A stretch of DNA of 64,000 nucleotides from Arthrobacter sp. Soc17.1.1.1 (GTDB lineage Bacteria; Actinomycetota; Actinomycetes; Actinomycetales; Micrococcaceae). The notes under the pieces are model-generated. The model was not told where the DNA came from and made no database searches. It was given only the letters and a program-made list of their open reading frames with translations. This document shows, piece by piece, positions 1 to 64,000 of the stretch. Position 1 is the first letter of the stretch, and every line of letters begins with the position of its first letter. The DNA is taken from contig NZ_JBAJII010000001.1 of assembly GCF_036867195.1 (NCBI RefSeq), positions 744,001 through 808,000 of the forward strand. Direction: 5' to 3'. The translations under genes were made by a program, and so were the position numbers.

Positions 1-104
1 GCGTCGTCGTGCTCCTCGAGGATCTTGCCGTCGTGGACCCGCTTGAGCTCGACACCCTCGAGGTAGCTGGGGACGGGTGGGTCGAGGTCTTCGTCGCTTG
101 TCAT
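1..104 (-). CDS. Partial gene at left edge, product not recognised
   Basis: The ATG at 104 opens a leftward reading frame whose first 34 residues are visible and acidic (start MTSDEDLDPPVPSYLEG); the rest lies outside the window. The start is 28 bases after the pdxA-type stop and on the same strand, so it is probably the last visible member of the four-carbon acid sugar operon. No domain can be called from this fragment. Confidence 0.5.
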   Translation of the reverse strand, partial: MTSDEDLDPPVPSYLEGVELKRVHDGKILEEHDD

Positions 105-132
105 GGTTCCGATCCTAGGCGCGTGGGAGCAG

Positions 133-1158
133 CTACTTCTTCTGCGCGGTCCGCCAGACGTGGTCCCACCCCGGCGCGAGCGCAGCGGCTCGCCGCATCG
201 ACAGCACGAGGCTCGCCTCGCGGGCGATGCCCTGGCCTGCGATGTCGAACGCCGTCCCGTGGTCCACGGAGACGCGGACGACGGGCAGGCCGACGGTGAT
301 GTTCACGCCGTCGTCGCCGTAGACCGCCTTGAAGGGTGCGTGGCCCTGGTCGTGGTAGCAGGCGATGACCATGTTCCACTTGCCCTTGACCGCGGCGGGG
401 ATGAGCGCGTCCGCGGGGATGGGCCCGTGGACGTTGATGCCTTTCTCGCGGGCGGCGGCGACGGCGGGGGCGAGGATGTCGGCGTCCTCGTCGCCGAACA
501 GGCGGTTCTCGCCGGCGTGCGGGTTCAGTCCGGCGAGGCCGATCGGCTCATCCGGGTTGCCGAGCGCCTTGGTGAACGCGCTGACGAGCTCGATGACGTT
601 GCCGGTGCGTTCCGGCGTGACGTCCTCGATGGCCCGCCGCAGGGAGACGTGGGTGGTGAGGTGGAAGAAGTAGAGGTCGCCCGCGGAGAGCACGAGGCTG
701 AAGTTCTCCACGCCGAACTCGTGGGCGAGGAGTTCCGTGTGGCCGGGCCACTTGTGCCCACCGGCGTGCATCGCGGCCTTGTTGAGCGGCGCCGTGACGA
801 TGCCCTGCACCTTGCCCTCCCGGGCCAGGCGGCAGGCCTCCACGACGAAGCGGTAGGAGCCGTCGCCCGCGGCGGGGCTGAGCTCGCCGAGCTTCACGTC
901 CGCCAGCGACGGGCCGGTCTGCAGCAGCTCGATGATGCCGGGCTCATTGGTCGCGTCCTCGATCGAGGACAGCACGCGGACCTTGTCCGGGTCGCCGCCC
1001 ACGTTGGTGACGCCCTGGCGCATGGCGGCCTCGTCGCCGATGACGACGGGCCTGCATTCCTGCCGGACGTCGTCGTGCCCGAGGAGGGACTTCGCGGTGA
1101 TCTCCGGTCCGATGCCGGCGACGTCGCCGAGGGTGACGGCGAGAGTGGGGATGCTCAT
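133..1158 (-). CDS. PdxA2-type 4-phosphate dehydrogenase (4-phospho-threonate/erythronate)
   Basis: This 341-residue protein has the full length and motifs of the PdxA family: N-terminal LAVTLGDVAGIGPEI, the metal-site segment around GHKWPGHTELLA, CYHDQGHAPFK, and the C-terminal DHGTAFDIAGQG. Classical PdxA acts on 4-phospho-L-threonine in vitamin B6 synthesis. PdxA2 proteins oxidise 4-phospho-D-threonate or D-erythronate, and spontaneous decarboxylation then gives dihydroxyacetone phosphate. The PdxA2 reading is preferred because the gene overlaps a DUF1537 kinase by ATGA at 1155-1158 and sits next to a KdgT-type permease, the standard arrangement of those catabolic operons. The start is the ATG of that overlap; the longer upstream frame lies inside the kinase gene. 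The exact stereoisomer used cannot be read from sequence. Confidence 0.88.
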   Translation of the reverse strand: MSIPTLAVTLGDVAGIGPEITAKSLLGHDDVRQECRPVVIGDEAAMRQGVTNVGGDPDKVRVLSSIEDATNEPGIIELLQTGPSLADVKLGELSPAAGDGSYRFVVEACRLAREGKVQGIVTAPLNKAAMHAGGHKWPGHTELLAHEFGVENFSLVLSAGDLYFFHLTTHVSLRRAIEDVTPERTGNVIELVSAFTKALGNPDEPIGLAGLNPHAGENRLFGDEDADILAPAVAAAREKGINVHGPIPADALIPAAVKGKWNMVIACYHDQGHAPFKAVYGDDGVNITVGLPVVRVSVDHGTAFDIAGQGIAREASLVLSMRRAAALAPGWDHVWRTAQKK

Positions 1159-2453
1159 GAGGATGCCTCCGTTGAGTGGGCGAGGGTGGTGGTCAGTGTC
1201 CGGGTGAGTTCGGTGACGGTGTCGAGCAGGGCGGTGACCGGCCCGAAGCCGCCGGCCTTCGTGACGACAATCTTTCCAGCAGCGGTGCCGCCTTCGACGA
1301 CGCCGACCGGAATGCCCTCCTGGATGGCGCCGGTGATGCGCAGCGCCTGGGCGCGGGTGGCGTCGAGGACGGCGCGGGCGCCGTCGCCGCCGACAAGCAC
1401 GAGGGCGCCGACGGACGTGCGGGCCAGGGTCTGCTGCACCACCGACGCGAGACTGGCCGCGATGGCGGTCCCGCTGAGGGTTCCAGCGCCGCCGACCGCC
1501 TCGGGGGAGGTGATGACGACGACCCGCGGCAGGGATTCCGGGACCTCGAGCTCTGCGGAAGCCCACTGCGCGAGCCGGTTCGGCTGATCGAGCAGGGACT
1601 CGTCCGGCTGCAGGATACGGAGGTCGGCGGAGTCCAGCTGGGACTGCAGGTGGTCGGTCTGGGCGCGGGCGACGTCGTGCAGCGAACTGACGACGACGAC
1701 GATCCGCTGCCCCTGAGCGGCGGGTGCAGGTTCTGCTGCGGCGTGTACTGCTCCGGCGTCGGCCCATGCGGCTGCCATCGCTGCGGCCAGACCGGCCGAC
1801 CCGGCGGGGATCGCCGTCGGGCCCACGACGACGAGCGCGGCCGCGAGGGCGCGCAGGTCGTCATCGGATGCGGCGTTGACGACCACGACGCCGCTACCCG
1901 CCGCGTCCCGAAGGGCCTGCGCATCCCGCTCGGCGGAGCCGCTGAGGCTGATCGTCGTCGTGCCGGGCAGGAGCTGCGAGAACTCGCTCGTCGGGACCGG
2001 CGTGACCGGGTCGCGGCCCGCGGGGGAGTCCTCGACCGGTCCGCCATGGACGCGCAGCAGGCCGTCCTCGATGGTCCGCCCCATGGCCGGGTAGGCCGGG
2101 CATACGACGGCGAAACAGCCGGGATGCTGCTCCTGCCATGCGTCGAGCGCTCCGGCCACCTGCGCCGGGACGCTGCCGCGCATCGTGGAGTCGATCTTCA
2201 GGTACAGATGGTCGGCCCCGGCGGTGACGAGGTTCCTGATGGCGCTCGCCGTGGCCTGTCGGGCGGTGGCGGAGTCCAGAGCGCGAGCGTCAGTGTTGAC
2301 CGCCAGGGCGCTGCCCGGTACCACCGAGTCGGGGAGCAGTTCCCCCAGCAGCAGCCGGGAGGACCAGCCGGTGCGGGAGAACTGGACCACGGAGTCGGTG
2401 GCGCCGGTGACGTCGTCGGCCGCGATGCCGACGATGGGTGCTGTGGATGCCAC
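1155..2453 (-). CDS. Four-carbon acid sugar kinase (DUF1537 family)
   Basis: This 432-residue protein has the two halves of the four-carbon acid sugar kinase family. The N-terminal nucleotide-independent half begins with GIAADDVTGATDSVVQF and includes YLKIDSTMRGSVPAQV. The C-terminal half carries the glycine-rich LVLVGGDGARAVLDA and EGGTAAGKIVVTKAGGFG segments that bind ATP. The family phosphorylates D-threonate, L-threonate or D-erythronate on O4. The start is read as GTG at 2453, two bases downstream of the permease stop, because the frame upstream runs through the permease gene. With the following dehydrogenase it should form a two-step route to dihydroxyacetone phosphate. Confidence 0.85.
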   Translation of the reverse strand: MASTAPIVGIAADDVTGATDSVVQFSRTGWSSRLLLGELLPDSVVPGSALAVNTDARALDSATARQATASAIRNLVTAGADHLYLKIDSTMRGSVPAQVAGALDAWQEQHPGCFAVVCPAYPAMGRTIEDGLLRVHGGPVEDSPAGRDPVTPVPTSEFSQLLPGTTTISLSGSAERDAQALRDAAGSGVVVVNAASDDDLRALAAALVVVGPTAIPAGSAGLAAAMAAAWADAGAVHAAAEPAPAAQGQRIVVVVSSLHDVARAQTDHLQSQLDSADLRILQPDESLLDQPNRLAQWASAELEVPESLPRVVVITSPEAVGGAGTLSGTAIAASLASVVQQTLARTSVGALVLVGGDGARAVLDATRAQALRITGAIQEGIPVGVVEGGTAAGKIVVTKAGGFGPVTALLDTVTELTRTLTTTLAHSTEASS

Positions 2454-2455
2454 GG

Positions 2456-3535
2456 TCAGCTGTTCTCCTCGGTCCGACGGGGCCGGTCCGTGGGTGCGGA
2501 CGGGTCGCCCGCGGGTGGGAGCTCGGAGGCGGAGGTGGGGAGGACCTGCGCGGCGTCGTCCGTGTCCAGGCCGCCCTGGCGCTTGAGCACCCAGGTGGCC
2601 AGGAGCGGGGCGAAGATCGCGGTGACCAAGACGGCCGAGGCGACCTGGGCCGTCGCCACCTCGACGAACGGGGAGAAGCTCGGGTCCGCGGCGGCGACGA
2701 TCGCCGGGGTCGCGATCGAGTTGCCGGCCGTCGTCGCCGATGCGATACCGATGCCGGACTTGGCGCCGCGGCGCAGGACGAAGCGGTAGCCGATGTACAC
2801 GAGGGTGCCGGTGATGAGGGTGGCGGCGATGCCGACGAAGATGCCGCTGATGCCGCCGGCGATGACATTGCGGAGGTCGATGCCGGTGCCGAGGGCGAAG
2901 GCGAAGAACGGGATGACGATGTTCGGGACGGGCCGCATGACCTCGGTCCACTTCGCGTCGAGGTTGCCGACGATGAAGCCGAGGATCAGGGGGATGACGG
3001 CGGCGAGCAGGGTCAGGAACGGGATGTTGCCGAGGCCCGACATGCCGAGGAAGAGCAGGGTGAAGAAGGGGCCGTCGTTGATGGCCGAGGCCATGTAGGC
3101 GCCGCGGTCGCGGTAGTCGCCGTAGCGGCCGGTGAAGGCGAGCCAGAGGCCGCCGTTGCTGTTGTCGAAGGACGCCAGCAGGGCGAGGATCGAGATGCCC
3201 AGGAAGCCCTCGATGCCGACGACCAGGCCGAGGCCCGCGACGAGGGCGGCGGGGATGACCGTCTTGAAGAGCAGGACGACGCCGGTGGTCGCGAGCACGG
3301 GACCCGACGCCTTGGCGGTGATCTGCATGCCGGTCGCGAAGATCAGGACGGCGATCAGCGGCAGGGCCGAGTCGGCGAACAGGGCGGTGGTGAAGCTGCC
3401 GAGTTCCAGGAAGCCGGGGGCGAAGGTCCCGACGATCGAGCCGAGGATCAGGGGGATGAGCATGAGTCCGCCGGGGATGCGGTTCATGCCGTCGAACAGG
3501 GGGATGCGGGACTTCGGAAGCGATTCGGCTGCCAT
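2456..3535 (-). CDS. KdgT-type 2-keto-3-deoxygluconate/sugar-acid permease
   Basis: This 359-residue integral membrane protein has about ten hydrophobic segments and the KdgT signature: MNRIPGGLMLIPLILGS near the N-terminus, LLASFDNSNGGLWLAF in the middle and SATTAGNSIATPA towards the C-terminus. Family members import 2-keto-3-deoxygluconate by proton symport; copies next to DUF1537/PdxA2 genes are thought to import four-carbon acid sugars. The start is the ATG at 3535, with a GAGAAG ribosome site eight bases upstream. The charged Pro-rich C-terminal tail after about residue 320 is probably cytoplasmic. It is the first gene of the leftward operon, and GTAC-containing repeats lie just upstream. 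Confidence 0.85.
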   Translation of the reverse strand: MAAESLPKSRIPLFDGMNRIPGGLMLIPLILGSIVGTFAPGFLELGSFTTALFADSALPLIAVLIFATGMQITAKASGPVLATTGVVLLFKTVIPAALVAGLGLVVGIEGFLGISILALLASFDNSNGGLWLAFTGRYGDYRDRGAYMASAINDGPFFTLLFLGMSGLGNIPFLTLLAAVIPLILGFIVGNLDAKWTEVMRPVPNIVIPFFAFALGTGIDLRNVIAGGISGIFVGIAATLITGTLVYIGYRFVLRRGAKSGIGIASATTAGNSIATPAIVAAADPSFSPFVEVATAQVASAVLVTAIFAPLLATWVLKRQGGLDTDDAAQVLPTSASELPPAGDPSAPTDRPRRTEENS

Positions 3536-3552
3536 GGCGAATCTTCTCTCTG

Positions 3553-3605
3553 TACGGGAGGTCTGTTTCGGAGGAGTACGTACAACTAGTACGGACACGA
3601 TGTAC
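3553..3605. promoter_or_regulatory. Cluster of GTAC half-sites upstream of the acid-sugar operon
   Basis: Five GTAC tetramers occur in 53 bases (3553, 3577, 3581, 3590 and 3602), including the self-complementary GTACGTAC at 3577-3584 next to ACTAGT. This lies immediately upstream of the permease start, where an operator is expected. GTAC cores are common in GntR/FadR-type operators, but no regulator gene is visible here, so the assignment is inference. Confidence 0.35.
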
Positions 3606-3725
3606 CTACTGTAGGCCGCGTGGGACACATCACACAAGAAAGAGCAATCCTTTCGCCCGGCCTCGCAGAACTACTCCGTAGTCTTCACTGCCGTGGCGCA
3701 CGTCCACCTGACCCGACGGGAACCG

Positions 3726-3785
3726 ATGTTGATCATCACCTTGAACGGCGACCGCGGGGGCCGCGCCGCCCGCGCCGAGCAGTGA
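3726..3785 (+). CDS. Possible 19-residue leader peptide ahead of the GT2 gene
   Basis: An ATG at 3726 with GGGAA five bases upstream reads MLIITLNGDRGGRAARAEQ and stops at TGA 3783-3785. That stop overlaps the proposed GTG start of the glycosyltransferase as GTGA. The arrangement would allow translational coupling, but a 19-codon frame in high-GC DNA can arise by chance, so confidence is low. Confidence 0.25.
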   Translation: MLIITLNGDRGGRAARAEQ

Positions 3786-4594
3786 CCCCCTCGACGACCG
3801 CCGCGTCGGCACTGGTGGTCATCCCCGCCTTCGGTTCGCCGGAGCTGACCGATGCGGTGGTGCGTGACCTGTGCCGCGACGGGAGCGACCTCGACCCGGC
3901 CCTGCGCATCGTCGTGGTCGACAACGCCGGTGACTACGTGCTGCCCGAGGGGAACATCGAGGTCCACCGCCCGGGGCGCAACCTGCGGTGGATCGGCGCC
4001 GCCAACTGGGCGCTGCAGAGGGCGTCGCGGGACGGCCATGCGGTCTGCGTGGTGCTGAACAACGACATCCGGCTGTCGCCCGGATTCCTCGACGGACTGC
4101 TCGCGCCCTTCTCGACAGCCGACGACATCGCGCTCGCGGCGTCCTGCTACGACGATTTTTGGCTCCACCAGCGGGCCTCGGCGATCCCGGATACCGCCGC
4201 GGAGTACGTCCCGCGCGACGTGCTGCGCGACGTCGACTTCTGTGACGGCACCGCCATCGCGTTCGCGGTGCCCGCCGTCGTCGAGCTGGGGGGCCTGGAC
4301 GAGGTCACCTTCCCGCGGCACGGCTACGGCGCGGACATCGACCTGGCGATCCGCGTGCGGGCGGCCGGCCTGCGGTGCGTGGTCACGGAGGGCGCCTACG
4401 TCTCGCACCTGCGGCGGCAGACGATGAACCGGACCGGTCAGAGCTCCGAGGGCAACCGGGCGGAGATCCTCCACGGTCTGGACGCCAAGTGGGGCGACGG
4501 GTGGCGGGCCGACGTCGGGCTCGGTCCGGACTCGTTCCCCGCCCACAACACCGGGAGCGGCGCGTCCTGGTACCTGACGGCTCCGGCATGGTGA
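3782..4594 (+). CDS. Family 2 glycosyltransferase
   Basis: This 270-residue protein has a GT-A fold. Residues 10-16 give the first strand (ALVVIPAFG), Asp47-Asn48 (VVVDNAG) is the nucleotide-binding acidic site, Asn93-Asn94-Asp95 (VVLNNDIRL) replaces the metal-binding DxD, and GGLDEVTFPRHGYGADIDLAIRV is the acceptor-side ED-type motif. It probably transfers a sugar from a nucleotide sugar at the cytoplasmic face. The GTG at 3782 is chosen because the frame upstream has no similarity to the family and the first beta-strand falls ten residues in. It overlaps the following GT4 gene, so the two are probably co-translated. The acceptor is unknown. Confidence 0.78.
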   Translation: MTPSTTAASALVVIPAFGSPELTDAVVRDLCRDGSDLDPALRIVVVDNAGDYVLPEGNIEVHRPGRNLRWIGAANWALQRASRDGHAVCVVLNNDIRLSPGFLDGLLAPFSTADDIALAASCYDDFWLHQRASAIPDTAAEYVPRDVLRDVDFCDGTAIAFAVPAVVELGGLDEVTFPRHGYGADIDLAIRVRAAGLRCVVTEGAYVSHLRRQTMNRTGQSSEGNRAEILHGLDAKWGDGWRADVGLGPDSFPAHNTGSGASWYLTAPAW

Positions 4595-5613
4595 GGCCTT
4601 CCGGACGGTCCCCGGGCCGGATTGTCTACGCGGGGTTCGCCACGCGCCACCACAGCGGCGGCGTGCACGTGATGACCCAGCACGTCCGGCTGCTGCGTGA
4701 GCGCGGCCACGAGGCCTGGTTGTGGCTGCCCGACGCGGACGACCGCACCGACTGGATCGGCGACGACGTGCCGATGCTGTTCGGCGCCACGACCGCGATC
4801 GGCGCCGACGACCTCCTGGTGCTGCCGGAGACACCGACCATCCAGGGCCGCGATCCGGCACCCGGAGCCCGCAAGGTCATCTTCAACCAGAACCACTTCT
4901 ACACCTTCGCCGCCGGCGAGCCCGGCGAGGATTTCCCCGGGTGGTCACCGGCGCCCGCAATCTGGGTGGTGTCCGAGGAGAGTCGCGACGTGCTGTCCGC
5001 CGCGCTGCCCGGCCTGCCGGTGAGCGTGGTGCCCAACCCGGTCGACGGCGAGCTGTTCGCCCCCGGTGCTGCCGACCAGCTCCGGGTGAGCTGGTTCCCC
5101 AAGAAGCGGCCGCGGGAAGCCTCGCTGCTGAAGCGGCTGCTGGCCGACGAGCCACGGCTCTCGGGGGTGGAGCTGGTGGAACTGGTCCAGGCCCCGCGGG
5201 CGGAGGTGGCCGCCACTCTGGCGGGCTCGGCAGTCTTCGTCGCCCTCGGGCACACCGAGAGCTACGGTCTGCCGGTCGCCGAGGCGCTGGCGTCGGGCTG
5301 CCTTGTGGTCGGATACGACGGCGGCGGCGGGCACGAGCTGTTCGAGGCGCCCGGCGCGTGGCGGGTGCCGGACCAGCGACCGCTGCTGATCCGCGACCGG
5401 GTGGCAGACCTGATCCAGGACCTCGACGCCCTGGCGCCGGTCCGTGCGGCGAACCGCCGCTGGGTGCTCGACCGCTACCCGTTCGCCCGGACCGGCGCGG
5501 CGCTGCAGGAGGCGGTCGCGGCCGCACGGGCACGGCCCGGCGCAGACGCCGTGGCCGTGCATCCGGTCGCCTGGCTCGACACCCTCGGCCCGCACTTCAC
5601 AGCGTATGCGTGA
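4588..5613 (+). CDS. Family 4 (GT-B) glycosyltransferase
   Basis: This 341-residue protein has the GT4 pattern. The N-terminal Rossmann half opens with IVYAGFATRHHSGGVHVMTQHVRLLRERGH (glycine-rich acceptor loop), and WVVSEESRDVL with SVVPNPVDGELF marks the domain junction. The C-terminal half has ALGHTESYGLPVAEALASGCLVVGYDGGG, the E-x7-E donor-binding motif. The ATG at 4588 overlaps the upstream GT2 stop by seven bases, indicating an operon. The gene ends four bases from the convergent dehydrogenase. The sugar and acceptor are not predictable. Confidence 0.8.
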   Translation: MVRPSGRSPGRIVYAGFATRHHSGGVHVMTQHVRLLRERGHEAWLWLPDADDRTDWIGDDVPMLFGATTAIGADDLLVLPETPTIQGRDPAPGARKVIFNQNHFYTFAAGEPGEDFPGWSPAPAIWVVSEESRDVLSAALPGLPVSVVPNPVDGELFAPGAADQLRVSWFPKKRPREASLLKRLLADEPRLSGVELVELVQAPRAEVAATLAGSAVFVALGHTESYGLPVAEALASGCLVVGYDGGGGHELFEAPGAWRVPDQRPLLIRDRVADLIQDLDALAPVRAANRRWVLDRYPFARTGAALQEAVAAARARPGADAVAVHPVAWLDTLGPHFTAYA

Positions 5614-5617
5614 GGAT

Positions 5618-6532
5618 TCAGTGGGCTCCCTTCACGACGTTGACGAGGTCTTCACCGGCCACGTAGCGGCGCACCTGCGCGTTGACCAGCGCGAAGGCCC
5701 GTGGGCCGGACTGCGCGATCGAGCCGGCGGCGTGCGGAGTGATGATCAGGTTCGGCGCGTTCCACAGCGGATGGTCAGCCGGCAGGGGCTCGGGCTCCAT
5801 CACGTCCAGGGCGGCGCGCAGCCGCCCGGACGTCAGTTCCGCGAGCAGTGCCAAGGTGTCCACCACCTTGCCGCGCGCCACGTTGACCAGCAGGGCGCCG
5901 TCGGGCATCCGGGACAGGAACTCCGCGTCGACGAGCCCGGTCGTGTCCGCGGTGAGCGGAACGGTCAGCACCACCACGTCGGCCTCGGGCAGCAGGTCCG
6001 GCAGCTCCGACGTGGCGTGGATGCCGTCGCGTGCCGTGTGCGCCACGAGCACGGGAACGGCGTCGAAGCTCCGCAGGCGGCGCGCGGTCTGCTCTCCGAG
6101 ATCACCGGCGCCGATGATCAGCACGCGCTTGTCACGCAGGTCGTCGGCCTCCATCGGGTCCCACCGGCCCTGTCGCTGCGCCTCACCGAAGTGGGGCAGC
6201 CGGCGCAGCGTGGCCAGGACGACGGCCAGGACCAGTTCGGCGACGGCCGGGCCGTGCACGCCACGCGCGCTGCACAGGGTCACACCGTCCGGGACGTGCT
6301 CGAGGATGTCCTCGACGCCGGCGCTCGTCAGCTGGGTGATCTCGAGCTTCGGCATGGCGGCGAACTTCTGGGCCAGATTGGTGGAGTCCTCGACCTGCGG
6401 CACCCAGAAGGTGGTCTCCGCCAGGCGCTCGGGCCTCTCGTCCTCGCCGTTCCAGACGATCACCTCGACCTCGTCGGGAAGGGCTCCGAGGAGATCGCGG
6501 GCATTCGGATCGGGTACGCATACGACAGTCAT
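5618..6532 (-). CDS. D-isomer-specific 2-hydroxyacid dehydrogenase
   Basis: This 304-residue NAD(P)-dependent enzyme has the expected features: the dinucleotide loop VLIIGAGDLGEQ (about 138-147), Arg220 in VNVARGKVVD, a Glu in DVMEPEPLP (243-251) and His267 in IITPHAAGS, which together form the Arg/Glu/His catalytic set. It should interconvert a 2-keto acid and a D-2-hydroxy acid. It is divergent from the flavin oxidase and convergent with the GT4 gene. The substrate is not evident; the glycosyltransferase context leaves a sugar-acid role possible but unproven. Confidence 0.83.
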   Translation of the reverse strand: MTVVCVPDPNARDLLGALPDEVEVIVWNGEDERPERLAETTFWVPQVEDSTNLAQKFAAMPKLEITQLTSAGVEDILEHVPDGVTLCSARGVHGPAVAELVLAVVLATLRRLPHFGEAQRQGRWDPMEADDLRDKRVLIIGAGDLGEQTARRLRSFDAVPVLVAHTARDGIHATSELPDLLPEADVVVLTVPLTADTTGLVDAEFLSRMPDGALLVNVARGKVVDTLALLAELTSGRLRAALDVMEPEPLPADHPLWNAPNLIITPHAAGSIAQSGPRAFALVNAQVRRYVAGEDLVNVVKGAH

Positions 6533-6701
6533 TTTGTCAGTGTAAACATTCCCTTGACGAGGCAGGGCTATGGTGTCAGCAGGACTTCTACAGAACTGAG
6601 AAATTCATCCACGGTGGCCGGAAACACCCGTGCCCGACGGATCAGCCGCGCCCGTCGGGGCGGCTTCGAAGGCAGAACCGAACTTCTACAGGAGACTCGT
6701 C

Positions 6702-8084
6702 ATGGCCATCACACAGCTCACCTACCCGCACCAGGAGCCGGAGCTCACCGGCGAGGACATCCGGCTCCGCAACTGGGCCAGGAACTCCCGGCTGGGCCTG
6801 CCCGGCTCGGTCGTCGCGCCGGCCACCGAGGCGGAGCTGTGCGACTTCCTGGCCAGCAGTGACGGCCGGGTCCGGATGATCGGGAGCCGGATGTCTCCCG
6901 GCAGGATGATCGAGGTCGCGGACGGAGCCGGCACGCTCCTGGACCTGAGCAGGCTGAGCGGCCTGATCTCCAGCACCGAGGACACCGCGACCTTCGCCGG
7001 TTCGACCTCCCTGGCCGAGGTGTACGCGTTCCTCACCGCGCGGGGGCAGATGCTGGACGCCTCACCCGGGGTGATCGCCGAGCAGACGCTGGCCGGCGCC
7101 CTGTCCACCGGAACCCACGGTCAGGGCCTGCAGCAGAGCTCGATCGCCGGCGCCGCGCTGGCCATCCGCATGGTGCTGGCCGACGGCACCGTCGCGGAGT
7201 TCGACCGTGACCACCCGGACTTCCCCGCCGTCCAGCTCGGCCTCGGCTCACTGGGCGTGATCACCGCCGTCACGCTGCGTGCACGGGAGTCGATGATCTA
7301 CACCTGCGTGAAGAAGGCCGTCGACGCGGGCACCCTCGAGACGGACCTCGAGACCTGGAACCGGAAGAACATCCTGGTCAAGGCGTGGTGGTTCCCCCAG
7401 GAGAACCAGGTCCAGGTGTGGACGGCCAACGAGGCGTCCGACGACGAGGTGTCCCGCTACCGGGCTGGCGGCAGTCAGCTCGTGGAGTACGCGACGACCG
7501 ATACGTCCATGAACAGCACGATCGAGTCCACGCTGCAGCACCTCCGCGACGACAGCAAGGGTGTCGCCGACAACGGCAAGTCGCTCCGCACGGTGTCGCG
7601 CTTCCGGGACTTCACCGACGTCACGGGTGACATCTACCAGGTGTTCTGCAAGGGGATCGCGACCCCCCAGATCAACGTGGAGATCGGCATCCCGCTCGCC
7701 CGGGCCGGAGCGGTGATCAGGAAGATCAAGGACTGGCATGCGGAGACCCGCCCCCGCATGCACTACCCGGTGATCCTGCGCTGCACCGGCGCGTCCGAGG
7801 GATGGCTGAGCCCGTCCAACGGCCAGGACACCTGCTACTTCGGCTTCGTGGTCTATTACGCGGCGGACGGTTCGCTGTCCGAGGAGGGGAACAGCTTCCT
7901 CCGGGCGGTGGAGCGGGCCCTGGCTGAGGAGGGTGGCCGGCCGCACTGGGGCAAGTACTTCGACGAGTCCCTCTACGACTGGCCGGCGCTCTACCCCCAG
8001 TGGGAAGCCTTCCGCCGGGTGCGCGAGACGCTGGACCCGGAGCACAGGTTCGCGAATGCATTCACCGATGCGCTCCTCGACTGA
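6702..8084 (+). CDS. FAD-linked sugar-lactone/alditol-type oxidase (ALO C-terminal domain)
   Basis: This 460-residue VAO-family flavoprotein has an N-terminal FAD-binding domain with GALSTGTHGQGL, where His139 matches the histidine that covalently holds FAD in aldonolactone and alditol oxidases. The C-terminal ALO domain ends with RPHWGKYFD and LDPEHRFAN, the diagnostic HWGK segment. Relatives oxidise arabinono-, gulono- or galactono-lactones, or alditols, using oxygen. The start is the ATG at 6702 with GGAGA nine bases upstream. The gene lies 33 bases before a GT8 gene and is probably co-transcribed with it, so the substrate may be a glycoside or a sugar precursor made by that cluster. Confidence 0.83.
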   Translation: MAITQLTYPHQEPELTGEDIRLRNWARNSRLGLPGSVVAPATEAELCDFLASSDGRVRMIGSRMSPGRMIEVADGAGTLLDLSRLSGLISSTEDTATFAGSTSLAEVYAFLTARGQMLDASPGVIAEQTLAGALSTGTHGQGLQQSSIAGAALAIRMVLADGTVAEFDRDHPDFPAVQLGLGSLGVITAVTLRARESMIYTCVKKAVDAGTLETDLETWNRKNILVKAWWFPQENQVQVWTANEASDDEVSRYRAGGSQLVEYATTDTSMNSTIESTLQHLRDDSKGVADNGKSLRTVSRFRDFTDVTGDIYQVFCKGIATPQINVEIGIPLARAGAVIRKIKDWHAETRPRMHYPVILRCTGASEGWLSPSNGQDTCYFGFVVYYAADGSLSEEGNSFLRAVERALAEEGGRPHWGKYFDESLYDWPALYPQWEAFRRVRETLDPEHRFANAFTDALLD

Positions 8085-8117
8085 CCCGACCCGCCCACTA
8101 GGACAGGAACACCACCG

Positions 8118-8960
8118 ATGAATGCCTGGGTGACCTTGCTGACTCAACCCGACTACCTGATCGGGGTCCGGACGCTCCGGGCCTCGCTCGAGCGCTCCGG
8201 CAGCACCGCCTCCCTCGTGGTCATGGTGACCGAGGGGATCGACGAGCAGGCCCGGCGCCTCCTGCAGGACGACGGGTGCCTCCTGCGCGATGTGGCACCG
8301 CTGCGTCCCGCCGGGGGATCGGCTGACAGTTACGCCAACGCCCGATTCGCGGAGGTGTGGACCAAGCTGGCCGTCTGGGGCCTCACGGAGTTCGAGCGCG
8401 TCGTCTTCCTGGACGCCGACATGCTGGTGACCCGCAACATGGACGAACTGTTCTCGCTGGACCTGGCCGACGGCGCCATCGCCGCCTGCCACGCCTGCCG
8501 GTGCAACCCCAACCGGATCGCGAGCTATCCGCCGAGCTGGACACCCCAGACCTGCTTCTACACGCACTGTCGGGGCGGGGACCACGTCACCGAACCGGGT
8601 GCGACGGACAACTACCTGAACGGTGGCTTCCTCGTGCTGTCGCCCGACGAGGCCGTCCTCGCCGACATGGTGGGGCGGCTGGCAGGGGTGGACGACCTGT
8701 CGGACTACCCGTTCGCCGAACAGGACTTCCTCAACGAGTTCTACCGCGACCGCTGGCGTCCGCTGCCCTACGTGTACAACGCGCTGAAGACCCTGCAGCA
8801 CCAGCACCCGTCGGTCTGGGATCCGGCGTCGGTGAAGAACATCCACTACATCATCGACAAGCCGTGGGCGAAGCCGCTGGATCCTACCGACCGGTATGTC
8901 GAGGTGAACCGGCTCTGGTGGGAGATGGCCGATACCCTGAGCGCACCTGTCGGCTCCTGA
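8118..8960 (+). CDS. Family 8 glycosyltransferase (glycogenin/galactinol-synthase-like)
   Basis: This 280-residue protein matches GT8. It starts with AWVTLLTQPDYLIGVRTLRASLE, carries the metal-binding Asp99-Ala-Asp101 (RVVFLDADMLVTRNMDELF), has YLNGGFLVLSPDE (NxGxF region) and ends with KNIHYIIDKPWAKPL, the conserved His/Lys donor-binding segment (HxxGxxKPW-like). GT8 enzymes of this subgroup transfer glucose or galactose from UDP-sugars, in some cases to inositol. It sits directly after the flavin oxidase and probably shares its transcript. The acceptor is unknown. Confidence 0.8.
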   Translation: MNAWVTLLTQPDYLIGVRTLRASLERSGSTASLVVMVTEGIDEQARRLLQDDGCLLRDVAPLRPAGGSADSYANARFAEVWTKLAVWGLTEFERVVFLDADMLVTRNMDELFSLDLADGAIAACHACRCNPNRIASYPPSWTPQTCFYTHCRGGDHVTEPGATDNYLNGGFLVLSPDEAVLADMVGRLAGVDDLSDYPFAEQDFLNEFYRDRWRPLPYVYNALKTLQHQHPSVWDPASVKNIHYIIDKPWAKPLDPTDRYVEVNRLWWEMADTLSAPVGS

Positions 8961-9105
8961 GCCAGGAGACGAGGGTGCTCGGCCCCAACCGGGCCACCGC
9001 GTAAAGAGTTCACGTCCCCTGCATTCCGCGCCGCCACGATATGCGTCCGCACGGCGGCATCCGGTCCTCTTCGTGTTGTCGCCGATAACAGGGCATATGA
9101 CACGG

Positions 9106-9618
9106 TCAGTCCGTGGAAGTGGAATCAAAACGCTCTAGCTTCTTATCAGCCTCTGGCGCTTCACATGGTGCTGGTTTGGTCGCAATGGCTGCTGCAACTA
9201 GTTCGAAGGCAGTCTCGATAGGCACGTGCTCCCAGATCCGCAGCACAGTCCACCCCGCCTCTTGAAGAAGCTTTGTGTTGCGGAGGTCTCGTTTCACGTT
9301 CCCAGCGAGCTTCGGTGACCAGTAGGTCTGATTCACCGACGGCTGTGACCCGTGTTCGGGGCAGCAATGCCAGAAGCACCCGTCGACGAACACTGCGACG
9401 CGCCGACGGGTGAAGACGATATCGGGACGGACGCGGCCTCCGGGCAGGTCGATGCGGTAGTCACACCGGTAACGGAATCCTGAACGGTGTAACGCTGAGC
9501 GCAGTGCCAGTTCGGGCTTCGTGTCCCGGCGCCGATTTGCCTGCATATTCCGGCGACGCCCCGCGCTGGCTGCGGCAGGGGATCGTAAGGCTCCTGCTTC
9601 TGATGTACCCCTGCCCAT
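9106..9618 (-). CDS. vsr: Vsr very-short-patch-repair endonuclease
   Basis: This 170-residue protein has the Vsr signature. MQANRRRDTKPELALRSALHRSGFRY is followed by VRPDIVFTRRRVAVFVDGCFWHCCPEHG, which holds the catalytic Asp and the zinc/metal His-Cys set, then SPKLAGNVKRDLRNTKLLQEAGWTVLRIWEH. Vsr nicks DNA at T:G mismatches created when 5-methylcytosine deaminates at methylated sites. It is next to, and opposite in strand to, a 5-cytosine methyltransferase, the usual pairing. The start at 9618 is chosen because GTAGGTG lies just upstream; an internal ATG at MQANRRRD is possible. Confidence 0.9.
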   Translation of the reverse strand: MGRGTSEAGALRSPAAASAGRRRNMQANRRRDTKPELALRSALHRSGFRYRCDYRIDLPGGRVRPDIVFTRRRVAVFVDGCFWHCCPEHGSQPSVNQTYWSPKLAGNVKRDLRNTKLLQEAGWTVLRIWEHVPIETAFELVAAAIATKPAPCEAPEADKKLERFDSTSTD

Positions 9619-9641
9619 AACACCTACGTTACTCGCGCGAA

Positions 9642-9866
9642 ATGATGCACCCTGTGAGATCTTCATTCACGCTCGTGCGCCCCGTGGACGCCGTGATCGC
9701 GGAAGATACGAGTGATGGCTCGTCGGCAGTGTTCCTCGTGAACCGAAATCAGCCTCAATCAATGAGGTTCTCAATTGCTGTCGCTGATCCCGATGCGACC
9801 ACGATAAGCGCACGGCTGGCCCTGCACGATGACGACCGCCACCCGAAGAACGCCTCCGGGGACTGA
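9642..9866 (+). pseudogene. C-terminal fragment of an alpha-L-arabinofuranosidase (GH51)
   Basis: The 74-codon frame contains SSAVFLVNRNQPQSMRFSIAV and RLALHDDDRHPKNASGD. These resemble the C-terminal beta-sandwich of GH51 arabinofuranosidases, which typically read AVF(A/V)VNRS...VELTVDL...ALHDDD...NT. No catalytic domain is present, the upstream DNA belongs to vsr on the other strand, and the frame stops before the usual family end. It is therefore a remnant, probably of a chromosomal gene cut when the defence island was gained. The match is from memory of the family, so confidence is moderate. Confidence 0.5.
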
Positions 9867-10062
9867 AACCAGGCCGTTCGCAGACACTTCTACGGCGCAG
9901 CGATGACCGACAGGAAACTCATAGCAGCACTGACCCTCGTGTCAGGGCCAGCCAACTCCCTGACCTGGCCCACGGTCGCTTCCGTCATGTGAGCTGGCCA
10001 AAGCGGCATCCGAGTGTACGCGTTTCAAAGGAGTCAGTGGGCCCTGCCAAAATAGGACGATC

Positions 10063-11370
10063 ATGCATGAGACAAAACCCATCACCGAGCTGACAACCGT
10101 AGAGATCTGTGCCGGAGCGGGAGGCCAGAGCCTCGGACTTCATCTTGCCGGGTTCCGTCACACCCTCGCCGTCGAGATCGACGCCATCGCAGCTGAGACC
10201 CTCAAGCGCAACTTGTCGCGGCTTGCTACGGCCGGAGGGCACCCGGCACCGGACATCGCCATCGGGGACGTCGCTGACGAGTCTGTCTGGAACCCCTGCG
10301 ACTACCCGGGCGTCTCACTACTTGCCGGCGGTGTGCCGTGCCCGCCGTTCTCCATTGCCGGTAAGCAGCTGGGATCCTCGGATGAGCGGGATCTGTTTGC
10401 GTGGGCTGTCGAGGCTGCAGGCCGTATGAAGCCTGACGCCGTCCTGCTTGAGAATGTCCGTGGGTTATCAATGCCGCGTTTCGCCGGATACAGGCAGGCC
10501 GTGCTCGATAGGTTCGCCGAGCTGGGGTACCGGGCCGACTGGCGACTTTTAGAGGCCAGGGACTATGGAGTTCCGCAGCTGCGGCCCCGTTTCATTCTCG
10601 TAGCGTTGCGTGATGAGTTTGCACCGTATTTTGCGTGGCCTGAGCCGATACCTTCTACGCAGACGGTAGGTGGTGCTCTTTACGATCTGATGGCAGAAAA
10701 CGGATGGCCGGGCGCCGAAGCCTGGGCGATGAGGGCCAATCGGGTGGCCCCAACCGTTGTTGGTGGTTCGAAAAAGCACGGCGGACCCGATCTCGGTCCG
10801 ACCCGGGCGAAGCGTGAGTGGCGCTTACTAGGTGTTGATGGTCTCGGAATCGCGGATGCTGCACCTGGTCCTGATGTCCCGGCTGACTTCATCCCCAAAT
10901 TGACGAATGAGATGGTCGCCCGCATCCAGGGCTGGTGGGGTCCCGAATATGAGTGGGACTTCGCCGAACGTAAAGGGCGTAAGACGTCGACATACCGGCA
11001 GATCGGCAACGCGTTCCCCCCACCGGTGGCGCGGGCCGTCGGGGTTGCCATTGCGTCGGCACTACGGAAGGAAGTGAGCGCAACCGGCAATCACGGTGTG
11101 GCCAGCCATGACGAGGTGTACCGGGCGCTGCGTGAGCACGGGGGTTTTGTTTCGCTTGCAGGGCTCCGCAGAGTACTTCGTGGGACCCTGGCCGACCGGG
11201 AGATCGAGCGCAGGGTGGAGTTCATCCGTCGTGATTTCGACGTTGAGGTGCGTCTGCGCGGCGGCGCACCCACATACAAGCTGGGGGAGTGGCGTGCATT
11301 CCGCGGGCAGGAGGACCACTCCCGCCACGAGGTTTTCGCGATCGACCGGCTGCGCTCAAAAATCAGCTGA
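10063..11370 (+). CDS. DNA (cytosine-5) methyltransferase, Dcm/DruM-like, with C-terminal winged-helix-like extension
   Basis: This 435-residue enzyme has ordered C5-methylase motifs: VEICAGAGGQSLGLHLAGF (motif I, 13-31), AVEIDAIAAETLKRN (II), Cys93 in GGVPCPPFSIAG (IV), Glu130-Asn-Val (VI), DYGVPQLRPRFILV (VIII, 168-180) and YRQIGNAFPPPVA (X, about 311-323). About 110 further residues (VASHDEVYRALREHGGFVSLAGLRRVLRG...) look like a winged-helix domain and are not part of the catalytic core. AGGACG precedes the ATG by about five bases. It heads a rightward block of defence genes and is the expected partner of Vsr. It could be the DruM of a Druantia II-like system or the modification enzyme of the genes directly downstream. 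Confidence 0.92.
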   Translation: MHETKPITELTTVEICAGAGGQSLGLHLAGFRHTLAVEIDAIAAETLKRNLSRLATAGGHPAPDIAIGDVADESVWNPCDYPGVSLLAGGVPCPPFSIAGKQLGSSDERDLFAWAVEAAGRMKPDAVLLENVRGLSMPRFAGYRQAVLDRFAELGYRADWRLLEARDYGVPQLRPRFILVALRDEFAPYFAWPEPIPSTQTVGGALYDLMAENGWPGAEAWAMRANRVAPTVVGGSKKHGGPDLGPTRAKREWRLLGVDGLGIADAAPGPDVPADFIPKLTNEMVARIQGWWGPEYEWDFAERKGRKTSTYRQIGNAFPPPVARAVGVAIASALRKEVSATGNHGVASHDEVYRALREHGGFVSLAGLRRVLRGTLADREIERRVEFIRRDFDVEVRLRGGAPTYKLGEWRAFRGQEDHSRHEVFAIDRLRSKIS

Positions 11371-11511
11371 GCGAACCGGCTTTTGCTAAACGCAGTCGGT
11401 TCCCCGAGCAAACCATTCCATGCCCCGGGCTGCGTGGCGCAGGCGGTAAATATGCTTTCAGTGTCAGGATATTGGCAGTCTTCATCAAGAACCAGCTCGA
11501 GGAGTTCCTCA

Positions 11512-12918
11512 ATGTCAGACTTCGGCATACCTCCCACAGGGGAGGACATCAAAGCGGTCATCTACCATCGCCTGAAGCAGGCGATGACCGAAGACGGCGC
11601 GAAAGTAACAATTGACTGGCGCGGCCAGCCACGTCACTTGTACGTAATTTCCCTGCCGGTCGACATGCTCTTCTTCAACCCTGATACTCACCGTATCCGT
11701 GCACAGCGGACGCTCGATCCGGAACGGGATCAGGCAATCCATGAAGATCCCTGGGGATTGGTAGCCCAGAATTACCTCCACGACCTGCTGAGGCAACGGC
11801 CTTCAAACCCGGATCAGACGGATCCTGATTACACGGCGTTACTGGAAGAACTGGATGACGACGGTCAGCGCGAGCCTGGCATCGTCAGCCCGCACGGGAT
11901 CCTCGTGGACGGCAACACCCGGGCCGCGGCGCTGCGCGACCTCAGCGTGCAGAACATCCGGGTCGGCGTCCTGCCTGATGACACCTCTCGTCAGGACATT
12001 AACGCGGTGGAGCTGTCTCTCCAGCTCCGGAAGGACCGACGACGTGACTACTCCTATATCAACCGCCTCATCGCGATCGACGAGGAACTAGGGCGCGGAC
12101 GCTCTGAGGCTGATGTGGCCAGGGGTTTCAACATCAAACTCGGAACCCTCCAGCGCGACCGCTGGGTATACCAGCTCATCCTCGATGCAATCGAGCGCAG
12201 CCGGACTTCAGGCGGTGCGTCCCTGCGGCTGATTGATTTCGAGCAGCACCAGGAAAAACTGCGTGAACTCCACCGGGACTACACAAAGCTAGCTACGACT
12301 GATCCGGATGCCGCGAAGCGACTCAAGCAATCACGTCTGGCGATGGTACTTCTGGATTACCCGAAAACTTCTTTGCGCCTTGCCGAATCAGACTTTCACG
12401 CACGGTACCTCGAAAGCCGCCTGCCGGATGACCTGAGAGGCACCGCTTCGAGCACGAAGAAGATCACCGTTCCGGGTATCCCAGGGGTAACGCTGCCAGC
12501 CCAGAGCAACGAGTCAGCGGCAGCTGAAGCCCTCACGAACCAGCTGCTCCAGGCCAGAGCAGTGGCCGGGAACGCCAAGAATGCGTCCCCGGAGGATGTC
12601 GCCGACGCATCAGCTGTCATCGATAAAGCAAGGCAAGCGTTCGCCGTGGCAGTGAAGCTCGCCGGGCAGAATGCTGAGCTGGTCAAACGCCAGACCGCGG
12701 TTCCCGAACGGCTGACCGACGCAGCAGAGTACGTCACGCAATGTGCAAATGAGTTCGCAGAAGCAAAGGCGAGACGTGCCCTTGACGAGGAAGCCTTCGA
12801 TGACTCACTTCTCGTTCTCCGTGACAGCCTTGAAAGTCTCGCACGGCAGGCCGGGCGAACCTTTCCCACTCCGGGAGACGGCGTAGCCTGGCTTCTCAGC
12901 TCCGTGCGCCCACTGTGA
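11512..12918 (+). CDS. ParB/sulfiredoxin-like nuclease-fold protein of the defence locus
   Basis: This 468-residue protein has a ParB N-terminal-type motif, GILVDGNTRAAALRDL (129-144), resembling the GxRR-type NTP-binding loop region. It is preceded by a strand-rich segment naming input values (VISLPVDMLFFNPDTHRIRAQ). HTH-like helices follow (RSEADVARGFNIKLGTLQRDRWVYQLI), then a long alpha-helical C-terminus. The start is the ATG at 11512 with GAGGAG ten bases before it. Its stop overlaps the SNF2 gene start, so they are translationally coupled. ParB-like proteins in defence loci may act as DNA-loading NTPases or nucleases; which applies here is unknown. Confidence 0.75.
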   Translation: MSDFGIPPTGEDIKAVIYHRLKQAMTEDGAKVTIDWRGQPRHLYVISLPVDMLFFNPDTHRIRAQRTLDPERDQAIHEDPWGLVAQNYLHDLLRQRPSNPDQTDPDYTALLEELDDDGQREPGIVSPHGILVDGNTRAAALRDLSVQNIRVGVLPDDTSRQDINAVELSLQLRKDRRRDYSYINRLIAIDEELGRGRSEADVARGFNIKLGTLQRDRWVYQLILDAIERSRTSGGASLRLIDFEQHQEKLRELHRDYTKLATTDPDAAKRLKQSRLAMVLLDYPKTSLRLAESDFHARYLESRLPDDLRGTASSTKKITVPGIPGVTLPAQSNESAAAEALTNQLLQARAVAGNAKNASPEDVADASAVIDKARQAFAVAVKLAGQNAELVKRQTAVPERLTDAAEYVTQCANEFAEAKARRALDEEAFDDSLLVLRDSLESLARQAGRTFPTPGDGVAWLLSSVRPL

Positions 12919-14747
12919 TGTCCGCGAGCCCTGCCAGCCTCAGTATCAGCTTCGCGGCCGAGGTAACACGCGCCCGGCTTATCGTGCGGACCGGACTAGA
13001 AGGCGATCTTCGCAGACTGGCACTCGGTTTTCACACCAGCACACACCGGTCGCCGGGCACCGTCGAAGTTGATCTAGATGATTTCCTGACGAATCTCGAA
13101 GTCCTCAGCACATGGCCTCACCAGGCTGACGGTGAAGTGACCTGGGATGCCCGGCTACAGGCGCTGGTCGTCGATTCGCTGCACGATGCGCAAACGCTCT
13201 CCCATCAGCTCAGCAACCCGGAGAACCAGGAAGTTGCGGAGGTCGCCTGGACTCCTAACATTCTCGGACCAGAGTGGACAGGCGATCTCACTTCGTTTCA
13301 GCGCCGTGACATCACCAAGCTCCTGTCCCTGCGCCATGGAGCAAATTTCTCAGTTCCCGGAGCGGGAAAAACGAGAGTTGGCTTAGCGGTGTTCCAGGCC
13401 CTGCGCCTCCGGGAGGGCATCGAGCGACTGCTTGTCGTCGGGCCGAAGTCGAGTTACAGCGCATGGCAGTATGAAGGCGCCCACTGCCTGAACCCGGCCC
13501 TGTCACTCGAAGTAGTCGGCAGTGCTCCATCAGCCACCGCCGACACGCTACTCATCAACTATGAGCGCCTCCCCACCATGGTCAGCGCACTGAGCCGGTG
13601 GCTCACCGAGCGACCGTCGATGATCATCCTTGATGAGGCTCACCGAATGAAGCTCGGCGCGGAAGGGGCATATGGCGCAGCTTGCCTCGCCCTCGGCTCG
13701 CGCAGTAATCGCCGGCTGATCCTCACGGGGACACCAGCACCCAATGGAGTCAGGGATTTGGAGAACCTGTTCGGCTTTGTATGGCCGGGCACTGGCCGGC
13801 ACAGCGTCGTGCGGGCTGTCAATGGCGGCAACCTCGCCGACGCAAGCCGCGCACTCAGGCCTCTCTTCACGAGAACCACGAAGAACGAACTCGATCTGCC
13901 GCCCGTGGAAACCCTGATCACCCCCGTTCCCCTGCCGCCGCTGCACGCTGAGATATACGAGGCTCTCATCGGCCAGTTCTCTGCCCGTGTGGGCGGACAT
14001 GAAGGAGATTTCCAGGCTCTGGGCCGGGTCATGGTCTATATGCTCATGGCTGCGACGAGCCCCGCTCTCCTCGCAGTCGGAGGTACAAGATACGAACCGC
14101 TTTCGTATCAGGTTCCGCCGCTTTCCGTACCGCGAGACTCAGCGCTCTATCAGCTGATGCAGGATCTACCGTCGTACGAGATGTCGCCGAAGTACCAGGA
14201 AGTCCTCGCGATCGTCAGCGAGAACGCCGCGCAAGGCCGTAAGACTCTCGTCTGGTCGACTTTCATCCGCAGTCTCACCACCCTGCAGCAGCTTCTCTCC
14301 TCATTTCACCCTGCTCTGGTCCATGGAGGTTCTCCGGACCGCGAGGAACAGATCCAGCGGTTCAGGGACGATCAGGACTGCATGGTTCTCCTCTCTAATC
14401 CCGCGACGCTGGGAGAAGGAATCAGCCTCCATCACGACTGCCATGATGCGATCTATGTCGACCGGGATTTCGCGGCCGGCCGTTTCCTCCAGAGCCTGGA
14501 CCGGATTCACCGTCTCGGGCTTGACCATGGCGTCAGGACACGCATCACCGTCCTTGCCGCCGAGCGGACCATCGATGAAGTCGTCACTGCACGGCTTTCT
14601 CAGAAACTGATATTCATGGGGGGCATCCTGGACGATCCGGCAGTTCAGCAACTCGCTGACCTGAATGAGGAGCCTGCAGCAGGCGGAAACCTGGATACGG
14701 CAGACCTGCAGGCACTCATGGGGCACCTCCGTGCGCCTTCCGCCTGA
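12918..14747 (+). CDS. SNF2-family DEAH helicase/translocase
   Basis: This 609-residue superfamily 2 ATPase has Walker A VPGAGKT at 146-152, DEAH at 239-242 (MIILDEAHRMK), motif III LTGTPAPN at 269-276, motif V ATLGEGISLH and motif VI QSLDRIHRLG. SNF2 proteins translocate on double-stranded DNA without unwinding it. The ATG at 12918 forms a TGATG junction with the ParB-like gene; a GTG at 12915 would give one extra residue. The first 120 residues match no domain I recognise and may contact the partner proteins. The 3' end overlaps the DUF3883 gene by 17 bases. Confidence 0.88.
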   Translation: MSASPASLSISFAAEVTRARLIVRTGLEGDLRRLALGFHTSTHRSPGTVEVDLDDFLTNLEVLSTWPHQADGEVTWDARLQALVVDSLHDAQTLSHQLSNPENQEVAEVAWTPNILGPEWTGDLTSFQRRDITKLLSLRHGANFSVPGAGKTRVGLAVFQALRLREGIERLLVVGPKSSYSAWQYEGAHCLNPALSLEVVGSAPSATADTLLINYERLPTMVSALSRWLTERPSMIILDEAHRMKLGAEGAYGAACLALGSRSNRRLILTGTPAPNGVRDLENLFGFVWPGTGRHSVVRAVNGGNLADASRALRPLFTRTTKNELDLPPVETLITPVPLPPLHAEIYEALIGQFSARVGGHEGDFQALGRVMVYMLMAATSPALLAVGGTRYEPLSYQVPPLSVPRDSALYQLMQDLPSYEMSPKYQEVLAIVSENAAQGRKTLVWSTFIRSLTTLQQLLSSFHPALVHGGSPDREEQIQRFRDDQDCMVLLSNPATLGEGISLHHDCHDAIYVDRDFAAGRFLQSLDRIHRLGLDHGVRTRITVLAAERTIDEVVTARLSQKLIFMGGILDDPAVQQLADLNEEPAAGGNLDTADLQALMGHLRAPSA

Positions 14748-15576
14748 GCAGATTCTGCTAGCTGCTAGACGCTGGCTGGAGGTTCTTCCCACAAGCGGTG
14801 GCATACCGCGGGCGCAGGCGTTACTGACGAACCATATGCAGTACAGCGATCTCGCTCCTACTCAGTACGCGACTGCACTTGGCTGGTTGCGCGAGGTAGA
14901 CCTCCTTGAGTCAGCCGGCTCGGTCTCCTCTCCGGCGAATCTCATCCTGACAGCAATTTTCGAGAAGGCAGCGCCTGCCTGGATGCAGGACGCCGATAAG
15001 CTCATCCGATCGCCCGATGAGCTACCGTCGGACCTTCTCTCCGCCGGGGACGCGCTAGGCGTGGATGCGAACGAGGTCTTTGAGCAGCTAGTCATCAGCT
15101 GGGGCAAGGTCGATACCGCGAGGCGCGAGCTCGTAGGTGCCGCCGGCGAAGCAGCTCTTGTCGCCCTGCTGACGGAGCGCACCGAGGGCCGCGTAGATCA
15201 CGTCTCGACGCGGTCAGATGGGTTCGGCTACGACATCGCTTTCTTCCACGATGCTGGTCGCGCTCATCTGGAGGTCAAGAGCACAACCCGTACCGGCCGT
15301 TTCACGGCGTACCTGTCGCGGCACGAGTGCAGCGTGATGCTCCGCGATGCCCAGTGGGTTCTGGTCGCCGTGCGGCTCACGGCCAGCCTCGATATCGCCG
15401 GGGTCGGCTCGGTGCCCCGTGACTGGATCGCGGCGAATGTACCTTCCGACTCGGGGCCGTTCGGGAGCTGGGCGTCATGCAAACTCGAAGTACCCCCTGA
15501 GATTATTCAGGATCAGGTTCTGCAGCTGGGCAGAGAAGCAGCGAGCTCGCTCCCGCCGTGGCGTATAGCGCGGTAG
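14731..15576 (+). CDS. DUF3883-domain protein with PD-(D/E)xK-like residues
   Basis: This 281-residue protein has a C-terminal DUF3883 domain from about residue 130. It shows GAAGEAAL (Glu140), GFGYDIAFF (Asp168) and HLEVKSTT (Glu181, Lys183), a D...ExK set typical of the restriction-endonuclease fold. The N-terminal 100 residues look helical and may be a winged-helix module. DUF3883 is common in phage-defence operons, where it may act as a nuclease or a substrate-binding domain. The GTG at 14731 is inferred from the 17-base overlap with the SNF2 gene; a longer frame begins inside that gene. Confidence 0.75.
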   Translation: MRLPPEQILLAARRWLEVLPTSGGIPRAQALLTNHMQYSDLAPTQYATALGWLREVDLLESAGSVSSPANLILTAIFEKAAPAWMQDADKLIRSPDELPSDLLSAGDALGVDANEVFEQLVISWGKVDTARRELVGAAGEAALVALLTERTEGRVDHVSTRSDGFGYDIAFFHDAGRAHLEVKSTTRTGRFTAYLSRHECSVMLRDAQWVLVAVRLTASLDIAGVGSVPRDWIAANVPSDSGPFGSWASCKLEVPPEIIQDQVLQLGREAASSLPPWRIAR

Positions 15577-15688
15577 GGCGGATGCTCTCAAGGCGCAGGC
15601 AGGCTAGTGATTTATTGGCTGCTGATACCTGCCAAGGATTTTCGGAGCGAGGATGTTAGGAAATGGCAACGAGAAATGGGGAAATAAC

Positions 15689-16384
15689 GTGGAAGCACCA
15701 GCATGGAATGATCCTGAAAACAATGCCGGAAGTATGATCCGGGGGGCACAGTGGCTCCTGCAGGTAGTCGGGGAAGGGAATACTTTCACAAAGAACGAGC
15801 TTCGCCGTGATTTTCCCGAGGTCTCGCAGATAGACCGGCGAATCCGGGATCTCCGCGATTACGGATGGATCGTGTACTCGAGCACTGAAGACGCCTCACT
15901 GCTCCTGGAAGATCAGAGGTTCGTCAAAGCAGGAGCAGCTGTATGGGACCCGGAAGAACGCCGGAAGGCCGCTCCGCACAAAACCATATCAGCGAAGGAA
16001 AGGCAAGCGGTCTTAGTACGAGATGGATACATGTGCACCCTCTGCGGAATCGCGGCCACAGAGCAATACCCCGACGACATCATCACCACGGCTGTTCTCG
16101 CGGTCTCCCGGAGACTCCTCCTCACCGCCGACAACGATGACGAAGAAGTCTTCATGACCGAGTGCAAACGGTGTAAATCAGGACTCGGCGCAGCGCCTAT
16201 CGACGCACGAGATGTTCTCTCTGCCACCCGTGACCTGAACCCGCGAGAACGCCGCAGGCTCCTGCGCTGGATGGAACGCGGCAGGCGAGGTACAACCGAG
16301 CTGGACCGTGCATGGGCGGCATACAGGCGCATCCCGTCGGACCGGCAGAAGGACTTCATAGACCAGATTCGGCTGGAGGAGTGA
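15689..16384 (+). CDS. HNH-like zinc protein with N-terminal winged helix, catalytic His not evident
   Basis: This 231-residue protein starts with a winged-helix-like segment (FTKNELRRDFPEVSQIDRRIRDLRDYGWIVYSS, 33-65). The ISAKERQAVLVRDGYMCTLCG segment and a paired TECKRCKSG follow, giving zinc cysteines C116/C119 and C159/C162. This is the scaffold of an HNH nuclease, but the segment between the cysteine pairs (TTAVLAVSRRLLLTADN) has no DH or HxxP-type histidine where the catalytic residue is expected. It may be a DNA-binding or inactive variant. GTG 15689 (GGGGAA upstream) and ATG 15653 (GGAGCGAGG upstream) are both credible starts. It is the last gene before a 0.7 kb gap. Confidence 0.68.
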   Translation: MEAPAWNDPENNAGSMIRGAQWLLQVVGEGNTFTKNELRRDFPEVSQIDRRIRDLRDYGWIVYSSTEDASLLLEDQRFVKAGAAVWDPEERRKAAPHKTISAKERQAVLVRDGYMCTLCGIAATEQYPDDIITTAVLAVSRRLLLTADNDDEEVFMTECKRCKSGLGAAPIDARDVLSATRDLNPRERRRLLRWMERGRRGTTELDRAWAAYRRIPSDRQKDFIDQIRLEE

Positions 16385-17110
16385 AAGCTTCCTGAGCCTG
16401 CAGGTCAAAAGGCGCCCGGTTGACGCAGAACAAGCTGATCTATCCAGGGCGGCACCCTTCATATTCTGTTAATAAAAATTATGGACGTCTCACCGGATTC
16501 CAGGCCGGGCTGCACGCCTAATATTCTGCAGAAGCTATTAGCACGCGTAAACTAAGCGCTTTCACTAAGGGAAGAAATTGACCAGGGTTATCCTTCTGCC
16601 ATGCGCAGACCACACTAAGATCGCCCATAAAGGGAAATTAGCAGGGGCGGCTGAGTGCAGTCCGCAGATGGGGTAGAGACTGTGAGTTTGTTGTCTTGCT
16701 GATCCCAGGTGTGCTGCTCGCAGCACACCTGGGGCCCGGCCCGATCCAGGCTGAAGGCCCGGTTTGATGGATGGCCCCGCTGCCTTCCGCGACTCTGGGG
16801 AGCAGCACAGGAACCACAGCTCAGTGACCTCAGGCTTCTCACCGGAAGCCAGCGGGACGAACCAGCCTGGCAGAACTACCATGCGCCGCAAGGTGACGCA
16901 CCCCGGGCCGGGACGTCATCTGACCCCTTGAAAAAGGCTTTGTGGTCGGCCTTGCCTCATGGATGCTCTGTCCGGGTCCGGGAACGGTTCTGCTGGCTCC
17001 CGTCCTTTCCGTTCTGACATGCGGGACACAGGAATGCGGGTTTCAGGCGATATCCGCGCGAATGTCAGTAGTTCACCTTACAGTTGCATAGTGCTGAAGA
17101 GGGGGTGCCG
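16385..17110. other. Gap inside the defence locus, no convincing gene
   Basis: About 0.7 kb separates the HNH-like gene from the DruF-like gene. Short frames on both strands have atypical composition and no recognisable product. The left part is AT-rich around 16465-16520, and a strong perfect inverted repeat lies at 16704-16733. It is the only large break in an otherwise tightly packed rightward block and probably holds the promoter of the second module. Confidence 0.6.
16704..16733. repeat. Perfect 14-bp inverted repeat with 2-base spacer
   Basis: CCCAGGTGTGCTGC at 16704-16717 is followed after TC by its exact complement, ending at 16733. There is no T-run on either side, so it is not a standard intrinsic terminator. 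It could be an operator, a DNA cruciform or a Rho-independent-like structure in the gap between the two defence modules. Confidence 0.7.
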
Positions 17111-19123
17111 GTGAACCGGCTGGACTATGACCAATGGCAGTCAAGGCTGTCCGGGGAATTCTTTCCTGTTAACCGGCCCGGTGAACCCGTCTTCATGTTT
17201 CTCGATGACGAGGAACTCAGCCGGATAGCGTCCGATGTAAATGATCCAGAGGACTCACTCAGGTCAGCTGTGCTTTCCGAGCTGAGGCAAACCGACAGGC
17301 AGAACATTTTCGACCGTATCGACGGGCGAATCGCCCGCTGGAGGGGAGGCGCACAGGATCAGCCGCCACCCTGCCTGCCCCTGCTGGCGGTCACGGTCCT
17401 CGCGGGCACCAGGATGCGCAGGGACGGGGACTTCTCATCCGCTGCCTACTACCCCCGGCTGATCACCTTGATGACGTCCGGCCCGAACAGCCTCACCGCC
17501 TCGGGGATGAAAAAGCATTTCGACCAGGTCGCCCAGATGTGGGAGACGCTCGACGTCTGGATCGAACACCACCAGCACCTCGTCGGCCCCAGCACCATAC
17601 GCACCCACCCCACCTTCAGCAGAGTCGGTTACCCCCTCTCCCAGACGGTCCTGAAGGCATCCGACCGGGAACGGCTATCAGACTTCTTCGACAGGCTCCA
17701 CGTTGACCGGACCTCCCCGCCACCGGCCTCCCAGCTGCTGCGCAAGCTCCGCATCTGGCTCAACAGGCCACGGGGACTGTCCTCCGGATTCCTGGACCTC
17801 GTGCAGACAGGGGAAGGTAATCCCCTCCTGCTCGCTGTGATCACCAAACTCGCAACCGCACAGGCAACGGAAACCTCCCCGACCAGCACGTACGTGCCCC
17901 TTGAACTCGCGCTGCGCATCAACTCGCAGGACTGGTCCGCAGACTGGGTGATCCCCGTGCACAAGGATCTGGAACAGGACGAACTGCTCCAGAACAACGC
18001 AGCCCCGTTGATCATCACCAGACCCGCCTACGGTCCCGTGTATGACGTAGAGGCCGGGGCCATCCCCGCAGGCCCTTCCTTCATTAACCACCCCTACCGG
18101 GCCACAGGAACCAGATCGTCGCTCACGAAGAAAGTACGGCAGCTGTGGATACTACGCCGCGAGCCCCTGTCGGGACAGTGGCAGTCCGTACCCGGAATGC
18201 ACCCCGGCGAGCAGCACCTTCTGGTCGTCCGGGACCAGGATGCCACCGAGATCAGGGACCTGCTCACGAAAAGCGCAGCACCCGGACACCGGAAACTCCG
18301 GAGCGCTCTCTTCCCTGGCTGGACTGTCTACGCCGATGTGTCCTTCATCGAACCCATCGATTTCTCCGCGCCCGGCTCATTCAACAGCCCGGCCCAGCTC
18401 TTGCACGCACCCTCTAGCACCCGCGCGAAACTGATCAATGGGCTGGCCCTCCGGACAGATCTCGGAGGACGCCACTACCTCCTGGGCGGTGAGCCCGACG
18501 TGCAGCTTCCTGAGAACACCGCAGATGGCCAAGTCCGGATCGTCCTGGACCACAAGCTACCCGGCACATCAGTGAGAGCCAGCGGCCTGCCCTTCCCGCT
18601 TCGCCCCTTCGGCCCCTTCACCCCGGGAAAGCACTCCATCCGCGTTGACAGCACAGAACTCGAGTTCTTCGTTCATGCCAGCGGCTCCGCGGCCCAGCGG
18701 GAAACCCAGCATGAGCGGACCGCCGACATCGAGGCGCTCAATTCCGCCCAGAGGGGTGAAGCACCCCAGTATGTGCTGAACAGGCGGGGAAGGGCGGCGG
18801 CAATATGGTTCGTTACCCCCGCCGGGCTTGTGCGACAGCACACCGAACCATTCCCCCGCCAGTCCCTCACCCGCCTGGGCTTTCCCGAGTCTTACCACTG
18901 GAAAGCAAAAGTCCCCGGCGGTACAAGCTGGGCCATCACCGAAAAGGCCGGGAAATTCTCCGATCCGCAGTGCATCACCCCTATCCCGCCGAACTTCGGA
19001 GTACTGGACGCCCCCGCCCGTGCATTCTGGCGGCGCGTCGCAAAGCAGACGGTAACGAACCCTGACAGGCTCTGGCGCGACTACCTGTCACAGTCCATCC
19101 AGGAGAGCATCCATGGACGGTGA
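17111..19123 (+). CDS. DruF-like large protein of a Druantia II-type system (function unknown)
   Basis: This 670-residue soluble protein has no catalytic motif I recognise. Composition is mixed alpha/beta with no signal peptide or membrane segment. The call rests on position. In Druantia type II, a cytosine methylase (DruM), DruF, DruG and the giant helicase DruE occur together, and this is the first of three adjacent genes ending in a DruE-like helicase. The GTG at 17111 is chosen for the AAGAGGGGG ribosome site five bases upstream; a GTG at 17105 is also possible. Its end overlaps the next gene by 11 bases. Confidence 0.55.
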   Translation: MNRLDYDQWQSRLSGEFFPVNRPGEPVFMFLDDEELSRIASDVNDPEDSLRSAVLSELRQTDRQNIFDRIDGRIARWRGGAQDQPPPCLPLLAVTVLAGTRMRRDGDFSSAAYYPRLITLMTSGPNSLTASGMKKHFDQVAQMWETLDVWIEHHQHLVGPSTIRTHPTFSRVGYPLSQTVLKASDRERLSDFFDRLHVDRTSPPPASQLLRKLRIWLNRPRGLSSGFLDLVQTGEGNPLLLAVITKLATAQATETSPTSTYVPLELALRINSQDWSADWVIPVHKDLEQDELLQNNAAPLIITRPAYGPVYDVEAGAIPAGPSFINHPYRATGTRSSLTKKVRQLWILRREPLSGQWQSVPGMHPGEQHLLVVRDQDATEIRDLLTKSAAPGHRKLRSALFPGWTVYADVSFIEPIDFSAPGSFNSPAQLLHAPSSTRAKLINGLALRTDLGGRHYLLGGEPDVQLPENTADGQVRIVLDHKLPGTSVRASGLPFPLRPFGPFTPGKHSIRVDSTELEFFVHASGSAAQRETQHERTADIEALNSAQRGEAPQYVLNRRGRAAAIWFVTPAGLVRQHTEPFPRQSLTRLGFPESYHWKAKVPGGTSWAITEKAGKFSDPQCITPIPPNFGVLDAPARAFWRRVAKQTVTNPDRLWRDYLSQSIQESIHGR

Positions 19124-20021
19124 CCTGCTCCTTCACTGGCTGAGCTCCCGTGAGAAAGACTCCTTCGGCACCGCGATCACAGCAATCGCCGCCATGGCCG
19201 AAGGCACAGCGCAAGCTAGGCACAAGGCTGCCTGGACCTGCCTCAGAGGGATGGAGGAACTGGGGCACCTGGACCTGCTACGGGCAGAGAGCCGGTGGTG
19301 CATCCGTCCCACCACCATCACCCAGCTCCCCGGACCAGCGGCGCTCGCCCTGATTATCGGCAGGCGGACCCCGGACCTGGAGGCTCACCTCGACGACGCC
19401 GCGGCGCTGCACAGGATAGATCCTGCGCCATCCGGGGCCGTATCGTCGGGCAGGCCTTCGACCCTGCTCCTGGAATACGACAGCGAAGCGGACCTGGAGC
19501 AGATCGCAACCCGCGCGGGAGCGCTTTTCGTCTCGTGCATCGCGACTGCCAGAGCCGGGAAGCTCGAACCGCTCGCCCCGGGGCTGCGCACCGCCGGGCC
19601 CAACCAACATGGATCCCAGATCGACAGGTACAGCGTCCGGGCCCGAAGATTCGAGACTGCCGGGACAATGCGGGAGAACGGGCTGTTCCGGCAGCTTGTC
19701 CACGGCCGTAACCAGTACTGGATCCACAGGGCAGGAGAATGGTTCTCCACCACGCATGCTGAAGGCGTCTGCCTTTCCCTGAAGGGTGACGGAACCTCGT
19801 ATCTCCGGTTCCTGGACGCCGAGGGAACCGGAGACCCTGCCGGTACGCTGCGGGTCGACCCTGCGCTGGTGCTGCCGGTGCGGTGTCGCCAGGTGCTGAC
19901 CCTGTGCAGCGGGGTCAGTCCTGCCTATACGGCGGACAGGGCATGGATGTACCACAACGTTCCCCTGTCCGTCGCGGCGGCTGTTGCCCGCTGCGTCCAC
20001 CAGTCTTTGCGGGTGCCCTGA
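19113..20021 (+). CDS. DruG-like protein of a Druantia II-type system (function unknown)
   Basis: This 302-residue protein begins with helices (LLHWLSSREKDSFGTAITAIAAMAEG...) that resemble a winged-helix or helical adaptor; the remainder is strand-rich with no recognised active site. It overlaps the DruF-like stop by 11 bases and ends about 40 bases before the DruE-like helicase, so the three genes form one translational unit. The DruG name is by gene order only. It may be a structural or target-recognition subunit that works with the helicase. Confidence 0.5.
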   Translation: MDGDLLLHWLSSREKDSFGTAITAIAAMAEGTAQARHKAAWTCLRGMEELGHLDLLRAESRWCIRPTTITQLPGPAALALIIGRRTPDLEAHLDDAAALHRIDPAPSGAVSSGRPSTLLLEYDSEADLEQIATRAGALFVSCIATARAGKLEPLAPGLRTAGPNQHGSQIDRYSVRARRFETAGTMRENGLFRQLVHGRNQYWIHRAGEWFSTTHAEGVCLSLKGDGTSYLRFLDAEGTGDPAGTLRVDPALVLPVRCRQVLTLCSGVSPAYTADRAWMYHNVPLSVAAAVARCVHQSLRVP

Positions 20022-20063
20022 TATGTGCCCGCAGCACTCCCGCCTACCTCACAGGAGAGAATG

Positions 20064-23000
20064 ATGACCCTGGATATCGTCGAGACCTTCAGCCATCTGC
20101 GGGGCTCCTACTTCCGCTATTACGACACCCCTTTCGGGCTCGCGGATAAGAGCCTCGAGCAGGAGCGGCGCCGCATCCTGGACCGGGACAATGGCGTCTA
20201 CCGTGAGCCCTTCATCGAGCTGAGACCGGAATACAAGGTATCCGCACTGTCGCTCGAGGAGTCCGCAGCAACGGCGAGCGCTTCGGCGGACCTCGCCGAC
20301 TTCGCCCGGATGGGACTGATCCCTGACGGCCGGGACCTTTACACGCATCAGGAGTCCGCGCTGGTATCGGCGGTGCGCGATAGGCGAAATGTCGTGGTGA
20401 CCGCCGGCACCGGTGCAGGCAAGACCGAAGCCTTCCTGCTGCCTCTGCTCTCGAATCTCCTGTCCGAGTCAGCCTCCTGGGCCGGGCGCGGGGCATCCCC
20501 GGCATCGTGGTGGGATCGGGGCAGCACGCCATTCACGCCGCAGCGTGCGACGGAAACCGGGCGCGTTAAGGCTGTCCGCTCCATCATCCTGTACCCGATG
20601 AACGCACTGGTCGATGATCAGCTCATCCGGCTTCGCAGGACCCTGGACAGCGACGCGGCGCGCAGCTGGCTGGACGCGAACCGGCGCGGTCATCGCTTTT
20701 ACTTCGGGCGGTACACCGGCGCCACTCCTGTCACCGGGGAGCCCGGCGACAGTACTGCCTTGCGGAACCTGCGTTCCTATATGCGGGACATTGATCACCG
20801 GAGCGCGCAGCTGGAGAAGCTTGAGGGTGACTCCCGGTATTTCATGGCGCGTCCCAGGGGAGCGGAGATGGTGTCCAGGTGGGATATGGCCGATGCGGCG
20901 CCGGACATTCTCATCACCAACTACTCGATGCTCAACGTACTGCTGCTGCGTGGTCGCGATAGCAGGTACTTCGACTCCACGCGTCGGTGGCTCGAGGCCA
21001 GTCCCGCGAACCGGTTCACCTTCGTGGTCGATGAGCTGCATTCCTACCGGGGTACTGCCGGGACCGAGGTCGCGCTGCTGATCCGCAACCTGAAGATGAG
21101 ACTCGGGCTGGCGGAGGACTCCGGGCAGTTCCAGGTCATCGCCGCCTCGGCTTCCCTGGAGGCGGGCAGGGACGAGGGCTTCGTCGAGGGATTCTTCGGC
21201 GTTCCCCGCCAGTCCTTCGATTTCCTGTCCGGGCAGCTCGTGCGTGCACAGGATTCGGTGCTGGATCTTTCCGGGACGGGATTCGCGGATGCTGAGGGCG
21301 TTCCCTCCAAGGAGGATATGTCCGCTGCGGCCAGCGCCCTCGGTAATGTCTTCTTCCGGGGCTCGGACGGGACATCCCAGCCGAAGCCGGAAGCAAAATC
21401 ACTGAAGGCCCTGGGGGACGGCCTGTTTCCCGCGCTGCCGGCGGATGCGCGCGCCGGAGCGCTGCAGAAGCTCCTGAAAACCGCCGGATCAGCAAGAGAA
21501 GACTCCGGGGATCTGAGGTGGCCGCTGCTGCGCGCTCATTTGTTCTTCCGCAATGTCCCGGGCATGTGGGCCTGCACGGACCCGGCATGTCCCCAGGCGC
21601 CTAGCGGGAGCAGCAGTGGCCGCCCGGTCGGGCGCCTGTACTCCGAACCGGTTAGCCGGTGCTTGTGCGGGTCGCGGGTGCTGGAATTCCTGTACTGCCA
21701 GAACTGCGGAGACGTCTTCCTCGGAGGTTACGCGCCTGCGGGCTCGACCCAGCGTCCCGGGGCGCAGGTAACCCTCCTGGCCGACCTGTCGGATATCGAC
21801 AGGCTCCCCGACCGGGCAGGCCTTGAACGGACTGCCAGCAACTACCTGCTCTACTGGCCCCGTCAGCAGCGGCCTGATCTGGACGAGCTGGAATGGACCG
21901 CTGATGGCAGGAAGGTCGAGTACGCCTTCCGCCGATCGGTTCTGATGCCCGGGACCGGCGAACTGCGCCCGACGGCGGATGACGACCATACGGGTTGGAC
22001 CTTCCACGTATCCTCCCCTACGGCCAGGCAGGGCCCCGCGGCGGGCGTTCCCAAGCGGGACCCCGAGCAGCTCTCCCCGTTCCCCACGCGGTGCCCGAAC
22101 TGCGCCGATGACTGGGAGATCACGCACACCGCCGACGGGCCGGTGCGGGGAGACGACAAGAAACGCCAGCGCTCACCGATCAGGGCCATGCGGACCGGTT
22201 TCGAGAAGATCAACCAGGTGCTGATCACGGAGCTGCTCCAGGACCTTGACCCGGCAAACCGGAAAACCATCGTCTTCACCGACAGTCGGCAGGACGCCGC
22301 TAAACTCTCCTCCGGTATCGGGCTGCGGCACTACCAGGATCTGCTGCGGCTGCTTCTTCACGCCGAACTCGCCATCGCGGACCGGACCACCGCCGATATC
22401 TCCCTGGCCAGGGAGCGCATCGTCGGCGGAGAGCGAACGCAGGAGAACCTGGAGGCCGTGAAACGGCTGAAGGATAAGGACCTGGGAGCCTACAGCACCC
22501 TGCGCGCGGTCTGGGAGGACGAGAGCGAGCTGCCCGAAGCCGAAGCCATCCGGCGGATGTCCGAGCCGCCCGCGCTCCCTGCGCTGACCGGGCGTGTCGG
22601 CAAGCGCCTGACGCAGATGGGGCTCAACCCCGGAGGCCCGGCCGCGTCCCTCCAGCACACCAGGGAAGACCCTCCCTCGGCGTGGTCCCGGATGTACCGC
22701 TGGGAGCCCTCCCCGGAACGCAGGCAGGACCTGTCCCTCGCACAGGAAAGACTCCAGGACGCCATCGACCTCACACTGCAGAAAGAGGTCATCGACGGAT
22801 TGTTCTCGGGAGCAGGACGCGACTACGAATCACTGGGGCTGGGATGGATCGGACCGCTGGAGCCAGGTGCCGCCGTCCAGCATTCCCCCTCCTCCCCGGA
22901 CGCTATCGCCCAGTCCAGCCTGCGCATCCTCGCGGGAATGCGCAGGTTCGCCGGTATGAGGAACGAATCGGAAACACCGCCCCGGAAGCTGAAGAACTTC

Positions 23001-25493
23001 TGGAAGGCAGCCGCCACCGGGCTCGGCCTGGACATGGACGACATCCAGGCCGGAGTCCTCCGGGCATGGGGCGGAACCGTCTCGAAGTTCCTCATCCACC
23101 CCGATGGAGTGACCATCCACCCGCCGGCGGACACCGAATGGATCTGCCGGAACTGCCACCGCCGCCACCTGGTGTATGCGTGTGGCCTGTGCACCTACTG
23201 CGGGAAGGACCTCCCCGAGGGGACCGCCCGCGAGAGCGAGCTCGTGGACTACTACGGGTACAAGGCCGTTCACGCACAGGGAGAGTTCCGCCTGACAGCA
23301 GCCGAGCTGACCGGCCAGACCGACCGGCTGGACGCCCAGTCCAGGCAGGCCCGCTTCCAGAATGTCTTTCTCGACCAGGCAGAGAACAGGAAAACCGACG
23401 GCATCGAGCTTCTATCAGTCACCACCACCATGGAAGCCGGCGTCGACATCGGCGCCCTCGACTCCGTGGTCCTGGCGAACATGCCGCCCACGCGATTCAA
23501 CTACCAGCAGCGCGTAGGACGCGCCGGGCGCCGCCTCACCCCGATGGCCGTGTCCCTCACCGTCTGCAGGGGCAGGACGCACGACGAATACTACTTCGGC
23601 CGGCCAGAACTCATCACCAACGAGCCGACGCCGAAGCCCTACCTCGCACTGGACCGGCCGGAAATCGTCATCCGCGCCCTGAGAAGCGAGGTACTCCGAC
23701 GGGCATTCGCCGATCTCACCGCTACCCTCACGGAGGAAGAGGGCTTCTCCGGGCCGGGTAGCAACACGCACGGCCAGTTCGGGCTGGTATCCGACTGGCC
23801 GGCAGCCGCCCCGCGGCTCGCCGGATGGCTCCATGACCGCCAGGACCTCATCAGCGACGTCATCCGCGGATTAACGGAATACACAGATCTCCCCCCGGAG
23901 GACCTAGCCCGGGCACGGCAGAGCATCGGCTCGCTCGCCGAGGACATCTCGCGGATCACCTCCGGCCACACCGCGGGCCATCCCGATCTCAGCCAGCGGC
24001 TAGCGGAAAACGGGCTCCTGCCCATGTTCGGTTTCCCCTCGAAAGTCCGCGACCTCTACCTTCAGAGGCCGCGCTCGCCGTTCCCCTGGCCACCGGATAA
24101 CACCATCAACCGCGATGCGGCAATGGCTGTCAGCCAGTTCGCCCCGGGCAGCGAGCTCGTGCGCGACGGCAGGATCTACCCGGTCATCGGCGTGGCATCC
24201 TTCCGCCCGGCCGGCTTCACCGTCCGCCCCGAGGACAATCCCCTCGGCGAGGAACGACTCATCGACATCTGCAGGCAGTGCGCATTCGTCGAGGAGAAAC
24301 CGGCAGGAGCGGACCACGCCGATCAATCCTGCCCGCGGTGCGGCGCCGACCCCGGAACCTTCGGCACCATCGACCTCCGCGAGCCCGAAGGATACCGGGC
24401 AGGCGATTCCAGGGACTTCGACGGAAACTTCTCATGGTCACCCACCTCGACCTCCACCCGAGCCGTCGCCGATCTGCAGGCACTGCTGCAAGTCCCCCTC
24501 AGCGACTCCGTCGCCTACTCCGGCCGCGGCAGGAGATACGTAATCAATGACAACGCGGGCAAGTCCTTTCAGTTCCAGCAGGCGCCCCCCGCCGGCCAGT
24601 GGGGCGGATACCTCGCACTTACCCCGGGCACGTCGGGCAGCCAGCAGTCAGCACCAATCATCATGGCCGCACTAGGAACGATCCAGCCAACAGACTTCCT
24701 GTTCTACGGGCCCCGCTCAGCAGTCAGCGAAGCCCAGGGACTCCGCCTTGACCTCAGGGGCGGCCGGACGCAGCCATACGGGGTATACGACTCCATCCAG
24801 GGCCGCAGGGCCGCATGGTACTCACTGAGCTTTCTCATGAGGACAGTGGCCGCTAAAAATCTCGACATCCAGCCCCAGGAATTCAGCGCCGGAATCCACA
24901 CAGGAATGCAGCAGGGCGAACCCACCACCTTCGCCTTCCTCGCCGACACGCTGGAGAACGGAGCAGGATTCAGCAGCCACCTCGGATCCCCCGGCGTCCT
25001 TCCCGGATACCTCGCGGACATCGACGCCTACCTCGCCGACCTCGGAGGCACCCACTCCACCGAGTGCTCCTCCTCCTGCTACCGCTGCCTCCGCGACTAC
25101 TCCAACATGGCCTACCACGCCCTCCTCGACTGGCGTCTCGCAAGGGACCTCAGAGCGGTCCTCGATGGCCAAGCACTAGCCATCGACATCAGCCACCACC
25201 AGCAGGCCATCAGCAGCTGGGCAAAGGTCTACAACGTGACAGGTATCCATAATCATTTCGCCGCCTGCGGCCTCTGGGAAAACCCCGCCGACGGGCGCGT
25301 CGCGGTGATCCTGCGCCACCCGCTGGAATCCGCGGAAACCGGCCTGATGTCCGCCCGCCTCACCAAAGCAACAGAGCAGATCCGCGCGGACCACAAGAAC
25401 CTCGACGGGGTGGTGTACCTCGACGCGTTCATGCTCGACCGCAACCCAGGCCATGCTGTCGGGCTGATCAGGAGCATCAGAACCGATGACTAA
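20064..25493 (+). CDS. druE: DruE-like giant DEAD/DEAH helicase with C-terminal DUF1998
   Basis: At 1809 residues this superfamily 2 helicase has DLYTHQESAL (Q-like motif, 91-100), Walker A AGTGAGKT (114-121), ILYPMNALVDDQ (Ia), ITNYSMLNVLLLRG, DELH (323-326) and FTDSRQDAAKLSSG. Motif V TTTMEAGVDIG and motif VI QQRVGRAGRR lie near 1120-1160. Several Cys pairs suggest zinc ribbons (CLCGS...YCQNCGD; CPNCADDW; CRNCHRR...CGLCTYCGK; CRQCAF...CPRCGA). The C-terminal CSSSCYRCLRDYSNM near 1670 is the DUF1998/MZB signature. This fusion and size fit DruE; DISARM instead splits helicase and DUF1998 between DrmA and DrmB. AGGAGA precedes two ATGs (20061, 20064); the second has better spacing. Confidence 0.85.
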   Translation: MTLDIVETFSHLRGSYFRYYDTPFGLADKSLEQERRRILDRDNGVYREPFIELRPEYKVSALSLEESAATASASADLADFARMGLIPDGRDLYTHQESALVSAVRDRRNVVVTAGTGAGKTEAFLLPLLSNLLSESASWAGRGASPASWWDRGSTPFTPQRATETGRVKAVRSIILYPMNALVDDQLIRLRRTLDSDAARSWLDANRRGHRFYFGRYTGATPVTGEPGDSTALRNLRSYMRDIDHRSAQLEKLEGDSRYFMARPRGAEMVSRWDMADAAPDILITNYSMLNVLLLRGRDSRYFDSTRRWLEASPANRFTFVVDELHSYRGTAGTEVALLIRNLKMRLGLAEDSGQFQVIAASASLEAGRDEGFVEGFFGVPRQSFDFLSGQLVRAQDSVLDLSGTGFADAEGVPSKEDMSAAASALGNVFFRGSDGTSQPKPEAKSLKALGDGLFPALPADARAGALQKLLKTAGSAREDSGDLRWPLLRAHLFFRNVPGMWACTDPACPQAPSGSSSGRPVGRLYSEPVSRCLCGSRVLEFLYCQNCGDVFLGGYAPAGSTQRPGAQVTLLADLSDIDRLPDRAGLERTASNYLLYWPRQQRPDLDELEWTADGRKVEYAFRRSVLMPGTGELRPTADDDHTGWTFHVSSPTARQGPAAGVPKRDPEQLSPFPTRCPNCADDWEITHTADGPVRGDDKKRQRSPIRAMRTGFEKINQVLITELLQDLDPANRKTIVFTDSRQDAAKLSSGIGLRHYQDLLRLLLHAELAIADRTTADISLARERIVGGERTQENLEAVKRLKDKDLGAYSTLRAVWEDESELPEAEAIRRMSEPPALPALTGRVGKRLTQMGLNPGGPAASLQHTREDPPSAWSRMYRWEPSPERRQDLSLAQERLQDAIDLTLQKEVIDGLFSGAGRDYESLGLGWIGPLEPGAAVQHSPSSPDAIAQSSLRILAGMRRFAGMRNESETPPRKLKNFWKAAATGLGLDMDDIQAGVLRAWGGTVSKFLIHPDGVTIHPPADTEWICRNCHRRHLVYACGLCTYCGKDLPEGTARESELVDYYGYKAVHAQGEFRLTAAELTGQTDRLDAQSRQARFQNVFLDQAENRKTDGIELLSVTTTMEAGVDIGALDSVVLANMPPTRFNYQQRVGRAGRRLTPMAVSLTVCRGRTHDEYYFGRPELITNEPTPKPYLALDRPEIVIRALRSEVLRRAFADLTATLTEEEGFSGPGSNTHGQFGLVSDWPAAAPRLAGWLHDRQDLISDVIRGLTEYTDLPPEDLARARQSIGSLAEDISRITSGHTAGHPDLSQRLAENGLLPMFGFPSKVRDLYLQRPRSPFPWPPDNTINRDAAMAVSQFAPGSELVRDGRIYPVIGVASFRPAGFTVRPEDNPLGEERLIDICRQCAFVEEKPAGADHADQSCPRCGADPGTFGTIDLREPEGYRAGDSRDFDGNFSWSPTSTSTRAVADLQALLQVPLSDSVAYSGRGRRYVINDNAGKSFQFQQAPPAGQWGGYLALTPGTSGSQQSAPIIMAALGTIQPTDFLFYGPRSAVSEAQGLRLDLRGGRTQPYGVYDSIQGRRAAWYSLSFLMRTVAAKNLDIQPQEFSAGIHTGMQQGEPTTFAFLADTLENGAGFSSHLGSPGVLPGYLADIDAYLADLGGTHSTECSSSCYRCLRDYSNMAYHALLDWRLARDLRAVLDGQALAIDISHHQQAISSWAKVYNVTGIHNHFAACGLWENPADGRVAVILRHPLESAETGLMSARLTKATEQIRADHKNLDGVVYLDAFMLDRNPGHAVGLIRSIRTDD

Positions 25494-25535
25494 CCCAGCG
25501 GGCATCATCCCGGTCAGCAATCCCGGGAACAGCCA

Positions 25536-26333
25536 ATGACCACGACGGTCACGGCCATGGAAGTCGTCTCCCGGTTCCGGCGTTCTCCCAGCGCACAGAC
25601 GATCTACCAGAACTGGCTGGCGTCCGAGCACAAGCGGCACGTTGTCTCCGTCGTCATGAGACACGAGGCGCGCACAGTGCTCGCACTGGAAACTGAGGAG
25701 ATCCTGCAGGTATGCAAGACAACAACGCATGCCCTCGGCAACGTCAAGCGCAGCCAGATATCCTCCGTCCACTCGATCCGCGACTGGCATGCACCCTTCG
25801 CGACCATGCATGTCCTTCATTTCATCACCGAGCACCTGGGAAAGCTGCCGACCTGGGAGGAATTCCGGGCCGCCGCACAGCAGCCCCCGTTCTCGGACAT
25901 GACCTGGACGCCGGCTCGGGACGCCATCAAGGAAGCAATACGGCGAGGATCCGCCCCTGATGACGCGAGGGGCGCCATGCGCTGGCGCATAGGAAACTTC
26001 TACTACTCCTTCCTTCGCGAGCAGTACGTCCAGGCGGTACTCCGGGACATAGGGGTGCCCGTCCGGCAGCACCCCCTGGCAGATGCCCTGTTCCGCGTCG
26101 ACTGCTGGGCCGGTGACACGAACATCGATCTCTACATCGGAAATCCCCTCTACCGGAAGGAAAAAGAGGGCCGCAAACTGCAGGCGAGGCGCTTCCTGAA
26201 TGACTCCCGACCCCCTTTCCGGACCTGCGGACTGGAACTGTGCACACAGCACATCTTCGGTGAGGTCCACCTGCCCGGCCGCGACGTCATCCAGCGGGCC
26301 GCGGAACAGATCAGCCAGCAACGCCGGCAGTAA
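25536..26333 (+). CDS. Accessory protein of the Druantia-like locus, unknown function
   Basis: This 265-residue soluble protein starts 42 bases after the druE-like stop on the same strand, so it is probably part of the operon. The N-terminal half is helical. The C-terminal part has REQYVQAVLRDIGVPVRQHPL followed by RVDCWAGDTNIDLYIGN, a helix then Asp-rich strands reminiscent of restriction-endonuclease folds, though no clear ExK is seen. Two cysteines near the end (TCGLELC) could bind metal. It is not among the four named Druantia II genes, so it may be a system-specific effector or an unrelated passenger. Confidence 0.6.
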   Translation: MTTTVTAMEVVSRFRRSPSAQTIYQNWLASEHKRHVVSVVMRHEARTVLALETEEILQVCKTTTHALGNVKRSQISSVHSIRDWHAPFATMHVLHFITEHLGKLPTWEEFRAAAQQPPFSDMTWTPARDAIKEAIRRGSAPDDARGAMRWRIGNFYYSFLREQYVQAVLRDIGVPVRQHPLADALFRVDCWAGDTNIDLYIGNPLYRKEKEGRKLQARRFLNDSRPPFRTCGLELCTQHIFGEVHLPGRDVIQRAAEQISQQRRQ

Positions 26334-26475
26334 CCGCCGGCAATCCCGGAATGCTCACCCAGGGTGAAGAGAGCACCTGCCCCAGGAAAGCAGATGCCGC
26401 GCCAGTGATCCCGCGAAGCACCCAGCCGTGCCAGGCACCATCAAGCTTATGCTCATCATCGCGACTGGAAGTGGT

Positions 26476-26984
26476 GTGTCCTGGGTTTCGCGTGGTCCGA
26501 ATTTCTTGGATTCTCATGCCACGGTGATGATGCGGTTGCGCTCAAACTCTATCGGGCTGAGCCATACAAGCTGGCTATGACGGCGTTTTCGGTTGTGCCA
26601 GATCTCGAGGTAGTCGAACATCGCGTTCGCCAGTTCGATGCGGGTGTTCCACTTCTGTCGGTCCAGGAGCTCGACCTGCATCCGTGACCAGAACGACTCG
26701 ATCATCGAGTTGTCGTAGCAGTCACTAATGCTGCCCATCGAAGCCATCAGGCCAGAATCACGCGCCCTCTTCGTAAAGGCCCAGAACCGGAACTGGACCC
26801 CGTGATCGGAGTGAATGATCGTCCCCAAGCTGGTGCTCTTCCCAATCCGGCTGTCGATGGCCATTCCCAGCGCGTTCGTCACCAGTGCGGCCGTGGGCGA
26901 AGAGTCGATGGACCAACCGACGACTCGCCGTGAATAGGTGTCTAGGACCGCGCAGCAGTAGATTTTTCCCTCGCGCGCTTGCAT
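26476..26984 (-). pseudogene. IS3-family transposase (OrfB) remnant and element end
   Basis: The frame at 26514-26984 encodes the C-terminal rve part of an IS3/IS150-type transposase: REGKIYCCAVLDTYSRRVVGWSID, IIHSDHGVQFRFWAF, SDCYDNSMIESFWSRMQVELLD and WHNRKRRHSQLVWLSPIEFE, covering the second D and the E of the DDE triad. The N-terminal part and orfA are missing because an IS30-like remnant begins just beyond 26990. TGTCCTGGGTTTCGCG at 26476, next to the 3' end, is probably the right terminal repeat. The copy cannot be active. Confidence 0.82.
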
Positions 26985-27011
26985 TCCAGCAGTCGTCGCA
27001 ACACGGTTGCT

Positions 27012-27614
27012 CTATGAGGTTCCCAGTAAGGCAGCAAGACGTTCGGCGGGTGTGTTCTCAGTCGAGGGATTTACGGGGCCGGTCGTTCAATTCCGCGGCG
27101 ACTTCGAGAAGATGCGTGGGGCCATGGGGCGAGGTCGGTGCCTTTGGGTGCCTCTGTGTTTGTCAAGCGGCTGGGTGGGCTGTCGTAGCATCATGGGTGG
27201 CAGGTCAGCGAAGTAGACCTCGACGTTCGTCGCGACGCTGAAGGCGCGATGCTCGGCCATTTCGGCGCCTTGGTCCCAGGTCAGGGACTACCGACGCGAT
27301 GCGGGTAGGTGGTGGACTGTGGTGATCAGCGAATCGCGGACGGCTTCGGCGTTCCTCTCGCGGCCGAGATGTGCGAGCATCACGAACCGGGTCGTCCGCT
27401 CGACCAGGGTGGCGATCGTGGAGCCGCCTAGAGCACTGATGATGAGATCACCTTCCTTACGTTGTTGTGTTGGGTGATTTCGGGGCTGTCGTAGTGTTTC
27501 GATCACCCTCGGGCAGCGGGTACGGCTGAGATCGCCCTGCCGCATGGACGGCTTACTGGGAATGACCGCCCGCTGCCCGCCGATGACCCGACCGCTGATT
27601 GAGAGTTGCGACAT
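27012..27614 (-). pseudogene. Degraded IS30-family transposase remnant
   Basis: Reading leftward, KEGDLIISALGGSTIATLVERTTRFVMLAHLGRERNAEAVRD (27288-27614 frame), LTWDQGAEMAEHRAFSVATNVEVYFAD (about 27180-27290), LLEVAAELNDRPRKSLD and TPAERLAALLGTS-stop (27012) follow the order of IS30 transposases. At least two frameshifts, an in-frame stop and an altered catalytic centre (the PHSPWQRG segment is replaced) break the gene. It abuts truncated IS3 and IS481 copies on either side. Confidence 0.72.
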
Positions 27615-27662
27615 TGATCGCTGGGTAAGGACGTGCCGGCGCGGTTATCGACAGGGCTACCA

Positions 27663-28475
27663 CTAGCTGTTCTGTGTCATGACGTTGGTGACGCCTTGGT
27701 GGAGGCGTGCGGCTGGAGGCCGGTTCCCGATTGCGGTATGGGCTCGATGGTAGTTGTAGTGGATGTTCCAGGTCATGATCGCGGCGGCGCGTTGTGCCTC
27801 TGAGGTCCATTCGCGGGCGTAATGAAGCTCCTCGGCCAGGGTTCGGTTGTAGCGTTCCACCTTGCCGTTGTGCTTCGGAGTGTGGGGTCGGATGCACTAA
27901 TGACGGGCCGCGGTGGCCAGGATGCTCCGGTTGAACTTCCTCGCACGGTAGTTGGCCCCGTTGTCGGTCACGGCGCGGGTGATGCGGTGGATGCCGTGAG
28001 CGGCGAAAAACGCCCGTGCCCGAGCCCAGAACCCGATCGTGGTCGCCAAGATTTCGTTCGGCAGGGCCTCGGTGTAAGCCAGGCGTGAGAACCCGTCCAC
28101 GGCCGAATGCAGATACACGTAGCCGACCCGGGCGCCCGCGGTCTTGGCTTGGGCCTTAGCATTGGTTTTGGCCCGGTCAGCGGCCTTCGCGGCCTCTGAT
28201 CCTCGCCCGTGAGTTCGCCAACCGCCGCCATCGGGGATCCGCCAGACTTTCTTCACATCGAGGTGGACCATGTGAGCAAGGTACCTGGCCACTATTCTGC
28301 TGCTTGTGCGGTTCCCGGCACCGGTAGGGTCGATGTCCCGCCGACGGGAGATCCCGAGCCTGCGCAACCACCGGGCCACAATCACCGGAGAGATCCCGTG
28401 GCCTTCCCGGACGAGTTCGAGGTGGATCTGACGCACTGCCCACTTGTGCTCTCGGAGCAGGTCATTTAGTGGCGG
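27663..28475 (-). pseudogene. IS481-family transposase remnant with in-frame stop
   Basis: Two collinear frames make one transposase: LVREGHGISPVIVARWLRRLGI, VHLDVKKVWRIPDGGGWR, GYVYLHSAVDGFSRLAYTEALPNE and AVTDNGANYRARKF, then TAG at 27897-27899, then CIRPHTPKHNGKVERYNRTLAEELHYAREW to the stop at 27663. The frame is kept through the TAG, so a single nonsense change broke it. The N-terminal HTH portion is missing and the DNA becomes AT-rich at about 28475, where the next gene ends. Confidence 0.82.
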
Positions 28476-28506
28476 GTAATAAGGCGTACGAAATAAGTAT
28501 AACAAC

Positions 28507-30456
28507 TTAGGGGAGAACCCAATTTGGCGCAGCAATCATCCCAGGGTTTAGGTCCTCTAACAGACGCCCCGAGCTAGTTTCTGCTACGACCAGGTCGAAC
28601 CGCGACGCCAAATCATTTACAACATCTATGGGACGCATCGTGGTACTCGAAGCGAGCCAAATTGACCAAATCTCCAGCATTGCATCAACTAGAGACTGCC
28701 CCAGTTGCGCCAGGCCGACTTCTCCAGCAACATCGTGTACGCCATTGTGAAGATGCATATTTCGGGCAGAGTAAAGCGATTTGAGTTGAGCGCTAAAATA
28801 TTTTGTTCGGTGTTCGAGCCGATTTTTCAAAAGGTGAGGATGCACTGCTAAATCAGTTAAAACCCGAAGTTCAGTTGTGTATTCGTGAAAAATTTCAGCT
28901 GCAATTTCACTGAAAGCCGCTCCCTTCGTGGAATTTGAGTTTGTTTTCGATTCCCGAAGAGTCATGCTCCATGCTGAGAAGTCGCCTAAAGTTGCAAAGC
29001 TCGAATTTCCGTAGGTGACGCTACCCTCAGATACCTGAACTTGGTTAAGTAAGAAGCGAGTACGATCAGCTTGGTTTTTGCAAAGTACAGATAATCGCTT
29101 ATGGAATAAAGCAGCAGCGTCCAGATGCAGAGAAGACAGATTCAGTTGATCTGCAAGTTGACCGGCCGCGCCATGTCGACGGAGTCTACGAGCTCGCTTT
29201 TTTAAGGTTTCAGCCAAACGGACTTGGTCGTTGTGTGTTCGTGTACTAGCTGCGGAGTAACGAATGAAATCCCGGTACGAAATGAAAAATAGTTGCCTTA
29301 GTTCTAGAAGCGTAAGCGCCTTTCCGCAAGCGTCTATATCGTCTTTTTCAATCCCTGCTGCGTCAAGTGCAACCCAACTGAAAGAAGCGCGTGTGACCGT
29401 CGCAGGAGCTGTGCGTATCATCGAATTTACCCTCAAAGTCGAGGTGAGTTTTTCGATGGGTTGGAAACCAACAAGGTTTATTGAGTCCCCTTTTCGTTCG
29501 TCGCGGTCAAGAAGTGCAAACGAATTTTTCTTACTTTGTCGTTCAGCGGTTCCTACTAAAGAATACAATGAAAGGAGCGCGGTGGGATGTGCCGCATGAT
29601 ATGCATCGAGAATGCGTTGAACAATTCTGAGCGCCTTATTTCCAGCGCTTTCCGAATCTGACGCTGTAACGAGTACCTGTAAAAAAATACGCGGACCAAT
29701 TAGGTGATCTCGATTGGCAAAGAGTAGTCGCTGGCGTGAAGCTGTGCGAACGAAATCTGCTACTCGTTCTCCTGCCTTTCCCCAAAGTTCAAATCCTACT
29801 TCGCGGGACGCGTCACTGAGAAGAGTGACCGATTTATCAACTATCAAAGTCTCGAAGTCGATAAGTTCCGAAGCTCCGAGAATTCCAACAGCAACTATAT
29901 GCTCTACAGTTGCTGGGGTAAGAAGTTTTTCAATTTGACTTTGAGCACTAAGAAGACTTACTTTTTTCTGGCTTATGATCTCCTTCATTCTTTGATGGAG
30001 ACCGTTGATTGACCGCTGATCCTCGATCAATCCAATTGCCAATTCTTTAGACCAGCGGTCTAAATGTTCTGGATGTACTGCCGTGTTGATCGATTCTGCG
30101 CATACTGACTGTAAAAAAAGATTCCATTCGCCAGGTTGTACAATCTCTACTTCATTATTGCTAAGCCGAGAATACCAATCTGGGGCTGCCGATAGCGCTG
30201 AGCTTCCCGGCAAGCTTTCATAAGCTTCCTTAGCGGCGTCACGTGCAGCGTTGCGTAACCACGGGCGAGGCTGAGCTGTTTTGTCATGACTGCGAGAAAC
30301 CGTATCGGCCCAAAGCACTGTTTGTGCGAGCGTGGGATGGGCCAGCGCGGATCTTGTTAGAACGGAGCGTTCTCGGGCTGCTCGAATTGTACTGATGACG
30401 AGATGGTTTAGAGCACGCCATTCCGCCGTTGAGTTCTGGGTGGTCTGCACACTCAT
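28507..30456 (-). CDS. Large HEPN-motif protein, candidate RNase/defence gene
   Basis: This 649-residue protein is encoded by DNA clearly lower in G+C than all neighbours, with A/T-ending codons, so it was acquired from a different background. No enzyme domain is obvious over most of its length. Near the C-terminus YSARNMHLHNG gives Arg565-x4-His570, matching the Rx4-6H motif of HEPN ribonucleases, especially Apea-like HEPN domains (typically YxxRNxxxHxG). GGGAGAG lies six bases before the ATG at 30456. The gene is intact and flanked by an IS481 remnant at its 3' end and an ISL3 remnant upstream. A single-gene abortive-infection role is an inference. Confidence 0.65.
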   Translation of the reverse strand: MSVQTTQNSTAEWRALNHLVISTIRAARERSVLTRSALAHPTLAQTVLWADTVSRSHDKTAQPRPWLRNAARDAAKEAYESLPGSSALSAAPDWYSRLSNNEVEIVQPGEWNLFLQSVCAESINTAVHPEHLDRWSKELAIGLIEDQRSINGLHQRMKEIISQKKVSLLSAQSQIEKLLTPATVEHIVAVGILGASELIDFETLIVDKSVTLLSDASREVGFELWGKAGERVADFVRTASRQRLLFANRDHLIGPRIFLQVLVTASDSESAGNKALRIVQRILDAYHAAHPTALLSLYSLVGTAERQSKKNSFALLDRDERKGDSINLVGFQPIEKLTSTLRVNSMIRTAPATVTRASFSWVALDAAGIEKDDIDACGKALTLLELRQLFFISYRDFIRYSAASTRTHNDQVRLAETLKKRARRLRRHGAAGQLADQLNLSSLHLDAAALFHKRLSVLCKNQADRTRFLLNQVQVSEGSVTYGNSSFATLGDFSAWSMTLRESKTNSNSTKGAAFSEIAAEIFHEYTTELRVLTDLAVHPHLLKNRLEHRTKYFSAQLKSLYSARNMHLHNGVHDVAGEVGLAQLGQSLVDAMLEIWSIWLASSTTMRPIDVVNDLASRFDLVVAETSSGRLLEDLNPGMIAAPNWVLP

Positions 30457-30666
30457 ATTCTCTCCCGCTACTAAACTAAATAGTTGGCGTTGCTCGTCTC
30501 TTCCCTTGGGTGACGGGCTAGGCAGGAACAAAGATTAGCAATCTGACACGCTGTTGAAGGAAGGCTACGAATCAGAGTACAAGACCAGTGTTCGGCGATT
30601 GGCGATTGGTGTTCCGCGACTGACGACCGGTGATCGGTTGTGGCGTTGAGGTACATCCTAAATGCG

Positions 30667-31320
30667 GGCTCTTGGGACATTCGGTGGGGGTAAGTGTTTA
30701 AGGCCCGCCGGTTGAGGGGTGGCGTGGAGGGGCCGAGGTCGTGAGGATCAGAAGCGCCAACTGACGGACCCGACCCGAGGACCTCGACGTGTCTCACCCT
30801 ACTTCGGGGTGCGCTGACGCGCGCTCTGCTATTAATCCTTGTTTGCGCTGCAACTCGTTGTTGGGCCTTGGTGGTCTCCACGTCGAGCAGGTCGAGGAGG
30901 TCGAGCGTGACGACGGACTGCTGACGGTGACTGTCTCGACGCCGGTCGGGCTGATTGGTTGCCCGGGGTGCGGGATCATCGCTGTCGGCCGTGGCAGGCG
31001 CCGGCGGGTTCTGCACGACGTACCCGGAGTAATCCGAGTACGAATGATCTGGCGGCAACGCATCTGGCGGTGCGGTGACGCGGACTGCGTCAACAAGACG
31101 TTCGTCGAACAGTTCCCGTCACTGGTTGCTGCGCGTGGGTCGATCACCACATGCGCGGTCATCTGGGCGATCGGACAGCTCCGCCGGGAACACGCAACCA
31201 TCGCAGGTCTCGCCCGGCAGCTCGGGACGTCATGGAAGACTGTATGGCGTGCGATCGAATCCGAGCTCATACAGCTCGCTGCTAGGTCTTTGCGGGATGT
31301 GTTGCGCCAAGTACACCCCA
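30667..31320 (+). pseudogene. ISL3-family transposase N-terminal remnant
   Basis: The frame starting at 30789 encodes the N-terminal zinc-finger and helix-turn-helix part of ISL3 transposases: VSTPVGLIGCPGCGIIAVGRGRRRRVLHDVP, WRQRIWRCGDADCVNKTFVEQFP and GQLRREHATIAGLARQLGTSWKTVWRAIE. The DDE catalytic half is absent; similarity is lost by about 31275-31320. GGCTCTTGGGACATTCGG at 30667 looks like a left terminal repeat of this family, so the stretch 30457-30788 between the HEPN gene and the transposase is mostly IS end plus the HEPN promoter region. Confidence 0.72.
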
Positions 31321-31398
31321 ACGCAACTACGCACCGGCGCTGGAATCGCGTTGTTCTAGGGCCTGTTCACGGTGTTTGCAACAGGGGTGATCGAGGGT

Positions 31399-31578
31399 CT
31401 AGACATCGTGCAACGCTGGTGCGGCGATACGCTGCTTCAGGTTTGTGATGGTGCTCGTGATGCCCAGGTGACAGCCCAGAAGCCACGCGATCACGGTGGC
31501 TAGCACTAGAACAAGGGCTACGCCGGCGAGGAGTTTCAGCGACGACGAGTCCACCAATCCCAATTCCCAGTTGCTCAC
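31399..31578 (-). CDS. Small single-span membrane protein, unknown
   Basis: GTG at 31578 (AGGACA nine bases upstream) opens a 59-residue frame with one strong membrane segment, LKLLAGVALVLVLATVIAWLLG, and a short basic tail. It overlaps the trailing frame of the ISL3 remnant on the other strand. The hydrophobic segment supports coding, but nothing else does. Confidence 0.4.
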   Translation of the reverse strand: MSNWELGLVDSSSLKLLAGVALVLVLATVIAWLLGCHLGITSTITNLKQRIAAPALHDV

Positions 31579-31710
31579 AGGTTGTCCTGCCCGGCCTGGC
31601 CGCAAAGGGCTGAGAATACGTGGGAATTGTTTCCGCGAAGGACGTTACCCGTTTCGTCCGTCTTGATACCGAGGCTATTTGGAGGGTCGGAGGGTCGGAG
31701 GTTCGGTGTG

Positions 31711-31899
31711 ATGAGATTCGACGCCCAAGGCCAAGTTTTCCTCGTAGCGGATGTGCCTAGCGAGGTTGCTCGGGCGTTGGTCGCCGGTAAACATTCCTGG
31801 AGAAGGTTCGATCGAAGCAGTGTGTCGGGCAGAGTTCCGGTGAGCGATCTTACCGACGTCGTCGAAACCTTGACGGAGCTCCCACTTCCGAGGGTGTGA
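31711..31899 (+). CDS. Small hypothetical protein
   Basis: The ATG at 31711 gives a 62-residue frame, MRFDAQGQVFLVADVPSEVARALVAG..., with ordinary actinobacterial codon use and a plausible alpha/beta composition. Tandem copies of GGAGGGTC lie just upstream (about 31679-31700) and could supply a ribosome site. No family recognised. Confidence 0.4.
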   Translation: MRFDAQGQVFLVADVPSEVARALVAGKHSWRRFDRSSVSGRVPVSDLTDVVETLTELPLPRV

Positions 31900-32029
31900 T
31901 CACTGCGCGTGAGGCGGGAGCCTGACGGAGATCGACCCCAACTACCAGCCCGCTATCAAAAAGCTCGAACAGCTCCAGCCGCGAGGCCAGGCCCAGCCAT
32001 CAAGGCCCCAACCACCAAGCAAGCCATCA

Positions 32030-32281
32030 ATGAGCAATGCCTACAGGCCCGCTCAGGGAACAGCACCCGTCACCCACGCCGGCTATTGGTCTTCAACTAA
32101 AGGACCCTTGTATGACCGTTATTGGGGTACAGGCCCGGACGATCAAATGATCAACATGATGGTCACGCCCAGAAAACTTCATCGCTCACAGTTCTATGGC
32201 TCGATAGTGCTAATGGGGTTGTTTCTTGTCGCCGCTGTCGTCTTTGTCTTTTTTCGTTGGTTTGCTTGGAAAAGTCAATGA
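32030..32281 (+). CDS. Small membrane protein, possibly 5'-truncated
   Basis: The 83-residue frame ends in one clear membrane helix, SIVLMGLFLVAAVVFVFFRWFAW. Coding-like sequence in the same frame extends upstream to about 31922 (TEIDPNYQPAIKKLEQLQPRGQ, then a Pro-rich linker) with no ATG or GTG after the preceding stop at 31910-31912; only a CTG is available. The gene may therefore start at CTG, or may be the 3' part of a decayed longer gene. Confidence 0.4.
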   Translation: MSNAYRPAQGTAPVTHAGYWSSTKGPLYDRYWGTGPDDQMINMMVTPRKLHRSQFYGSIVLMGLFLVAAVVFVFFRWFAWKSQ

Positions 32282-32952
32282 AGTCGGGACCGATTCCACT
32301 TCGACTGAGGAATACGTTTGTGAGCAGGCCCAGCGAATGGGGGGCCCAATACCACCAGGATGTGCTAAGTACGGTATCCCCGAGTTGCACTTCTCGCGAA
32401 AGCTCCGCAAGGCACGAGGAGCGGCAAAGGGAGAGTGCGGGCTATGGACGTTCTGGCCAGTACACGAATCATGCTTACTGTCAGCGCGGCCTCAAACATC
32501 CGTTAGATGCGACGGAGTCCTGAAGTGAAGGCACGGAGCCAACCGTTTGGAGGGCTCCCGAGCCTATCCGGCAGTTTGCGCTTCAAGTGCGGCAGATGCG
32601 TAATGTCTATCCCATCGGTGACCTCCGTAACCGACGCTGTCAGTCGGGGCCGCATGGCGGAACATGGAGTGCACGTGGGCGCTTGTAGCTGAATCGAACG
32701 TATTTGCTACACACGGTCGCGACAGCGCGAAACAACTCATAGAACCTAATTTTGTGTGGCAATACTCAGTACCAAAATCTACGGTTCACTGCTGCTTACA
32801 AGGGTTGAGTTCCGCGATATCAAGGGGAGGGCACGTCCGGGACAAGTGCTAGGTACCGGGCGTGTTGTCCGTCCCAGTAGCGGATCCTTGAGCGGCATAC
32901 TCTGTGCCGAGCTAGCGCGGCTGCGTATCGACCCTGCCCGTAGGCTCGGTTC
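32282..32952. other. Decayed stretch, no supportable gene
   Basis: Only short overlapping frames without recognisable products occur on either strand here. Base composition is uneven (AT-rich around 32700-32790). It looks like decayed DNA within the accessory region. Confidence 0.5.
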
Positions 32953-33174
32953 ATGAGGTCCAAAGCTAGGAAGTGGCCGACAAAAGGCCAAGCTGTGGCA
33001 ATGGGAGTTGTTGCGTTGCTATGGATGGCTAGCAATTGGGTGTGCGTGTCGTATGAAGGGCGCTCTGCGACTGGGTTCTACTGGCCGGTACAGGGACTGA
33101 ACCTTGTTCTCCTGGCAGCGTGCGTGTGGTTCTACCGCAGAGCTGCGAAAAACCCGTTGAAGTCGACTCAATGA
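32953..33174 (+). CDS. Small two-span membrane protein
   Basis: This 73-residue frame has two hydrophobic segments, AVAMGVVALLWMASNWVCV and GLNLVLLAACVWFY, a basic N-terminus and a basic C-terminus. The ATG is at 32953 with a weak TAGG upstream. No family is recognised. Confidence 0.45.
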   Translation: MRSKARKWPTKGQAVAMGVVALLWMASNWVCVSYEGRSATGFYWPVQGLNLVLLAACVWFYRRAAKNPLKSTQ

Positions 33175-33288
33175 TGTAAACGGTAAACGTCGAGCGGGAC
33201 TTCCGCGCTAACTCCGCTCAGTATGCGCGGTCCGCCACTTTCGGACCTCCGTCGCTGTTCATGACCCCCAGTAGCGGAGAATAAGTGC

Positions 33289-34380
33289 ATGCCTGAATCC
33301 TGTGCTTTCTGTGGGTTGGCGGGGCCCCTCACCCGCGAGCACGTCTTCGGTCAGTGGGTGAGCAGGACCGGCTTGGATCTAGGTCCGATGCGTCACCATG
33401 CGGGTCCGTTGAATGCTCTGCCGCGCGATATGGGAGAGCAGCCCCCTTACCGGCAATCCGTGAAGAGCTTCTGCGCCTTGTGTAACAACGGGTGGATGAG
33501 CAACCTCGAAACTGTCGCGCAGCGCGTGTTGACCCCGCTCATCCTAGACAAGCCCGGGATCATCGCGCCGGAAGATCAGGCGGCGATCGCTGCCTGGGTT
33601 CACAAGACCGCCCTGACAGCGATGCTCCTCTCCAGCAAGGAGCAGCGGGAAAACGGCTACGGGCTTTCCCCGTCCGAGTACGGAGCGCTCTACGAGCGCC
33701 GCGAACTGGTGCAACCGCTGGATTTCAGCCAGTTCTGGATCGGCAGATTCGAGGGAGTGAAGGGATTTTCGGCTGTACGAGTCACTCCGCTGACGGTTCG
33801 GATTCCAGGTTTCCCCGAGCCGCCATTACCTCAGGGGTACGCGATGACGGTTGTCCTTGGTGCGGTCCTCCTGCACGGCGTGCGGTTCATCACTCCGGGT
33901 CTTCGGGTGGACACGACGACGGATCTGGGGATGCCACCGTTGTGGCCATCGGACACGCCGGTGACGTGGCCAGTCGGCCAGACGTGCACGGAGAAGTCTC
34001 TGCTCGCTCTCGCGAATGGGCACACGTTGAGCGCAACGGGCGGGGAGATTCGACTGCAACCGTGGTCCCAGGCAGCTCACCTCCCGCGGAGCGCCTTCGA
34101 GAATGGCTCTGTCAAAGTCCCTGCGCTGTGCCGTAAGCACGACATTTATTACCCCGCGGTCCTATTACGGGAAGCGCATCAGGGGCGGTTCTACGCATTC
34201 ATTACTTCATGCGAGTGCACCGGCACCGCCTATCTGATTCAAACGGACTCTGACCGCGTCCGCTTCCGAGGCACGGGCGAACCGGAAGGAATCGCGGCCA
34301 TGTACGCGGAGATGGATGGGGACGAGTTCGTCATTGAGGACCAGGGCGGGGAGTTCGCCTGCAAGAGGCTGCTCGCCTGA
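33289..34380 (+). CDS. HNH-fold zinc protein with large C-terminal domain
   Basis: This 363-residue protein opens with CAFCG (Cys5, Cys8), TREHVFGQW (Glu17, His18) and FCALCNNGWM (Cys62, Cys65, Asn66-Asn67). This is the treble-clef HNH layout with the EH pair placed where the catalytic His sits. The remaining 290 residues are strand-rich with a further CRKH and CECTG cysteine set and match no family I recognise. Such proteins recur in mobile and defence DNA of Actinobacteria as hypothetical genes. It stands alone, with long non-coding flanks. Confidence 0.62.
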   Translation: MPESCAFCGLAGPLTREHVFGQWVSRTGLDLGPMRHHAGPLNALPRDMGEQPPYRQSVKSFCALCNNGWMSNLETVAQRVLTPLILDKPGIIAPEDQAAIAAWVHKTALTAMLLSSKEQRENGYGLSPSEYGALYERRELVQPLDFSQFWIGRFEGVKGFSAVRVTPLTVRIPGFPEPPLPQGYAMTVVLGAVLLHGVRFITPGLRVDTTTDLGMPPLWPSDTPVTWPVGQTCTEKSLLALANGHTLSATGGEIRLQPWSQAAHLPRSAFENGSVKVPALCRKHDIYYPAVLLREAHQGRFYAFITSCECTGTAYLIQTDSDRVRFRGTGEPEGIAAMYAEMDGDEFVIEDQGGEFACKRLLA

Positions 34381-35027
34381 CGTGATCAGCAGCGCCAAGC
34401 AGGGAAGCGCACCTGCTGCCTGCGACGGTCTCGACGCGAGTAAGATCCGCCGGTGACGGCTATAACTACCTTCTGCGCACGGTCGTTTCCGCAGACGGCG
34501 ACAAGTTTCTTTGAGCGCCCCTGACCCACTACTACGCCTAGGCAGGAACCCCACCGGGCCGGTAGCTTGGGTCCGGCGTCGTGTCCCTCGGGAGCGGTCA
34601 GCTTGCAGTGGGTGATTGGGTGTCCGAGGTGCAGCTTCAGCTCCTCGTGAGGAGAGGCCATGACCCGATCACCAGACATCCACTTGGATTAGCGTTCCCG
34701 GCCTACAAGTCGCTTTCAGAGCGGATTGAGGCGCCGACTGCGGACCTCGATCCAACTCTGTCTCCTGGCGCGATGGGCACCGCAGTCGCGCAAATTGAAG
34801 CGGAAGAGACCGAGCGCGGCAAGCGATGGTCCATGGCGGGGTTCGATTTCACATTCTTGGTTCAAATTCAGCATCCGCCTTGAGCAAGCGCGAATGCAGG
34901 GGCGCAGGGCCTTGGTCGGGGAGGCTCAACCGCAGGCTGGGTGGTGCGACCTTGCTGATTATTGACTCGCGCGTCCCTAGTACACCAGCCGGCCCGCGGT
35001 GCGCGTCCATCTGATGACAACGGTTGC
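34381..35027. other. Intergenic stretch between the HNH gene and a large leftward gene
   Basis: A 100-codon rightward frame at 34581-34883 and shorter ones were examined; none has a ribosome site or a recognisable product. Nothing else was seen. Confidence 0.5.
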
Positions 35028-36872
35028 TTAAGGTTGAACCGTTGTCGCTTCAGCGTGTTTGGTTGAAAGTTCGCCGGGCTGCTCATGCCCGGAGGGCTCT
35101 TCGCTGTCTTCGCCCTTGTTCTCGCCAAAGACGAACGTGTGAACATCAAAATCGGGATCATGGTTGCCTGCAATGAGGCGCGCTTCCCACGCAAGAAGAG
35201 CCTGGTTTCCGGGGAGTTCTGCGACGGCGTTTGCGGCGAACTTGATCGCCTCGTCGTGCCTGCCGGCGGCTTCAAGCTCGTCGGCGATGAATAGTTGAAT
35301 CAGCGCGTCGATGACAGGGGGAAGTGGCGCTTGGCTCTTGGTGTGCCGAGCGTCGTTTCGGGCCTGAGCCATGGTGACCCACTCATTCACACTCCATGCC
35401 GGCATCGGGTGGTTGGATAACAGCGAAACTGTGAACGCACTGGCCGAGGGCGCGTCCAATACAGCCTTATAGTCATCAATGAACGTCGTTGCCTCGGGGC
35501 GGTGACGAGCTGGGTCAACCCATGCATGCCAGAGTATGTGCGTTGCGATGAGGGCCGTTTTGGCCTCGCCGTCGGACAGCGTGGGAACCAAGTTTTCAAT
35601 CTCCTGACAGACTTGATCGAGCGGGAATCCGTCGCTGTGATCCCCAGCAATCCGTCCGATGAGTGCCTCGGCGAAGCCATCAAGCCGGCGGGTTGCCGTT
35701 GCCGCCGTGAGGCCGCCGGTCTGCCAAATCCAGTACTGAGGCGCGAGCTGTACCTCAACGATGCCTGGCAGGGCGTCGCGGTAGTCCCAGGGTGCGGGCG
35801 CCACCTTATCCGCGTCGGCGGTATACCGACGGACGACATGTCTGATGAGGCGCCACAGGCCGGCGAGGGTAAGCACTCGCTCGAAGTTCGGCTCGTAGGC
35901 CGTCTCAGCGCCGTCGGTGAAGACCCACACGCCTTCGCCGAGGTCTTCGAGTACGTGGCTTCGTCGCGACCGGATGTCGTAGGCGATGCTGAGCATCCGT
36001 TCGATGTCGGGCGCCCGGGGCGGCCGGACAGTTCCCACTGCGTCATCGCGGTAGTAGCCCGGTGATAGTCGGGCCAGGGTAGAGGAGACGAAACGTCGTT
36101 TCAGACCTGCCCGATCAGCTTCGAGGACAGCTGCGCGCACCCTGTCGGTTACAACCTCACCCGCATCAAGCAGGGCCGCGTCGACGATCTTGCGCTTAGA
36201 ACCGTCGTAGCGGTCCCAAGTCACTGGAGTCGACAGCTCGTCGTCCGACATTGACTCAAGTGCAGCGACCAGGTCGGTATAGGCGCCGGTGGGGTCATCG
36301 AGGGCTCGTCGTGTCGCATCGACCGCGTTGCGGATGACTCGCATAACACGCGCGAAGTCCTCTCGGCTGAGGCTAAGAAGGTCGCGCATGAACTGCCGGA
36401 GATCGTCCCACTGGTCGGGCTGGACCGTTTGCCTCGGTTCAAACAGCTCCGGGAAAAGATCGTTGGCCGAGCGTCCGCGCGGTGTACCGTCGCCCGTAAC
36501 CAGACGCCGGGTCTGGTCGTAACTCCGGCTCACGGTGCGGTTCAACGCAAACGTCATCAGGTAGGCAAGGTCATCGACGAGGTCTGTCCCACTAGTGGCG
36601 ATCATGAAGTCATCGGTACCGTCGGGGCGTTGTTGCTCGAGTCGGTCGACGACCGCGATCATCGCCGATGAGATGTGCCCCATCTCCGTCGAAGCGATCA
36701 CTTCGCCGACCGGCAATGCGATCGGCGGGTCACCGATGAACCAGGCGTTGCTGTAGACCGTGTAGCGGTGCTCGGTCTCATTAAGCGGGACATGGGGACG
36801 AAAGAATCGTCCTGCTGCAATCTGGAGCATCAGCTGCCCTCGTAACTTTCGTGCAATTTTCTTCTTAGCCAC
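35028..36872 (-). CDS. Large hypothetical protein with TPR-like C-terminus
   Basis: This 614-residue soluble protein is read from GTG 36872 (VAKKKIARKLRGQLMLQIAAGRFF); an ATG at 36830 with GAGGGC upstream is a good alternative. It is mostly helical with no catalytic motif that I recognise. Near the C-terminus DELEAAGRHDEAIKFAANAVAELPGNQALLAWEARL looks like a tetratricopeptide-type helix pair, and the last 45 residues are acidic and disordered. It has ordinary G+C, unlike the HEPN gene. Being next to defence-type genes makes a defence role possible but unsupported. Confidence 0.6.
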   Translation of the reverse strand: MAKKKIARKLRGQLMLQIAAGRFFRPHVPLNETEHRYTVYSNAWFIGDPPIALPVGEVIASTEMGHISSAMIAVVDRLEQQRPDGTDDFMIATSGTDLVDDLAYLMTFALNRTVSRSYDQTRRLVTGDGTPRGRSANDLFPELFEPRQTVQPDQWDDLRQFMRDLLSLSREDFARVMRVIRNAVDATRRALDDPTGAYTDLVAALESMSDDELSTPVTWDRYDGSKRKIVDAALLDAGEVVTDRVRAAVLEADRAGLKRRFVSSTLARLSPGYYRDDAVGTVRPPRAPDIERMLSIAYDIRSRRSHVLEDLGEGVWVFTDGAETAYEPNFERVLTLAGLWRLIRHVVRRYTADADKVAPAPWDYRDALPGIVEVQLAPQYWIWQTGGLTAATATRRLDGFAEALIGRIAGDHSDGFPLDQVCQEIENLVPTLSDGEAKTALIATHILWHAWVDPARHRPEATTFIDDYKAVLDAPSASAFTVSLLSNHPMPAWSVNEWVTMAQARNDARHTKSQAPLPPVIDALIQLFIADELEAAGRHDEAIKFAANAVAELPGNQALLAWEARLIAGNHDPDFDVHTFVFGENKGEDSEEPSGHEQPGELSTKHAEATTVQP

Positions 36873-37596
36873 GTTTCTAGTGTCGCTTGGCGAGGTGTCG
36901 GCACGTTGCGGATTCTCGATCCTAGACCTCGGCTTCCTCGTGCTTGCCTGGCCTTGGCTTCGAATCGTGGTGCTGAGGGCACTGCTGCCACTCCTGCGAG
37001 CTACTCTTGTTGCTGCTGCGCTGCCGCCCATTGGGGCTTCCATATGGTCGTTAGGGCCTTAGCTATTTTACGGCAGCATTCTCAATTCTGGTGCGTAAAT
37101 GCTCTCGACAAATCAATACACGATGTCATCAGGGGGGTGGTAGGTGGGGGAGCGGCTGGGAGTTGCTGCTCGCTGCCGCTGCGCAGCTGTTCTGGTGTCG
37201 TTGGGAGGTGAGTGTGCAGTGCAGGGTCTTTCATTGCCCTTTCTGTCGCCCGTCTCCGGCTGGTCGGTGACCGCCTTTCTCAAGAGCTTTCATCGCCTTA
37301 CGGGCGTGTCCCGCAGTGCTGGAAGGCGGGCATCCACAGCACCCCATTCGAATACCTCGCCCGGAAGGCGCGTAAGCGCCTTGAGCGGGACGCCGAACCT
37401 CACCGTAACGCGTCGAAGCTCGTCATGAGCCGTCCGGGGACTTTTGGACGAGGCTCAGTCGGAAGACCTCGTCAAGTGGCTGGTAGCAACAGGAGACACA
37501 TTCGCGCGGGTCCTCCTAAGGTACTTGTAAGGCTCCCCTCCTGGGCTGGGTATCGACCTGGTACCCAAAAGGGTGCGATCGGTGGACTCCCGGCGC
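36873..37596. other. Right boundary region of the accessory block, no supportable gene
   Basis: A 162-codon rightward frame (37212-37700) and others cross this stretch but show no domain, and the first runs into the histidine-kinase gene in the wrong frame. No tRNA or integrase gene is visible that would mark an attachment site. The region probably joins accessory and chromosomal DNA. Confidence 0.45.
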
Positions 37597-37623
37597 GGAT
37601 AGCGGGTTTACAGCCCGCTATCC
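37597..37623. promoter_or_regulatory. 10-bp inverted repeat upstream of the sensor gene
   Basis: GGATAGCGGG and its exact complement CCCGCTATCC are separated by seven bases and lie about 50 bases before the sensor kinase start. The place and symmetry suggest an operator, possibly for the LuxR-type output domain of the gene itself. No T-run follows, so a terminator is less likely. Confidence 0.4.
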
Positions 37624-37674
37624 TGAAACTCCGTGCGCAGTGTCGCGCCCGGCTGCAGGAGACAGGTGCCGTAC

Positions 37675-39507
37675 ATGCAGCAGCTTCCCACGCCCAGTAA
37701 CACTCGGAACCAGCACAGCCACACCCCGCCGTCACAGCTGGACCGCATCACCGAACTTGCCGGCGACCTCGCCGGGCAGTTCGAGCTGGTGCCGCTCCTC
37801 GAACGTGTACTCGGGCACGCCGCCGCCCTCCTCGGGTGCGAGAGCGGCTCCATCTCGATCGTCCACGAGGCCGAGGGCTACTACCGCAAGGAAGTGGACC
37901 AGGGCGTCGGCTGCCGGGAGGGCCAGACCTTCCCCCTGACCGAGGGCCTCACCGGGCAAATCGTGAAGACACGCGGCACAGTCATCCTCGACCGCTACGC
38001 ATCCGTGCCGATGGGCCACATCGACGCGGCGGATCCGCGGTGGGGGAGTGCCGTCATCGGCGTCCCGATCACCTGGGCCGGCACCATCATCGGCACGTTC
38101 GCCATCTTCAGTGACGGGCCTGGCCGGGTTTTCAGCCCAGCCGATGCTTCCCTCGTGGAACTCTTCGCCAACCACGCCGCCATCGCCATCATGAACTCCC
38201 GGCTCCACCAGGCCGCCGCTGCAAAGGAACGCGAGGCCGCCGTCGCGGGTGAACGCGAGCGTGCCGTGCAGGAGGTGCATGAGACCATCGGTCGGTCCCT
38301 GGGCTCGCTCCTGTTGCATCTCGACCGTGCGGACAAGGCGACGCCAGCAGGCTCGCCCTCCACCCAGCACATAGACTCCGCACGGGTGCTCGCCCACGAG
38401 GCGCTCTTCGAGACCCGCCGCACCGTGCTGGGGCTGGGACCCTCCAGCCTGGCCGACCGCTCGTTGGAGGAGGCGGTCCGCCAGGAACTCGACCGGGTGA
38501 GCGCGAACGATCCGATGGACGTGACGCTCCTCGTGACCGGCAATCCTCACGAACTGGCACCCGTCGTCGCCCATCAGCTCTTCATGATCATCCAGGAAGC
38601 CGTGGCCAACGCGGTGGCCCATGCCAGCGCCACCGCGTGCCGGGTGGGCATCTTCTACGACACCGCCGGCATCACGGCCGTCGTCGAGGACAACGGCCGC
38701 GGGTTCGAGGGCCAGCAGAGAACGGACCTGAAGGGCAGCCGGCTCGGGATGCACGGCATGGCAGCCCGCGCCCACTACCTGCGGGGCGAACTCCACGTGG
38801 AGTCGACACTGGGCTGGGGGACGAGCGTCCGAGCGCAGGTGCCGTACTCCTCGAACGGCGACGCCTCCCGGGAACGGTGGAAGGTCCTCGTCGCCTGCAC
38901 CCAGCCCCTACTCCGGGCCGGGCTCGTCCGGCTGCTCGAGACGTCCGAGCCGTCGGTGCAGGTACTGGGCGAGTTCGGGACACTCGAGGACCTCACCGAA
39001 GCGGTGTCCCTCCTGCAGCCGGACATGATCGTCCTCGACGAGCACCTGCTGTCTCGGTATGCCGAAGCCCGGGCGACGGGAACGGACACTGTCGAGCGGC
39101 CGGTGGTCGCCGTCGTCGACCATTTCGCGGACGAACTGCTGGCGGCCGCCGCGTCGTCGGGCGTACGCGGCTTCCTTTCACTTTCTTCCACGCCGGCGGA
39201 GGTGGCACGCGTCGTCGTCGCCGCCGCCCGCGGCGACGCCCTGCTGGACGGGGCGATGTTTACACGCCTCACGGAGAGTCGCGCGGCGGACACAAACGAG
39301 GCGATATCACTGACGGCCCGCGAACTCGAGGTACGGGACCTCCTGGCTGAGGGACTGGCGGACAAGCAGATCGCCACGCGGCTCGCCATCTCGGTGAAGA
39401 CTGTCGAGAAGCACGTGAGCGCCATGCTGCGGAAGACCGGCGCACGTAACCGCACCATGCTGGTAGGCCTGCAGCACCAGGGCCAGGCAATCGCGAACTC
39501 CAGGTAG
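37675..39507 (+). CDS. GAF - NarL-type histidine kinase - degenerate receiver - LuxR HTH fusion
   Basis: This 610-residue protein carries a whole two-component path. A GAF domain spans about 15-190. Next comes a HisKA_3-type helix with EVHETIGRSL holding the candidate His, then an HATPase with EAVANAVAHA (N box), VEDNGRGF and GMHGMAARA. A receiver-like domain begins at WKVLVACTQPLLRAGL; it keeps Asp in MIVLDEHL, but the acidic pair is replaced by ACT and the usual Lys by SLSS. A LuxR HTH (LTARELEVRDLLAEGLADKQIATRLAISVKTVEKHV) follows. ATG 37675 and GTG 37666 are both possible after AGGAGA. The last codons are the complement of a glcG-type 3' end. Confidence 0.8.
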   Translation: MQQLPTPSNTRNQHSHTPPSQLDRITELAGDLAGQFELVPLLERVLGHAAALLGCESGSISIVHEAEGYYRKEVDQGVGCREGQTFPLTEGLTGQIVKTRGTVILDRYASVPMGHIDAADPRWGSAVIGVPITWAGTIIGTFAIFSDGPGRVFSPADASLVELFANHAAIAIMNSRLHQAAAAKEREAAVAGERERAVQEVHETIGRSLGSLLLHLDRADKATPAGSPSTQHIDSARVLAHEALFETRRTVLGLGPSSLADRSLEEAVRQELDRVSANDPMDVTLLVTGNPHELAPVVAHQLFMIIQEAVANAVAHASATACRVGIFYDTAGITAVVEDNGRGFEGQQRTDLKGSRLGMHGMAARAHYLRGELHVESTLGWGTSVRAQVPYSSNGDASRERWKVLVACTQPLLRAGLVRLLETSEPSVQVLGEFGTLEDLTEAVSLLQPDMIVLDEHLLSRYAEARATGTDTVERPVVAVVDHFADELLAAAASSGVRGFLSLSSTPAEVARVVVAAARGDALLDGAMFTRLTESRAADTNEAISLTARELEVRDLLAEGLADKQIATRLAISVKTVEKHVSAMLRKTGARNRTMLVGLQHQGQAIANSR

Positions 39508-39520
39508 GCTGCGGCACCGG
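39474..39520. repeat. 47-bp direct repeat, copy 1 (partner at 40991-41037)
   Basis: This segment matches 40991-41037 at 44 of 47 positions. In copy 2 it is the 3' end of the glcG-like gene on the minus strand (AAAYLEFAIA-stop). Here the same DNA supplies the last codons and stop of the sensor kinase on the plus strand. The two copies bracket the alpha/beta hydrolase and SRPBCC genes. Confidence 0.85.
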
Positions 39521-39582
39521 TCCTCAGCCTACGTACTGAGGCGCCACCAGCACGCGTGACAGGTGTGCGGCTCGGAGGATAG

Positions 39583-40374
39583 TTACGAAGACCCAGCGGC
39601 GGTGGCGTTGAGGATGAACCGGGCTGTCTCCTGCGGCTGGTCCCAGTGCGGGAAGTGCCCGCAGTCCTCGAAGACGTGCAGGGTGGCGTCCGGATAGAGA
39701 GACATGGCGACGGCGGCCTCACTGAGCGGGGTGACCCTGTCCGATCGGCCCCAGCCGAATGCCAGCGTGCCCTTGATCGTCCCCTGCGGCGCGCCTGCCT
39801 GGCGCGGCCCGTGCGCGAGCGATCTACGCGCTTCGTCGAGACTGGGCGAGGTGGCGAATCCGCGGAGCTCCGTCAGGACGAGGTCCGGGTCGAGCTTCCA
39901 GGGGGCCGCGGAGAACTGGGCGAGCAGCGCCGTCCGGCCCGCAGCGTGCTGGACGAGTGACGGCAGGACGGGCTGGAGGCGCCGTACCAGTGCAATGGAC
40001 GCGGTGATGCTGCCGTTGAAGATGCGCACCTGGGTGTCGTTCCAGAATCCTCCGGGATCGAGGGAGACGACGTTGCCGGCGTGACCCCGGCGCGCCAGCT
40101 CGACCACGGTCCGCGCACCCATCGAGCTTCCGACTATGTCCGCGTCGCGCAGGTTCTCCTGCTCGAGGAACTGCTCGACGGCGTCCGTGAGGGTTGCGAT
40201 GGTGACCTCACCCGGGAGCGGCTCGCTGCTGCCGAATCCGGGGAGGTCGATCGCGATGACCTCGCGCTGTTCCTGCAGCAGGGGGAGGACGGGATCCCAG
40301 GTGCGGACGCTCGAGCCGAGCCCATGCACGAGGACGAGTGGCTTTCCGGTGCCGGTTCGTTCGGTGCTCAACAT
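39583..40374 (-). CDS. Alpha/beta hydrolase
   Basis: This 263-residue hydrolase has the family layout: LVLVHGLGSSVRTWDPV (oxyanion His-Gly), IDLPGFGSSEPLP, the nucleophile elbow GSSMGARTV (Ser in G-x-S-x-G) and the C-terminal catalytic His in EDCGHFPHWDQPQETARF. Substrate is unknown; relatives include esterases, C-C hydrolases and haloperoxidase-like enzymes. It is divergent from the SRPBCC gene and shares a 104-base intergenic region holding a perfect palindrome. Confidence 0.85.
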   Translation of the reverse strand: MLSTERTGTGKPLVLVHGLGSSVRTWDPVLPLLQEQREVIAIDLPGFGSSEPLPGEVTIATLTDAVEQFLEQENLRDADIVGSSMGARTVVELARRGHAGNVVSLDPGGFWNDTQVRIFNGSITASIALVRRLQPVLPSLVQHAAGRTALLAQFSAAPWKLDPDLVLTELRGFATSPSLDEARRSLAHGPRQAGAPQGTIKGTLAFGWGRSDRVTPLSEAAVAMSLYPDATLHVFEDCGHFPHWDQPQETARFILNATAAGSS

Positions 40375-40412
40375 GTGGGGGGCCTTCCGTAGCCGGCGCG
40401 AAAACCCAGTCT

Positions 40413-40426
40413 ATGTGGGCCCACAT
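40413..40426. promoter_or_regulatory. 14-bp perfect palindrome between divergent genes
   Basis: ATGTGGGCCCACAT is self-complementary and sits mid-way between the hydrolase start (40374) and the SRPBCC start (40479). This is the place for an operator controlling both; no cognate regulator is identified. Confidence 0.45.
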
Positions 40427-40478
40427 CGCTGTAGCTGATCCCCGCAGGACGAAGGGAACCTTCTGTAAGAATGGGCGC

Positions 40479-40979
40479 ATGAGCCAGACAGAGATCCGCC
40501 ATTACCAGGAGTCCGTCACGATCCAGGCATCGGCGGACAGCATCTACGATCTGGTCTCCGACATCACCCGCACCGGCGAGTGGAGCCCGGTGTGTGCCCG
40601 GTGCTGGTGGGAGGACGACGTCAGTGCAGGCCAGGTCGGCGCCTGGTTCACAGGGCGCAATGAGCTTCCGCACCGAACCTGGGAGACCCGGTCGCAGGTC
40701 GTGGCCGCAGAGCGAGGCCGTGAGTTCGCCTGGGTGGTCGGCGGCGATCGAGTACGCTGGGGCTACACACTGGCGCTGGCCGGCACCGGAACAACCCTGA
40801 CCGAATCCTGGGATTTCCTGCCGGGCGGCATCGCTTTCTTCGACGAGAAGTTCGGGGAGGATGCACCCGCGCAGATCGACGACCGGACCCGGCAGGCGCT
40901 CGACGGCATCCCGACAACCCTTGCCGCCATCAAGCGGATTGCCGAGTCCGGCACGTCACGTGAGGATGACCTGTCCTAG
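40479..40979 (+). CDS. SRPBCC-family (START/polyketide-cyclase-like) protein
   Basis: This 166-residue protein has the hydrophobic-cavity fold: YQESVTIQASADSIYDLVSDITRTGEWSPVC at the start is the classic beta1-alpha1 region, and the long C-terminal helix includes RTRQALDGIPTTLAAIKRIAE. The family binds lipids or small hydrophobic ligands and includes polyketide cyclases, but this member is likely just a ligand-binding protein. The ATG at 40479 begins the conserved region. Confidence 0.78.
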   Translation: MSQTEIRHYQESVTIQASADSIYDLVSDITRTGEWSPVCARCWWEDDVSAGQVGAWFTGRNELPHRTWETRSQVVAAERGREFAWVVGGDRVRWGYTLALAGTGTTLTESWDFLPGGIAFFDEKFGEDAPAQIDDRTRQALDGIPTTLAAIKRIAESGTSREDDLS

Positions 40980-40990
40980 TGCACTGACCC

Positions 40991-41037
40991 GCACCAGGGT
41001 CAGGCAATCGCGAACTCCAGGTAGGCGGCGGCGCCGG
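40991..41037. repeat. 47-bp direct repeat, copy 2 (partner at 39474-39520)
   Basis: Copy 2 covers the 3' end and stop codon of the glcG-like gene. Three mismatches separate it from copy 1; in copy 1 the glcG stop is changed (TGA to TGG on the minus strand). Repeat spacing is 1517 bases. Confidence 0.85.
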
Positions 41038-41437
41038 CGGAGGCGACTTCCTGGTCCTGCTCGATGGTGCCCGTGGAGACACCAATGGCGCCGACGATGC
41101 TGCCGTCGCGCACCAGCGGGATGCCGCCGGGGAACACCGCGAGCCGGCCGCCGTGAGCGTCGCTCAGCCCATAGATGGGGCCATCCTGTCGGGTGACGCC
41201 CTGCAGGTCGCCGGTCTCGCACTGGAACGCGATGGACGTGTAGGCCTTGTTGATCGCGATGCTGATGCTGCCGATGTTCGCGCCGTCCATCCGCACGTGC
41301 GCCTTCAGGTTCCCGCCGGCGTCGACCACGGCGATGTCCATGGGCTGGCCGATCTCCTCGGCCTTCGCTGCCGCGGCGTCGATGACGAGGCGGGCCTCTT
41401 TGGACGTGATGGTTTCGAGTACTGATCCGAGAGTCAT
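41000..41437 (-). CDS. GlcG/HbpS-family (DUF336) protein
   Basis: This 145-residue protein matches the GlcG/HbpS fold: ITSKEARLVIDAAAAKAEEIGQPMDIAVVDAGGNLKAHVRMDGA, then NKAYTSIAFQCETGDLQ, GGRLAVFPGGIPLV and IVGAIGVSTGTIEQDQEVASAGA. Members bind haem or small ligands, or accompany glycolate and propanediol/diol catabolism genes. It lies upstream of, and divergent from, the aldolase-dhaKL operon, a frequent companion. The ATG at 41437 has AAGGACC before it. Confidence 0.85.
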   Translation of the reverse strand: MTLGSVLETITSKEARLVIDAAAAKAEEIGQPMDIAVVDAGGNLKAHVRMDGANIGSISIAINKAYTSIAFQCETGDLQGVTRQDGPIYGLSDAHGGRLAVFPGGIPLVRDGSIVGAIGVSTGTIEQDQEVASAGAAAYLEFAIA

Positions 41438-41609
41438 GGGGGTCCTTCGTCGTCGAAGTGGGTGGCCGGGCGGCCGCGGCCCACTCAACCACGCGTATCC
41501 ATTGCTGACGAGGTGGTGATTACCCCCAGGGGGAGGGCGGGAGAACCCCCATATTCAGGGCGGCAATGCGCACCTAGCGTGGGGGTCAGCCTGACCAGGA
41601 GGAATCACC

Positions 41610-42473
41610 ATGGCCGTTGTACCGCTGAAGGACATCGTCGACCCGGCATTCGAGGCACGCTACGGGGTGCCCGCCATCAACATCTTCAACGACCTGACTA
41701 TGGAGGGCGTGCTCGCCGGCGCCGTGGAGGCCAACTCCCCGGTGATCCTGCAGACCTCGGTGAAGACCGTGCGCAGCATCGGCTCCCGCGTGCTGTTCGA
41801 CATGTGGCAGTCCATGACGCGCGGCATCGAGGTGCCCGTCACCCTGCACCTCGACCACTGCCCGGACCGCGACGTCGTCACCGAATGCCTGAAGGCCGGC
41901 TGGAACTCCGTGCTCTTCGACGCCTCCAACCTCCCGGTCGAGGAGAACCAGCGCCAGACCGTGGACGTTGTCGCCGAGGCCCGCAGCTACGGCGCCCAGG
42001 TGGAGGGCGAGATCGAGGCCATCACCGGCGTCGAGGACGACCACGGGTCCGACGACGTCTCCAGGCAGCAGAGCCTCGAAGTGGCACTCGCGTTCATCGA
42101 TGCCACCGGGATCGATGTCTTCGCCCCCTCGATCGGCAACGCCCACGGCAGCTACAAGGCCGCCCCCGTGCTCGACGCCAACCGTGTCACGCAGATCGTC
42201 GAGGCACGCAACGTCCCCATTGCCCTGCACGGCGGCAGCGGCCTGAGCGCCGAGCAGTTCGCCGATCTCATCGCCCGCGGCTGCGCGAAGGTCAACATCT
42301 CCACGGCGCTCAAGGAGACGTACATGCAGTCCAGCCTGGCGTTCCTCAAGCAGGCCGAGCAGAACAGCAAGTGGGACCCGCCGTCGCTGTTCAAGCACAC
42401 CCGCTCCGACGTCGTCGCGATGGTCACGGACCTCTGCAAGCAGTTCGGCAGCGCCGGCAAGGGCGGCCGCTGA
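41610..42473 (+). CDS. Class II ketose-bisphosphate aldolase
   Basis: This 287-residue zinc aldolase has LHLDHCPDRDVV (zinc His and Asp), GEIEAITGVEDDHG, SIGNAHGSYK (zinc His) and IALHGGSGLSAEQF (zinc His, phosphate loop), then KVNISTALKETYM. The family cleaves fructose- or tagatose-bisphosphate, or related ketose phosphates, to DHAP and an aldehyde. AGGAGG precedes the ATG. It starts a four-gene operon with a HAD hydrolase and an ATP-dependent dihydroxyacetone-type kinase, pointing to ketose or ketotetrose metabolism that meets at DHAP. Confidence 0.87.
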   Translation: MAVVPLKDIVDPAFEARYGVPAINIFNDLTMEGVLAGAVEANSPVILQTSVKTVRSIGSRVLFDMWQSMTRGIEVPVTLHLDHCPDRDVVTECLKAGWNSVLFDASNLPVEENQRQTVDVVAEARSYGAQVEGEIEAITGVEDDHGSDDVSRQQSLEVALAFIDATGIDVFAPSIGNAHGSYKAAPVLDANRVTQIVEARNVPIALHGGSGLSAEQFADLIARGCAKVNISTALKETYMQSSLAFLKQAEQNSKWDPPSLFKHTRSDVVAMVTDLCKQFGSAGKGGR

Positions 42474-42475
42474 GC

Positions 42476-43294
42476 ATGCCGGCCCTCATCTTCGACTGCG
42501 ACGGCGTGCTCGCCGACACCGAGCAGTACGGCCACCTGCCCGCCTTCAACCGGACCTTCTCCGAGTTCGGCGTGCCCGTGCAGTGGAGCGTCGACGAGTA
42601 CGCCGAGAAGGTGAAGATCGGCGGCGGCAAGGAGCGCATGCGCAGCATCCTCACCCCCGCGCTGGTCGCCGAGCTCAGCCTGAACGACGACTCCTCGACC
42701 GACGCCGCGATCCTCGCCTGGCACAAGCGGAAGACAGAGATTTACAAGGGACTGGTGGAGAGCGGCGTCATGCCCGCGCGGCCGGGCATCGCGCGCATCG
42801 TGCGGGAAGCGCACGACGCCGGGTGGACGCTCGCCGTCGCCTCCACCTCCGCGGAACCGGCGGTGCGCGCGGTCCTGGCGCACGCCGTCGGGGATAACCT
42901 TGCTTCCCACTTCGCGGTGTTCGCCGGCGACATTGTGCCCGCCAAGAAGCCCGCGCCGGACATCTACCTGCTCGCCCTGTCGGAGTTGAGAGTGCCGGCC
43001 GACGACGCGATCGTCGTCGAGGACAGCGGCAACGGGTTGCGCGCTGCCGTCGGTGCAGGCCTGGCCACCGTGGTGACGGTCAGCGGCTTCACGCGCGAGG
43101 AGGACTTCACCGGTGCCGCGCTCGTCGTGAGCTCCCTCGGCGACCCGGACGGCGAACAGGCCGAGGTCCTTGAGGACCCGCACGGTGTCGGGGTCCGCGG
43201 CGTCGTCACCCTCGCCACCCTGCAGGCCCTACTCGATGCTTCCAGGGCGCCGTCCGCTTCCCATGCATCGTCGACCCGAACGGAGATCCCATGA
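42476..43294 (+). CDS. HAD-superfamily hydrolase (beta-phosphoglucomutase-like)
   Basis: This 272-residue protein has HAD motif I FDCDGVLADTE, motif II VASTSAEPAV (Ser/Thr), Lys in VPAKKPAPDIYLLAL and the acidic motif IV VVEDSGNGLRAAVGAG, with an alpha-helical cap between. It should hydrolyse or isomerise a sugar phosphate. It begins two bases after the aldolase stop and overlaps dhaL by ATGA. A C-terminal extension of about 50 residues after the core is not typical. Confidence 0.83.
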   Translation: MPALIFDCDGVLADTEQYGHLPAFNRTFSEFGVPVQWSVDEYAEKVKIGGGKERMRSILTPALVAELSLNDDSSTDAAILAWHKRKTEIYKGLVESGVMPARPGIARIVREAHDAGWTLAVASTSAEPAVRAVLAHAVGDNLASHFAVFAGDIVPAKKPAPDIYLLALSELRVPADDAIVVEDSGNGLRAAVGAGLATVVTVSGFTREEDFTGAALVVSSLGDPDGEQAEVLEDPHGVGVRGVVTLATLQALLDASRAPSASHASSTRTEIP

Positions 43295-43923
43295 GCACCA
43301 CCACGATCGACGACGTCGAATACGTCGTCCACTCCCTGGCACAGACAGCCGTCGAGAAGGAGAAGGAGTTTGGCGACCTCGACGCCGTGGTGGGCGACGG
43401 CGACCTCGGCTACTCACTGGCCCGCGGCTTCGAAAAGGTGCTGGCGGACTGGGACTCGTTCAAGCGTGATGACGTCGCCACCTTCCTGCAGCAGATCGCG
43501 CTCGCCATCTCTAGCAGGATCGGCGGCACCTCGGGGCCGCTCTGGGGGACGGCCTTCCTCCGGGCGTCCGCTGCCGCGAAGACCACCGAGACGATCGACG
43601 GGGCCGCCGTCGTCGCCATGCTCCGCGGTGCCACCGACGGCATCAAGAAGCGCGGCAACGCCGACCTCGGCGACAAGACGCTGCTCGACGCCCTCATCCC
43701 CGCCACCGACGAGCTCGAACGCCAGCTCGCCGTGGGTGCCTCGCCGGAGGAGTGCCGGACGGCGTTCGCCGCGAAGGTGCGCGAGTGCGCGGACGCGACG
43801 TCGAGCATGCAGGCGAAGCGCGGCCGTGCCAGCTACAGCGGGGAGCGCAGCATCGGTTCACCCGACGCCGGTGCGGTGGCCGTGGCCGTCATCATCGAGC
43901 GCATCGTGGCCGACTGGCCCTGA
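43291..43923 (+). CDS. dhaL: Dihydroxyacetone-type kinase, L (ADP/ATP-binding) subunit
   Basis: This 210-residue all-helical subunit has the nucleotide- and metal-binding aspartates in LDAVVGDGDLGYSLARGF (D-x-D-x-D cluster), RIGGTSGPLWGTAFLR and RASYSGERSIGSPDAGAVAVAVI. It binds ATP-Mg and phosphorylates the substrate held by DhaK. No DhaM (PTS) gene is nearby, so an ATP-dependent form is likely. Actinobacterial homologues include erythrulose kinases, so tetruloses are possible substrates. Confidence 0.87.
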   Translation: MSTTTIDDVEYVVHSLAQTAVEKEKEFGDLDAVVGDGDLGYSLARGFEKVLADWDSFKRDDVATFLQQIALAISSRIGGTSGPLWGTAFLRASAAAKTTETIDGAAVVAMLRGATDGIKKRGNADLGDKTLLDALIPATDELERQLAVGASPEECRTAFAAKVRECADATSSMQAKRGRASYSGERSIGSPDAGAVAVAVIIERIVADWP

Positions 43924-43967
43924 CTCTTCCTTCTGCCCGTCCCAACTCACAACGATGTGGAGCCCCC

Positions 43968-44963
43968 ATGAAGAAGTTCGTCAATGATCCGCAGCAGTTC
44001 GTCCCGGAGATGCTCGAGGGCCTCGCGCTCGCCAACCCTGACACCCTGAAGTACGTGCCGGAGTACAACCTGATCATGCGCGCCGACGGCCCGGACGAGA
44101 GCAAGGTGTCCATCATCCAGGGCTCCGGTTCCGGGCACGAGCCGGCCCACGTGATGATCGTGGGCAAGGGCATGCTCGACGCCGCGTGCCCGGGCGACGT
44201 GTTCGCGGCCCCGCCGTTCGACTACGTGTACGAGACCACCAAGCTCATGGCGTCGCCGAAGGGTGTGCTCCTGCTGGTGAACAACTACACGGGCGACAAG
44301 ATGGTGTTCGAGATGGCCGAGGAGATGTCCTCGGCGGACGGCATCGAGGTGAAGACGCTGTTCATCAACGACGACGTCTCCGTGGAGGACTCGACCTACA
44401 CGATCGGGCGGCGTGGGGTGGCGGGCAACTTCTTCGTCATCAAGGCCGTGGCCGCCGCCTCCGAGCGCGGTGCGGACCTCGGCGAGATCATCCGCATCGG
44501 TGAGAAGGTGAACGCGGTGACCCGCACCATGGGCGTCGCGCTGACCGCCTGTACGCCGCCGGCCAAGGGCAGCCCGCTGTTCGAGCTGGGCGAGGACGAG
44601 ATCGAGATCGGCGTGGGCATCCACGGCGAGCCGGGCCGCCGTCGGGGGAAGATGATGCCGGCCAACGAGATCGTCGAGGAGATGCTCGTCCCGATCGTGA
44701 AGGACCTGCCCTTCAAGGAGGGCGACCGGGTGGCGCTCATGATCAACGGCCTCGGCGGCACCCCGATCAGTGAGCTGTACCTGCTGTACGGGCAGGCGCA
44801 CAAGCGCCTGGCGGAGCAGGGCATCAGCGTGGGCCGCAGCTATGTGGGGGAGTACTGCACCTCCCTGGACATGGCCGGCGCGTCCATCACGCTGGTGCGG
44901 CTCGACGACGAGATCGAGTCGCTGCTCATGGATCCGGCGGAGGTCCCGATCCGCGTGTTCTAG
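43968..44963 (+). CDS. dhaK: Dihydroxyacetone-type kinase, K (substrate-binding) subunit
   Basis: This 331-residue protein has the DhaK core: IIQGSGSGHEPAHVMIVGKGMLDAACPGDVFAAPP (His57 region), LLVNNYTGDKMVFEMAEE and His219 in GVGIHGEPGRRRG, the residue that forms the covalent hemiaminal with the keto substrate. GGAG precedes the ATG at 43968. Its last 71 codons (44751-44963) recur as a diverged copy at 48680-48892, which marks this 3' end as a recombination or integration point. Dihydroxyacetone or erythrulose are the likely substrates. Confidence 0.88.
   Translation: MKKFVNDPQQFVPEMLEGLALANPDTLKYVPEYNLIMRADGPDESKVSIIQGSGSGHEPAHVMIVGKGMLDAACPGDVFAAPPFDYVYETTKLMASPKGVLLLVNNYTGDKMVFEMAEEMSSADGIEVKTLFINDDVSVEDSTYTIGRRGVAGNFFVIKAVAAASERGADLGEIIRIGEKVNAVTRTMGVALTACTPPAKGSPLFELGEDEIEIGVGIHGEPGRRRGKMMPANEIVEEMLVPIVKDLPFKEGDRVALMINGLGGTPISELYLLYGQAHKRLAEQGISVGRSYVGEYCTSLDMAGASITLVRLDDEIESLLMDPAEVPIRVF
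44751..44963 (+). repeat. 213-bp direct repeat, copy 1: dhaK 3' end
   Basis: The last 71 codons of dhaK match 48680-48892 at 199 of 213 positions by my count; 12 of the 14 changes are synonymous. The repeats frame about 3.7 kb holding three leftward genes. Confidence 0.9.
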
Positions 44964-45062
44964 GTTCACGGCGTACGACGGCGGGTCGCTCACCTCTCGG
45001 TGGGCGGCCCGCCGTGGTTGCATGAGCCGAGTCATTCCTCGTGCTACGGGTCCGCCAGGTGC

Positions 45063-45803
45063 TTAGTCGATGAAGGTCACTTGGATGTCGAGAGCGCCGA
45101 ACATCCCAGTAACTGCAGCTCGGGTGTTTTCGGCGGCCCGCTTGAGAAGTTCGGACTCTTCGGCCGTGGCGGCCATCTTCGCTTCGGCCGCTACGTAGTA
45201 CTGCGAATCATCGGGTAGATTGCTCGCGTCCGCCACACGGTCGACTATGCCGCGCTCCAGGTCGTACCGCTCAGTTCGACTGTGATCGATATTGGGCTTG
45301 TCGAGTTGCGGTTCTGGCAGCCGCACCTTCACCGACTTGCCGTCGTCAGACAGGATGAGGTCATTGTCGGTAAGGTCGGACATGTCGACAAAGGCGTTGA
45401 CGGTGCCAGCCGTAACTAGTAATGTCCGGCGTCCGGAGACAAAGTCTGGCGCTCCCACTAAGTCCTTTTCTGTCTCTTCGGTCACTACCTCGAAGTTACC
45501 CACGGCGGCATGGTACTCACTGAGGTCTTGAATGGAGGTCAGAAGGGCGGGGCGATCCTTTTGGCTACCCTGAAACGGGCTCAGCCCATACTTATCTGCG
45601 ACACCGAGTCCTCCCAACGCCAAAAAAGCGCCAACCGCCATGGACAAGATGATCTTTGGAAGCTTTGCGATTGTCGGCTCCGTTTCAGCCTTTGAGAGGC
45701 CCGGGGGCCGATGTAGTGGTTGCCTGTCCAGCGCTGGTGCCAGATGAGCTAATTCGGCCTTAGTGTAGCGCGTGTACTGCCCCAGCCTGATGATCATCAG
45801 CAC
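45063..45803 (-). CDS. DUF4230 family membrane-anchored protein
   Basis: This 246-residue protein has one membrane segment near residues 50-68 (IILSMAVGAFLALGGLGVA), then an extracytoplasmic domain with LLTSIQDLSEYHAAVGNFEVV, GRRTLLVTAGTVNAFVDMS and a C-terminal helix rich in Ala/Glu. This pattern is DUF4230. Function is unknown. It is the last of three leftward genes in the segment bounded by the dhaK repeats. The first 40 residues before the membrane span are basic and cytoplasmic; a later start is possible. Confidence 0.75.
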   Translation of the reverse strand: MLMIIRLGQYTRYTKAELAHLAPALDRQPLHRPPGLSKAETEPTIAKLPKIILSMAVGAFLALGGLGVADKYGLSPFQGSQKDRPALLTSIQDLSEYHAAVGNFEVVTEETEKDLVGAPDFVSGRRTLLVTAGTVNAFVDMSDLTDNDLILSDDGKSVKVRLPEPQLDKPNIDHSRTERYDLERGIVDRVADASNLPDDSQYYVAAEAKMAATAEESELLKRAAENTRAAVTGMFGALDIQVTFID

Positions 45804-46014
45804 GTCCGAGCATGACTCGGCCCGAGTTCGATCTCTGAGCGTTTAGCAAGGCGAGATCCTCCACTGCCCGCAATGTCGCCACGCGTGAACAATCGTGGGC
45901 TGACCGTGTCGTCGGCCAGCCCACCGCTCTTATCGCGCTTAAAAGTAAACGGTCGAGTCGGATTTTTTATGTTCGGGGTGCGCTGGTCTGCAACGCTAAC
46001 TTTGTCGAGATCAC

Positions 46015-47028
46015 CTACACAGCGACCGTCTCGTAATCGTCATCAGGGTCAGTCGCCAGCGCGACTGGCAGCGGCAGGCCGTACTTATCGCAGAGGAATC
46101 GGGTTTGGCAGTACCGCTGAGCATCAGCGGCTACATTACCAAGAATTGCAGAATTCATACCCGCACCGATTAACACGCCCACGAATGGAACGACCTTGGC
46201 AACGTTCTTGAGTGGGACTCTTGCACCGGCCGGACCCAACTGCTGCATCAACTTCTCAAGAGCTGTAAGGAGGCGGTGGTCGGCTCGAAGCTTGGGGGAC
46301 CAATTGACGCGCCCTTTGACGGCCGCTGCAGCGTGCGCGACATCACGCAGCGGCTCCACTTTCGCTGCCTGCGTCATGAAGGATCGTCTAACGAGGCGCT
46401 GAATGAAAACCTGCTCCTTCGGGTCCTTGGCGTCGTAGCCATAGGAGTACGCAATACGAGTTGCGATCGAGACGCTCAGAACCTGAATGACGAGTACGTC
46501 CGCTGTCATCGCGATGGGAATGCCGGCAACCGGGACCAGAGCTAGCAGGCCCATGGCACCGCCCTCCACCGCGCCTGCAGTTCGCCATCTGAGCGTATTG
46601 AGGGTTAGTAGCCGATCACAGACCTTTAGGTCCTGCTGCCTCAGCGCAGTGAACGAGTTGAGATCGACGCCGCGCTTACGCGCAAGTTTCTCTACGGTTT
46701 TCGGGTCGTTTAGCTCGGTGGCCCAGTCGTTCACCAGCTCCAGCAGAGCTGTTGCCGCTTCAAGCGCTGGACGTGCTGCCCTACTGGCGACCGCCTCAGT
46801 TGCGCGATAAACCGGCCGCGTGACAGCTTCCGGTATAGCGTCAGCAACCCGGCTTACGGCGTTTCCTGCGACTTTACCTGTCCGGCTAAGCGCAGAATTC
46901 GCCCAATTGGGTAGGCCGCGGCGATTGTCGCGGCGCTGCCAGTGCCCGTTGAGCGTCTCCCATACCTGGAGCTCATACGCCGTCATTGAGATTACGCCCT
47001 CGAGAAGAGGGCTGCTGTCATCGCTCAT
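46015..47028 (-). CDS. EcsC family protein
   Basis: This 337-residue protein matches EcsC: MTAYELQVWETLNGHW near the start, a long helical middle, TAGAVEGGAMGLLALVPVAGIPIAMTADVLVIQVLSVSIATRIAYSYG (hydrophobic, glycine-rich) and VPFVGVLIGAGMNSAILGNVAADAQRYCQTRFL. The biochemical role is unknown; it is named after a gene next to the Ecs ABC transporter of Bacillus, but homologues are widespread without that context. It lies between the DUF4230 and nuclease genes. Confidence 0.8.
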   Translation of the reverse strand: MSDDSSPLLEGVISMTAYELQVWETLNGHWQRRDNRRGLPNWANSALSRTGKVAGNAVSRVADAIPEAVTRPVYRATEAVASRAARPALEAATALLELVNDWATELNDPKTVEKLARKRGVDLNSFTALRQQDLKVCDRLLTLNTLRWRTAGAVEGGAMGLLALVPVAGIPIAMTADVLVIQVLSVSIATRIAYSYGYDAKDPKEQVFIQRLVRRSFMTQAAKVEPLRDVAHAAAAVKGRVNWSPKLRADHRLLTALEKLMQQLGPAGARVPLKNVAKVVPFVGVLIGAGMNSAILGNVAADAQRYCQTRFLCDKYGLPLPVALATDPDDDYETVAV

Positions 47029-47127
47029 TGTGACTCCTTGGTGGCTGGAATTGCAGATAGCACGGGGATGCTCCCCGCTGAACGTTGTTTGAGTGCGCCA
47101 CGCGGGGGTGAGTTTCGCTGTTCTTAT

Positions 47128-48288
47128 TCAGCAGGGTCGGTAGGTTTTTCCGCCGGGCGCGTAGCAACGAGGGCCGGTGTAGGGGTCTTTCACTGCAGGG
47201 GGAGCGGGAGGGATGTACTGCTGGGCGGGTGGGGTGTAGGGCGCGGGCACAGGCGGGAGGTTCCGGATTCGCTCCTGCTCTGCGGCGGCCGCCGCTTCGG
47301 CTGCCAGGCGGTCTGCTTCGGCACGAGCGCTGGCTTCTGCCTGAATCCGTTTGGCTTCGACCCGAGCGGCCTCCGCGGCTTCCGCCTGGATCCGTTCAGC
47401 CTCGACCCGTGCGGCTTCTGCCACCCGCGCTGCTTCTGCTTCAGCGGCCGCAACCCGCGCAGCCTTCTCGGCCTCCTTGAGGGCGGTGGCTTTGGAGTTC
47501 GCGGTAGTCAGCGACTTCTCGCCCTTGGTGATCTGACTGTCGAGTTCACGCGCCAACGCTGTGGTGCGGTCTGCTCCGAGCGCGAGGACACGAACGGTGT
47601 CCTTGCCTGCTTCGAGCGCCTCCCTGGCGGCTTTCGCGGTCGTCAGGGCTGCGAGGATGCCGGCGGCTGTTGCAGCGACGGCTGTTCCTGTTTCGCCGAC
47701 GGGTTTCTCGACGGCTGCAGCGAGCTCCTCTAGGGCCTCGGCTGCCTCTGACGGGAGGGTGCAGCCCTCTGCGACGTCCAGCAGTCCGACGCTCGCTGTG
47801 GTGGCCTCGTTGTACGCCGCTTGAACCTCGTCGTAGTACTTCTTGTTCGGCTCGATAAGGATGGGCACTCCCAAACCCGCTCGGGCGAGTTCCGCGTTGA
47901 CCAGGGTCTGATCCTCGATGAATACGGCGGCCAGCACGCGGTCGTACTTGTCCGTCCGCTCGATATCGAAGTCGAGGCCGACCTTTGTTCCGGGAGGCGT
48001 CAACGATTCGAGCTGTTGGGTGGCCTCCGGGCCGAGGCACTCGATGGGTTTGTCCGGGTCCTTCGTCTCGGGCGTGTCCACATTCAGGAGACGAACAGTC
48101 TGGTCTTCACCGTCGAAATTGATGACGAGGGTGTCGCCGTCGATCACTCGCACCACGGTGCCGGGCTGGTAGTGAGCTGTCGGTTCGCTGGATAACTCGG
48201 GCGCGGTGCAGGCAGTCAGCGTCGAGGCTAGGACCGCGACGGTCAGGAGTGCTGCCGGTGCGAGCCGGCGAAAATGAGCATGGTTCAT
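47128..48288 (-). CDS. Secreted lipoprotein nuclease, SNase-like, with Ala/Glu coiled coil and Cys-rich tail
   Basis: This 386-residue protein has a signal sequence with lipobox ending in Cys27 (STLTAC). A staphylococcal-nuclease-like domain follows: GTVVRVIDGDTLVINFDGEDQTVRLLNVDTPE (calcium Asp and catalytic Arg), TDKYDRVLAAVF and LVNAELARAGLG. Residues about 180-340 form an Ala/Glu/Arg repeat (EAARVEAERIQAEA) that should be a coiled coil. A Pro-rich linker ends in GPRCYAPGGKTYRPC. It should cleave nucleic acid outside the membrane. A broken copy of the same tail lies at 51185-51300. Confidence 0.84.
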   Translation of the reverse strand: MNHAHFRRLAPAALLTVAVLASTLTACTAPELSSEPTAHYQPGTVVRVIDGDTLVINFDGEDQTVRLLNVDTPETKDPDKPIECLGPEATQQLESLTPPGTKVGLDFDIERTDKYDRVLAAVFIEDQTLVNAELARAGLGVPILIEPNKKYYDEVQAAYNEATTASVGLLDVAEGCTLPSEAAEALEELAAAVEKPVGETGTAVAATAAGILAALTTAKAAREALEAGKDTVRVLALGADRTTALARELDSQITKGEKSLTTANSKATALKEAEKAARVAAAEAEAARVAEAARVEAERIQAEAAEAARVEAKRIQAEASARAEADRLAAEAAAAAEQERIRNLPPVPAPYTPPAQQYIPPAPPAVKDPYTGPRCYAPGGKTYRPC

Positions 48289-48679
48289 CGATCTTCTTCT
48301 GCAGGTATGAATGCGGATGCTGTGATTGCTGAGAACTATGTCCTCCGGCCATCAGCCCCGCTGGTTCTGATCGTCACCTCTCGACGTGGCTCTGCCTGAA
48401 ACTCGCTGCCCAAAGGCAACCGCACAGAGGATGACATCAAAGATCTAGCACAAATTCGTTGTTCTGCTTTTCGAGCCGCTGACGGTATTGGGTGTTGCAT
48501 GCTTCCGGCGGAACGAAATTTCTGATGATTGGAACCCGTCAGGCGCGCTGATTTTTTGGCGTCACCTCCAAAGTGGACCTCCTTTTCGCATTCGATGTGT
48601 GCCCTTTGTCGGTCATAAATCCTGACCGAAAGCTGAGCTTGCACAGAGTCGGCGGACGGCGATCGATCGTCGTGGCCGC
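48289..48679. other. Region upstream of the secreted nuclease, no supportable gene
   Basis: A 102-codon leftward frame (48336-48644) lacks a ribosome site and a recognisable product. The stretch ends where similarity to dhaK begins, at about 48677, so it contains one boundary of the inserted segment. Confidence 0.5.
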
Positions 48680-48892
48680 CTCGGCGGTACCCCGATCAGC
48701 GAGCTGTATCTGCTGTACGGGCAGGCGCACAAGCGGCTAGCGGAGCAGGGCATCAGTGTGGGCCGCAGCTATGTGGGGGAGTACTGCACGTCCCTGGACA
48801 TGGCCGGCGCGTCCATCAGGCTGGTGAGGCTCGACGACGAGATCGAGTCGCTGCTCATGGATCCGGCGGAGATCCCCATCCGAGTTTTTTAG
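48680..48892 (+). pseudogene. Diverged 3' fragment of dhaK (213-bp repeat, copy 2)
   Basis: The frame LGGTPISELYLLYGQAHKRLAEQ... through PAEIPIRVF-stop differs from the intact dhaK C-terminus by only two residues (T to R, V to I) but by 14 bases, so it is not a recent local duplication. It has no start or N-terminal part. It looks like the old 3' end of the resident gene displaced by an insertion that carried its own 3' end, or the trace of recombination with a related strain. Confidence 0.9.
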
Positions 48893-48912
48893 GTTCCAGT
48901 GCATGACGGCTG

Positions 48913-49440
48913 GTGGCGGGTTCCCTGCTTCGGCGCAGCTTCCACTGGATCGCGCTCAGTGCCGTTCTGCTCTTCGCCGCGCTCAGCTCGGCTGCTGGGA
49001 TCTACGTGCTAAACCACTTCGGTCAGCCGCGGTGGTCCCCGGAAGGAAACGCACCCCTGAGTGCTCCGTCGCTCTCCGAGACACCGATCGTGGGGGAGTT
49101 CCTGGTACCACTGGACTCCGCACTGGAAGGAGTGGTGGGCGGGGTTAACGACTTCTGGGCGTTCCAGCAGGCCCTCCCCATAGCCTGGACTTCCTGGCCA
49201 CGTCCGGCTGGGCATTGCTGGTGTCATTCCCCCTGGTCATTCTCGCCGCGTGCGTCAGCTTCGCGAAGGCTCGACGCCGGAAGGCTGAGTTCACGAAGTA
49301 CCGTGCCATTGTCGATTCGCTCAAGGATGAGCTCGAGCAGGTCAAGCGTCAGATCGCGGCCGGATACCCCGCCCATCCGGCACGTTCCGCGGGCGAAGAG
49401 GATCACCGTCTATCTAGCCCTAAGCCCTATCCCGTGTCCA
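48913..49440 (+). pseudogene. Frameshifted two-span membrane protein
   Basis: The frame from GTG 48913 has a first membrane helix (WIALSAVLLFAALSSAAGIYVL) and runs to FQQALPI. At about 49180 the natural continuation switches frame: SLDFLATSGWALLVSFPLVILAACVSFAKARRRKAEFTKY, then a coiled coil (IVDSLKDELEQVKRQIAAG) to about 49440. A one-base change therefore broke the gene, and its 3' end runs towards the phosphoribosyltransferase stop on the other strand. A sequencing error is an alternative. Confidence 0.62.
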
Positions 49441-49471
49441 AGCCGGCGCGGATGCCGGTGGCTTCGGCCTG

Positions 49472-50170
49472 CTACTGCCTCTGGCGCGGACCAGGACAAC
49501 CCCCGTCGACACCACGCCGTGAGCGTGCCGCGGCGTCGAGTAGCTTGACCACTTCGTCGTCCTCGGTGGTTGAGAAGTCGTTGTAGTAGCAGCTCACGGC
49601 CTCGAATCTCCGCGGTGCAACGAGGCTCACGATCGCGTCCGCCTCCGTGAACGAGGCCACCGTCGATGCCGGCGCTACTGGTACCGCCAGGATCACACGT
49701 GCCGCGCCGAGTTGCTTTGCCACCTGGCACGCCGCCCGCGCAGTGGAGCCGGTGGCCATGCCGTCGTCCACGACGACGACGATACGCCCGTCGACATCTG
49801 TCCGGGGTCTTCCGTGCCGGTACCGGGTCCGGCGCTCCTCCAGGAGGGCGCGTTCATTCGTCTCGACCGTTCGCAGGTCCTCCTCCGTGACATGAGCCTG
49901 CGAAAGGACGTGCGCATCGAGGATCCGGGTGCCGCCCTCCCCAACGGCGCCCATGGCAACCTCTGGCCGGAACGGAACCCCCAGCTTCCGCACCACGATC
50001 ACGTCCAGTGGCGCACCAAGGATTTTCGCCACCTCGAAGGCGACCGGAACACCGCCGCGGGGCAGACCCAGCACCACCACGTCCTGACCCCGTAGCCCTG
50101 CGAGCCTGTGTCCCAACCGCCGTCCGGTGTCCGTCCTGTCCACGAAGGTTCGGGACTCTTTCCTCGGCAC
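49472..50170 (-). CDS. Phosphoribosyltransferase-domain protein
   Basis: This 232-residue type I PRTase-fold protein has VVVLGLPRGGVPVAFEVAKILGAPLDVIVVRKLGVP (hood/flexible-loop region) and the PRPP-binding loop IVVVVDDGMATGSTARAAC (about 130-147). Members of this group (often fused to or beside dienelactone-hydrolase or erythromycin-esterase-like genes) have no assigned base substrate. The start is GTG 50170, with AAGGAGG five bases before it, a strong site. The last 15 residues are basic and variable. Confidence 0.82.
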   Translation of the reverse strand: MPRKESRTFVDRTDTGRRLGHRLAGLRGQDVVVLGLPRGGVPVAFEVAKILGAPLDVIVVRKLGVPFRPEVAMGAVGEGGTRILDAHVLSQAHVTEEDLRTVETNERALLEERRTRYRHGRPRTDVDGRIVVVVDDGMATGSTARAACQVAKQLGAARVILAVPVAPASTVASFTEADAIVSLVAPRRFEAVSCYYNDFSTTEDDEVVKLLDAAARSRRGVDGGCPGPRQRQ

Positions 50171-50334
50171 GCTGTCCTCCTTGGGTGGTCGGCGGCCTTC
50201 ATCCGGCGTCTGCACATTGAAGGCGGCGGCCTTGTGTCGCGTGATGACGGCTCGATCGCTCCTTCCTAGGGTTCCATCTTCAGTCAGCTTCAGGGCTGCT
50301 GTTCAGAGTCTTTCGTCCGCGCCTTCAGAGCAAT

Positions 50335-51060
50335 TCACAGCGTGTCGGGAACGGGGCGTCCCGGGAAGAGCATGGCGTACTGCCTGCGATACAGCCGGCG
50401 TCCTACGAGACGGTAGGCGAGGCGGACCGGCGGCGGGATTGCCTTGAAGAACTCCTCCCGCTCGCCGGGCGGATTCGTGGCCAGCACCATCCCGAGGTAC
50501 CCGACCAGGAACTTCTTGTCGAACGTCTCCACACCGTGCTTGCCGATCTCCTGCCCCTCCTTCTCGGTCATCACTCTGTCCACAGCGGGCATCACCTCGG
50601 TGACCTCGCGGCGCAGGTGCACCTGGAGGACGGTGGACAGCTCCTCGTACCGATCAGCGAGGTCCGCTCTCATGCTTGCGTCGGCTGTTTCCATCCAGCC
50701 CAAGCGGACCGGCTCGATACTCTCGAGCCGTTGCGTGACCTGCCTGTGCTGCCCGAGCATCTGCTCTATGTGCAGGGCGCACCCCGGTGCTCTTTCCGCC
50801 AGCCGTGGGTACATGAGGAGGTCCTCGCCTTCATGATGCACATGGAGCACCTTGTCGAAGTTCCCCAGTACCTCGCCTACGTAGGCGGCGCGGGCGGTGT
50901 CACCGGGCGCGACGGATCTCACCAGGTCGGGCGCCTCGTCGTACGCCCACAGGAAAAAGCGGTGAATCCGCCGCATGCTCGCCGATCCCGTGCAGAGAAC
51001 GGGCCCTGATGGTACTGGCGCTGCAGTCTCGCCGGGTCTCATGGTGAAGAAGTCGGTCAT
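50335..51060 (-). CDS. Hemerythrin HHE-domain protein
   Basis: This 241-residue protein has a hemerythrin-like four-helix bundle with RIHRFFLWAYDEA, VLHVHHEGEDLLMYPRL, LGQHRQVTQRL and LQVHLRREVTEVMPAV, giving the His/Glu ligands of a di-iron site. A C-terminal extension (about 175-241, VGYLGMVLATNPPGEREEFFKAIPPPVRLAYRLVGRRLYRR) resembles that of actinobacterial HHE proteins. It may sense or bind oxygen, nitric oxide or iron. The ATG at 51060 has GAGGGG about ten bases upstream; the longer frame upstream is the broken nuclease tail. Confidence 0.83.
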   Translation of the reverse strand: MTDFFTMRPGETAAPVPSGPVLCTGSASMRRIHRFFLWAYDEAPDLVRSVAPGDTARAAYVGEVLGNFDKVLHVHHEGEDLLMYPRLAERAPGCALHIEQMLGQHRQVTQRLESIEPVRLGWMETADASMRADLADRYEELSTVLQVHLRREVTEVMPAVDRVMTEKEGQEIGKHGVETFDKKFLVGYLGMVLATNPPGEREEFFKAIPPPVRLAYRLVGRRLYRRQYAMLFPGRPVPDTL

Positions 51061-51184
51061 GGGATTGCCCCTCACGAAGTTGGTCGAGACCAAGTCCTTC
51101 CCCGGCAGGATCCTAGGCTTCGCTTCCGCTTCGCACAATGGCCGCCCAGCACCCTGCGCCACCGAGGCCGAAGGCATCTCAGGC

Positions 51185-51300
51185 TCAGCAGGGACGCCAG
51201 CTCTTCCCGCCCGGCGCGTAGCAACGGGGTCCGATGTAGCCGGGGTAGGGATTCCCGGCCGCAGGGGAGCGGGAGGGATGTACTGCTGAGCGGGCGGAGT
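51185..51300 (-). pseudogene. C-terminal remnant of a secreted nuclease
   Basis: Reading leftward, PPAQQYIPPAP is followed, after loss of one C in a C-run, by NPYPGYIGPRCYAPGGKSWRPC-stop. This is the same tail as the SNase-like lipoprotein at 47128, with 24 identical bases over the QQYIPPAP part. No other part of that gene remains. It is evidence of a second, now lost, nuclease gene or of a partial duplication. Confidence 0.72.
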
Positions 51301-51437
51301 GTCACCGGTGTGCCCTGTATTCTGCAAAGACTTGTCTCATCACGATGCCGCCCAACTCTGCGGTGGCATCGACACTTCCGGGGGTTCCCATCAATTTGTT
51401 TCCGCATCCGCCTGCCCAAAAACTGTCGAGGCGTTCA

Positions 51438-52568
51438 ATGGCGCCGTGGTCCGCGCCGTTCCTCGCGGGAGCGGCCGCTATCGCCCTCCTCGCAGGATGT
51501 GCCACCACACCGGCTTCGGACTCGGCGGCGGTCGCCGAACCGGCCGTGCAGGCCAGCCAGTCCAGCACGGCAACGGAGTCCGCAACACCGTCGGCGACGC
51601 CATCCCCGACAGCGAGCGCCACGCCGTCGGACGTAGCCCCGCTGGATTCCGAGACGGTCCCGGACGTGACCGGCACGCCCCGTGCTCCGTCGGATCAGCC
51701 GGCCTTCGACACCACGGCGCTCGCGCTGCTGGAGACCCTGCCCGTCAAGGGCCGTGCACCGAAGACGGGGTACGACCGCGAGCAGTTCGGCCAGGCCTGG
51801 GCCGACGTCGACCGCAACGGCTGCGACACCCGCAACGACATGCTCAACCGCGACCTGACGGACATCGTCCACGCGAACTCGGTGTCCTGCAAGGTGCAGT
51901 CGGGCCTGCTCGACGACCCGTACACAGGGACCGAGATCCCGTTCCTGCGGGGCCAGGCGACGAGCAGTGACGTGCAGATCGACCACGTCGTCGCGCTCTC
52001 CGACGCCTGGCAGAAGGGTGCGCAGCAGCTCACCGCCGAGCAGCGCCTCGCCTTCGCCAACGATCCGCTGAACCTGCAGTCCACGGACGGTCCCACCAAC
52101 CAGCAGAAGAGCGACGGCGACGCCGCCACCTGGCTGCCGCCGAACAAGGGCTACCGCTGTGAGTACGTGGCACGTCAGATTTCAGTCAAGGCGACCTACA
52201 CACTGTGGGTCACCCAGGCCGAGCACGATGCCATGGCGAGCATCCTGTCCAATTGCAACGGCATCCTCGCGCCGACCAACCAGATGGCCCCGTCGGTGGC
52301 AGCACCGGTGGAACCGGTCGAGGAAGCAGCTCCGGTCGTGGAGCCCGTAGCTCCTGCCCCGGCGCCCGTCGTGCCGGAACCGGTGGCACCGCCCGTCGTC
52401 GAGCCCGCACCGGTAGCTCCGGCTCCAGCGCCGGTGGCTCCTGCCCCCGTGGCGCCCTACCCGAACTGCGATGCTGTCCGCGCAGCGGGCGCTGCCCCGA
52501 TCTACGCGGGTAGCCCCGGTTTCCAGTCGAAGCTCGACCGCGACGGCGACGGAGTCGCCTGCGAATAG
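51438..52568 (+). CDS. Secreted HNH (DUF1524) nuclease with Excalibur domain
   Basis: This 376-residue lipoprotein has a signal ending in LLAGC (Cys21), then a Ser/Thr/Pro-rich linker. The DUF1524/GmrSD C-terminal-type HNH domain has DVQIDHVVALSDAWQKGAQQ (catalytic His), DPLNLQSTDGPTNQQKSDGDAATWLPPN and YRCEYVARQISVKATY. A Pro/Ala/Val repeat linker follows, then a C-terminal Excalibur domain (NCDAVRAAGAAPIYAG...LDRDGDGVACE) with a calcium-binding DxDxDG loop. It probably degrades extracellular DNA. The start is ATG 51438 with GAGG eight bases upstream. Confidence 0.86.
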   Translation: MAPWSAPFLAGAAAIALLAGCATTPASDSAAVAEPAVQASQSSTATESATPSATPSPTASATPSDVAPLDSETVPDVTGTPRAPSDQPAFDTTALALLETLPVKGRAPKTGYDREQFGQAWADVDRNGCDTRNDMLNRDLTDIVHANSVSCKVQSGLLDDPYTGTEIPFLRGQATSSDVQIDHVVALSDAWQKGAQQLTAEQRLAFANDPLNLQSTDGPTNQQKSDGDAATWLPPNKGYRCEYVARQISVKATYTLWVTQAEHDAMASILSNCNGILAPTNQMAPSVAAPVEPVEEAAPVVEPVAPAPAPVVPEPVAPPVVEPAPVAPAPAPVAPAPVAPYPNCDAVRAAGAAPIYAGSPGFQSKLDRDGDGVACE

Positions 52569-52582
52569 CAGCAGAACCGAAC

Positions 52583-52631
52583 ACGACGACGGCGGGGCAG
52601 TCACCTCAGGTGACTGCCCCGCCGTCGTCGT
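52583..52631. terminator. Bidirectional terminator-like hairpin, 23-bp perfect stem
   Basis: A perfect 23-base-pair inverted repeat with a three-base loop (centre 52607) lies between the convergent nuclease and aldo/keto reductase genes. It has no long T-run, as is usual for actinobacterial terminators. Confidence 0.8.
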
Positions 52632-52644
52632 CCAGCATAAAGCC

Positions 52645-53547
52645 CTACATGCTCCAGGGCTCCGCGTGGATGTCCGTCTCGTCGGACCAGCGGCGCTGCA
52701 GGGCGAAGAGCTCGTCCACGATGTCCTGCGGCAGCGGCGTGATGTCCTGGCTGAAGGAGAGCAGTTCCTTCAGGTTCTCCTCGCGGCTCGTCGAGCCCAC
52801 GGTGGAGACCACCTGCGGGGTGCTGTGTGCGAAGCGGATGCAGAAATCGGCCCAGCTCGCGACGCTCGAACGCTCGAAGATCGGCGCCACCTCGACAGCA
52901 CGCTCCTGCAGGTAGGGCTGCCACGCGGCCCCAGGGACATCGCGCAGGGTATGCACGGGCGCACCGGCCACGGTGCGCATCGAGATGATGGCCTTGTCCT
53001 GTGCGAGCAGTTCGTCCCAGAGCTCGTTGGAGGCGAAGCGCTGCAGCGGGTTGAGGTAGAAGATGTAGCCGTCGATCAGCCCGTCGAGGTGCCCGGCCCG
53101 CAGCGCGGCGAGGGGCGCCTCGGAGGTCCAGGGGAAGATCTCCAGGACGAAGCGACGCACGAGGCCCTCGTCCTTGATGCGCTGCAGATCGGCGAGGGTG
53201 GACCCGCCCGTGACCATGTCCTCCGCGAAGGCGCCGGCGCCGGTGAGCTGGCCGATGTCGATGGAGCTGATGCCCAGGGGTTCGATGTTCTCGGCGATCG
53301 TCGCCCGGACGTCGTCGGCCGTGCCGCCGCCGAGCTTCACGATGACGGGCGGGATCTTGCTGGGCTCGTCGGCCAACGCGGCTCCGAGGACCTCGAGGGC
53401 GTGGTCGTACTGGCGTGAGGTGTGGAGCCAGAGGCCGGCGTCGATCGCCGTGCGGGCCATGGCTGCCTGCTGCTCGCGGGGGACGTCGTCGTGCCCGAGC
53501 CGCGTGGTGCCGTAGATGTACGGGGGGAGGTCTGCCAGAGGTTTCAT
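52645..53547 (-). CDS. Aldo/keto reductase family protein
   Basis: This 300-residue protein has a TIM-barrel aldo/keto reductase layout: YIYGTTRLGHD at the start, AIDAGLWLHTSRQY (in place of the usual D-x3-Y segment), SSIDIGQLTGAG, GLVRRFVLE and STVGSTSREENLKELLSF near the NADP site. The usual catalytic Tyr region reads LHTSRQYDHALEVLG, with Tyr present. It may reduce sugar or other carbonyls. No operon partner; it is divergent from paiB. Confidence 0.7.
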   Translation of the reverse strand: MKPLADLPPYIYGTTRLGHDDVPREQQAAMARTAIDAGLWLHTSRQYDHALEVLGAALADEPSKIPPVIVKLGGGTADDVRATIAENIEPLGISSIDIGQLTGAGAFAEDMVTGGSTLADLQRIKDEGLVRRFVLEIFPWTSEAPLAALRAGHLDGLIDGYIFYLNPLQRFASNELWDELLAQDKAIISMRTVAGAPVHTLRDVPGAAWQPYLQERAVEVAPIFERSSVASWADFCIRFAHSTPQVVSTVGSTSREENLKELLSFSQDITPLPQDIVDELFALQRRWSDETDIHAEPWSM

Positions 53548-53615
53548 TGCCTCAGGCTACCGGAGCGGGAAATCCCTCCCCGGGTCCGCCCGGCCGGTGT
53601 GACAGAGTGGCAGGC

Positions 53616-54233
53616 ATGCGCCACACGCCCCACTTCGTCCTGTCCGACGTCGGCGAGGTCAAGAGACTCGTCCGCGAGAATCCCTGGGCGACGATCGTGT
53701 CCTCACCGGCCGGCGGACTCGTGGCCTCGCACTACCCGGTGATGCTCGAGGAGACGTCCGACGACAGCATCAGCATCGTCAGTCATGTCGGTCGCCCCGA
53801 CGAGCAGCTGCATGAACTCGGGAACCACGAGGTGCTGGTGATCATCCAGGGCCCGCACGGCTACATCTCACCCGGCTGGTACCCCGAGGACCAGATCATC
53901 CCGACGTGGAACCACGTCACCGCACACCTGTACGGGAAGCCGGAGATCCTCACCGACGAGGAGAACTTCCTGGTGCTCGGGACGCTGGTCGACCACTTCG
54001 AACACGTCATGCCGGAACCCTCCACGCTGACACTGGACCCCGACGGATCGCGCCGCGTCGCCCGGGGGACGGTGGGGATCCGCCTGCGCGTGACCCGGTT
54101 CGACGCGCGGCTCAAGCTCAGCCAGGACAAGGCTCCCGCCGTGGTGGAACGGATCGTGGACGAGCTCGAGCACGGCGAGCACTACGCGAACCCGGCCCTC
54201 GCCCGCGAGATGCGGCGGACAGGGCAAGGATGA
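53616..54233 (+). CDS. PaiB-type FMN-binding regulator/flavin reductase-fold protein
   Basis: This 205-residue protein matches PaiB: ENPWATIVSSPAGGLVASHYPVMLEE, SHVGRPDEQ, LVIIQGPHGYISPGWYP, PTWNHVTAHLYGKPEI and the C-terminal KLSQDKAPAVVERIVDELE. PaiB was described as a negative regulator in Bacillus; the fold binds FMN and may have enzymatic activity. Its stop overlaps the next gene by ATGA, suggesting a joint transcript. Confidence 0.85.
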   Translation: MRHTPHFVLSDVGEVKRLVRENPWATIVSSPAGGLVASHYPVMLEETSDDSISIVSHVGRPDEQLHELGNHEVLVIIQGPHGYISPGWYPEDQIIPTWNHVTAHLYGKPEILTDEENFLVLGTLVDHFEHVMPEPSTLTLDPDGSRRVARGTVGIRLRVTRFDARLKLSQDKAPAVVERIVDELEHGEHYANPALAREMRRTGQG

Positions 54234-55741
54234 ACAGCTACGTGGGTGGCGTCCTTCTCCGCTCCGCGCGCCTGGTCGGGACCCCCGGTGAACCAGTGGA
54301 CCTCCTCGTCGAGGACGGCATCATCACGGCCGCGGGCCAGGGCCTCGAGCCCGGCGCCGCCCGGACGGTGGATCTCGGCGGACGGTGGGTGTCACCGGGT
54401 CTCTGGGATTCGCACGTGCACATGGGCCAATGGGCGCTCATGCGTCAGCGCCTCGACCTGTCCTCGGCGACCAGTGCCGCCGGCGCCGCGGCACTGGTCG
54501 CCGGGCGCCTGCGCTCGACGCCACCGGCGGCCGGACAGCCCCTGATCGGCTACGGCTTCCAGGACGGACTGTGGCCGGACGCCCCGACACAGGAACCGCT
54601 CGACGCCGTCGGGGCCGACGTGCCCGTCGTGCTCGTCAGCAAGGACCTGCACGCGGCCTGGCTCAACACCAGGGCCCTCGCCCTCCACGGGCACGCCGAC
54701 CACCCCACGGGGCTGCTGCGCGAGCAGGCCGCCTTCGACGTCAACGCCCGCATCAGCTCGGTACCCGACGAGCACCTCGACGGCTGGGTGGGGGAGGCGG
54801 TCGACGCCGCAGCCGCCCGTGGCGTCGTCGGCATCGTGGACCTCGAGATGACCCTCTCCCTCGACCGGTGGGCCCACCGTGTGGCCGGCGGCATCCGGGG
54901 CATGCGGGTCCGGGCCGGCGTGTACCCGCACGACCTCGACGCCGTCATCGCGAGAGGGCTGCGCACCGGGGACGTCATCGGGGGTACGGAGGGCCTGGTG
55001 ACCATGGGCCCGTTCAAGATCATCACCGACGGTTCGCTGAACACCCGCACCGCGTACTGCCATGCGCCGTATCCCGGCCTCGACGATGCCCCTGAAGGCC
55101 GGGGGATCTGCACGGTCGACCGCGGCCGGCTCATCGACTACCTCCGCCGCGCGTCGACGGCGGGCCTGGTGCCGGCGGTCCACGCGATCGGGGACGCGGC
55201 GAACACCCTCGCGCTCGACGCGTTCGAGGAGGTGGGCTGCGGCGGAAGCATCGAGCACGCCCAGCTCGTCGACGAGGCCGACTTCGGACGCTTCGCGCGG
55301 CTCGGCATCACTGCCAGCGTCCAGCCGGAGCACGCGATGGATGATCGCGACGTCGCGGACCGTTACTGGCCGGGGCGCACACACCGGGCCTTCGCCTTCG
55401 GGAGCCTGGTCGAAGCGGGCGCGGAGGTCAGGCTCGGCTCGGACGCGCCGGTCGCACAGCTGGACCCGTGGGTGTCGATGGCCGCCGCCGTGTCCCGGGC
55501 ACGGGACGGGCGGTCACCCTGGCACCCCGAGCAGCGCGTGCTGGCATCGGTGGCACTCGCTGCGTCCACCGACGGGCGCACGATGCTCCGGCCGGGATCC
55601 GTCGCGGATCTCGTGGTCACGGAACTGGACCCGCTCCGCGCCGACGACCACCAGCTGCGGAACTTCGCCGTGTCGGCGACCATGCTCGGGGGCCGGTGGA
55701 CGCACTCCACCCTCGACGAGGACGCAACCGTCCAGGGCTAG
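54230..55741 (+). CDS. YtcJ-like amidohydrolase
   Basis: This 503-residue metal-dependent hydrolase has the HxH motif in WDSHVHMGQW, FKIITDGSLNTRTA, VPAVHAIGDAANTLALDAF, GSIEHAQLVDEADF and GSDAPVAQLDPW (metal Asp). The family hydrolyses amides or related C-N bonds and its substrates are poorly known. The start is ATG 54230 in an overlap with paiB. It is a distant paralogue of the amidohydrolase at 62171. Confidence 0.84.
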   Translation: MNSYVGGVLLRSARLVGTPGEPVDLLVEDGIITAAGQGLEPGAARTVDLGGRWVSPGLWDSHVHMGQWALMRQRLDLSSATSAAGAAALVAGRLRSTPPAAGQPLIGYGFQDGLWPDAPTQEPLDAVGADVPVVLVSKDLHAAWLNTRALALHGHADHPTGLLREQAAFDVNARISSVPDEHLDGWVGEAVDAAAARGVVGIVDLEMTLSLDRWAHRVAGGIRGMRVRAGVYPHDLDAVIARGLRTGDVIGGTEGLVTMGPFKIITDGSLNTRTAYCHAPYPGLDDAPEGRGICTVDRGRLIDYLRRASTAGLVPAVHAIGDAANTLALDAFEEVGCGGSIEHAQLVDEADFGRFARLGITASVQPEHAMDDRDVADRYWPGRTHRAFAFGSLVEAGAEVRLGSDAPVAQLDPWVSMAAAVSRARDGRSPWHPEQRVLASVALAASTDGRTMLRPGSVADLVVTELDPLRADDHQLRNFAVSATMLGGRWTHSTLDEDATVQG

Positions 55742-55777
55742 CTGTCGGGGTCCGGGGGACGTCCCGGGTGCGGCAAG

Positions 55778-56638
55778 ATGGAAGGCATGGACCGGGCCGC
55801 CGAGATCTCCGCTTTCCTGCGCTCGCGACGCGCACGGCTTTCACCGACCGAGCTCGGAGCGCCGTTCGACGGCAGGGTGCGGCGCGTGCCCGGGCTCCGG
55901 CGCGAGGAAGTGGCCCGGCTCGCCGGCATGAGCCCCGACTACTACACGCGGATCGAGCAGGGCCGCGGTGGCGCGGTGTCGCTGGAGATCATCGACTCCA
56001 TCGCCCTGGCCCTCCGCCTCGACACGGTGGAACGGAACCACCTGCTGAACCTCTGCGGCACTCCGCTGCCGCACCACACGCCCGGCCTGGAGCCCCAGCG
56101 CGTGCGCCCCGGGTTGTACGACCTGCTCGCCGTCATGGAATCGGTACCCGCGATCATCCTCGGACGCCGCACCGACGTGCTGGCCAGCAACCGCCTGGCG
56201 AGGGCCCTGATGACCGACTTCGAGGCGCTTCCGGCTCCGCACCGCAACTACGCCCGCTTCATCCTGCTCGATCCGAAGGCCCGTGAGCTCTACCGGGACT
56301 GGGAGCAGGTGGGCGAGCAGACCACCGCGATGCTGCACCTCGACGTCGGACGCTTCCCGGAGGACCGCCAGCTGGCCGAACTCATCGCCGATCTGCGGGC
56401 GGGTTGTCCTGAGTTCACCCGGTTCTGGGAGGACCAGAACGTCCACGAGAAGGACCAGGGCGAGATCCGGTTCACCCACCCGGTCGGCGGGGAGTTCGTG
56501 CTGCACTACCAGACCCTCCTGGTCCCGGGAGAAGCGGACCAGAGCGTCTGCACCTACTACGGGGCTCCGGGATCCAGCAGCGAAGCCGCGCTCGCGAGGC
56601 TCGCCGGGTTGACGACGTCGTCCCCTGCCTCCGCCTGA
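55778..56638 (+). CDS. XRE-family regulator with MmyB-like ligand domain
   Basis: This 286-residue regulator has an N-terminal HTH (AAEISAFLRSRRARLSPTELG...RVPGLRREEVARLAGMSPDYYTRIEQGRG) and a C-terminal PAS-like MmyB ligand-binding domain (VPAIILGRRTDVLASNRLARAL...YARFILLDPKARELYRDWEQ...FTHPVGGEFVLHYQTLLVPG). Members often control a neighbouring oxidoreductase gene in response to fatty-acid-like ligands. It lies between the amidohydrolase and the hxlB-hxlA pair, either of which could be its target. ATG 55778 or 55787. Confidence 0.85.
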   Translation: MEGMDRAAEISAFLRSRRARLSPTELGAPFDGRVRRVPGLRREEVARLAGMSPDYYTRIEQGRGGAVSLEIIDSIALALRLDTVERNHLLNLCGTPLPHHTPGLEPQRVRPGLYDLLAVMESVPAIILGRRTDVLASNRLARALMTDFEALPAPHRNYARFILLDPKARELYRDWEQVGEQTTAMLHLDVGRFPEDRQLAELIADLRAGCPEFTRFWEDQNVHEKDQGEIRFTHPVGGEFVLHYQTLLVPGEADQSVCTYYGAPGSSSEAALARLAGLTTSSPASA

Positions 56639-56782
56639 TCCTGCCGCCGCCGTGGCGCGTGCCACATCTCAGGCTAGCCCTGCGCAAACTAGGTCCAGCG
56701 GGGTAGGTCTTGGGCGGTTGGGTGCTCCGGGGGAGTGATGGACTGAAGTCTGTACCAACCCCCACAGGCAGGAGCGCCACCC

Positions 56783-57358
56783 GTGACGAGAGCATCGGAT
56801 GCACTGTCGGTTGCAGCCAGTCTGAGCCTGATCCAGGACGAAATCGCCGGAGCAGCCGGCAGCCTGCAGGAGGACCAGCTCGCAGCGCTCGTGGCCGAGA
56901 TCCAGCAGGCCCGGAGCGTCTTCGTCACCGGTGGAGGCCGTAGCGGCCTCGCCCTGCGCATGCACGCCATGCGCCTCATGCACCTCGGACTCACGGTGCA
57001 CGTGGTGGGCGAGACGACGACGCCGGCCATCGGCTCCGGCGATCTCCTGATCGTCGCCTCCGGCTCCGGGACCACCGCCGGCGCAGTCGCTGCAGCAGAG
57101 ACCGCGGTCTCCGTGGATGCCCGGGTGGCGGCCCTGACCACCGACGGAGAGTCGACGCTCGCCGGACTGGCTCACCGCGTGGTGGTCATCCCCGCCGCGC
57201 AGAAGACGGACCACGGCGGCACGGCGTCCAGCCAGTACTCGGGCAGCCTCTTCGAGCAGGCACTGCTCCTGGTGCTCGACGCCACGTTCCACACCCTCTG
57301 GAAGGCCGACGGCACCCCCGCCGAAGACCTCTGGCCCCGGCACGCCAACCTCGAATAG
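56783..57358 (+). CDS. hxlB: 6-phospho-3-hexuloisomerase
   Basis: This 191-residue SIS-domain protein has FVTGGGRSGLALRMHAMRLMHLG, VVGETTTPAIGSGDLLIVASGSGTT and HRVVVIPAAQKTD, followed by SSQYSGSLFEQALLLVLDATFHTLW, the typical PHI sequence. It isomerises hexulose-6-phosphate to fructose-6-phosphate, the second step of the ribulose monophosphate pathway that fixes formaldehyde. The start is GTG 56783 after an AGGAG-type site (GGCAGGAGCG). The first step's gene follows 42 bases later. Confidence 0.88.
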   Translation: MTRASDALSVAASLSLIQDEIAGAAGSLQEDQLAALVAEIQQARSVFVTGGGRSGLALRMHAMRLMHLGLTVHVVGETTTPAIGSGDLLIVASGSGTTAGAVAAAETAVSVDARVAALTTDGESTLAGLAHRVVVIPAAQKTDHGGTASSQYSGSLFEQALLLVLDATFHTLWKADGTPAEDLWPRHANLE

Positions 57359-57400
57359 CGCGCCACCCCTGATCCCCCCCCAGCCAGCAAAGGAAACATC

Positions 57401-58024
57401 ATGAAACTGCAACTCGCCATGGACGTACTGACCGTCGAAGACGCCCTCGAGCTCTCCGGGAAGGTCGCCGAGTACGTCGACATCATCGAACTGGGCACCC
57501 CCCTGGTCAAGAACGCCGGACTCTCCGCCGTCACGGCCGTCAAGGAAGCCCACCCGGACAAGATCGTCTTCGCGGATCTGAAGACCATGGACGCCGGCGA
57601 GCTCGAGGCCGACATCGCTTTCAAGGCCGGAGCCGACCTCGTGACCGTGCTCGGTGTCGCCGATGACTCGACCATCGCCGGAGCCATCAAGGCCGGCAAG
57701 GCCCACGGCAAGGGCGTGGTCGTGGACCTCATCGGCGTCGACGACAAGGCAGCCCGCGCCAAGGAGGTCACCGACCTCGGTGCGCAGTTTGTCGAGTTCC
57801 ACGCCGGACTCGACGAGCAGGCCCAGGACGGTTACGACCTCAACACCCTGCTGACCGCAGGCAAGGAAGCCGGCGTCGCCTTCTCCGTCGCCGGAGGCGT
57901 GAAGCTCGCCACCCTTAAGGACGTCCAGGCCTCGGGTGCCGATGTCGCCGTCATCGGCGGCGGTATCTACAGCGCCGACGATCCCGCACAGGCCGCGAAG
58001 GAACTGCGCGCAGCGATCAGCTGA
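57401..58024 (+). CDS. hxlA: 3-hexulose-6-phosphate synthase
   Basis: This 207-residue TIM-barrel decarboxylase-like enzyme has MKLQLAMDVLTVEDAL, DIIELGTPLVKNAGLSAV, IVFADLKTMDAGELEADIAFKAGADLVTVLG (DxK-x-x-D active site), VVVDLIGVDD and FHAGLDEQAQDG, all typical of HPS. It condenses formaldehyde with ribulose-5-phosphate. AAAGGAAA lies just before the ATG. In Arthrobacter-like organisms the pair is used for formaldehyde detoxification or growth on methylated compounds. The operon ends at a clear terminator. Confidence 0.92.
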   Translation: MKLQLAMDVLTVEDALELSGKVAEYVDIIELGTPLVKNAGLSAVTAVKEAHPDKIVFADLKTMDAGELEADIAFKAGADLVTVLGVADDSTIAGAIKAGKAHGKGVVVDLIGVDDKAARAKEVTDLGAQFVEFHAGLDEQAQDGYDLNTLLTAGKEAGVAFSVAGGVKLATLKDVQASGADVAVIGGGIYSADDPAQAAKELRAAIS

Positions 58025-58047
58025 TCAACCCGCTCGACCAGCAGGAC

Positions 58048-58085
58048 AACGGACAGGCCGGCTCCTCGGGGCCGGCCTGTCCGTT
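58048..58085 (+). terminator. Intrinsic terminator after hxlA
   Basis: A 15-base-pair perfect stem (AACGGACAGGCCGGC and its complement) with an eight-base loop is followed by TTTC, 24 bases after the hxlA stop. Confidence 0.85.
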
Positions 58086-58210
58086 TCTCCGGGGGCGCTG
58101 TGCGAAAGCACACCGGGGTTCCGCTGATCGGTGGAGAACAGCCAGTACCGCGTGGTGCTGCCGCTGGGACGATGGAACGGACATCCAATCCAGCGTCAGA
58201 ATGGACAGCC

Positions 58211-59500
58211 ATGGGCAACGAAGCCGTAGCCACCCCGAACCCGTCGACCTTCGAGGGGAGGGACGCCGCCTTCCTCCAGGACTTCGCAACGCTCTGCACC
58301 TTCGGCGCCACGCCCGGCGGGGGAGTCGAGCGGCAGGCAGGCTCCCCGGCGGACGGCGAGCAGCGGGCCTGGCTCACGCGATTGCTCACCGACGGGGGCT
58401 TCACGGTCCGCTTCGACCGGATCGGCAACCAGTTCGGGCTCCTCGAGCTCGTTCCGGGCGCACCCTATGTCCTCGTCGGCTCGCACCTCGATTCCCAGCC
58501 CTCGGCCGGCCGGTACGACGGCGCGTACGGGGTGCTCGCTGCCGCGCACGCGGCCTTCGCGCTCGCGGAGGAGTGGCGTGCCGCCGGTGACACCCCGCGC
58601 TACAACCTGGCGGTGGTGAACTGGTTCAACGAGGAGGGCGCCCGCTTCAAGCCCTCCATGATGGGCAGCTCCGTCTTCACCGGCAGGCTGCCCCTCGAGG
58701 ATGCACTCGCCACCGAGGACCCCTCCGGCATCCCCGTCCGGGACGCCCTGGCGGCCACGGCGAGCCAGGGCACGCTCGACGGGCCGGACCCGGCCTACTA
58801 CGCCGAGATCCACATCGAACAGGGCCGCGGGATGGAGCGCGACGGTGTCACGATCGGCGCCGTCGCATCGAACTGGGCAGCCAACAAGTACGAGTTCGTG
58901 GTGCACGGCGAGCAGTCCCACACCGGCTCGACCATCATGGCGGATCGGCAGGACGCCCTCCTGGGAGCGTCGCTCCTGGTGGTCGCCGCCCGGGACGTCG
59001 CCGACCGGTTCCCCGACGGCGTCCTCCACACCTCGGTGGGGCAGCTCGACGTCTACCCGAACTCGCCCGTCGTCGTCGCGTCCCGGGTGACGCTGCTGCT
59101 GGACCTCCGCTCCGCCGACGAGGAACTCCTCGCCGAGGCCGACAGGGCACTGCACGAGCAGCTCCCGGTCATCGAGGAGCGCGCACGGGTGCGCATCGAG
59201 AAGACCGGCTCGCACTGCTGGGGCGTGACGCCCTACCAGCTCGAAGGCGTCGAGCTGGCGGAGAAACTCGCAGCGAACCGGGGCCTGAAGCACGCCCGGG
59301 TCAAGACCCTGGCGGGCCACGACTCCACGAACATGAAGGACATCGTCCCGACCGTCATGCTGTTCGTCCCCTCCGTCGACGGGATCTCGCACAACGAGCA
59401 CGAGTACACCACCGACCAGGACATCGTGGACGGCCTGCACGTCCTGACCGACGTCGTCCGCGCGCTGTGCGTCGGGGAACTCGACCGGTCCGCGGCCTGA
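58211..59500 (+). CDS. M20-family Zn hydrolase (allantoate amidohydrolase / N-carbamoyl-amino-acid hydrolase type)
   Basis: This 429-residue protein has the di-zinc ligands of the carbamoylase subgroup: GSHLDSQPSAGRYDGAYGVL (His, Asp), VNWFNEEGARFKPSMMGS (Glu-Glu), EIHIEQGRGMERDGVTIGAV (His) and LAGHDSTNMKDIVPTVMLFVPS (His), with a dimerisation domain between (VHGEQSHTGSTIMADRQDAL). It should hydrolyse a ureido or amide bond, as in allantoate or N-carbamoyl amino acids. ATG 58211 begins the family sequence. Convergent with an ArgE-type gene across a hairpin. Confidence 0.86.
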   Translation: MGNEAVATPNPSTFEGRDAAFLQDFATLCTFGATPGGGVERQAGSPADGEQRAWLTRLLTDGGFTVRFDRIGNQFGLLELVPGAPYVLVGSHLDSQPSAGRYDGAYGVLAAAHAAFALAEEWRAAGDTPRYNLAVVNWFNEEGARFKPSMMGSSVFTGRLPLEDALATEDPSGIPVRDALAATASQGTLDGPDPAYYAEIHIEQGRGMERDGVTIGAVASNWAANKYEFVVHGEQSHTGSTIMADRQDALLGASLLVVAARDVADRFPDGVLHTSVGQLDVYPNSPVVVASRVTLLLDLRSADEELLAEADRALHEQLPVIEERARVRIEKTGSHCWGVTPYQLEGVELAEKLAANRGLKHARVKTLAGHDSTNMKDIVPTVMLFVPSVDGISHNEHEYTTDQDIVDGLHVLTDVVRALCVGELDRSAA

Positions 59501-59508
59501 CCCCGGCA

Positions 59509-59549
59509 TGACGAGAGGAGCCCCGCCATCGGCGGGGCTCCTCTCGTCA
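59509..59549. terminator. Bidirectional terminator-like hairpin
   Basis: A perfect 19-base-pair stem containing GAGGAGCCCCGCC with a three-base loop (ATC) lies nine bases after the carbamoylase stop and about nine bases before the convergent M20 gene stop. Confidence 0.85.
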
Positions 59550-59557
59550 GCTGCAGC

Positions 59558-60853
59558 TCAGGCGGTCTCGGACACTCCGCACCACGTGGCGATGAACAGC
59601 GCGATCGTCTTGGTCACGGTGCGGACGGACTCCACAGAGACCCGCTCGTCGAAGCCGTGGATGGACTCCGACGTCGGCCCGTACACCAGGGCGGGGATCC
59701 CGGCGTACAGCGAGAACACGCGTCCGTCCAGGTAGCCCGGCGTCGTGAAGCTCTGCAACTCGGCCCCGGTGACATGCTGGTGCGCCGCCGCCAACGCCTG
59801 CTCGGCCGCTGATCCCTCCTCGAGGACGTAGCCCTCGGAGAAGAAGCCCGTGCGGACCGCGGAGATCTCCGCCTCGCTCTCGATCGAGCCCAGGCAGTCC
59901 TCGATCTCCCGCCAGGCGTCCGCTGCGGAGATCCCGGGGTAAAGGGATGCCCGGACGTCGAACTCGCACCAGGAGGGGACACTCGAGGGCCAGTCGCCGC
60001 CGGCGATGGTGCCGATGTTGAAGTTGATCGGATGCTCGAGGTCCTCGAAGTACCGGTGGTTGCCCTTGTCCGCGTTCCAGCGGTCCTGCACCGTGCGGAG
60101 TTCCTGCATGACCGGGTAGGCGGCATCGATCGCGTTGAACCCCGACGCCATCTCCCGCACGTGCGTGGGCTGACCCGAGACACGGACCCGGAACCAGATC
60201 ACGCCCACGTTCGCGCGGACGAGCATGTCCTCCTCCGGTTCGGGGATGACGACGGCGTCCGCCGTGTAGCCGCGCTGCAGGGCCGCGAGGGACCCGTTGC
60301 CCGTGCATTCCTCCTCGACCACCGACTGCAGGTGGATCCGTCCCTGCGGCGACAGGCCCGCGGCGCGCACGGCGTCGAAGGCGAACAGGTTCGCCGCGAG
60401 CCCTGCCTTCATGTCCGCCACGCCGCGCCCGTACATCCACCCGTCGATGACCGGTGCGTCCCAGGGGCTGCGCGACCACGTCTCCTCGGGACCGGTGGGG
60501 ACGACGTCGACATGTCCGTTGAGGATCAGCGAGCGGCCCTCCGCGGACCCCTCCGGCGTGTAGGTGCCGACCACATTGGTGAGGTCCTCGAACGCCACGG
60601 TGGTGGGGCCGTACCCGACATGGCCGGACAGGGACTCCTCCTCGAGCTGCCACCGGTCCATCTCGAGCCCCCGCTCCTGGAGGGCGGCGAAGAGCAGGTC
60701 CTGGGCGCTGGACTCCTGGGCCCGCAGCGACGGGTGACGGACGAGCTCGGCCGTGAAGGCGAGCTGACGGTCGAAGGCGGCATCGACGGCGTCGAGGATC
60801 CGGCGGCGCTGTCCGTCGTCGAGGGGCACGCCTCCTACGGGGTTACTGGACAA
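59558..60853 (-). CDS. ArgE/DapE-type M20 deacylase
   Basis: This 431-residue M20 peptidase-fold enzyme has LILNGHVDVVPTGPEETWSRSPW (His, Asp), GWMYGRGVADMKAGLAANL (Asp), LQSVVEEECTGNGS (Glu-Glu), VIPEPEEDM, and a terminal His in TSESIHGFDERV. It should hydrolyse an N-acyl amino acid or a similar amide. The start overlaps the transporter stop by 11 bases, so the two genes form an operon with the amidohydrolase upstream. Confidence 0.85.
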   Translation of the reverse strand: MSSNPVGGVPLDDGQRRRILDAVDAAFDRQLAFTAELVRHPSLRAQESSAQDLLFAALQERGLEMDRWQLEEESLSGHVGYGPTTVAFEDLTNVVGTYTPEGSAEGRSLILNGHVDVVPTGPEETWSRSPWDAPVIDGWMYGRGVADMKAGLAANLFAFDAVRAAGLSPQGRIHLQSVVEEECTGNGSLAALQRGYTADAVVIPEPEEDMLVRANVGVIWFRVRVSGQPTHVREMASGFNAIDAAYPVMQELRTVQDRWNADKGNHRYFEDLEHPINFNIGTIAGGDWPSSVPSWCEFDVRASLYPGISAADAWREIEDCLGSIESEAEISAVRTGFFSEGYVLEEGSAAEQALAAAHQHVTGAELQSFTTPGYLDGRVFSLYAGIPALVYGPTSESIHGFDERVSVESVRTVTKTIALFIATWCGVSETA

Positions 60854-62168
60854 TGGCCTTGTCCTTCACGCGGAGGCGCTCGCCGAAGAAGCCACCGGCG
60901 GCGGTGATGAGCGAGACGGCCATGAGCAGCAGGGCTGCGGTCCACGATCCGCCACCGGAGGCACCCTGCAGTGCGACGGCGATCAGCGGGAGGAACCCGC
61001 TCAGCGCACCGGCGAGGTTGTAGCCGAGCGCCACGCCGCTGTAGCGCAGGCGGGGTGGGAAGAGCTCGGTCAGCAGTGCACCGGTGACGGCGTAGGCGAT
61101 GGAGAGGAACGCGATGCCGAGCGTCACGGCGAGGATGATCGCGGCGGGGTTCCTGGTGTCGATGAGCCAGAACAGCGGGAACGCGGCGACGGCGGTGATG
61201 ATGCCGCCGATGAACGTCATGCGGCCGGGGCCCACCCGCTCGCTGATGCGTCCCATGACGAGTACGACGCCGATCTGGAAGACGGCGGCGACGAGCGTCG
61301 CATTGACCATGAGCCCGCGCTCGAGGCCGAGCGTGCCGGTCCCGTAGCTGATGACGAACGTCGTCATGACGTAGAACCCGCCGACACCGAGGAACGCGGC
61401 GGCCACGGCGACGATCAGGCGGCCCCAGGCGTGCCGGAAGACTTCCAGGGCGGGGATCTTCGCGCGTTCCTCGAGCTTGACGAGTTCGCGGAAGATCGGC
61501 GACTCCTCGACCTTGAGGCGGATGTAGAGGGCGATGAGCAGCAGCGGGAAGGCGGCGAGGAACGGCAGGCGCCAGCCCCAGGCGTCGAAGGACTCCGAGG
61601 GCAGCAGCAGCACGAGGGCGAAGGCGCCGGAGGACATGAGCGTGCCGACGGGTGACCCGACCTGGACCAGGGCCGCGAACCGGCCGCGCTTCTCGATCGG
61701 CGCGTGCTCGACGGCGATGGTCATCGCGCCGCCCCACTCACCGCCGACGGCCAGTCCCTGCATGAGCCGCAGGATCGCGAGCATGACGGGTGCCGCGAGG
61801 CCGATGCTGCCGAAGTCGGGCAGGACGCCGATGAGACCTGTGGCGCAGCCGATCATGACGATGGTGATGAGCAGGGCGGGTCGGCGGCCCACGCGGTCCC
61901 CGATGAAGCCGAACAGCACGGCGCCCAGGGGCCTCGCGGCGAAGCCGACGCCGAAGGTCGCGAAGGCGGCCAGGGTCGCAGCCGTGGGATCGAGGGTGGT
62001 GAAAAAGAGGCGGTTGAAGACGATGGCCGCGGCGGTGCCGAAGAGGAAGTAGTCGTACCACTCGAGCGCGGTGCCGACGAACGCGGCGCGGGCGATTTTG
62101 CCGGCGTCCGCACCGCTGACTTTCGGGACGTCGGACGGGGTGGTGGGTGTTGCCTCGGAGGGTTGCAT
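60843..62168 (-). CDS. MHS-family major facilitator transporter
   Basis: This 441-residue protein has twelve predicted membrane spans and the metabolite:H+ symporter features ALEWYDYFLFGTAAAIVFNRLFF (span 1), GFIGDRVGRRPAL (loop 2-3 motif), LRLMQGLAVGGEWGGAMTIAVEHAP and RGRFAALVQVGSPVGTLMSSG. MHS proteins import organic acids or zwitterions such as shikimate, citrate or betaine. The start is ATG 62168, two bases after the amidohydrolase stop. Its likely role is to import the compound broken down by the neighbouring hydrolases. Confidence 0.87.
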   Translation of the reverse strand: MQPSEATPTTPSDVPKVSGADAGKIARAAFVGTALEWYDYFLFGTAAAIVFNRLFFTTLDPTAATLAAFATFGVGFAARPLGAVLFGFIGDRVGRRPALLITIVMIGCATGLIGVLPDFGSIGLAAPVMLAILRLMQGLAVGGEWGGAMTIAVEHAPIEKRGRFAALVQVGSPVGTLMSSGAFALVLLLPSESFDAWGWRLPFLAAFPLLLIALYIRLKVEESPIFRELVKLEERAKIPALEVFRHAWGRLIVAVAAAFLGVGGFYVMTTFVISYGTGTLGLERGLMVNATLVAAVFQIGVVLVMGRISERVGPGRMTFIGGIITAVAAFPLFWLIDTRNPAAIILAVTLGIAFLSIAYAVTGALLTELFPPRLRYSGVALGYNLAGALSGFLPLIAVALQGASGGGSWTAALLLMAVSLITAAGGFFGERLRVKDKAIVQ

Positions 62169-62170
62169 GG

Positions 62171-63856
62171 TCAGGCTTCCTGGTCGGAGGGGTGCGTTGC
62201 GGTGGCAGGGACGGGGACGGCCGTCCGGGAATCGAGGAACGCGTCGCCGAAGACGCACGCGCCGCCGAGGACGGTGGCGAGGACCTCGATGGCGCCGATG
62301 CGCTCCGGGTCCACGTGGGCGGGGTGGTCGGAGAGGACGACGAAGTCGGCGAGCTTGCCGGGCTCGAGGGTGCCGCGGCGCTGCTCGTCCCCGGCGGCCC
62401 ACGCCGCGTCGACGGTGTAGGCGCGGAGGGCCGCCTCAGCATCGACGCGTTCGTCGGGGCCGATCACGGCGCCCGAGGAGGTGCGGCGCTGAACCATGGA
62501 CTGCATGCCGAGCAGGGGAGCGCCGCTGGCGACGGGGCGGTCCGAACTGCCGGGCACGCGTACGCCGGAGGCGAGGAACGAGCGGTGGCGGTAGACCCAC
62601 GGTTCGCGGTCCGGGCCGACGGCGGCGGCCATCGTGTCGCCCACCTCGTACAGGAAGTGCGGCTGCGGGACGGGCGTGATCCCGAGCTCCGCGAACCGGT
62701 CCAGCTGGTCGGGGCGCACCATGCCCGCGTGCTCGATCCGATGGCGGACGTCCGGCCGGGGCAGTTCCTGCTGCGCCGCCGCGAACGCGTCGAGGGCGAC
62801 GTCGACGGCGGAGTCGCCGATGGCGTGTGCCGCGACGGTCCAGCCCGAGTGGTGCGCCGCGATGATGCGGCGGGTCAGCTCCTCGATGGAGAGCTGGAAG
62901 GCGCCGGTCCCGTGGGCGTGGTCGCAGAACGGTTCGGTGACGGCCGCGGTACGCCCGATCAGCGAACCGTCCACGAAGATCTTCATCGCGCCGATCCGCA
63001 CGGCGTCGTCGCCGAACCCCGTGGAGATCCCGAGGTCCAGGCCGAAGTCGATGCGGTCGTCGCCGTGCGACGTGACCGGGTGCAGGGCGTCGCTGGCGAC
63101 CATGAGCTGCACGCGCGTCTTCAGCGCGCCCTGCCGGCGGGCGAGCGTGTAGGCGGCGAGTTCGACGGGGCTGCGTCCGATCAGCCCGCCGCCGATGCCC
63201 GCTTCCACCACATGCGTCAGGCCCTCGGACGCGTACACCTCGCTGGCCGCTGCGATGGCGTCCGCCAGGTCCGCGACGGGATAGGGCAGGACGAGGGCGG
63301 TGACGAGCTGCTGGGCCCGTTCCTCCAGCAGGCCCGTTGGGCCGTCGGTGTCCGTCACCACCTTCCCGCCCTCCGGCGTCGCGGCCGTGCCGTCGAGGAT
63401 GCCGGCCAGCTCGAGGGCGAGGGAGTTCACCGAGCACATGTGGCCGGAACGGTGCTTCAGCCAGACCGGGCGTCCCGGGGCTGCGGCGTCCAGCAGCGTG
63501 CGGTGCGGGTGGGCGCCGAGGACGGTGTCGTCGTACCCGGAACCGACGAGCCACTGGCCCTCGTCGAGGACCGCCGCGAAATCCCGCACTGCTGCGGACA
63601 CCTCGTCGAGGGTGCGGCAGCCGCTGAGGTCGAGCTCCTGCAGCGACTGCCCGAACCACGCCATGTGGTTGTGGGAATCTCCAAACCCAGGGACGACGAC
63701 GGCCTGATCCAGGTCGATCGTGCGCCGGGCCGGGAGGTCGGAGACGTCGTCGTCGAACCCGACGATGCTGCCGTTGAGGATGCCCATCGCGTGGGCCGTG
63801 GGCCGGTCCTCGTTCACGGTGGAGAGTCGGGCGTTCGTGATCAGGAGATCGAGCAT
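62171..63856 (-). CDS. YtcJ-like amidohydrolase
   Basis: This 561-residue metal-dependent hydrolase has GDSHNHMAWFGQSLQELDLSGCRTLDE (HxH), GHMCSVNSLALELAG, KIFVDGSLIGRTAA, VAAHAIGDSAVDVALDAF, HRIEHAGMV and SSDRPVASGAPLLGM (metal Asp), then GKLADFVVLSDHP. It is longer than its paralogue at 54230 but has the same order of motifs. The ATG at 63856 follows AGGGACC. It is first in a leftward operon with the transporter and the M20 deacylase, which suggests uptake and two-step hydrolysis of an amide or acylated amino compound. Confidence 0.85.
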   Translation of the reverse strand: MLDLLITNARLSTVNEDRPTAHAMGILNGSIVGFDDDVSDLPARRTIDLDQAVVVPGFGDSHNHMAWFGQSLQELDLSGCRTLDEVSAAVRDFAAVLDEGQWLVGSGYDDTVLGAHPHRTLLDAAAPGRPVWLKHRSGHMCSVNSLALELAGILDGTAATPEGGKVVTDTDGPTGLLEERAQQLVTALVLPYPVADLADAIAAASEVYASEGLTHVVEAGIGGGLIGRSPVELAAYTLARRQGALKTRVQLMVASDALHPVTSHGDDRIDFGLDLGISTGFGDDAVRIGAMKIFVDGSLIGRTAAVTEPFCDHAHGTGAFQLSIEELTRRIIAAHHSGWTVAAHAIGDSAVDVALDAFAAAQQELPRPDVRHRIEHAGMVRPDQLDRFAELGITPVPQPHFLYEVGDTMAAAVGPDREPWVYRHRSFLASGVRVPGSSDRPVASGAPLLGMQSMVQRRTSSGAVIGPDERVDAEAALRAYTVDAAWAAGDEQRRGTLEPGKLADFVVLSDHPAHVDPERIGAIEVLATVLGGACVFGDAFLDSRTAVPVPATATHPSDQEA

Positions 63857-63968
63857 GGAGGTCCCTGGGGTGGAGAGGCGGCCGTGGTGACGAGTCCTAC
63901 CAGTGTGGTCCCCGTCACCTGCGCCCACAATGGGAGGATGGCACCGCCTCCAGCCGTAGAATGGGCAT

Positions 63969-64000
63969 ATGCCCAACGAGGTCGAACAGTCGCAGAATGG
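63969..64000 (+). CDS. Possible start of a divergent gene at the right edge
   Basis: ATG 63969 opens MPNEVEQSQN and continues past the window. A divergent position to the amidohydrolase operon would suit a regulator, but only ten codons are visible and no ribosome site is clear. Confidence 0.3.
   Translation, partial: MPNEVEQSQN

Follow-up and report, generated by a model that had tools for sequence, protein, structure and literature searches.

Related systems

CglI/NgoAVII-type systems resemble the cassette described here in that a nuclease and an ATP-using motor accompany a C5-methylase, but their NTPase and nuclease come from other families and they are not known to have a ParB-type protein. 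DISARM and Dpd (SNF2 proteins DrmD and DpdE) also place an SNF2 ATPase beside a DNA-modifying enzyme. The locus lies in a 64,000-nucleotide stretch of Arthrobacter sp. Soc17.1.1.1 (the window, to which all coordinates refer); its SNF2 protein matches DpdE at 59.2 bits and DrmD at 40.1 bits, and its methylase matches DrmMII at 89.3 bits (PADLOC). The cassette differs in having Vsr and a ParB-type protein, and DrmB and DrmC are absent among the matches listed for the nine proteins scanned in the block (for the methylase, the best 25 of 58 families). In NaeI/NgoMIV Type II restriction-modification, directed at GCCGGC, the resemblance lies in related loci, where enzymes of the NaeI or NgoMIV family accompany a methylase of this family and, in most cases, Vsr. 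In contrast, neither enzyme is found in the window's genome, and the window adds ParB-type, SNF2, NOV_C and HNH-like proteins. Druantia type II (DruM, DruF, DruG, DruE) has a C5-methylase, a DruF-like and a DruE-like gene in one block, as the window does. The window carries DruL rather than DruG between DruF and DruE, its type IV profiles score higher, and its methylase belongs with the cassette instead of the Druantia genes. Druantia type IV is described, in a passage of PMC8565338, as DruE, DruF and DruL without DruM and DruG. The window has these three genes in one direction with type IV profiles matching best, and differs in having a methylase cassette 0.73 kb upstream and a 265-aa gene 42 bp downstream.

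Layout of the locus

An earlier note, made from the letters alone, read positions 10063 to 26333 as a one-direction gene block, and its ORFs are real: nine co-directional ORFs were recovered on the plus strand (10063-11370, 11383-12918, 12915-14747, 14665-15576, 15653-16384, 17084-19123, 19113-20021, 20025-25493 and 25536-26333). Its gene list omitted vsr, a minus-strand gene at 9106-9666 that belongs with the first half. The composite nature of the locus holds in that a gene set built on a methylase does stand beside Druantia genes, but not in the form proposed, a Druantia II with DruM split off. Module 1 (9106-16384) encodes Vsr, a C5-methylase, a ParB-type protein, an SNF2 protein, a nuclease-like DUF3883/NOV_C protein and a degenerate HNH-like protein; module 2 (17111-25493) encodes DruF, DruL and DruE. 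The stretch between them (16385-17110, 0.73 kb) holds no recognisable remnant of NaeI, NgoMIV or GmrSD, the best match in tblastn with six endonuclease queries having an E value of 1.5. DNA similarity to the nearest relatives, loci L017 and L019, is confined to 10060-16324 and stops at the HNH-like gene, before DruF. The loci survey favours two separate modules arranged head to tail, a ParB-SNF2 methylase cassette followed by Druantia type IV.

The modules occupy a variable chromosomal spot (about 8986-37612). In one relative, matching flanks end at window position 8985 and resume at 37613, and unrelated DNA of about 10.8 kb fills the space between them. Variable spots collect defence genes, and the modules may well be plain island neighbours with no functional link, an explanation that is compatible with two modules and that we hold to be rather likely. 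The spot itself speaks for it, as do the difference in G+C (60.7% in module 1 vs 65.1% in module 2) the other nucleases that also adjoin the cassette, and the varying layouts; the co-occurrence counts given below weigh against it.

The Druantia module

DruF (17111-19123, plus strand; the ORF opens at 17084) matches DruF4 (PDLC00052) at 707.7 bits vs 482.2 bits for DruF2. DruL (19113-20021, plus strand) has DruL4 (PDLC00057, 201.3 bits) as its sole PADLOC match, and DruE (20064-25493, plus strand; the ORF opens at 20025) matches DruE4 (PDLC00051) at 2409.9 bits vs 1856.4 bits for DruE2. The 670-, 302- and 1809-residue proteins thus find the DruF and DruE matches that had been expected of them, but the second gene is DruL and no DruG match appears, so the former type II assignment gives way to type IV. 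The 1809-residue protein, previously called a helicase-DUF1998 protein, has DEAD and Helicase_C domains in Pfam but no Pfam DUF1998 match at E<=0.01. These profiles identify 17111-25493 as Druantia type IV, with predicted anti-phage activity. On plasmids, DruF has six partial matches of 24-29% identity.

The 265-aa protein encoded downstream (25536-26333, plus strand) carries a faint structural indication that it may be a PD-(D/E)XK nuclease, with no Foldseek match at E<=0.001. It has no plasmid match, and among 396 phylum genomes only the window's own copy was found; in locus L089 one relative sits next to a NaeI gene and a cassette.

Methylase, Vsr and the predicted target

The first gene of the block (10063-11370, plus strand) encodes a C5-cytosine DNA methylase, as originally read (PF00145, 173.9 bits), with conserved PCPPFS and ENV motifs. 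The observation that no second methylase is visible also stands: methylase profiles match the first of the nine scanned proteins only. The minus-strand vsr gene encodes a very short patch repair endonuclease acting on T:G mismatches (TIGR00632, 143.3 bits; PF03852, 74.4 bits) with a conserved DGCxWHxC region.

The family was surveyed in 80 related loci. They are the top 80 among 229 relatives retrieved with the ParB-type protein, a choice that under-samples divergent cassettes. Contig ends cut several loci, so that neighbour counts are lower bounds. The methylase is present in 78 loci and vsr in 70; vsr was not found in L017 and L019. In the methylase tree the window is sister to L017 plus L019 (SH-aLRT 100), whose own methylases are 94.3% identical.

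The most likely target of the methylase is GCCGGC, because NaeI or NgoMIV, both of which cut this sequence, is present in 31 of the 80 loci (NaeI in 24, NgoMIV in 7). The prediction is drawn from the partner enzymes of relatives that are 83% identical to the window methylase. Passages in the literature give the NgoMIV site as G|CCGGC (PMC4081073), M.NgoMIV as a GCCGGC, m5C enzyme (PMC12114051) and the NaeI site as GCCGGC (PMC7653180). A passage in one review has GCC|CCG as the NaeI site. This counts against the reading, as does the absence of any GCCGGC depletion from the window (94 observed vs 98.3 expected).

The exchangeable endonuclease

L017 carries NaeI directly after the HNH-like gene (PF09126, 313.3 bits; PDB 1ev7, E 1.8e-66), and L019 carries NgoMIV there (PF09015, 357.3 bits; PDB 1fiu, E 1.8e-84). 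These unrelated endonucleases thus occupy the same slot despite their nearly identical methylases. In the window the place after the HNH-like gene is taken by Druantia. Neither NaeI nor NgoMIV matches in the window's genome (G000, 98.8% complete), with searches that recovered NaeI in G581 and NgoMIV in G583; an endonuclease of another family is possible there. None of NaeI, NgoMIV, GmrSD or Druantia is in reach in 38 of the 80 loci, some of them cut by contig ends.

ParB-type, SNF2, NOV_C and HNH-like proteins

The ParB-type gene (plus strand) lies in an ORF that opens at 11383; family alignments and the sequence make 11512 the likely start (11512-12918), therefore giving a protein of about 468 aa. 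The label "ParB-like" found no Pfam ParB match at E<=0.01 but is supported by the predicted structure, an N-terminal ParB/Srx NTP-binding fold followed by an HTH region and a long helical part. GNTRxAAL is invariant across 35 aligned sequences. The protein is predicted to be a DNA clamp with an HTH, probably nucleotide-dependent and putatively CTP-binding. The next gene (12915-14747, plus strand) encodes, as first annotated, an SNF2-family ATPase (PF00176, 52.5 bits; PF00271, 31.4 bits) in which SVPGAGKTR, DEAHRMK and DRIHRLG are conserved. The DUF3883 gene is likewise borne out (NOV_C/DUF3883, PF13020, 30.7 bits); its ORF opens at 14665, with a likely start at 14731 from family alignments (14731-15576, plus strand). 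A passage in PMC3710099 terms DUF3883 a novel REase domain. The product is a putative PD-(D/E)XK nuclease in which GYDi...HlEvKsT, the putative active site, is conserved across the family.

The HNH-like protein (15653-16384, plus strand), assigned from family alignments and found by tblastn in all 80 loci, has a wHTH-like N-terminus and a CxxC/CxxC finger. The cysteine pairs that underlie the HNH-like label are kept, but Pfam gives no match, HNH included, at E<=0.01, and the catalytic His is not seen at the expected place in either family alignment group, judged against the HNH consensus. The protein looks catalytically dead. Two of the sequences extracted from the 80 loci are very short (3 and 118 aa).

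NOV_C is present in 48 of the 80 loci; in the other 32 it was not found by tblastn or HMM, in at least one case (L037) due to a contig end. Clustering of nearby ORFs in the NOV_C-less cassettes yielded NaeI-like genes and no universal replacement nuclease. With NOV_C missing in 32 loci and the searched partner nucleases in 38, part of the family lacks a recognised cutting enzyme, which counts against a restriction system. Rather than restricting DNA, the cassette could serve remodelling and repair around methylated sites, with a ParB/SNF2 remodeller, Vsr repair and no nuclease of its own, the attached Type II enzymes doing the cutting. The loci where NOV_C was not found, the missing catalytic His and the presence of a repair enzyme, Vsr, are consistent with this. 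It appears distinctly unlikely, since NOV_C proteins keep their putative active site and the 38 loci would be left with no known cutter.

Recurrence of the cassette

SNF2 accompanies ParB and the HNH-like gene in 80 of the 80 loci, ParB by construction because the loci were found with it. DruE is in reach in four loci and was not found in 76; stretches around four further cassette relatives also gave no Dru match. The cassette therefore recurs without Druantia, and the proposal of an extended Druantia II, with the methylase as DruM and the four genes before DruF as extra subunits, is very improbable. The single transcription direction and the DruM2 profile (PDLC00032, 718.8 bits) fit it, but MTase_II (PDLC03304) scores higher at 758.5 bits, DruL stands in place of DruG, and the DNA similarity to L017 and L019 ends before DruF. 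The methylase that matches DruM2 profiles lies 5.7 kb upstream of the Druantia genes but travels with the cassette.

Ten plasmid ParB matches were obtained and eight neighbourhoods inspected, one of them without annotation. Distant ParB and SNF2 genes adjoin a cytosine methylase and/or Vsr on plasmids of Rhizobium, Mesorhizobium, Azospirillum and Lactiplantibacillus. A Streptomyces albidoflavus plasmid matched ParB, SNF2 and NOV_C only, with no methylase or Vsr match, and the incomplete gene tables of Kozakia and Enterococcus plasmids show no methylase or Vsr nearby; these plasmids weigh against the restriction-modification reading. Close to L013, a cassette on a plasmid, lies an HNH gene that proved unrelated to the family (15% identity). 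Six stretches of viral contigs matched a pattern, and none encodes a ParB relative. No published description of the ParB/SNF2 cassette was identified in the literature searched, and the cassette is apparently unnamed.

Association with Druantia

The two halves do meet elsewhere, in four layouts. DruL occurs in 8 of 49 cassette genomes vs 5 of 396 phylum-drawn genomes, the window's own among the five (P=1e-5); the two samples are not matched for genome size or kinship, the 49 stem from 50 of the 80 loci with L067-L096 outside the sample, and some matches are weak (58 and 102 bits among the eight, 33 and 35 bits among the five). Genus g76, which we take to be Streptomyces, comprises 219 genomes, with DruL in 9, a strong ParB match in 33 (G748 and G658, with weak matches, excluded) and both in 4 (one-sided Fisher P=0.031; P=0.038 with the two weak matches), and three of its nine DruL loci lie within 14 kb of a cassette. 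The figures suggest that co-occurrence exceeds expectation from two background samples. They count against the island-neighbour explanation, although defence-island clustering alone could yield the DruL enrichment.

Eighteen loci were fetched around Druantia genes; L157 is a cassette locus and is not counted, which leaves 17. A screen of BLAST matches plus two motifs places C5-methylases, of more than one kind, close to 11 of the 17, and none is in the fetched stretch of the other six. Five of the 17 (L152-L156) come from genomes that were selected because they carry the cassette; near the 12 drawn from phylum and genus samples the count is seven. L045 and L146 are apparently one locus, their coordinates in G608 and G698 being identical, and L055 is L156.

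Methylase sharing or synergy between the modules is possible, and sharing was what the earlier note favoured; the halves do co-occur elsewhere with a C5-methylase often nearby, but the six loci with none tell against it. The cassette mark would then be a self-mark for exchangeable effectors: Druantia IV would hold the NaeI/NgoMIV slot, and a single methylase would shield the host from the ParB/SNF2 branch and from Druantia alike. The position of Druantia in the window, the lack of NaeI or NgoMIV matches in its genome and the full-length fit of the DruM2 profile are in its favour. Cassette-Druantia neighbours also occur in several lineages (the label needs four changes on the methylase tree, three forced by supported branches), and in G766 the surroundings of a Druantia IV locus include NaeI, Vsr and methylase genes, while ParB gave no reported match. 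We nevertheless consider sharing unlikely. Druantia does not follow the HNH-like gene in three of the four layouts, the modules are 0.73 kb apart, the sampling of the five loci above may bias the count, and L113, L115, L154 and L155 have a long DruF (from about 1,000 aa upwards) with weak DruL matches, so that they may not be type IV. Type IV is moreover described as lacking DruM, and we know of no report of Druantia reading 5-methylcytosine.

Proposed function and implications

The locus is probably made up of two independent defence modules, a restriction-modification-like cassette and Druantia type IV. In the cassette, the C5-methylase would mark host GCCGGC sites, and Vsr would repair the T:G mismatches left by deamination of 5-methylcytosine. 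The ParB-type clamp, with its HTH, and the degenerate HNH/zinc-finger protein may recognise or load on DNA and recruit the SNF2 translocase, and the DUF3883/NOV_C protein would cut DNA without the host mark. At an exchangeable position, many cassettes also have NaeI or NgoMIV, Type II enzymes that cut at this site, or some other nuclease.

A more far-reaching possibility, which we regard as doubtful, is that the GCCGGC methylase and Vsr form a fixed hub, with NaeI, NgoMIV, GmrSD-type nucleases, the ParB-clamp/SNF2/NOV_C machine and even Druantia IV as interchangeable effectors that respect one mark; here Druantia would have replaced the Type II enzyme. If so, a ParB-type CTPase clamp would be a DNA-recognition part of a restriction system.

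For annotation, the PADLOC DruM profile matches this methylase mostly with no Druantia in reach in the loci surveyed, and can mislead. Because NaeI and NgoMIV replace each other next to methylases of 94% identity, the methylated site can be predicted directly, and loci where cassette and Druantia adjoin allow a test of whether the methyl mark is used or respected by Druantia. If the cassette is a restriction system, its ParB-type clamp and SNF2 motor would represent a novel means of distinguishing self from foreign DNA.

Gene content and Druantia type

The nine ORFs that the earlier note placed on a single strand are present as described there. Its assignment of the downstream genes to Druantia type II gives way to type IV, which supplies the best PADLOC profiles. 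The DruF ORF (17084-19123) scores 707.7 bits with DruF4 versus 482.2 with DruF2, the DruE ORF (20025-25493) scores 2409.9 bits with DruE4 versus 1856.4 with DruE2, and the DruL ORF (19113-20021) has DruL4 as its sole PADLOC match (201.3 bits). Judged by these profiles, the genes at 17084-25493 are Druantia type IV. According to the available text of PMC8565338, this type contains DruE and DruF, has DruL in place of DruG and lacks DruM. The cassette half (9106-16384) encodes a C5-methylase, an SNF2 protein and a NOV_C/DUF3883 protein in addition to ParB-like and HNH-like proteins. It also includes a Vsr gene (9106-9666; TIGR00632, 143.3 bits) on the strand opposite to the other ORFs, which was missing from the earlier list.

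The cassette as a separate system

The cassette is a system of its own, independent of Druantia. Genome contigs were scanned with alignment A1 of the ParB-like protein, and the best 80 of the 229 relatives found were taken. In tblastn searches of these best 80 loci with the window proteins, ParB (by construction), SNF2 and HNH-like genes are found at 80/80, the methylase at 78, Vsr at 70 and NOV_C at 48; DruE is found at 4, and DruF, DruL and the 265-aa protein encoded after DruE (25536-26333) at one each. The ParB protein occurs in 5 of 196 host relatives, counting the window's own genome, and the stretches fetched around it in the other 4 contain no Dru match. It is also present in 35 of 219 genomes (2 of them weak matches) of genus g76, which we take to be Streptomyces. 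On plasmids of Rhizobium, Mesorhizobium and Azospirillum, distant ParB, SNF2 and DUF3883 genes lie near Vsr and/or a cytosine methylase, and a Lactiplantibacillus plasmid carries a distant version with dcm, ParB, SNF2 and Vsr. In contrast to these plasmids, matches on a Streptomyces albidoflavus plasmid are limited to ParB, SNF2 and NOV_C, and neither methylase nor Vsr is seen nearby in the incomplete gene table of Kozakia and Enterococcus plasmids. DNA of the two nearest cassette relatives, L017 and L019, aligns to parts of window 10060-16324 at 69-76% and has no other match to 8001-28000, so that the shared module stops at the HNH-like gene and Druantia forms a separate block.

The whole block sits in a variable spot (8986-37612), since congeneric relatives keep the flanks but hold other DNA between them. 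In locus L173, one of these relatives, DNA matching window 6085-8985 is separated from DNA matching 37613-43893 by about 10.8 kb, most of it unmatched; both edges recur in L174 with a spacing of about 15.3 kb, and L171 and L172 do not reach the right edge within 20 kb. The G+C content falls from 70.0% in the left flank to 60.7% in the cassette, with Druantia at 65.1%. Integrase-core (rve) fragments on the minus strand at 26514-28535, likely transposon remnants, adjoin the 265-aa gene, and two large minus-strand ORFs of 674 and 671 aa (28507-30531 and 35028-37043) have no Pfam or PADLOC match, the stretch surrounding the former having 50.5% G+C. Further along, 47128-48288 encodes an SNase-domain protein (PADLOC C3a212, 85.6 bits) and 51345-52568 an Excalibur calcium-binding domain fused to a GmrSD C-terminal domain. 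Elsewhere, a relative of the 265-aa protein lies between Vsr and a NaeI gene with the cassette adjoining (L089:15255-17052).

Endonuclease exchange and the probable methylation target

The gene immediately following the HNH-like one encodes a member of the NaeI family in L017 (PF09126, 313.3 bits; PDB 1ev7, E 1.8e-66) and of the NgoMIV family in L019 (PF09015, 357.3 bits; PDB 1fiu, E 1.8e-84). These are different families with one common site, GCCGGC. In the text available from each source, NgoMIV cuts G|CCGGC (PMC4081073), M.NgoMIV produces m5C at GCCGGC (PMC12114051) and the NaeI site is GCCGGC (PMC7653180); the GCC|CCG given for NaeI in the accessible part of PMC4081073 is read here as a misprint. 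L017 and L019 have methylases with 94.3% identity to each other, and either is 82.8% identical to that of the window, which is their sister (SH-aLRT 100) in a methylase tree of 79 rows made by quick search. NaeI and NgoMIV labels require 6 changes on this 79-row tree. The window's genome has no match to NaeI or NgoMIV in searches that were positive in the L017 and L019 genomes, respectively. Partner genes were screened at the best 80 of 229 loci with six endonuclease queries (tblastn, E<=1e-5, >=100 aligned residues): 24 loci have a NaeI-like gene and 7 an NgoMIV-like gene; a GmrSD-like gene is present at 8 loci and Druantia genes at 4, one locus having both of the latter, and 38/80 have none of these by tblastn. 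The simplest reading of these comparisons is a methylase that marks GCCGGC and whose partner nuclease is swapped. The GmrSD-like gene, a further nuclease in this exchangeable neighbourhood, adjoins the cassette in L023, L024, L025, L029, L030, L040, L044 and L054.

Association with Druantia

Druantia genes are within reach of the cassette (flanks <=10 kb) at 4 of the best 80 of 229 loci. DruL is present in 8/49 cassette genomes tested versus 5/396 phylum genomes, the window's own included (one-sided Fisher P=1e-5, for samples unlike in genome size and kinship). Among the 219 genomes of genus g76, 9 have DruL, 33 a strong ParB match and 4 both (P=0.031), with DruL <=14 kb from the cassette in 3 of these 4. 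The layouts vary: Druantia follows the HNH-like gene in the window and Vsr in L055/L156, it lies past the methylase with DruF facing the latter in L145, and DruE faces the methylase in L037, L044, L045/L146 and L150. A C5-methylase is found at 11/17 Druantia loci examined and at 7/12 of those picked independently of the cassette; several examined loci have a long DruF and may belong to a type other than IV. Genome G766, for which no ParB match is reported, has NaeI, Vsr and methylase genes in the neighbourhood of Druantia IV. Given this co-occurrence, the varied layouts and the C5-methylases near Druantia, sharing of the methyl mark between the two halves, synergy and plain clustering in defence islands are all possible. 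A precedent for synergy of neighbouring systems, in the portion of PMC12458937 available, is ARMADA II with Druantia III.

Three genes follow DruE at the genus g76 Druantia IV locus L150:9432-14088, the last encoding Hsp70 (PF00012, 193.3 bits) and the other two lacking Pfam or PADLOC matches. At L113:7290-10310, L154:4099-7173 and L155:9768-12842, DruL and DruF matches share one open frame of ~1,000 aa that looks like a DruF-DruL fusion.

Proposed mechanism and implications for annotation

The comparisons above establish which genes make up the cassette, that the set recurs, is conserved and is independent of Druantia, and that the enzymes are exchanged; its mode of action is proposed from these. 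In the most likely mechanism the methylase would protect GCCGGC, and Vsr would repair 5-methylcytosine after deamination. ParB and the finger protein (the HNH-like protein) would recognise DNA or be loaded onto it, SNF2 would travel along it and NOV_C would cut unmarked DNA. A type II enzyme, where present, would be a second cutter using the same mark, and Druantia IV would act as a second defence system.

The ParB-like and HNH-like proteins have zero matches in PADLOC-DB 2.0. No identifiable description of the cassette was found in the literature searched, outside which lie supplementary files and most subscription papers, and it is not described in the available text of PMC3710099, PMC8011034, PMC12458937, PMC12839542, PMC10853773 or PMC11090510; its parts may be present in REBASE. 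The PADLOC DruM2 profile PDLC00032 fits the cassette methylase over its full length, both in the window (10063-11370, 718.8 bits) and at L145:7536-8846 (631.3 bits). Because of this full-length match the cassette methylase may pass as DruM, and a DruM call beside Druantia may really be the methylase of the cassette.
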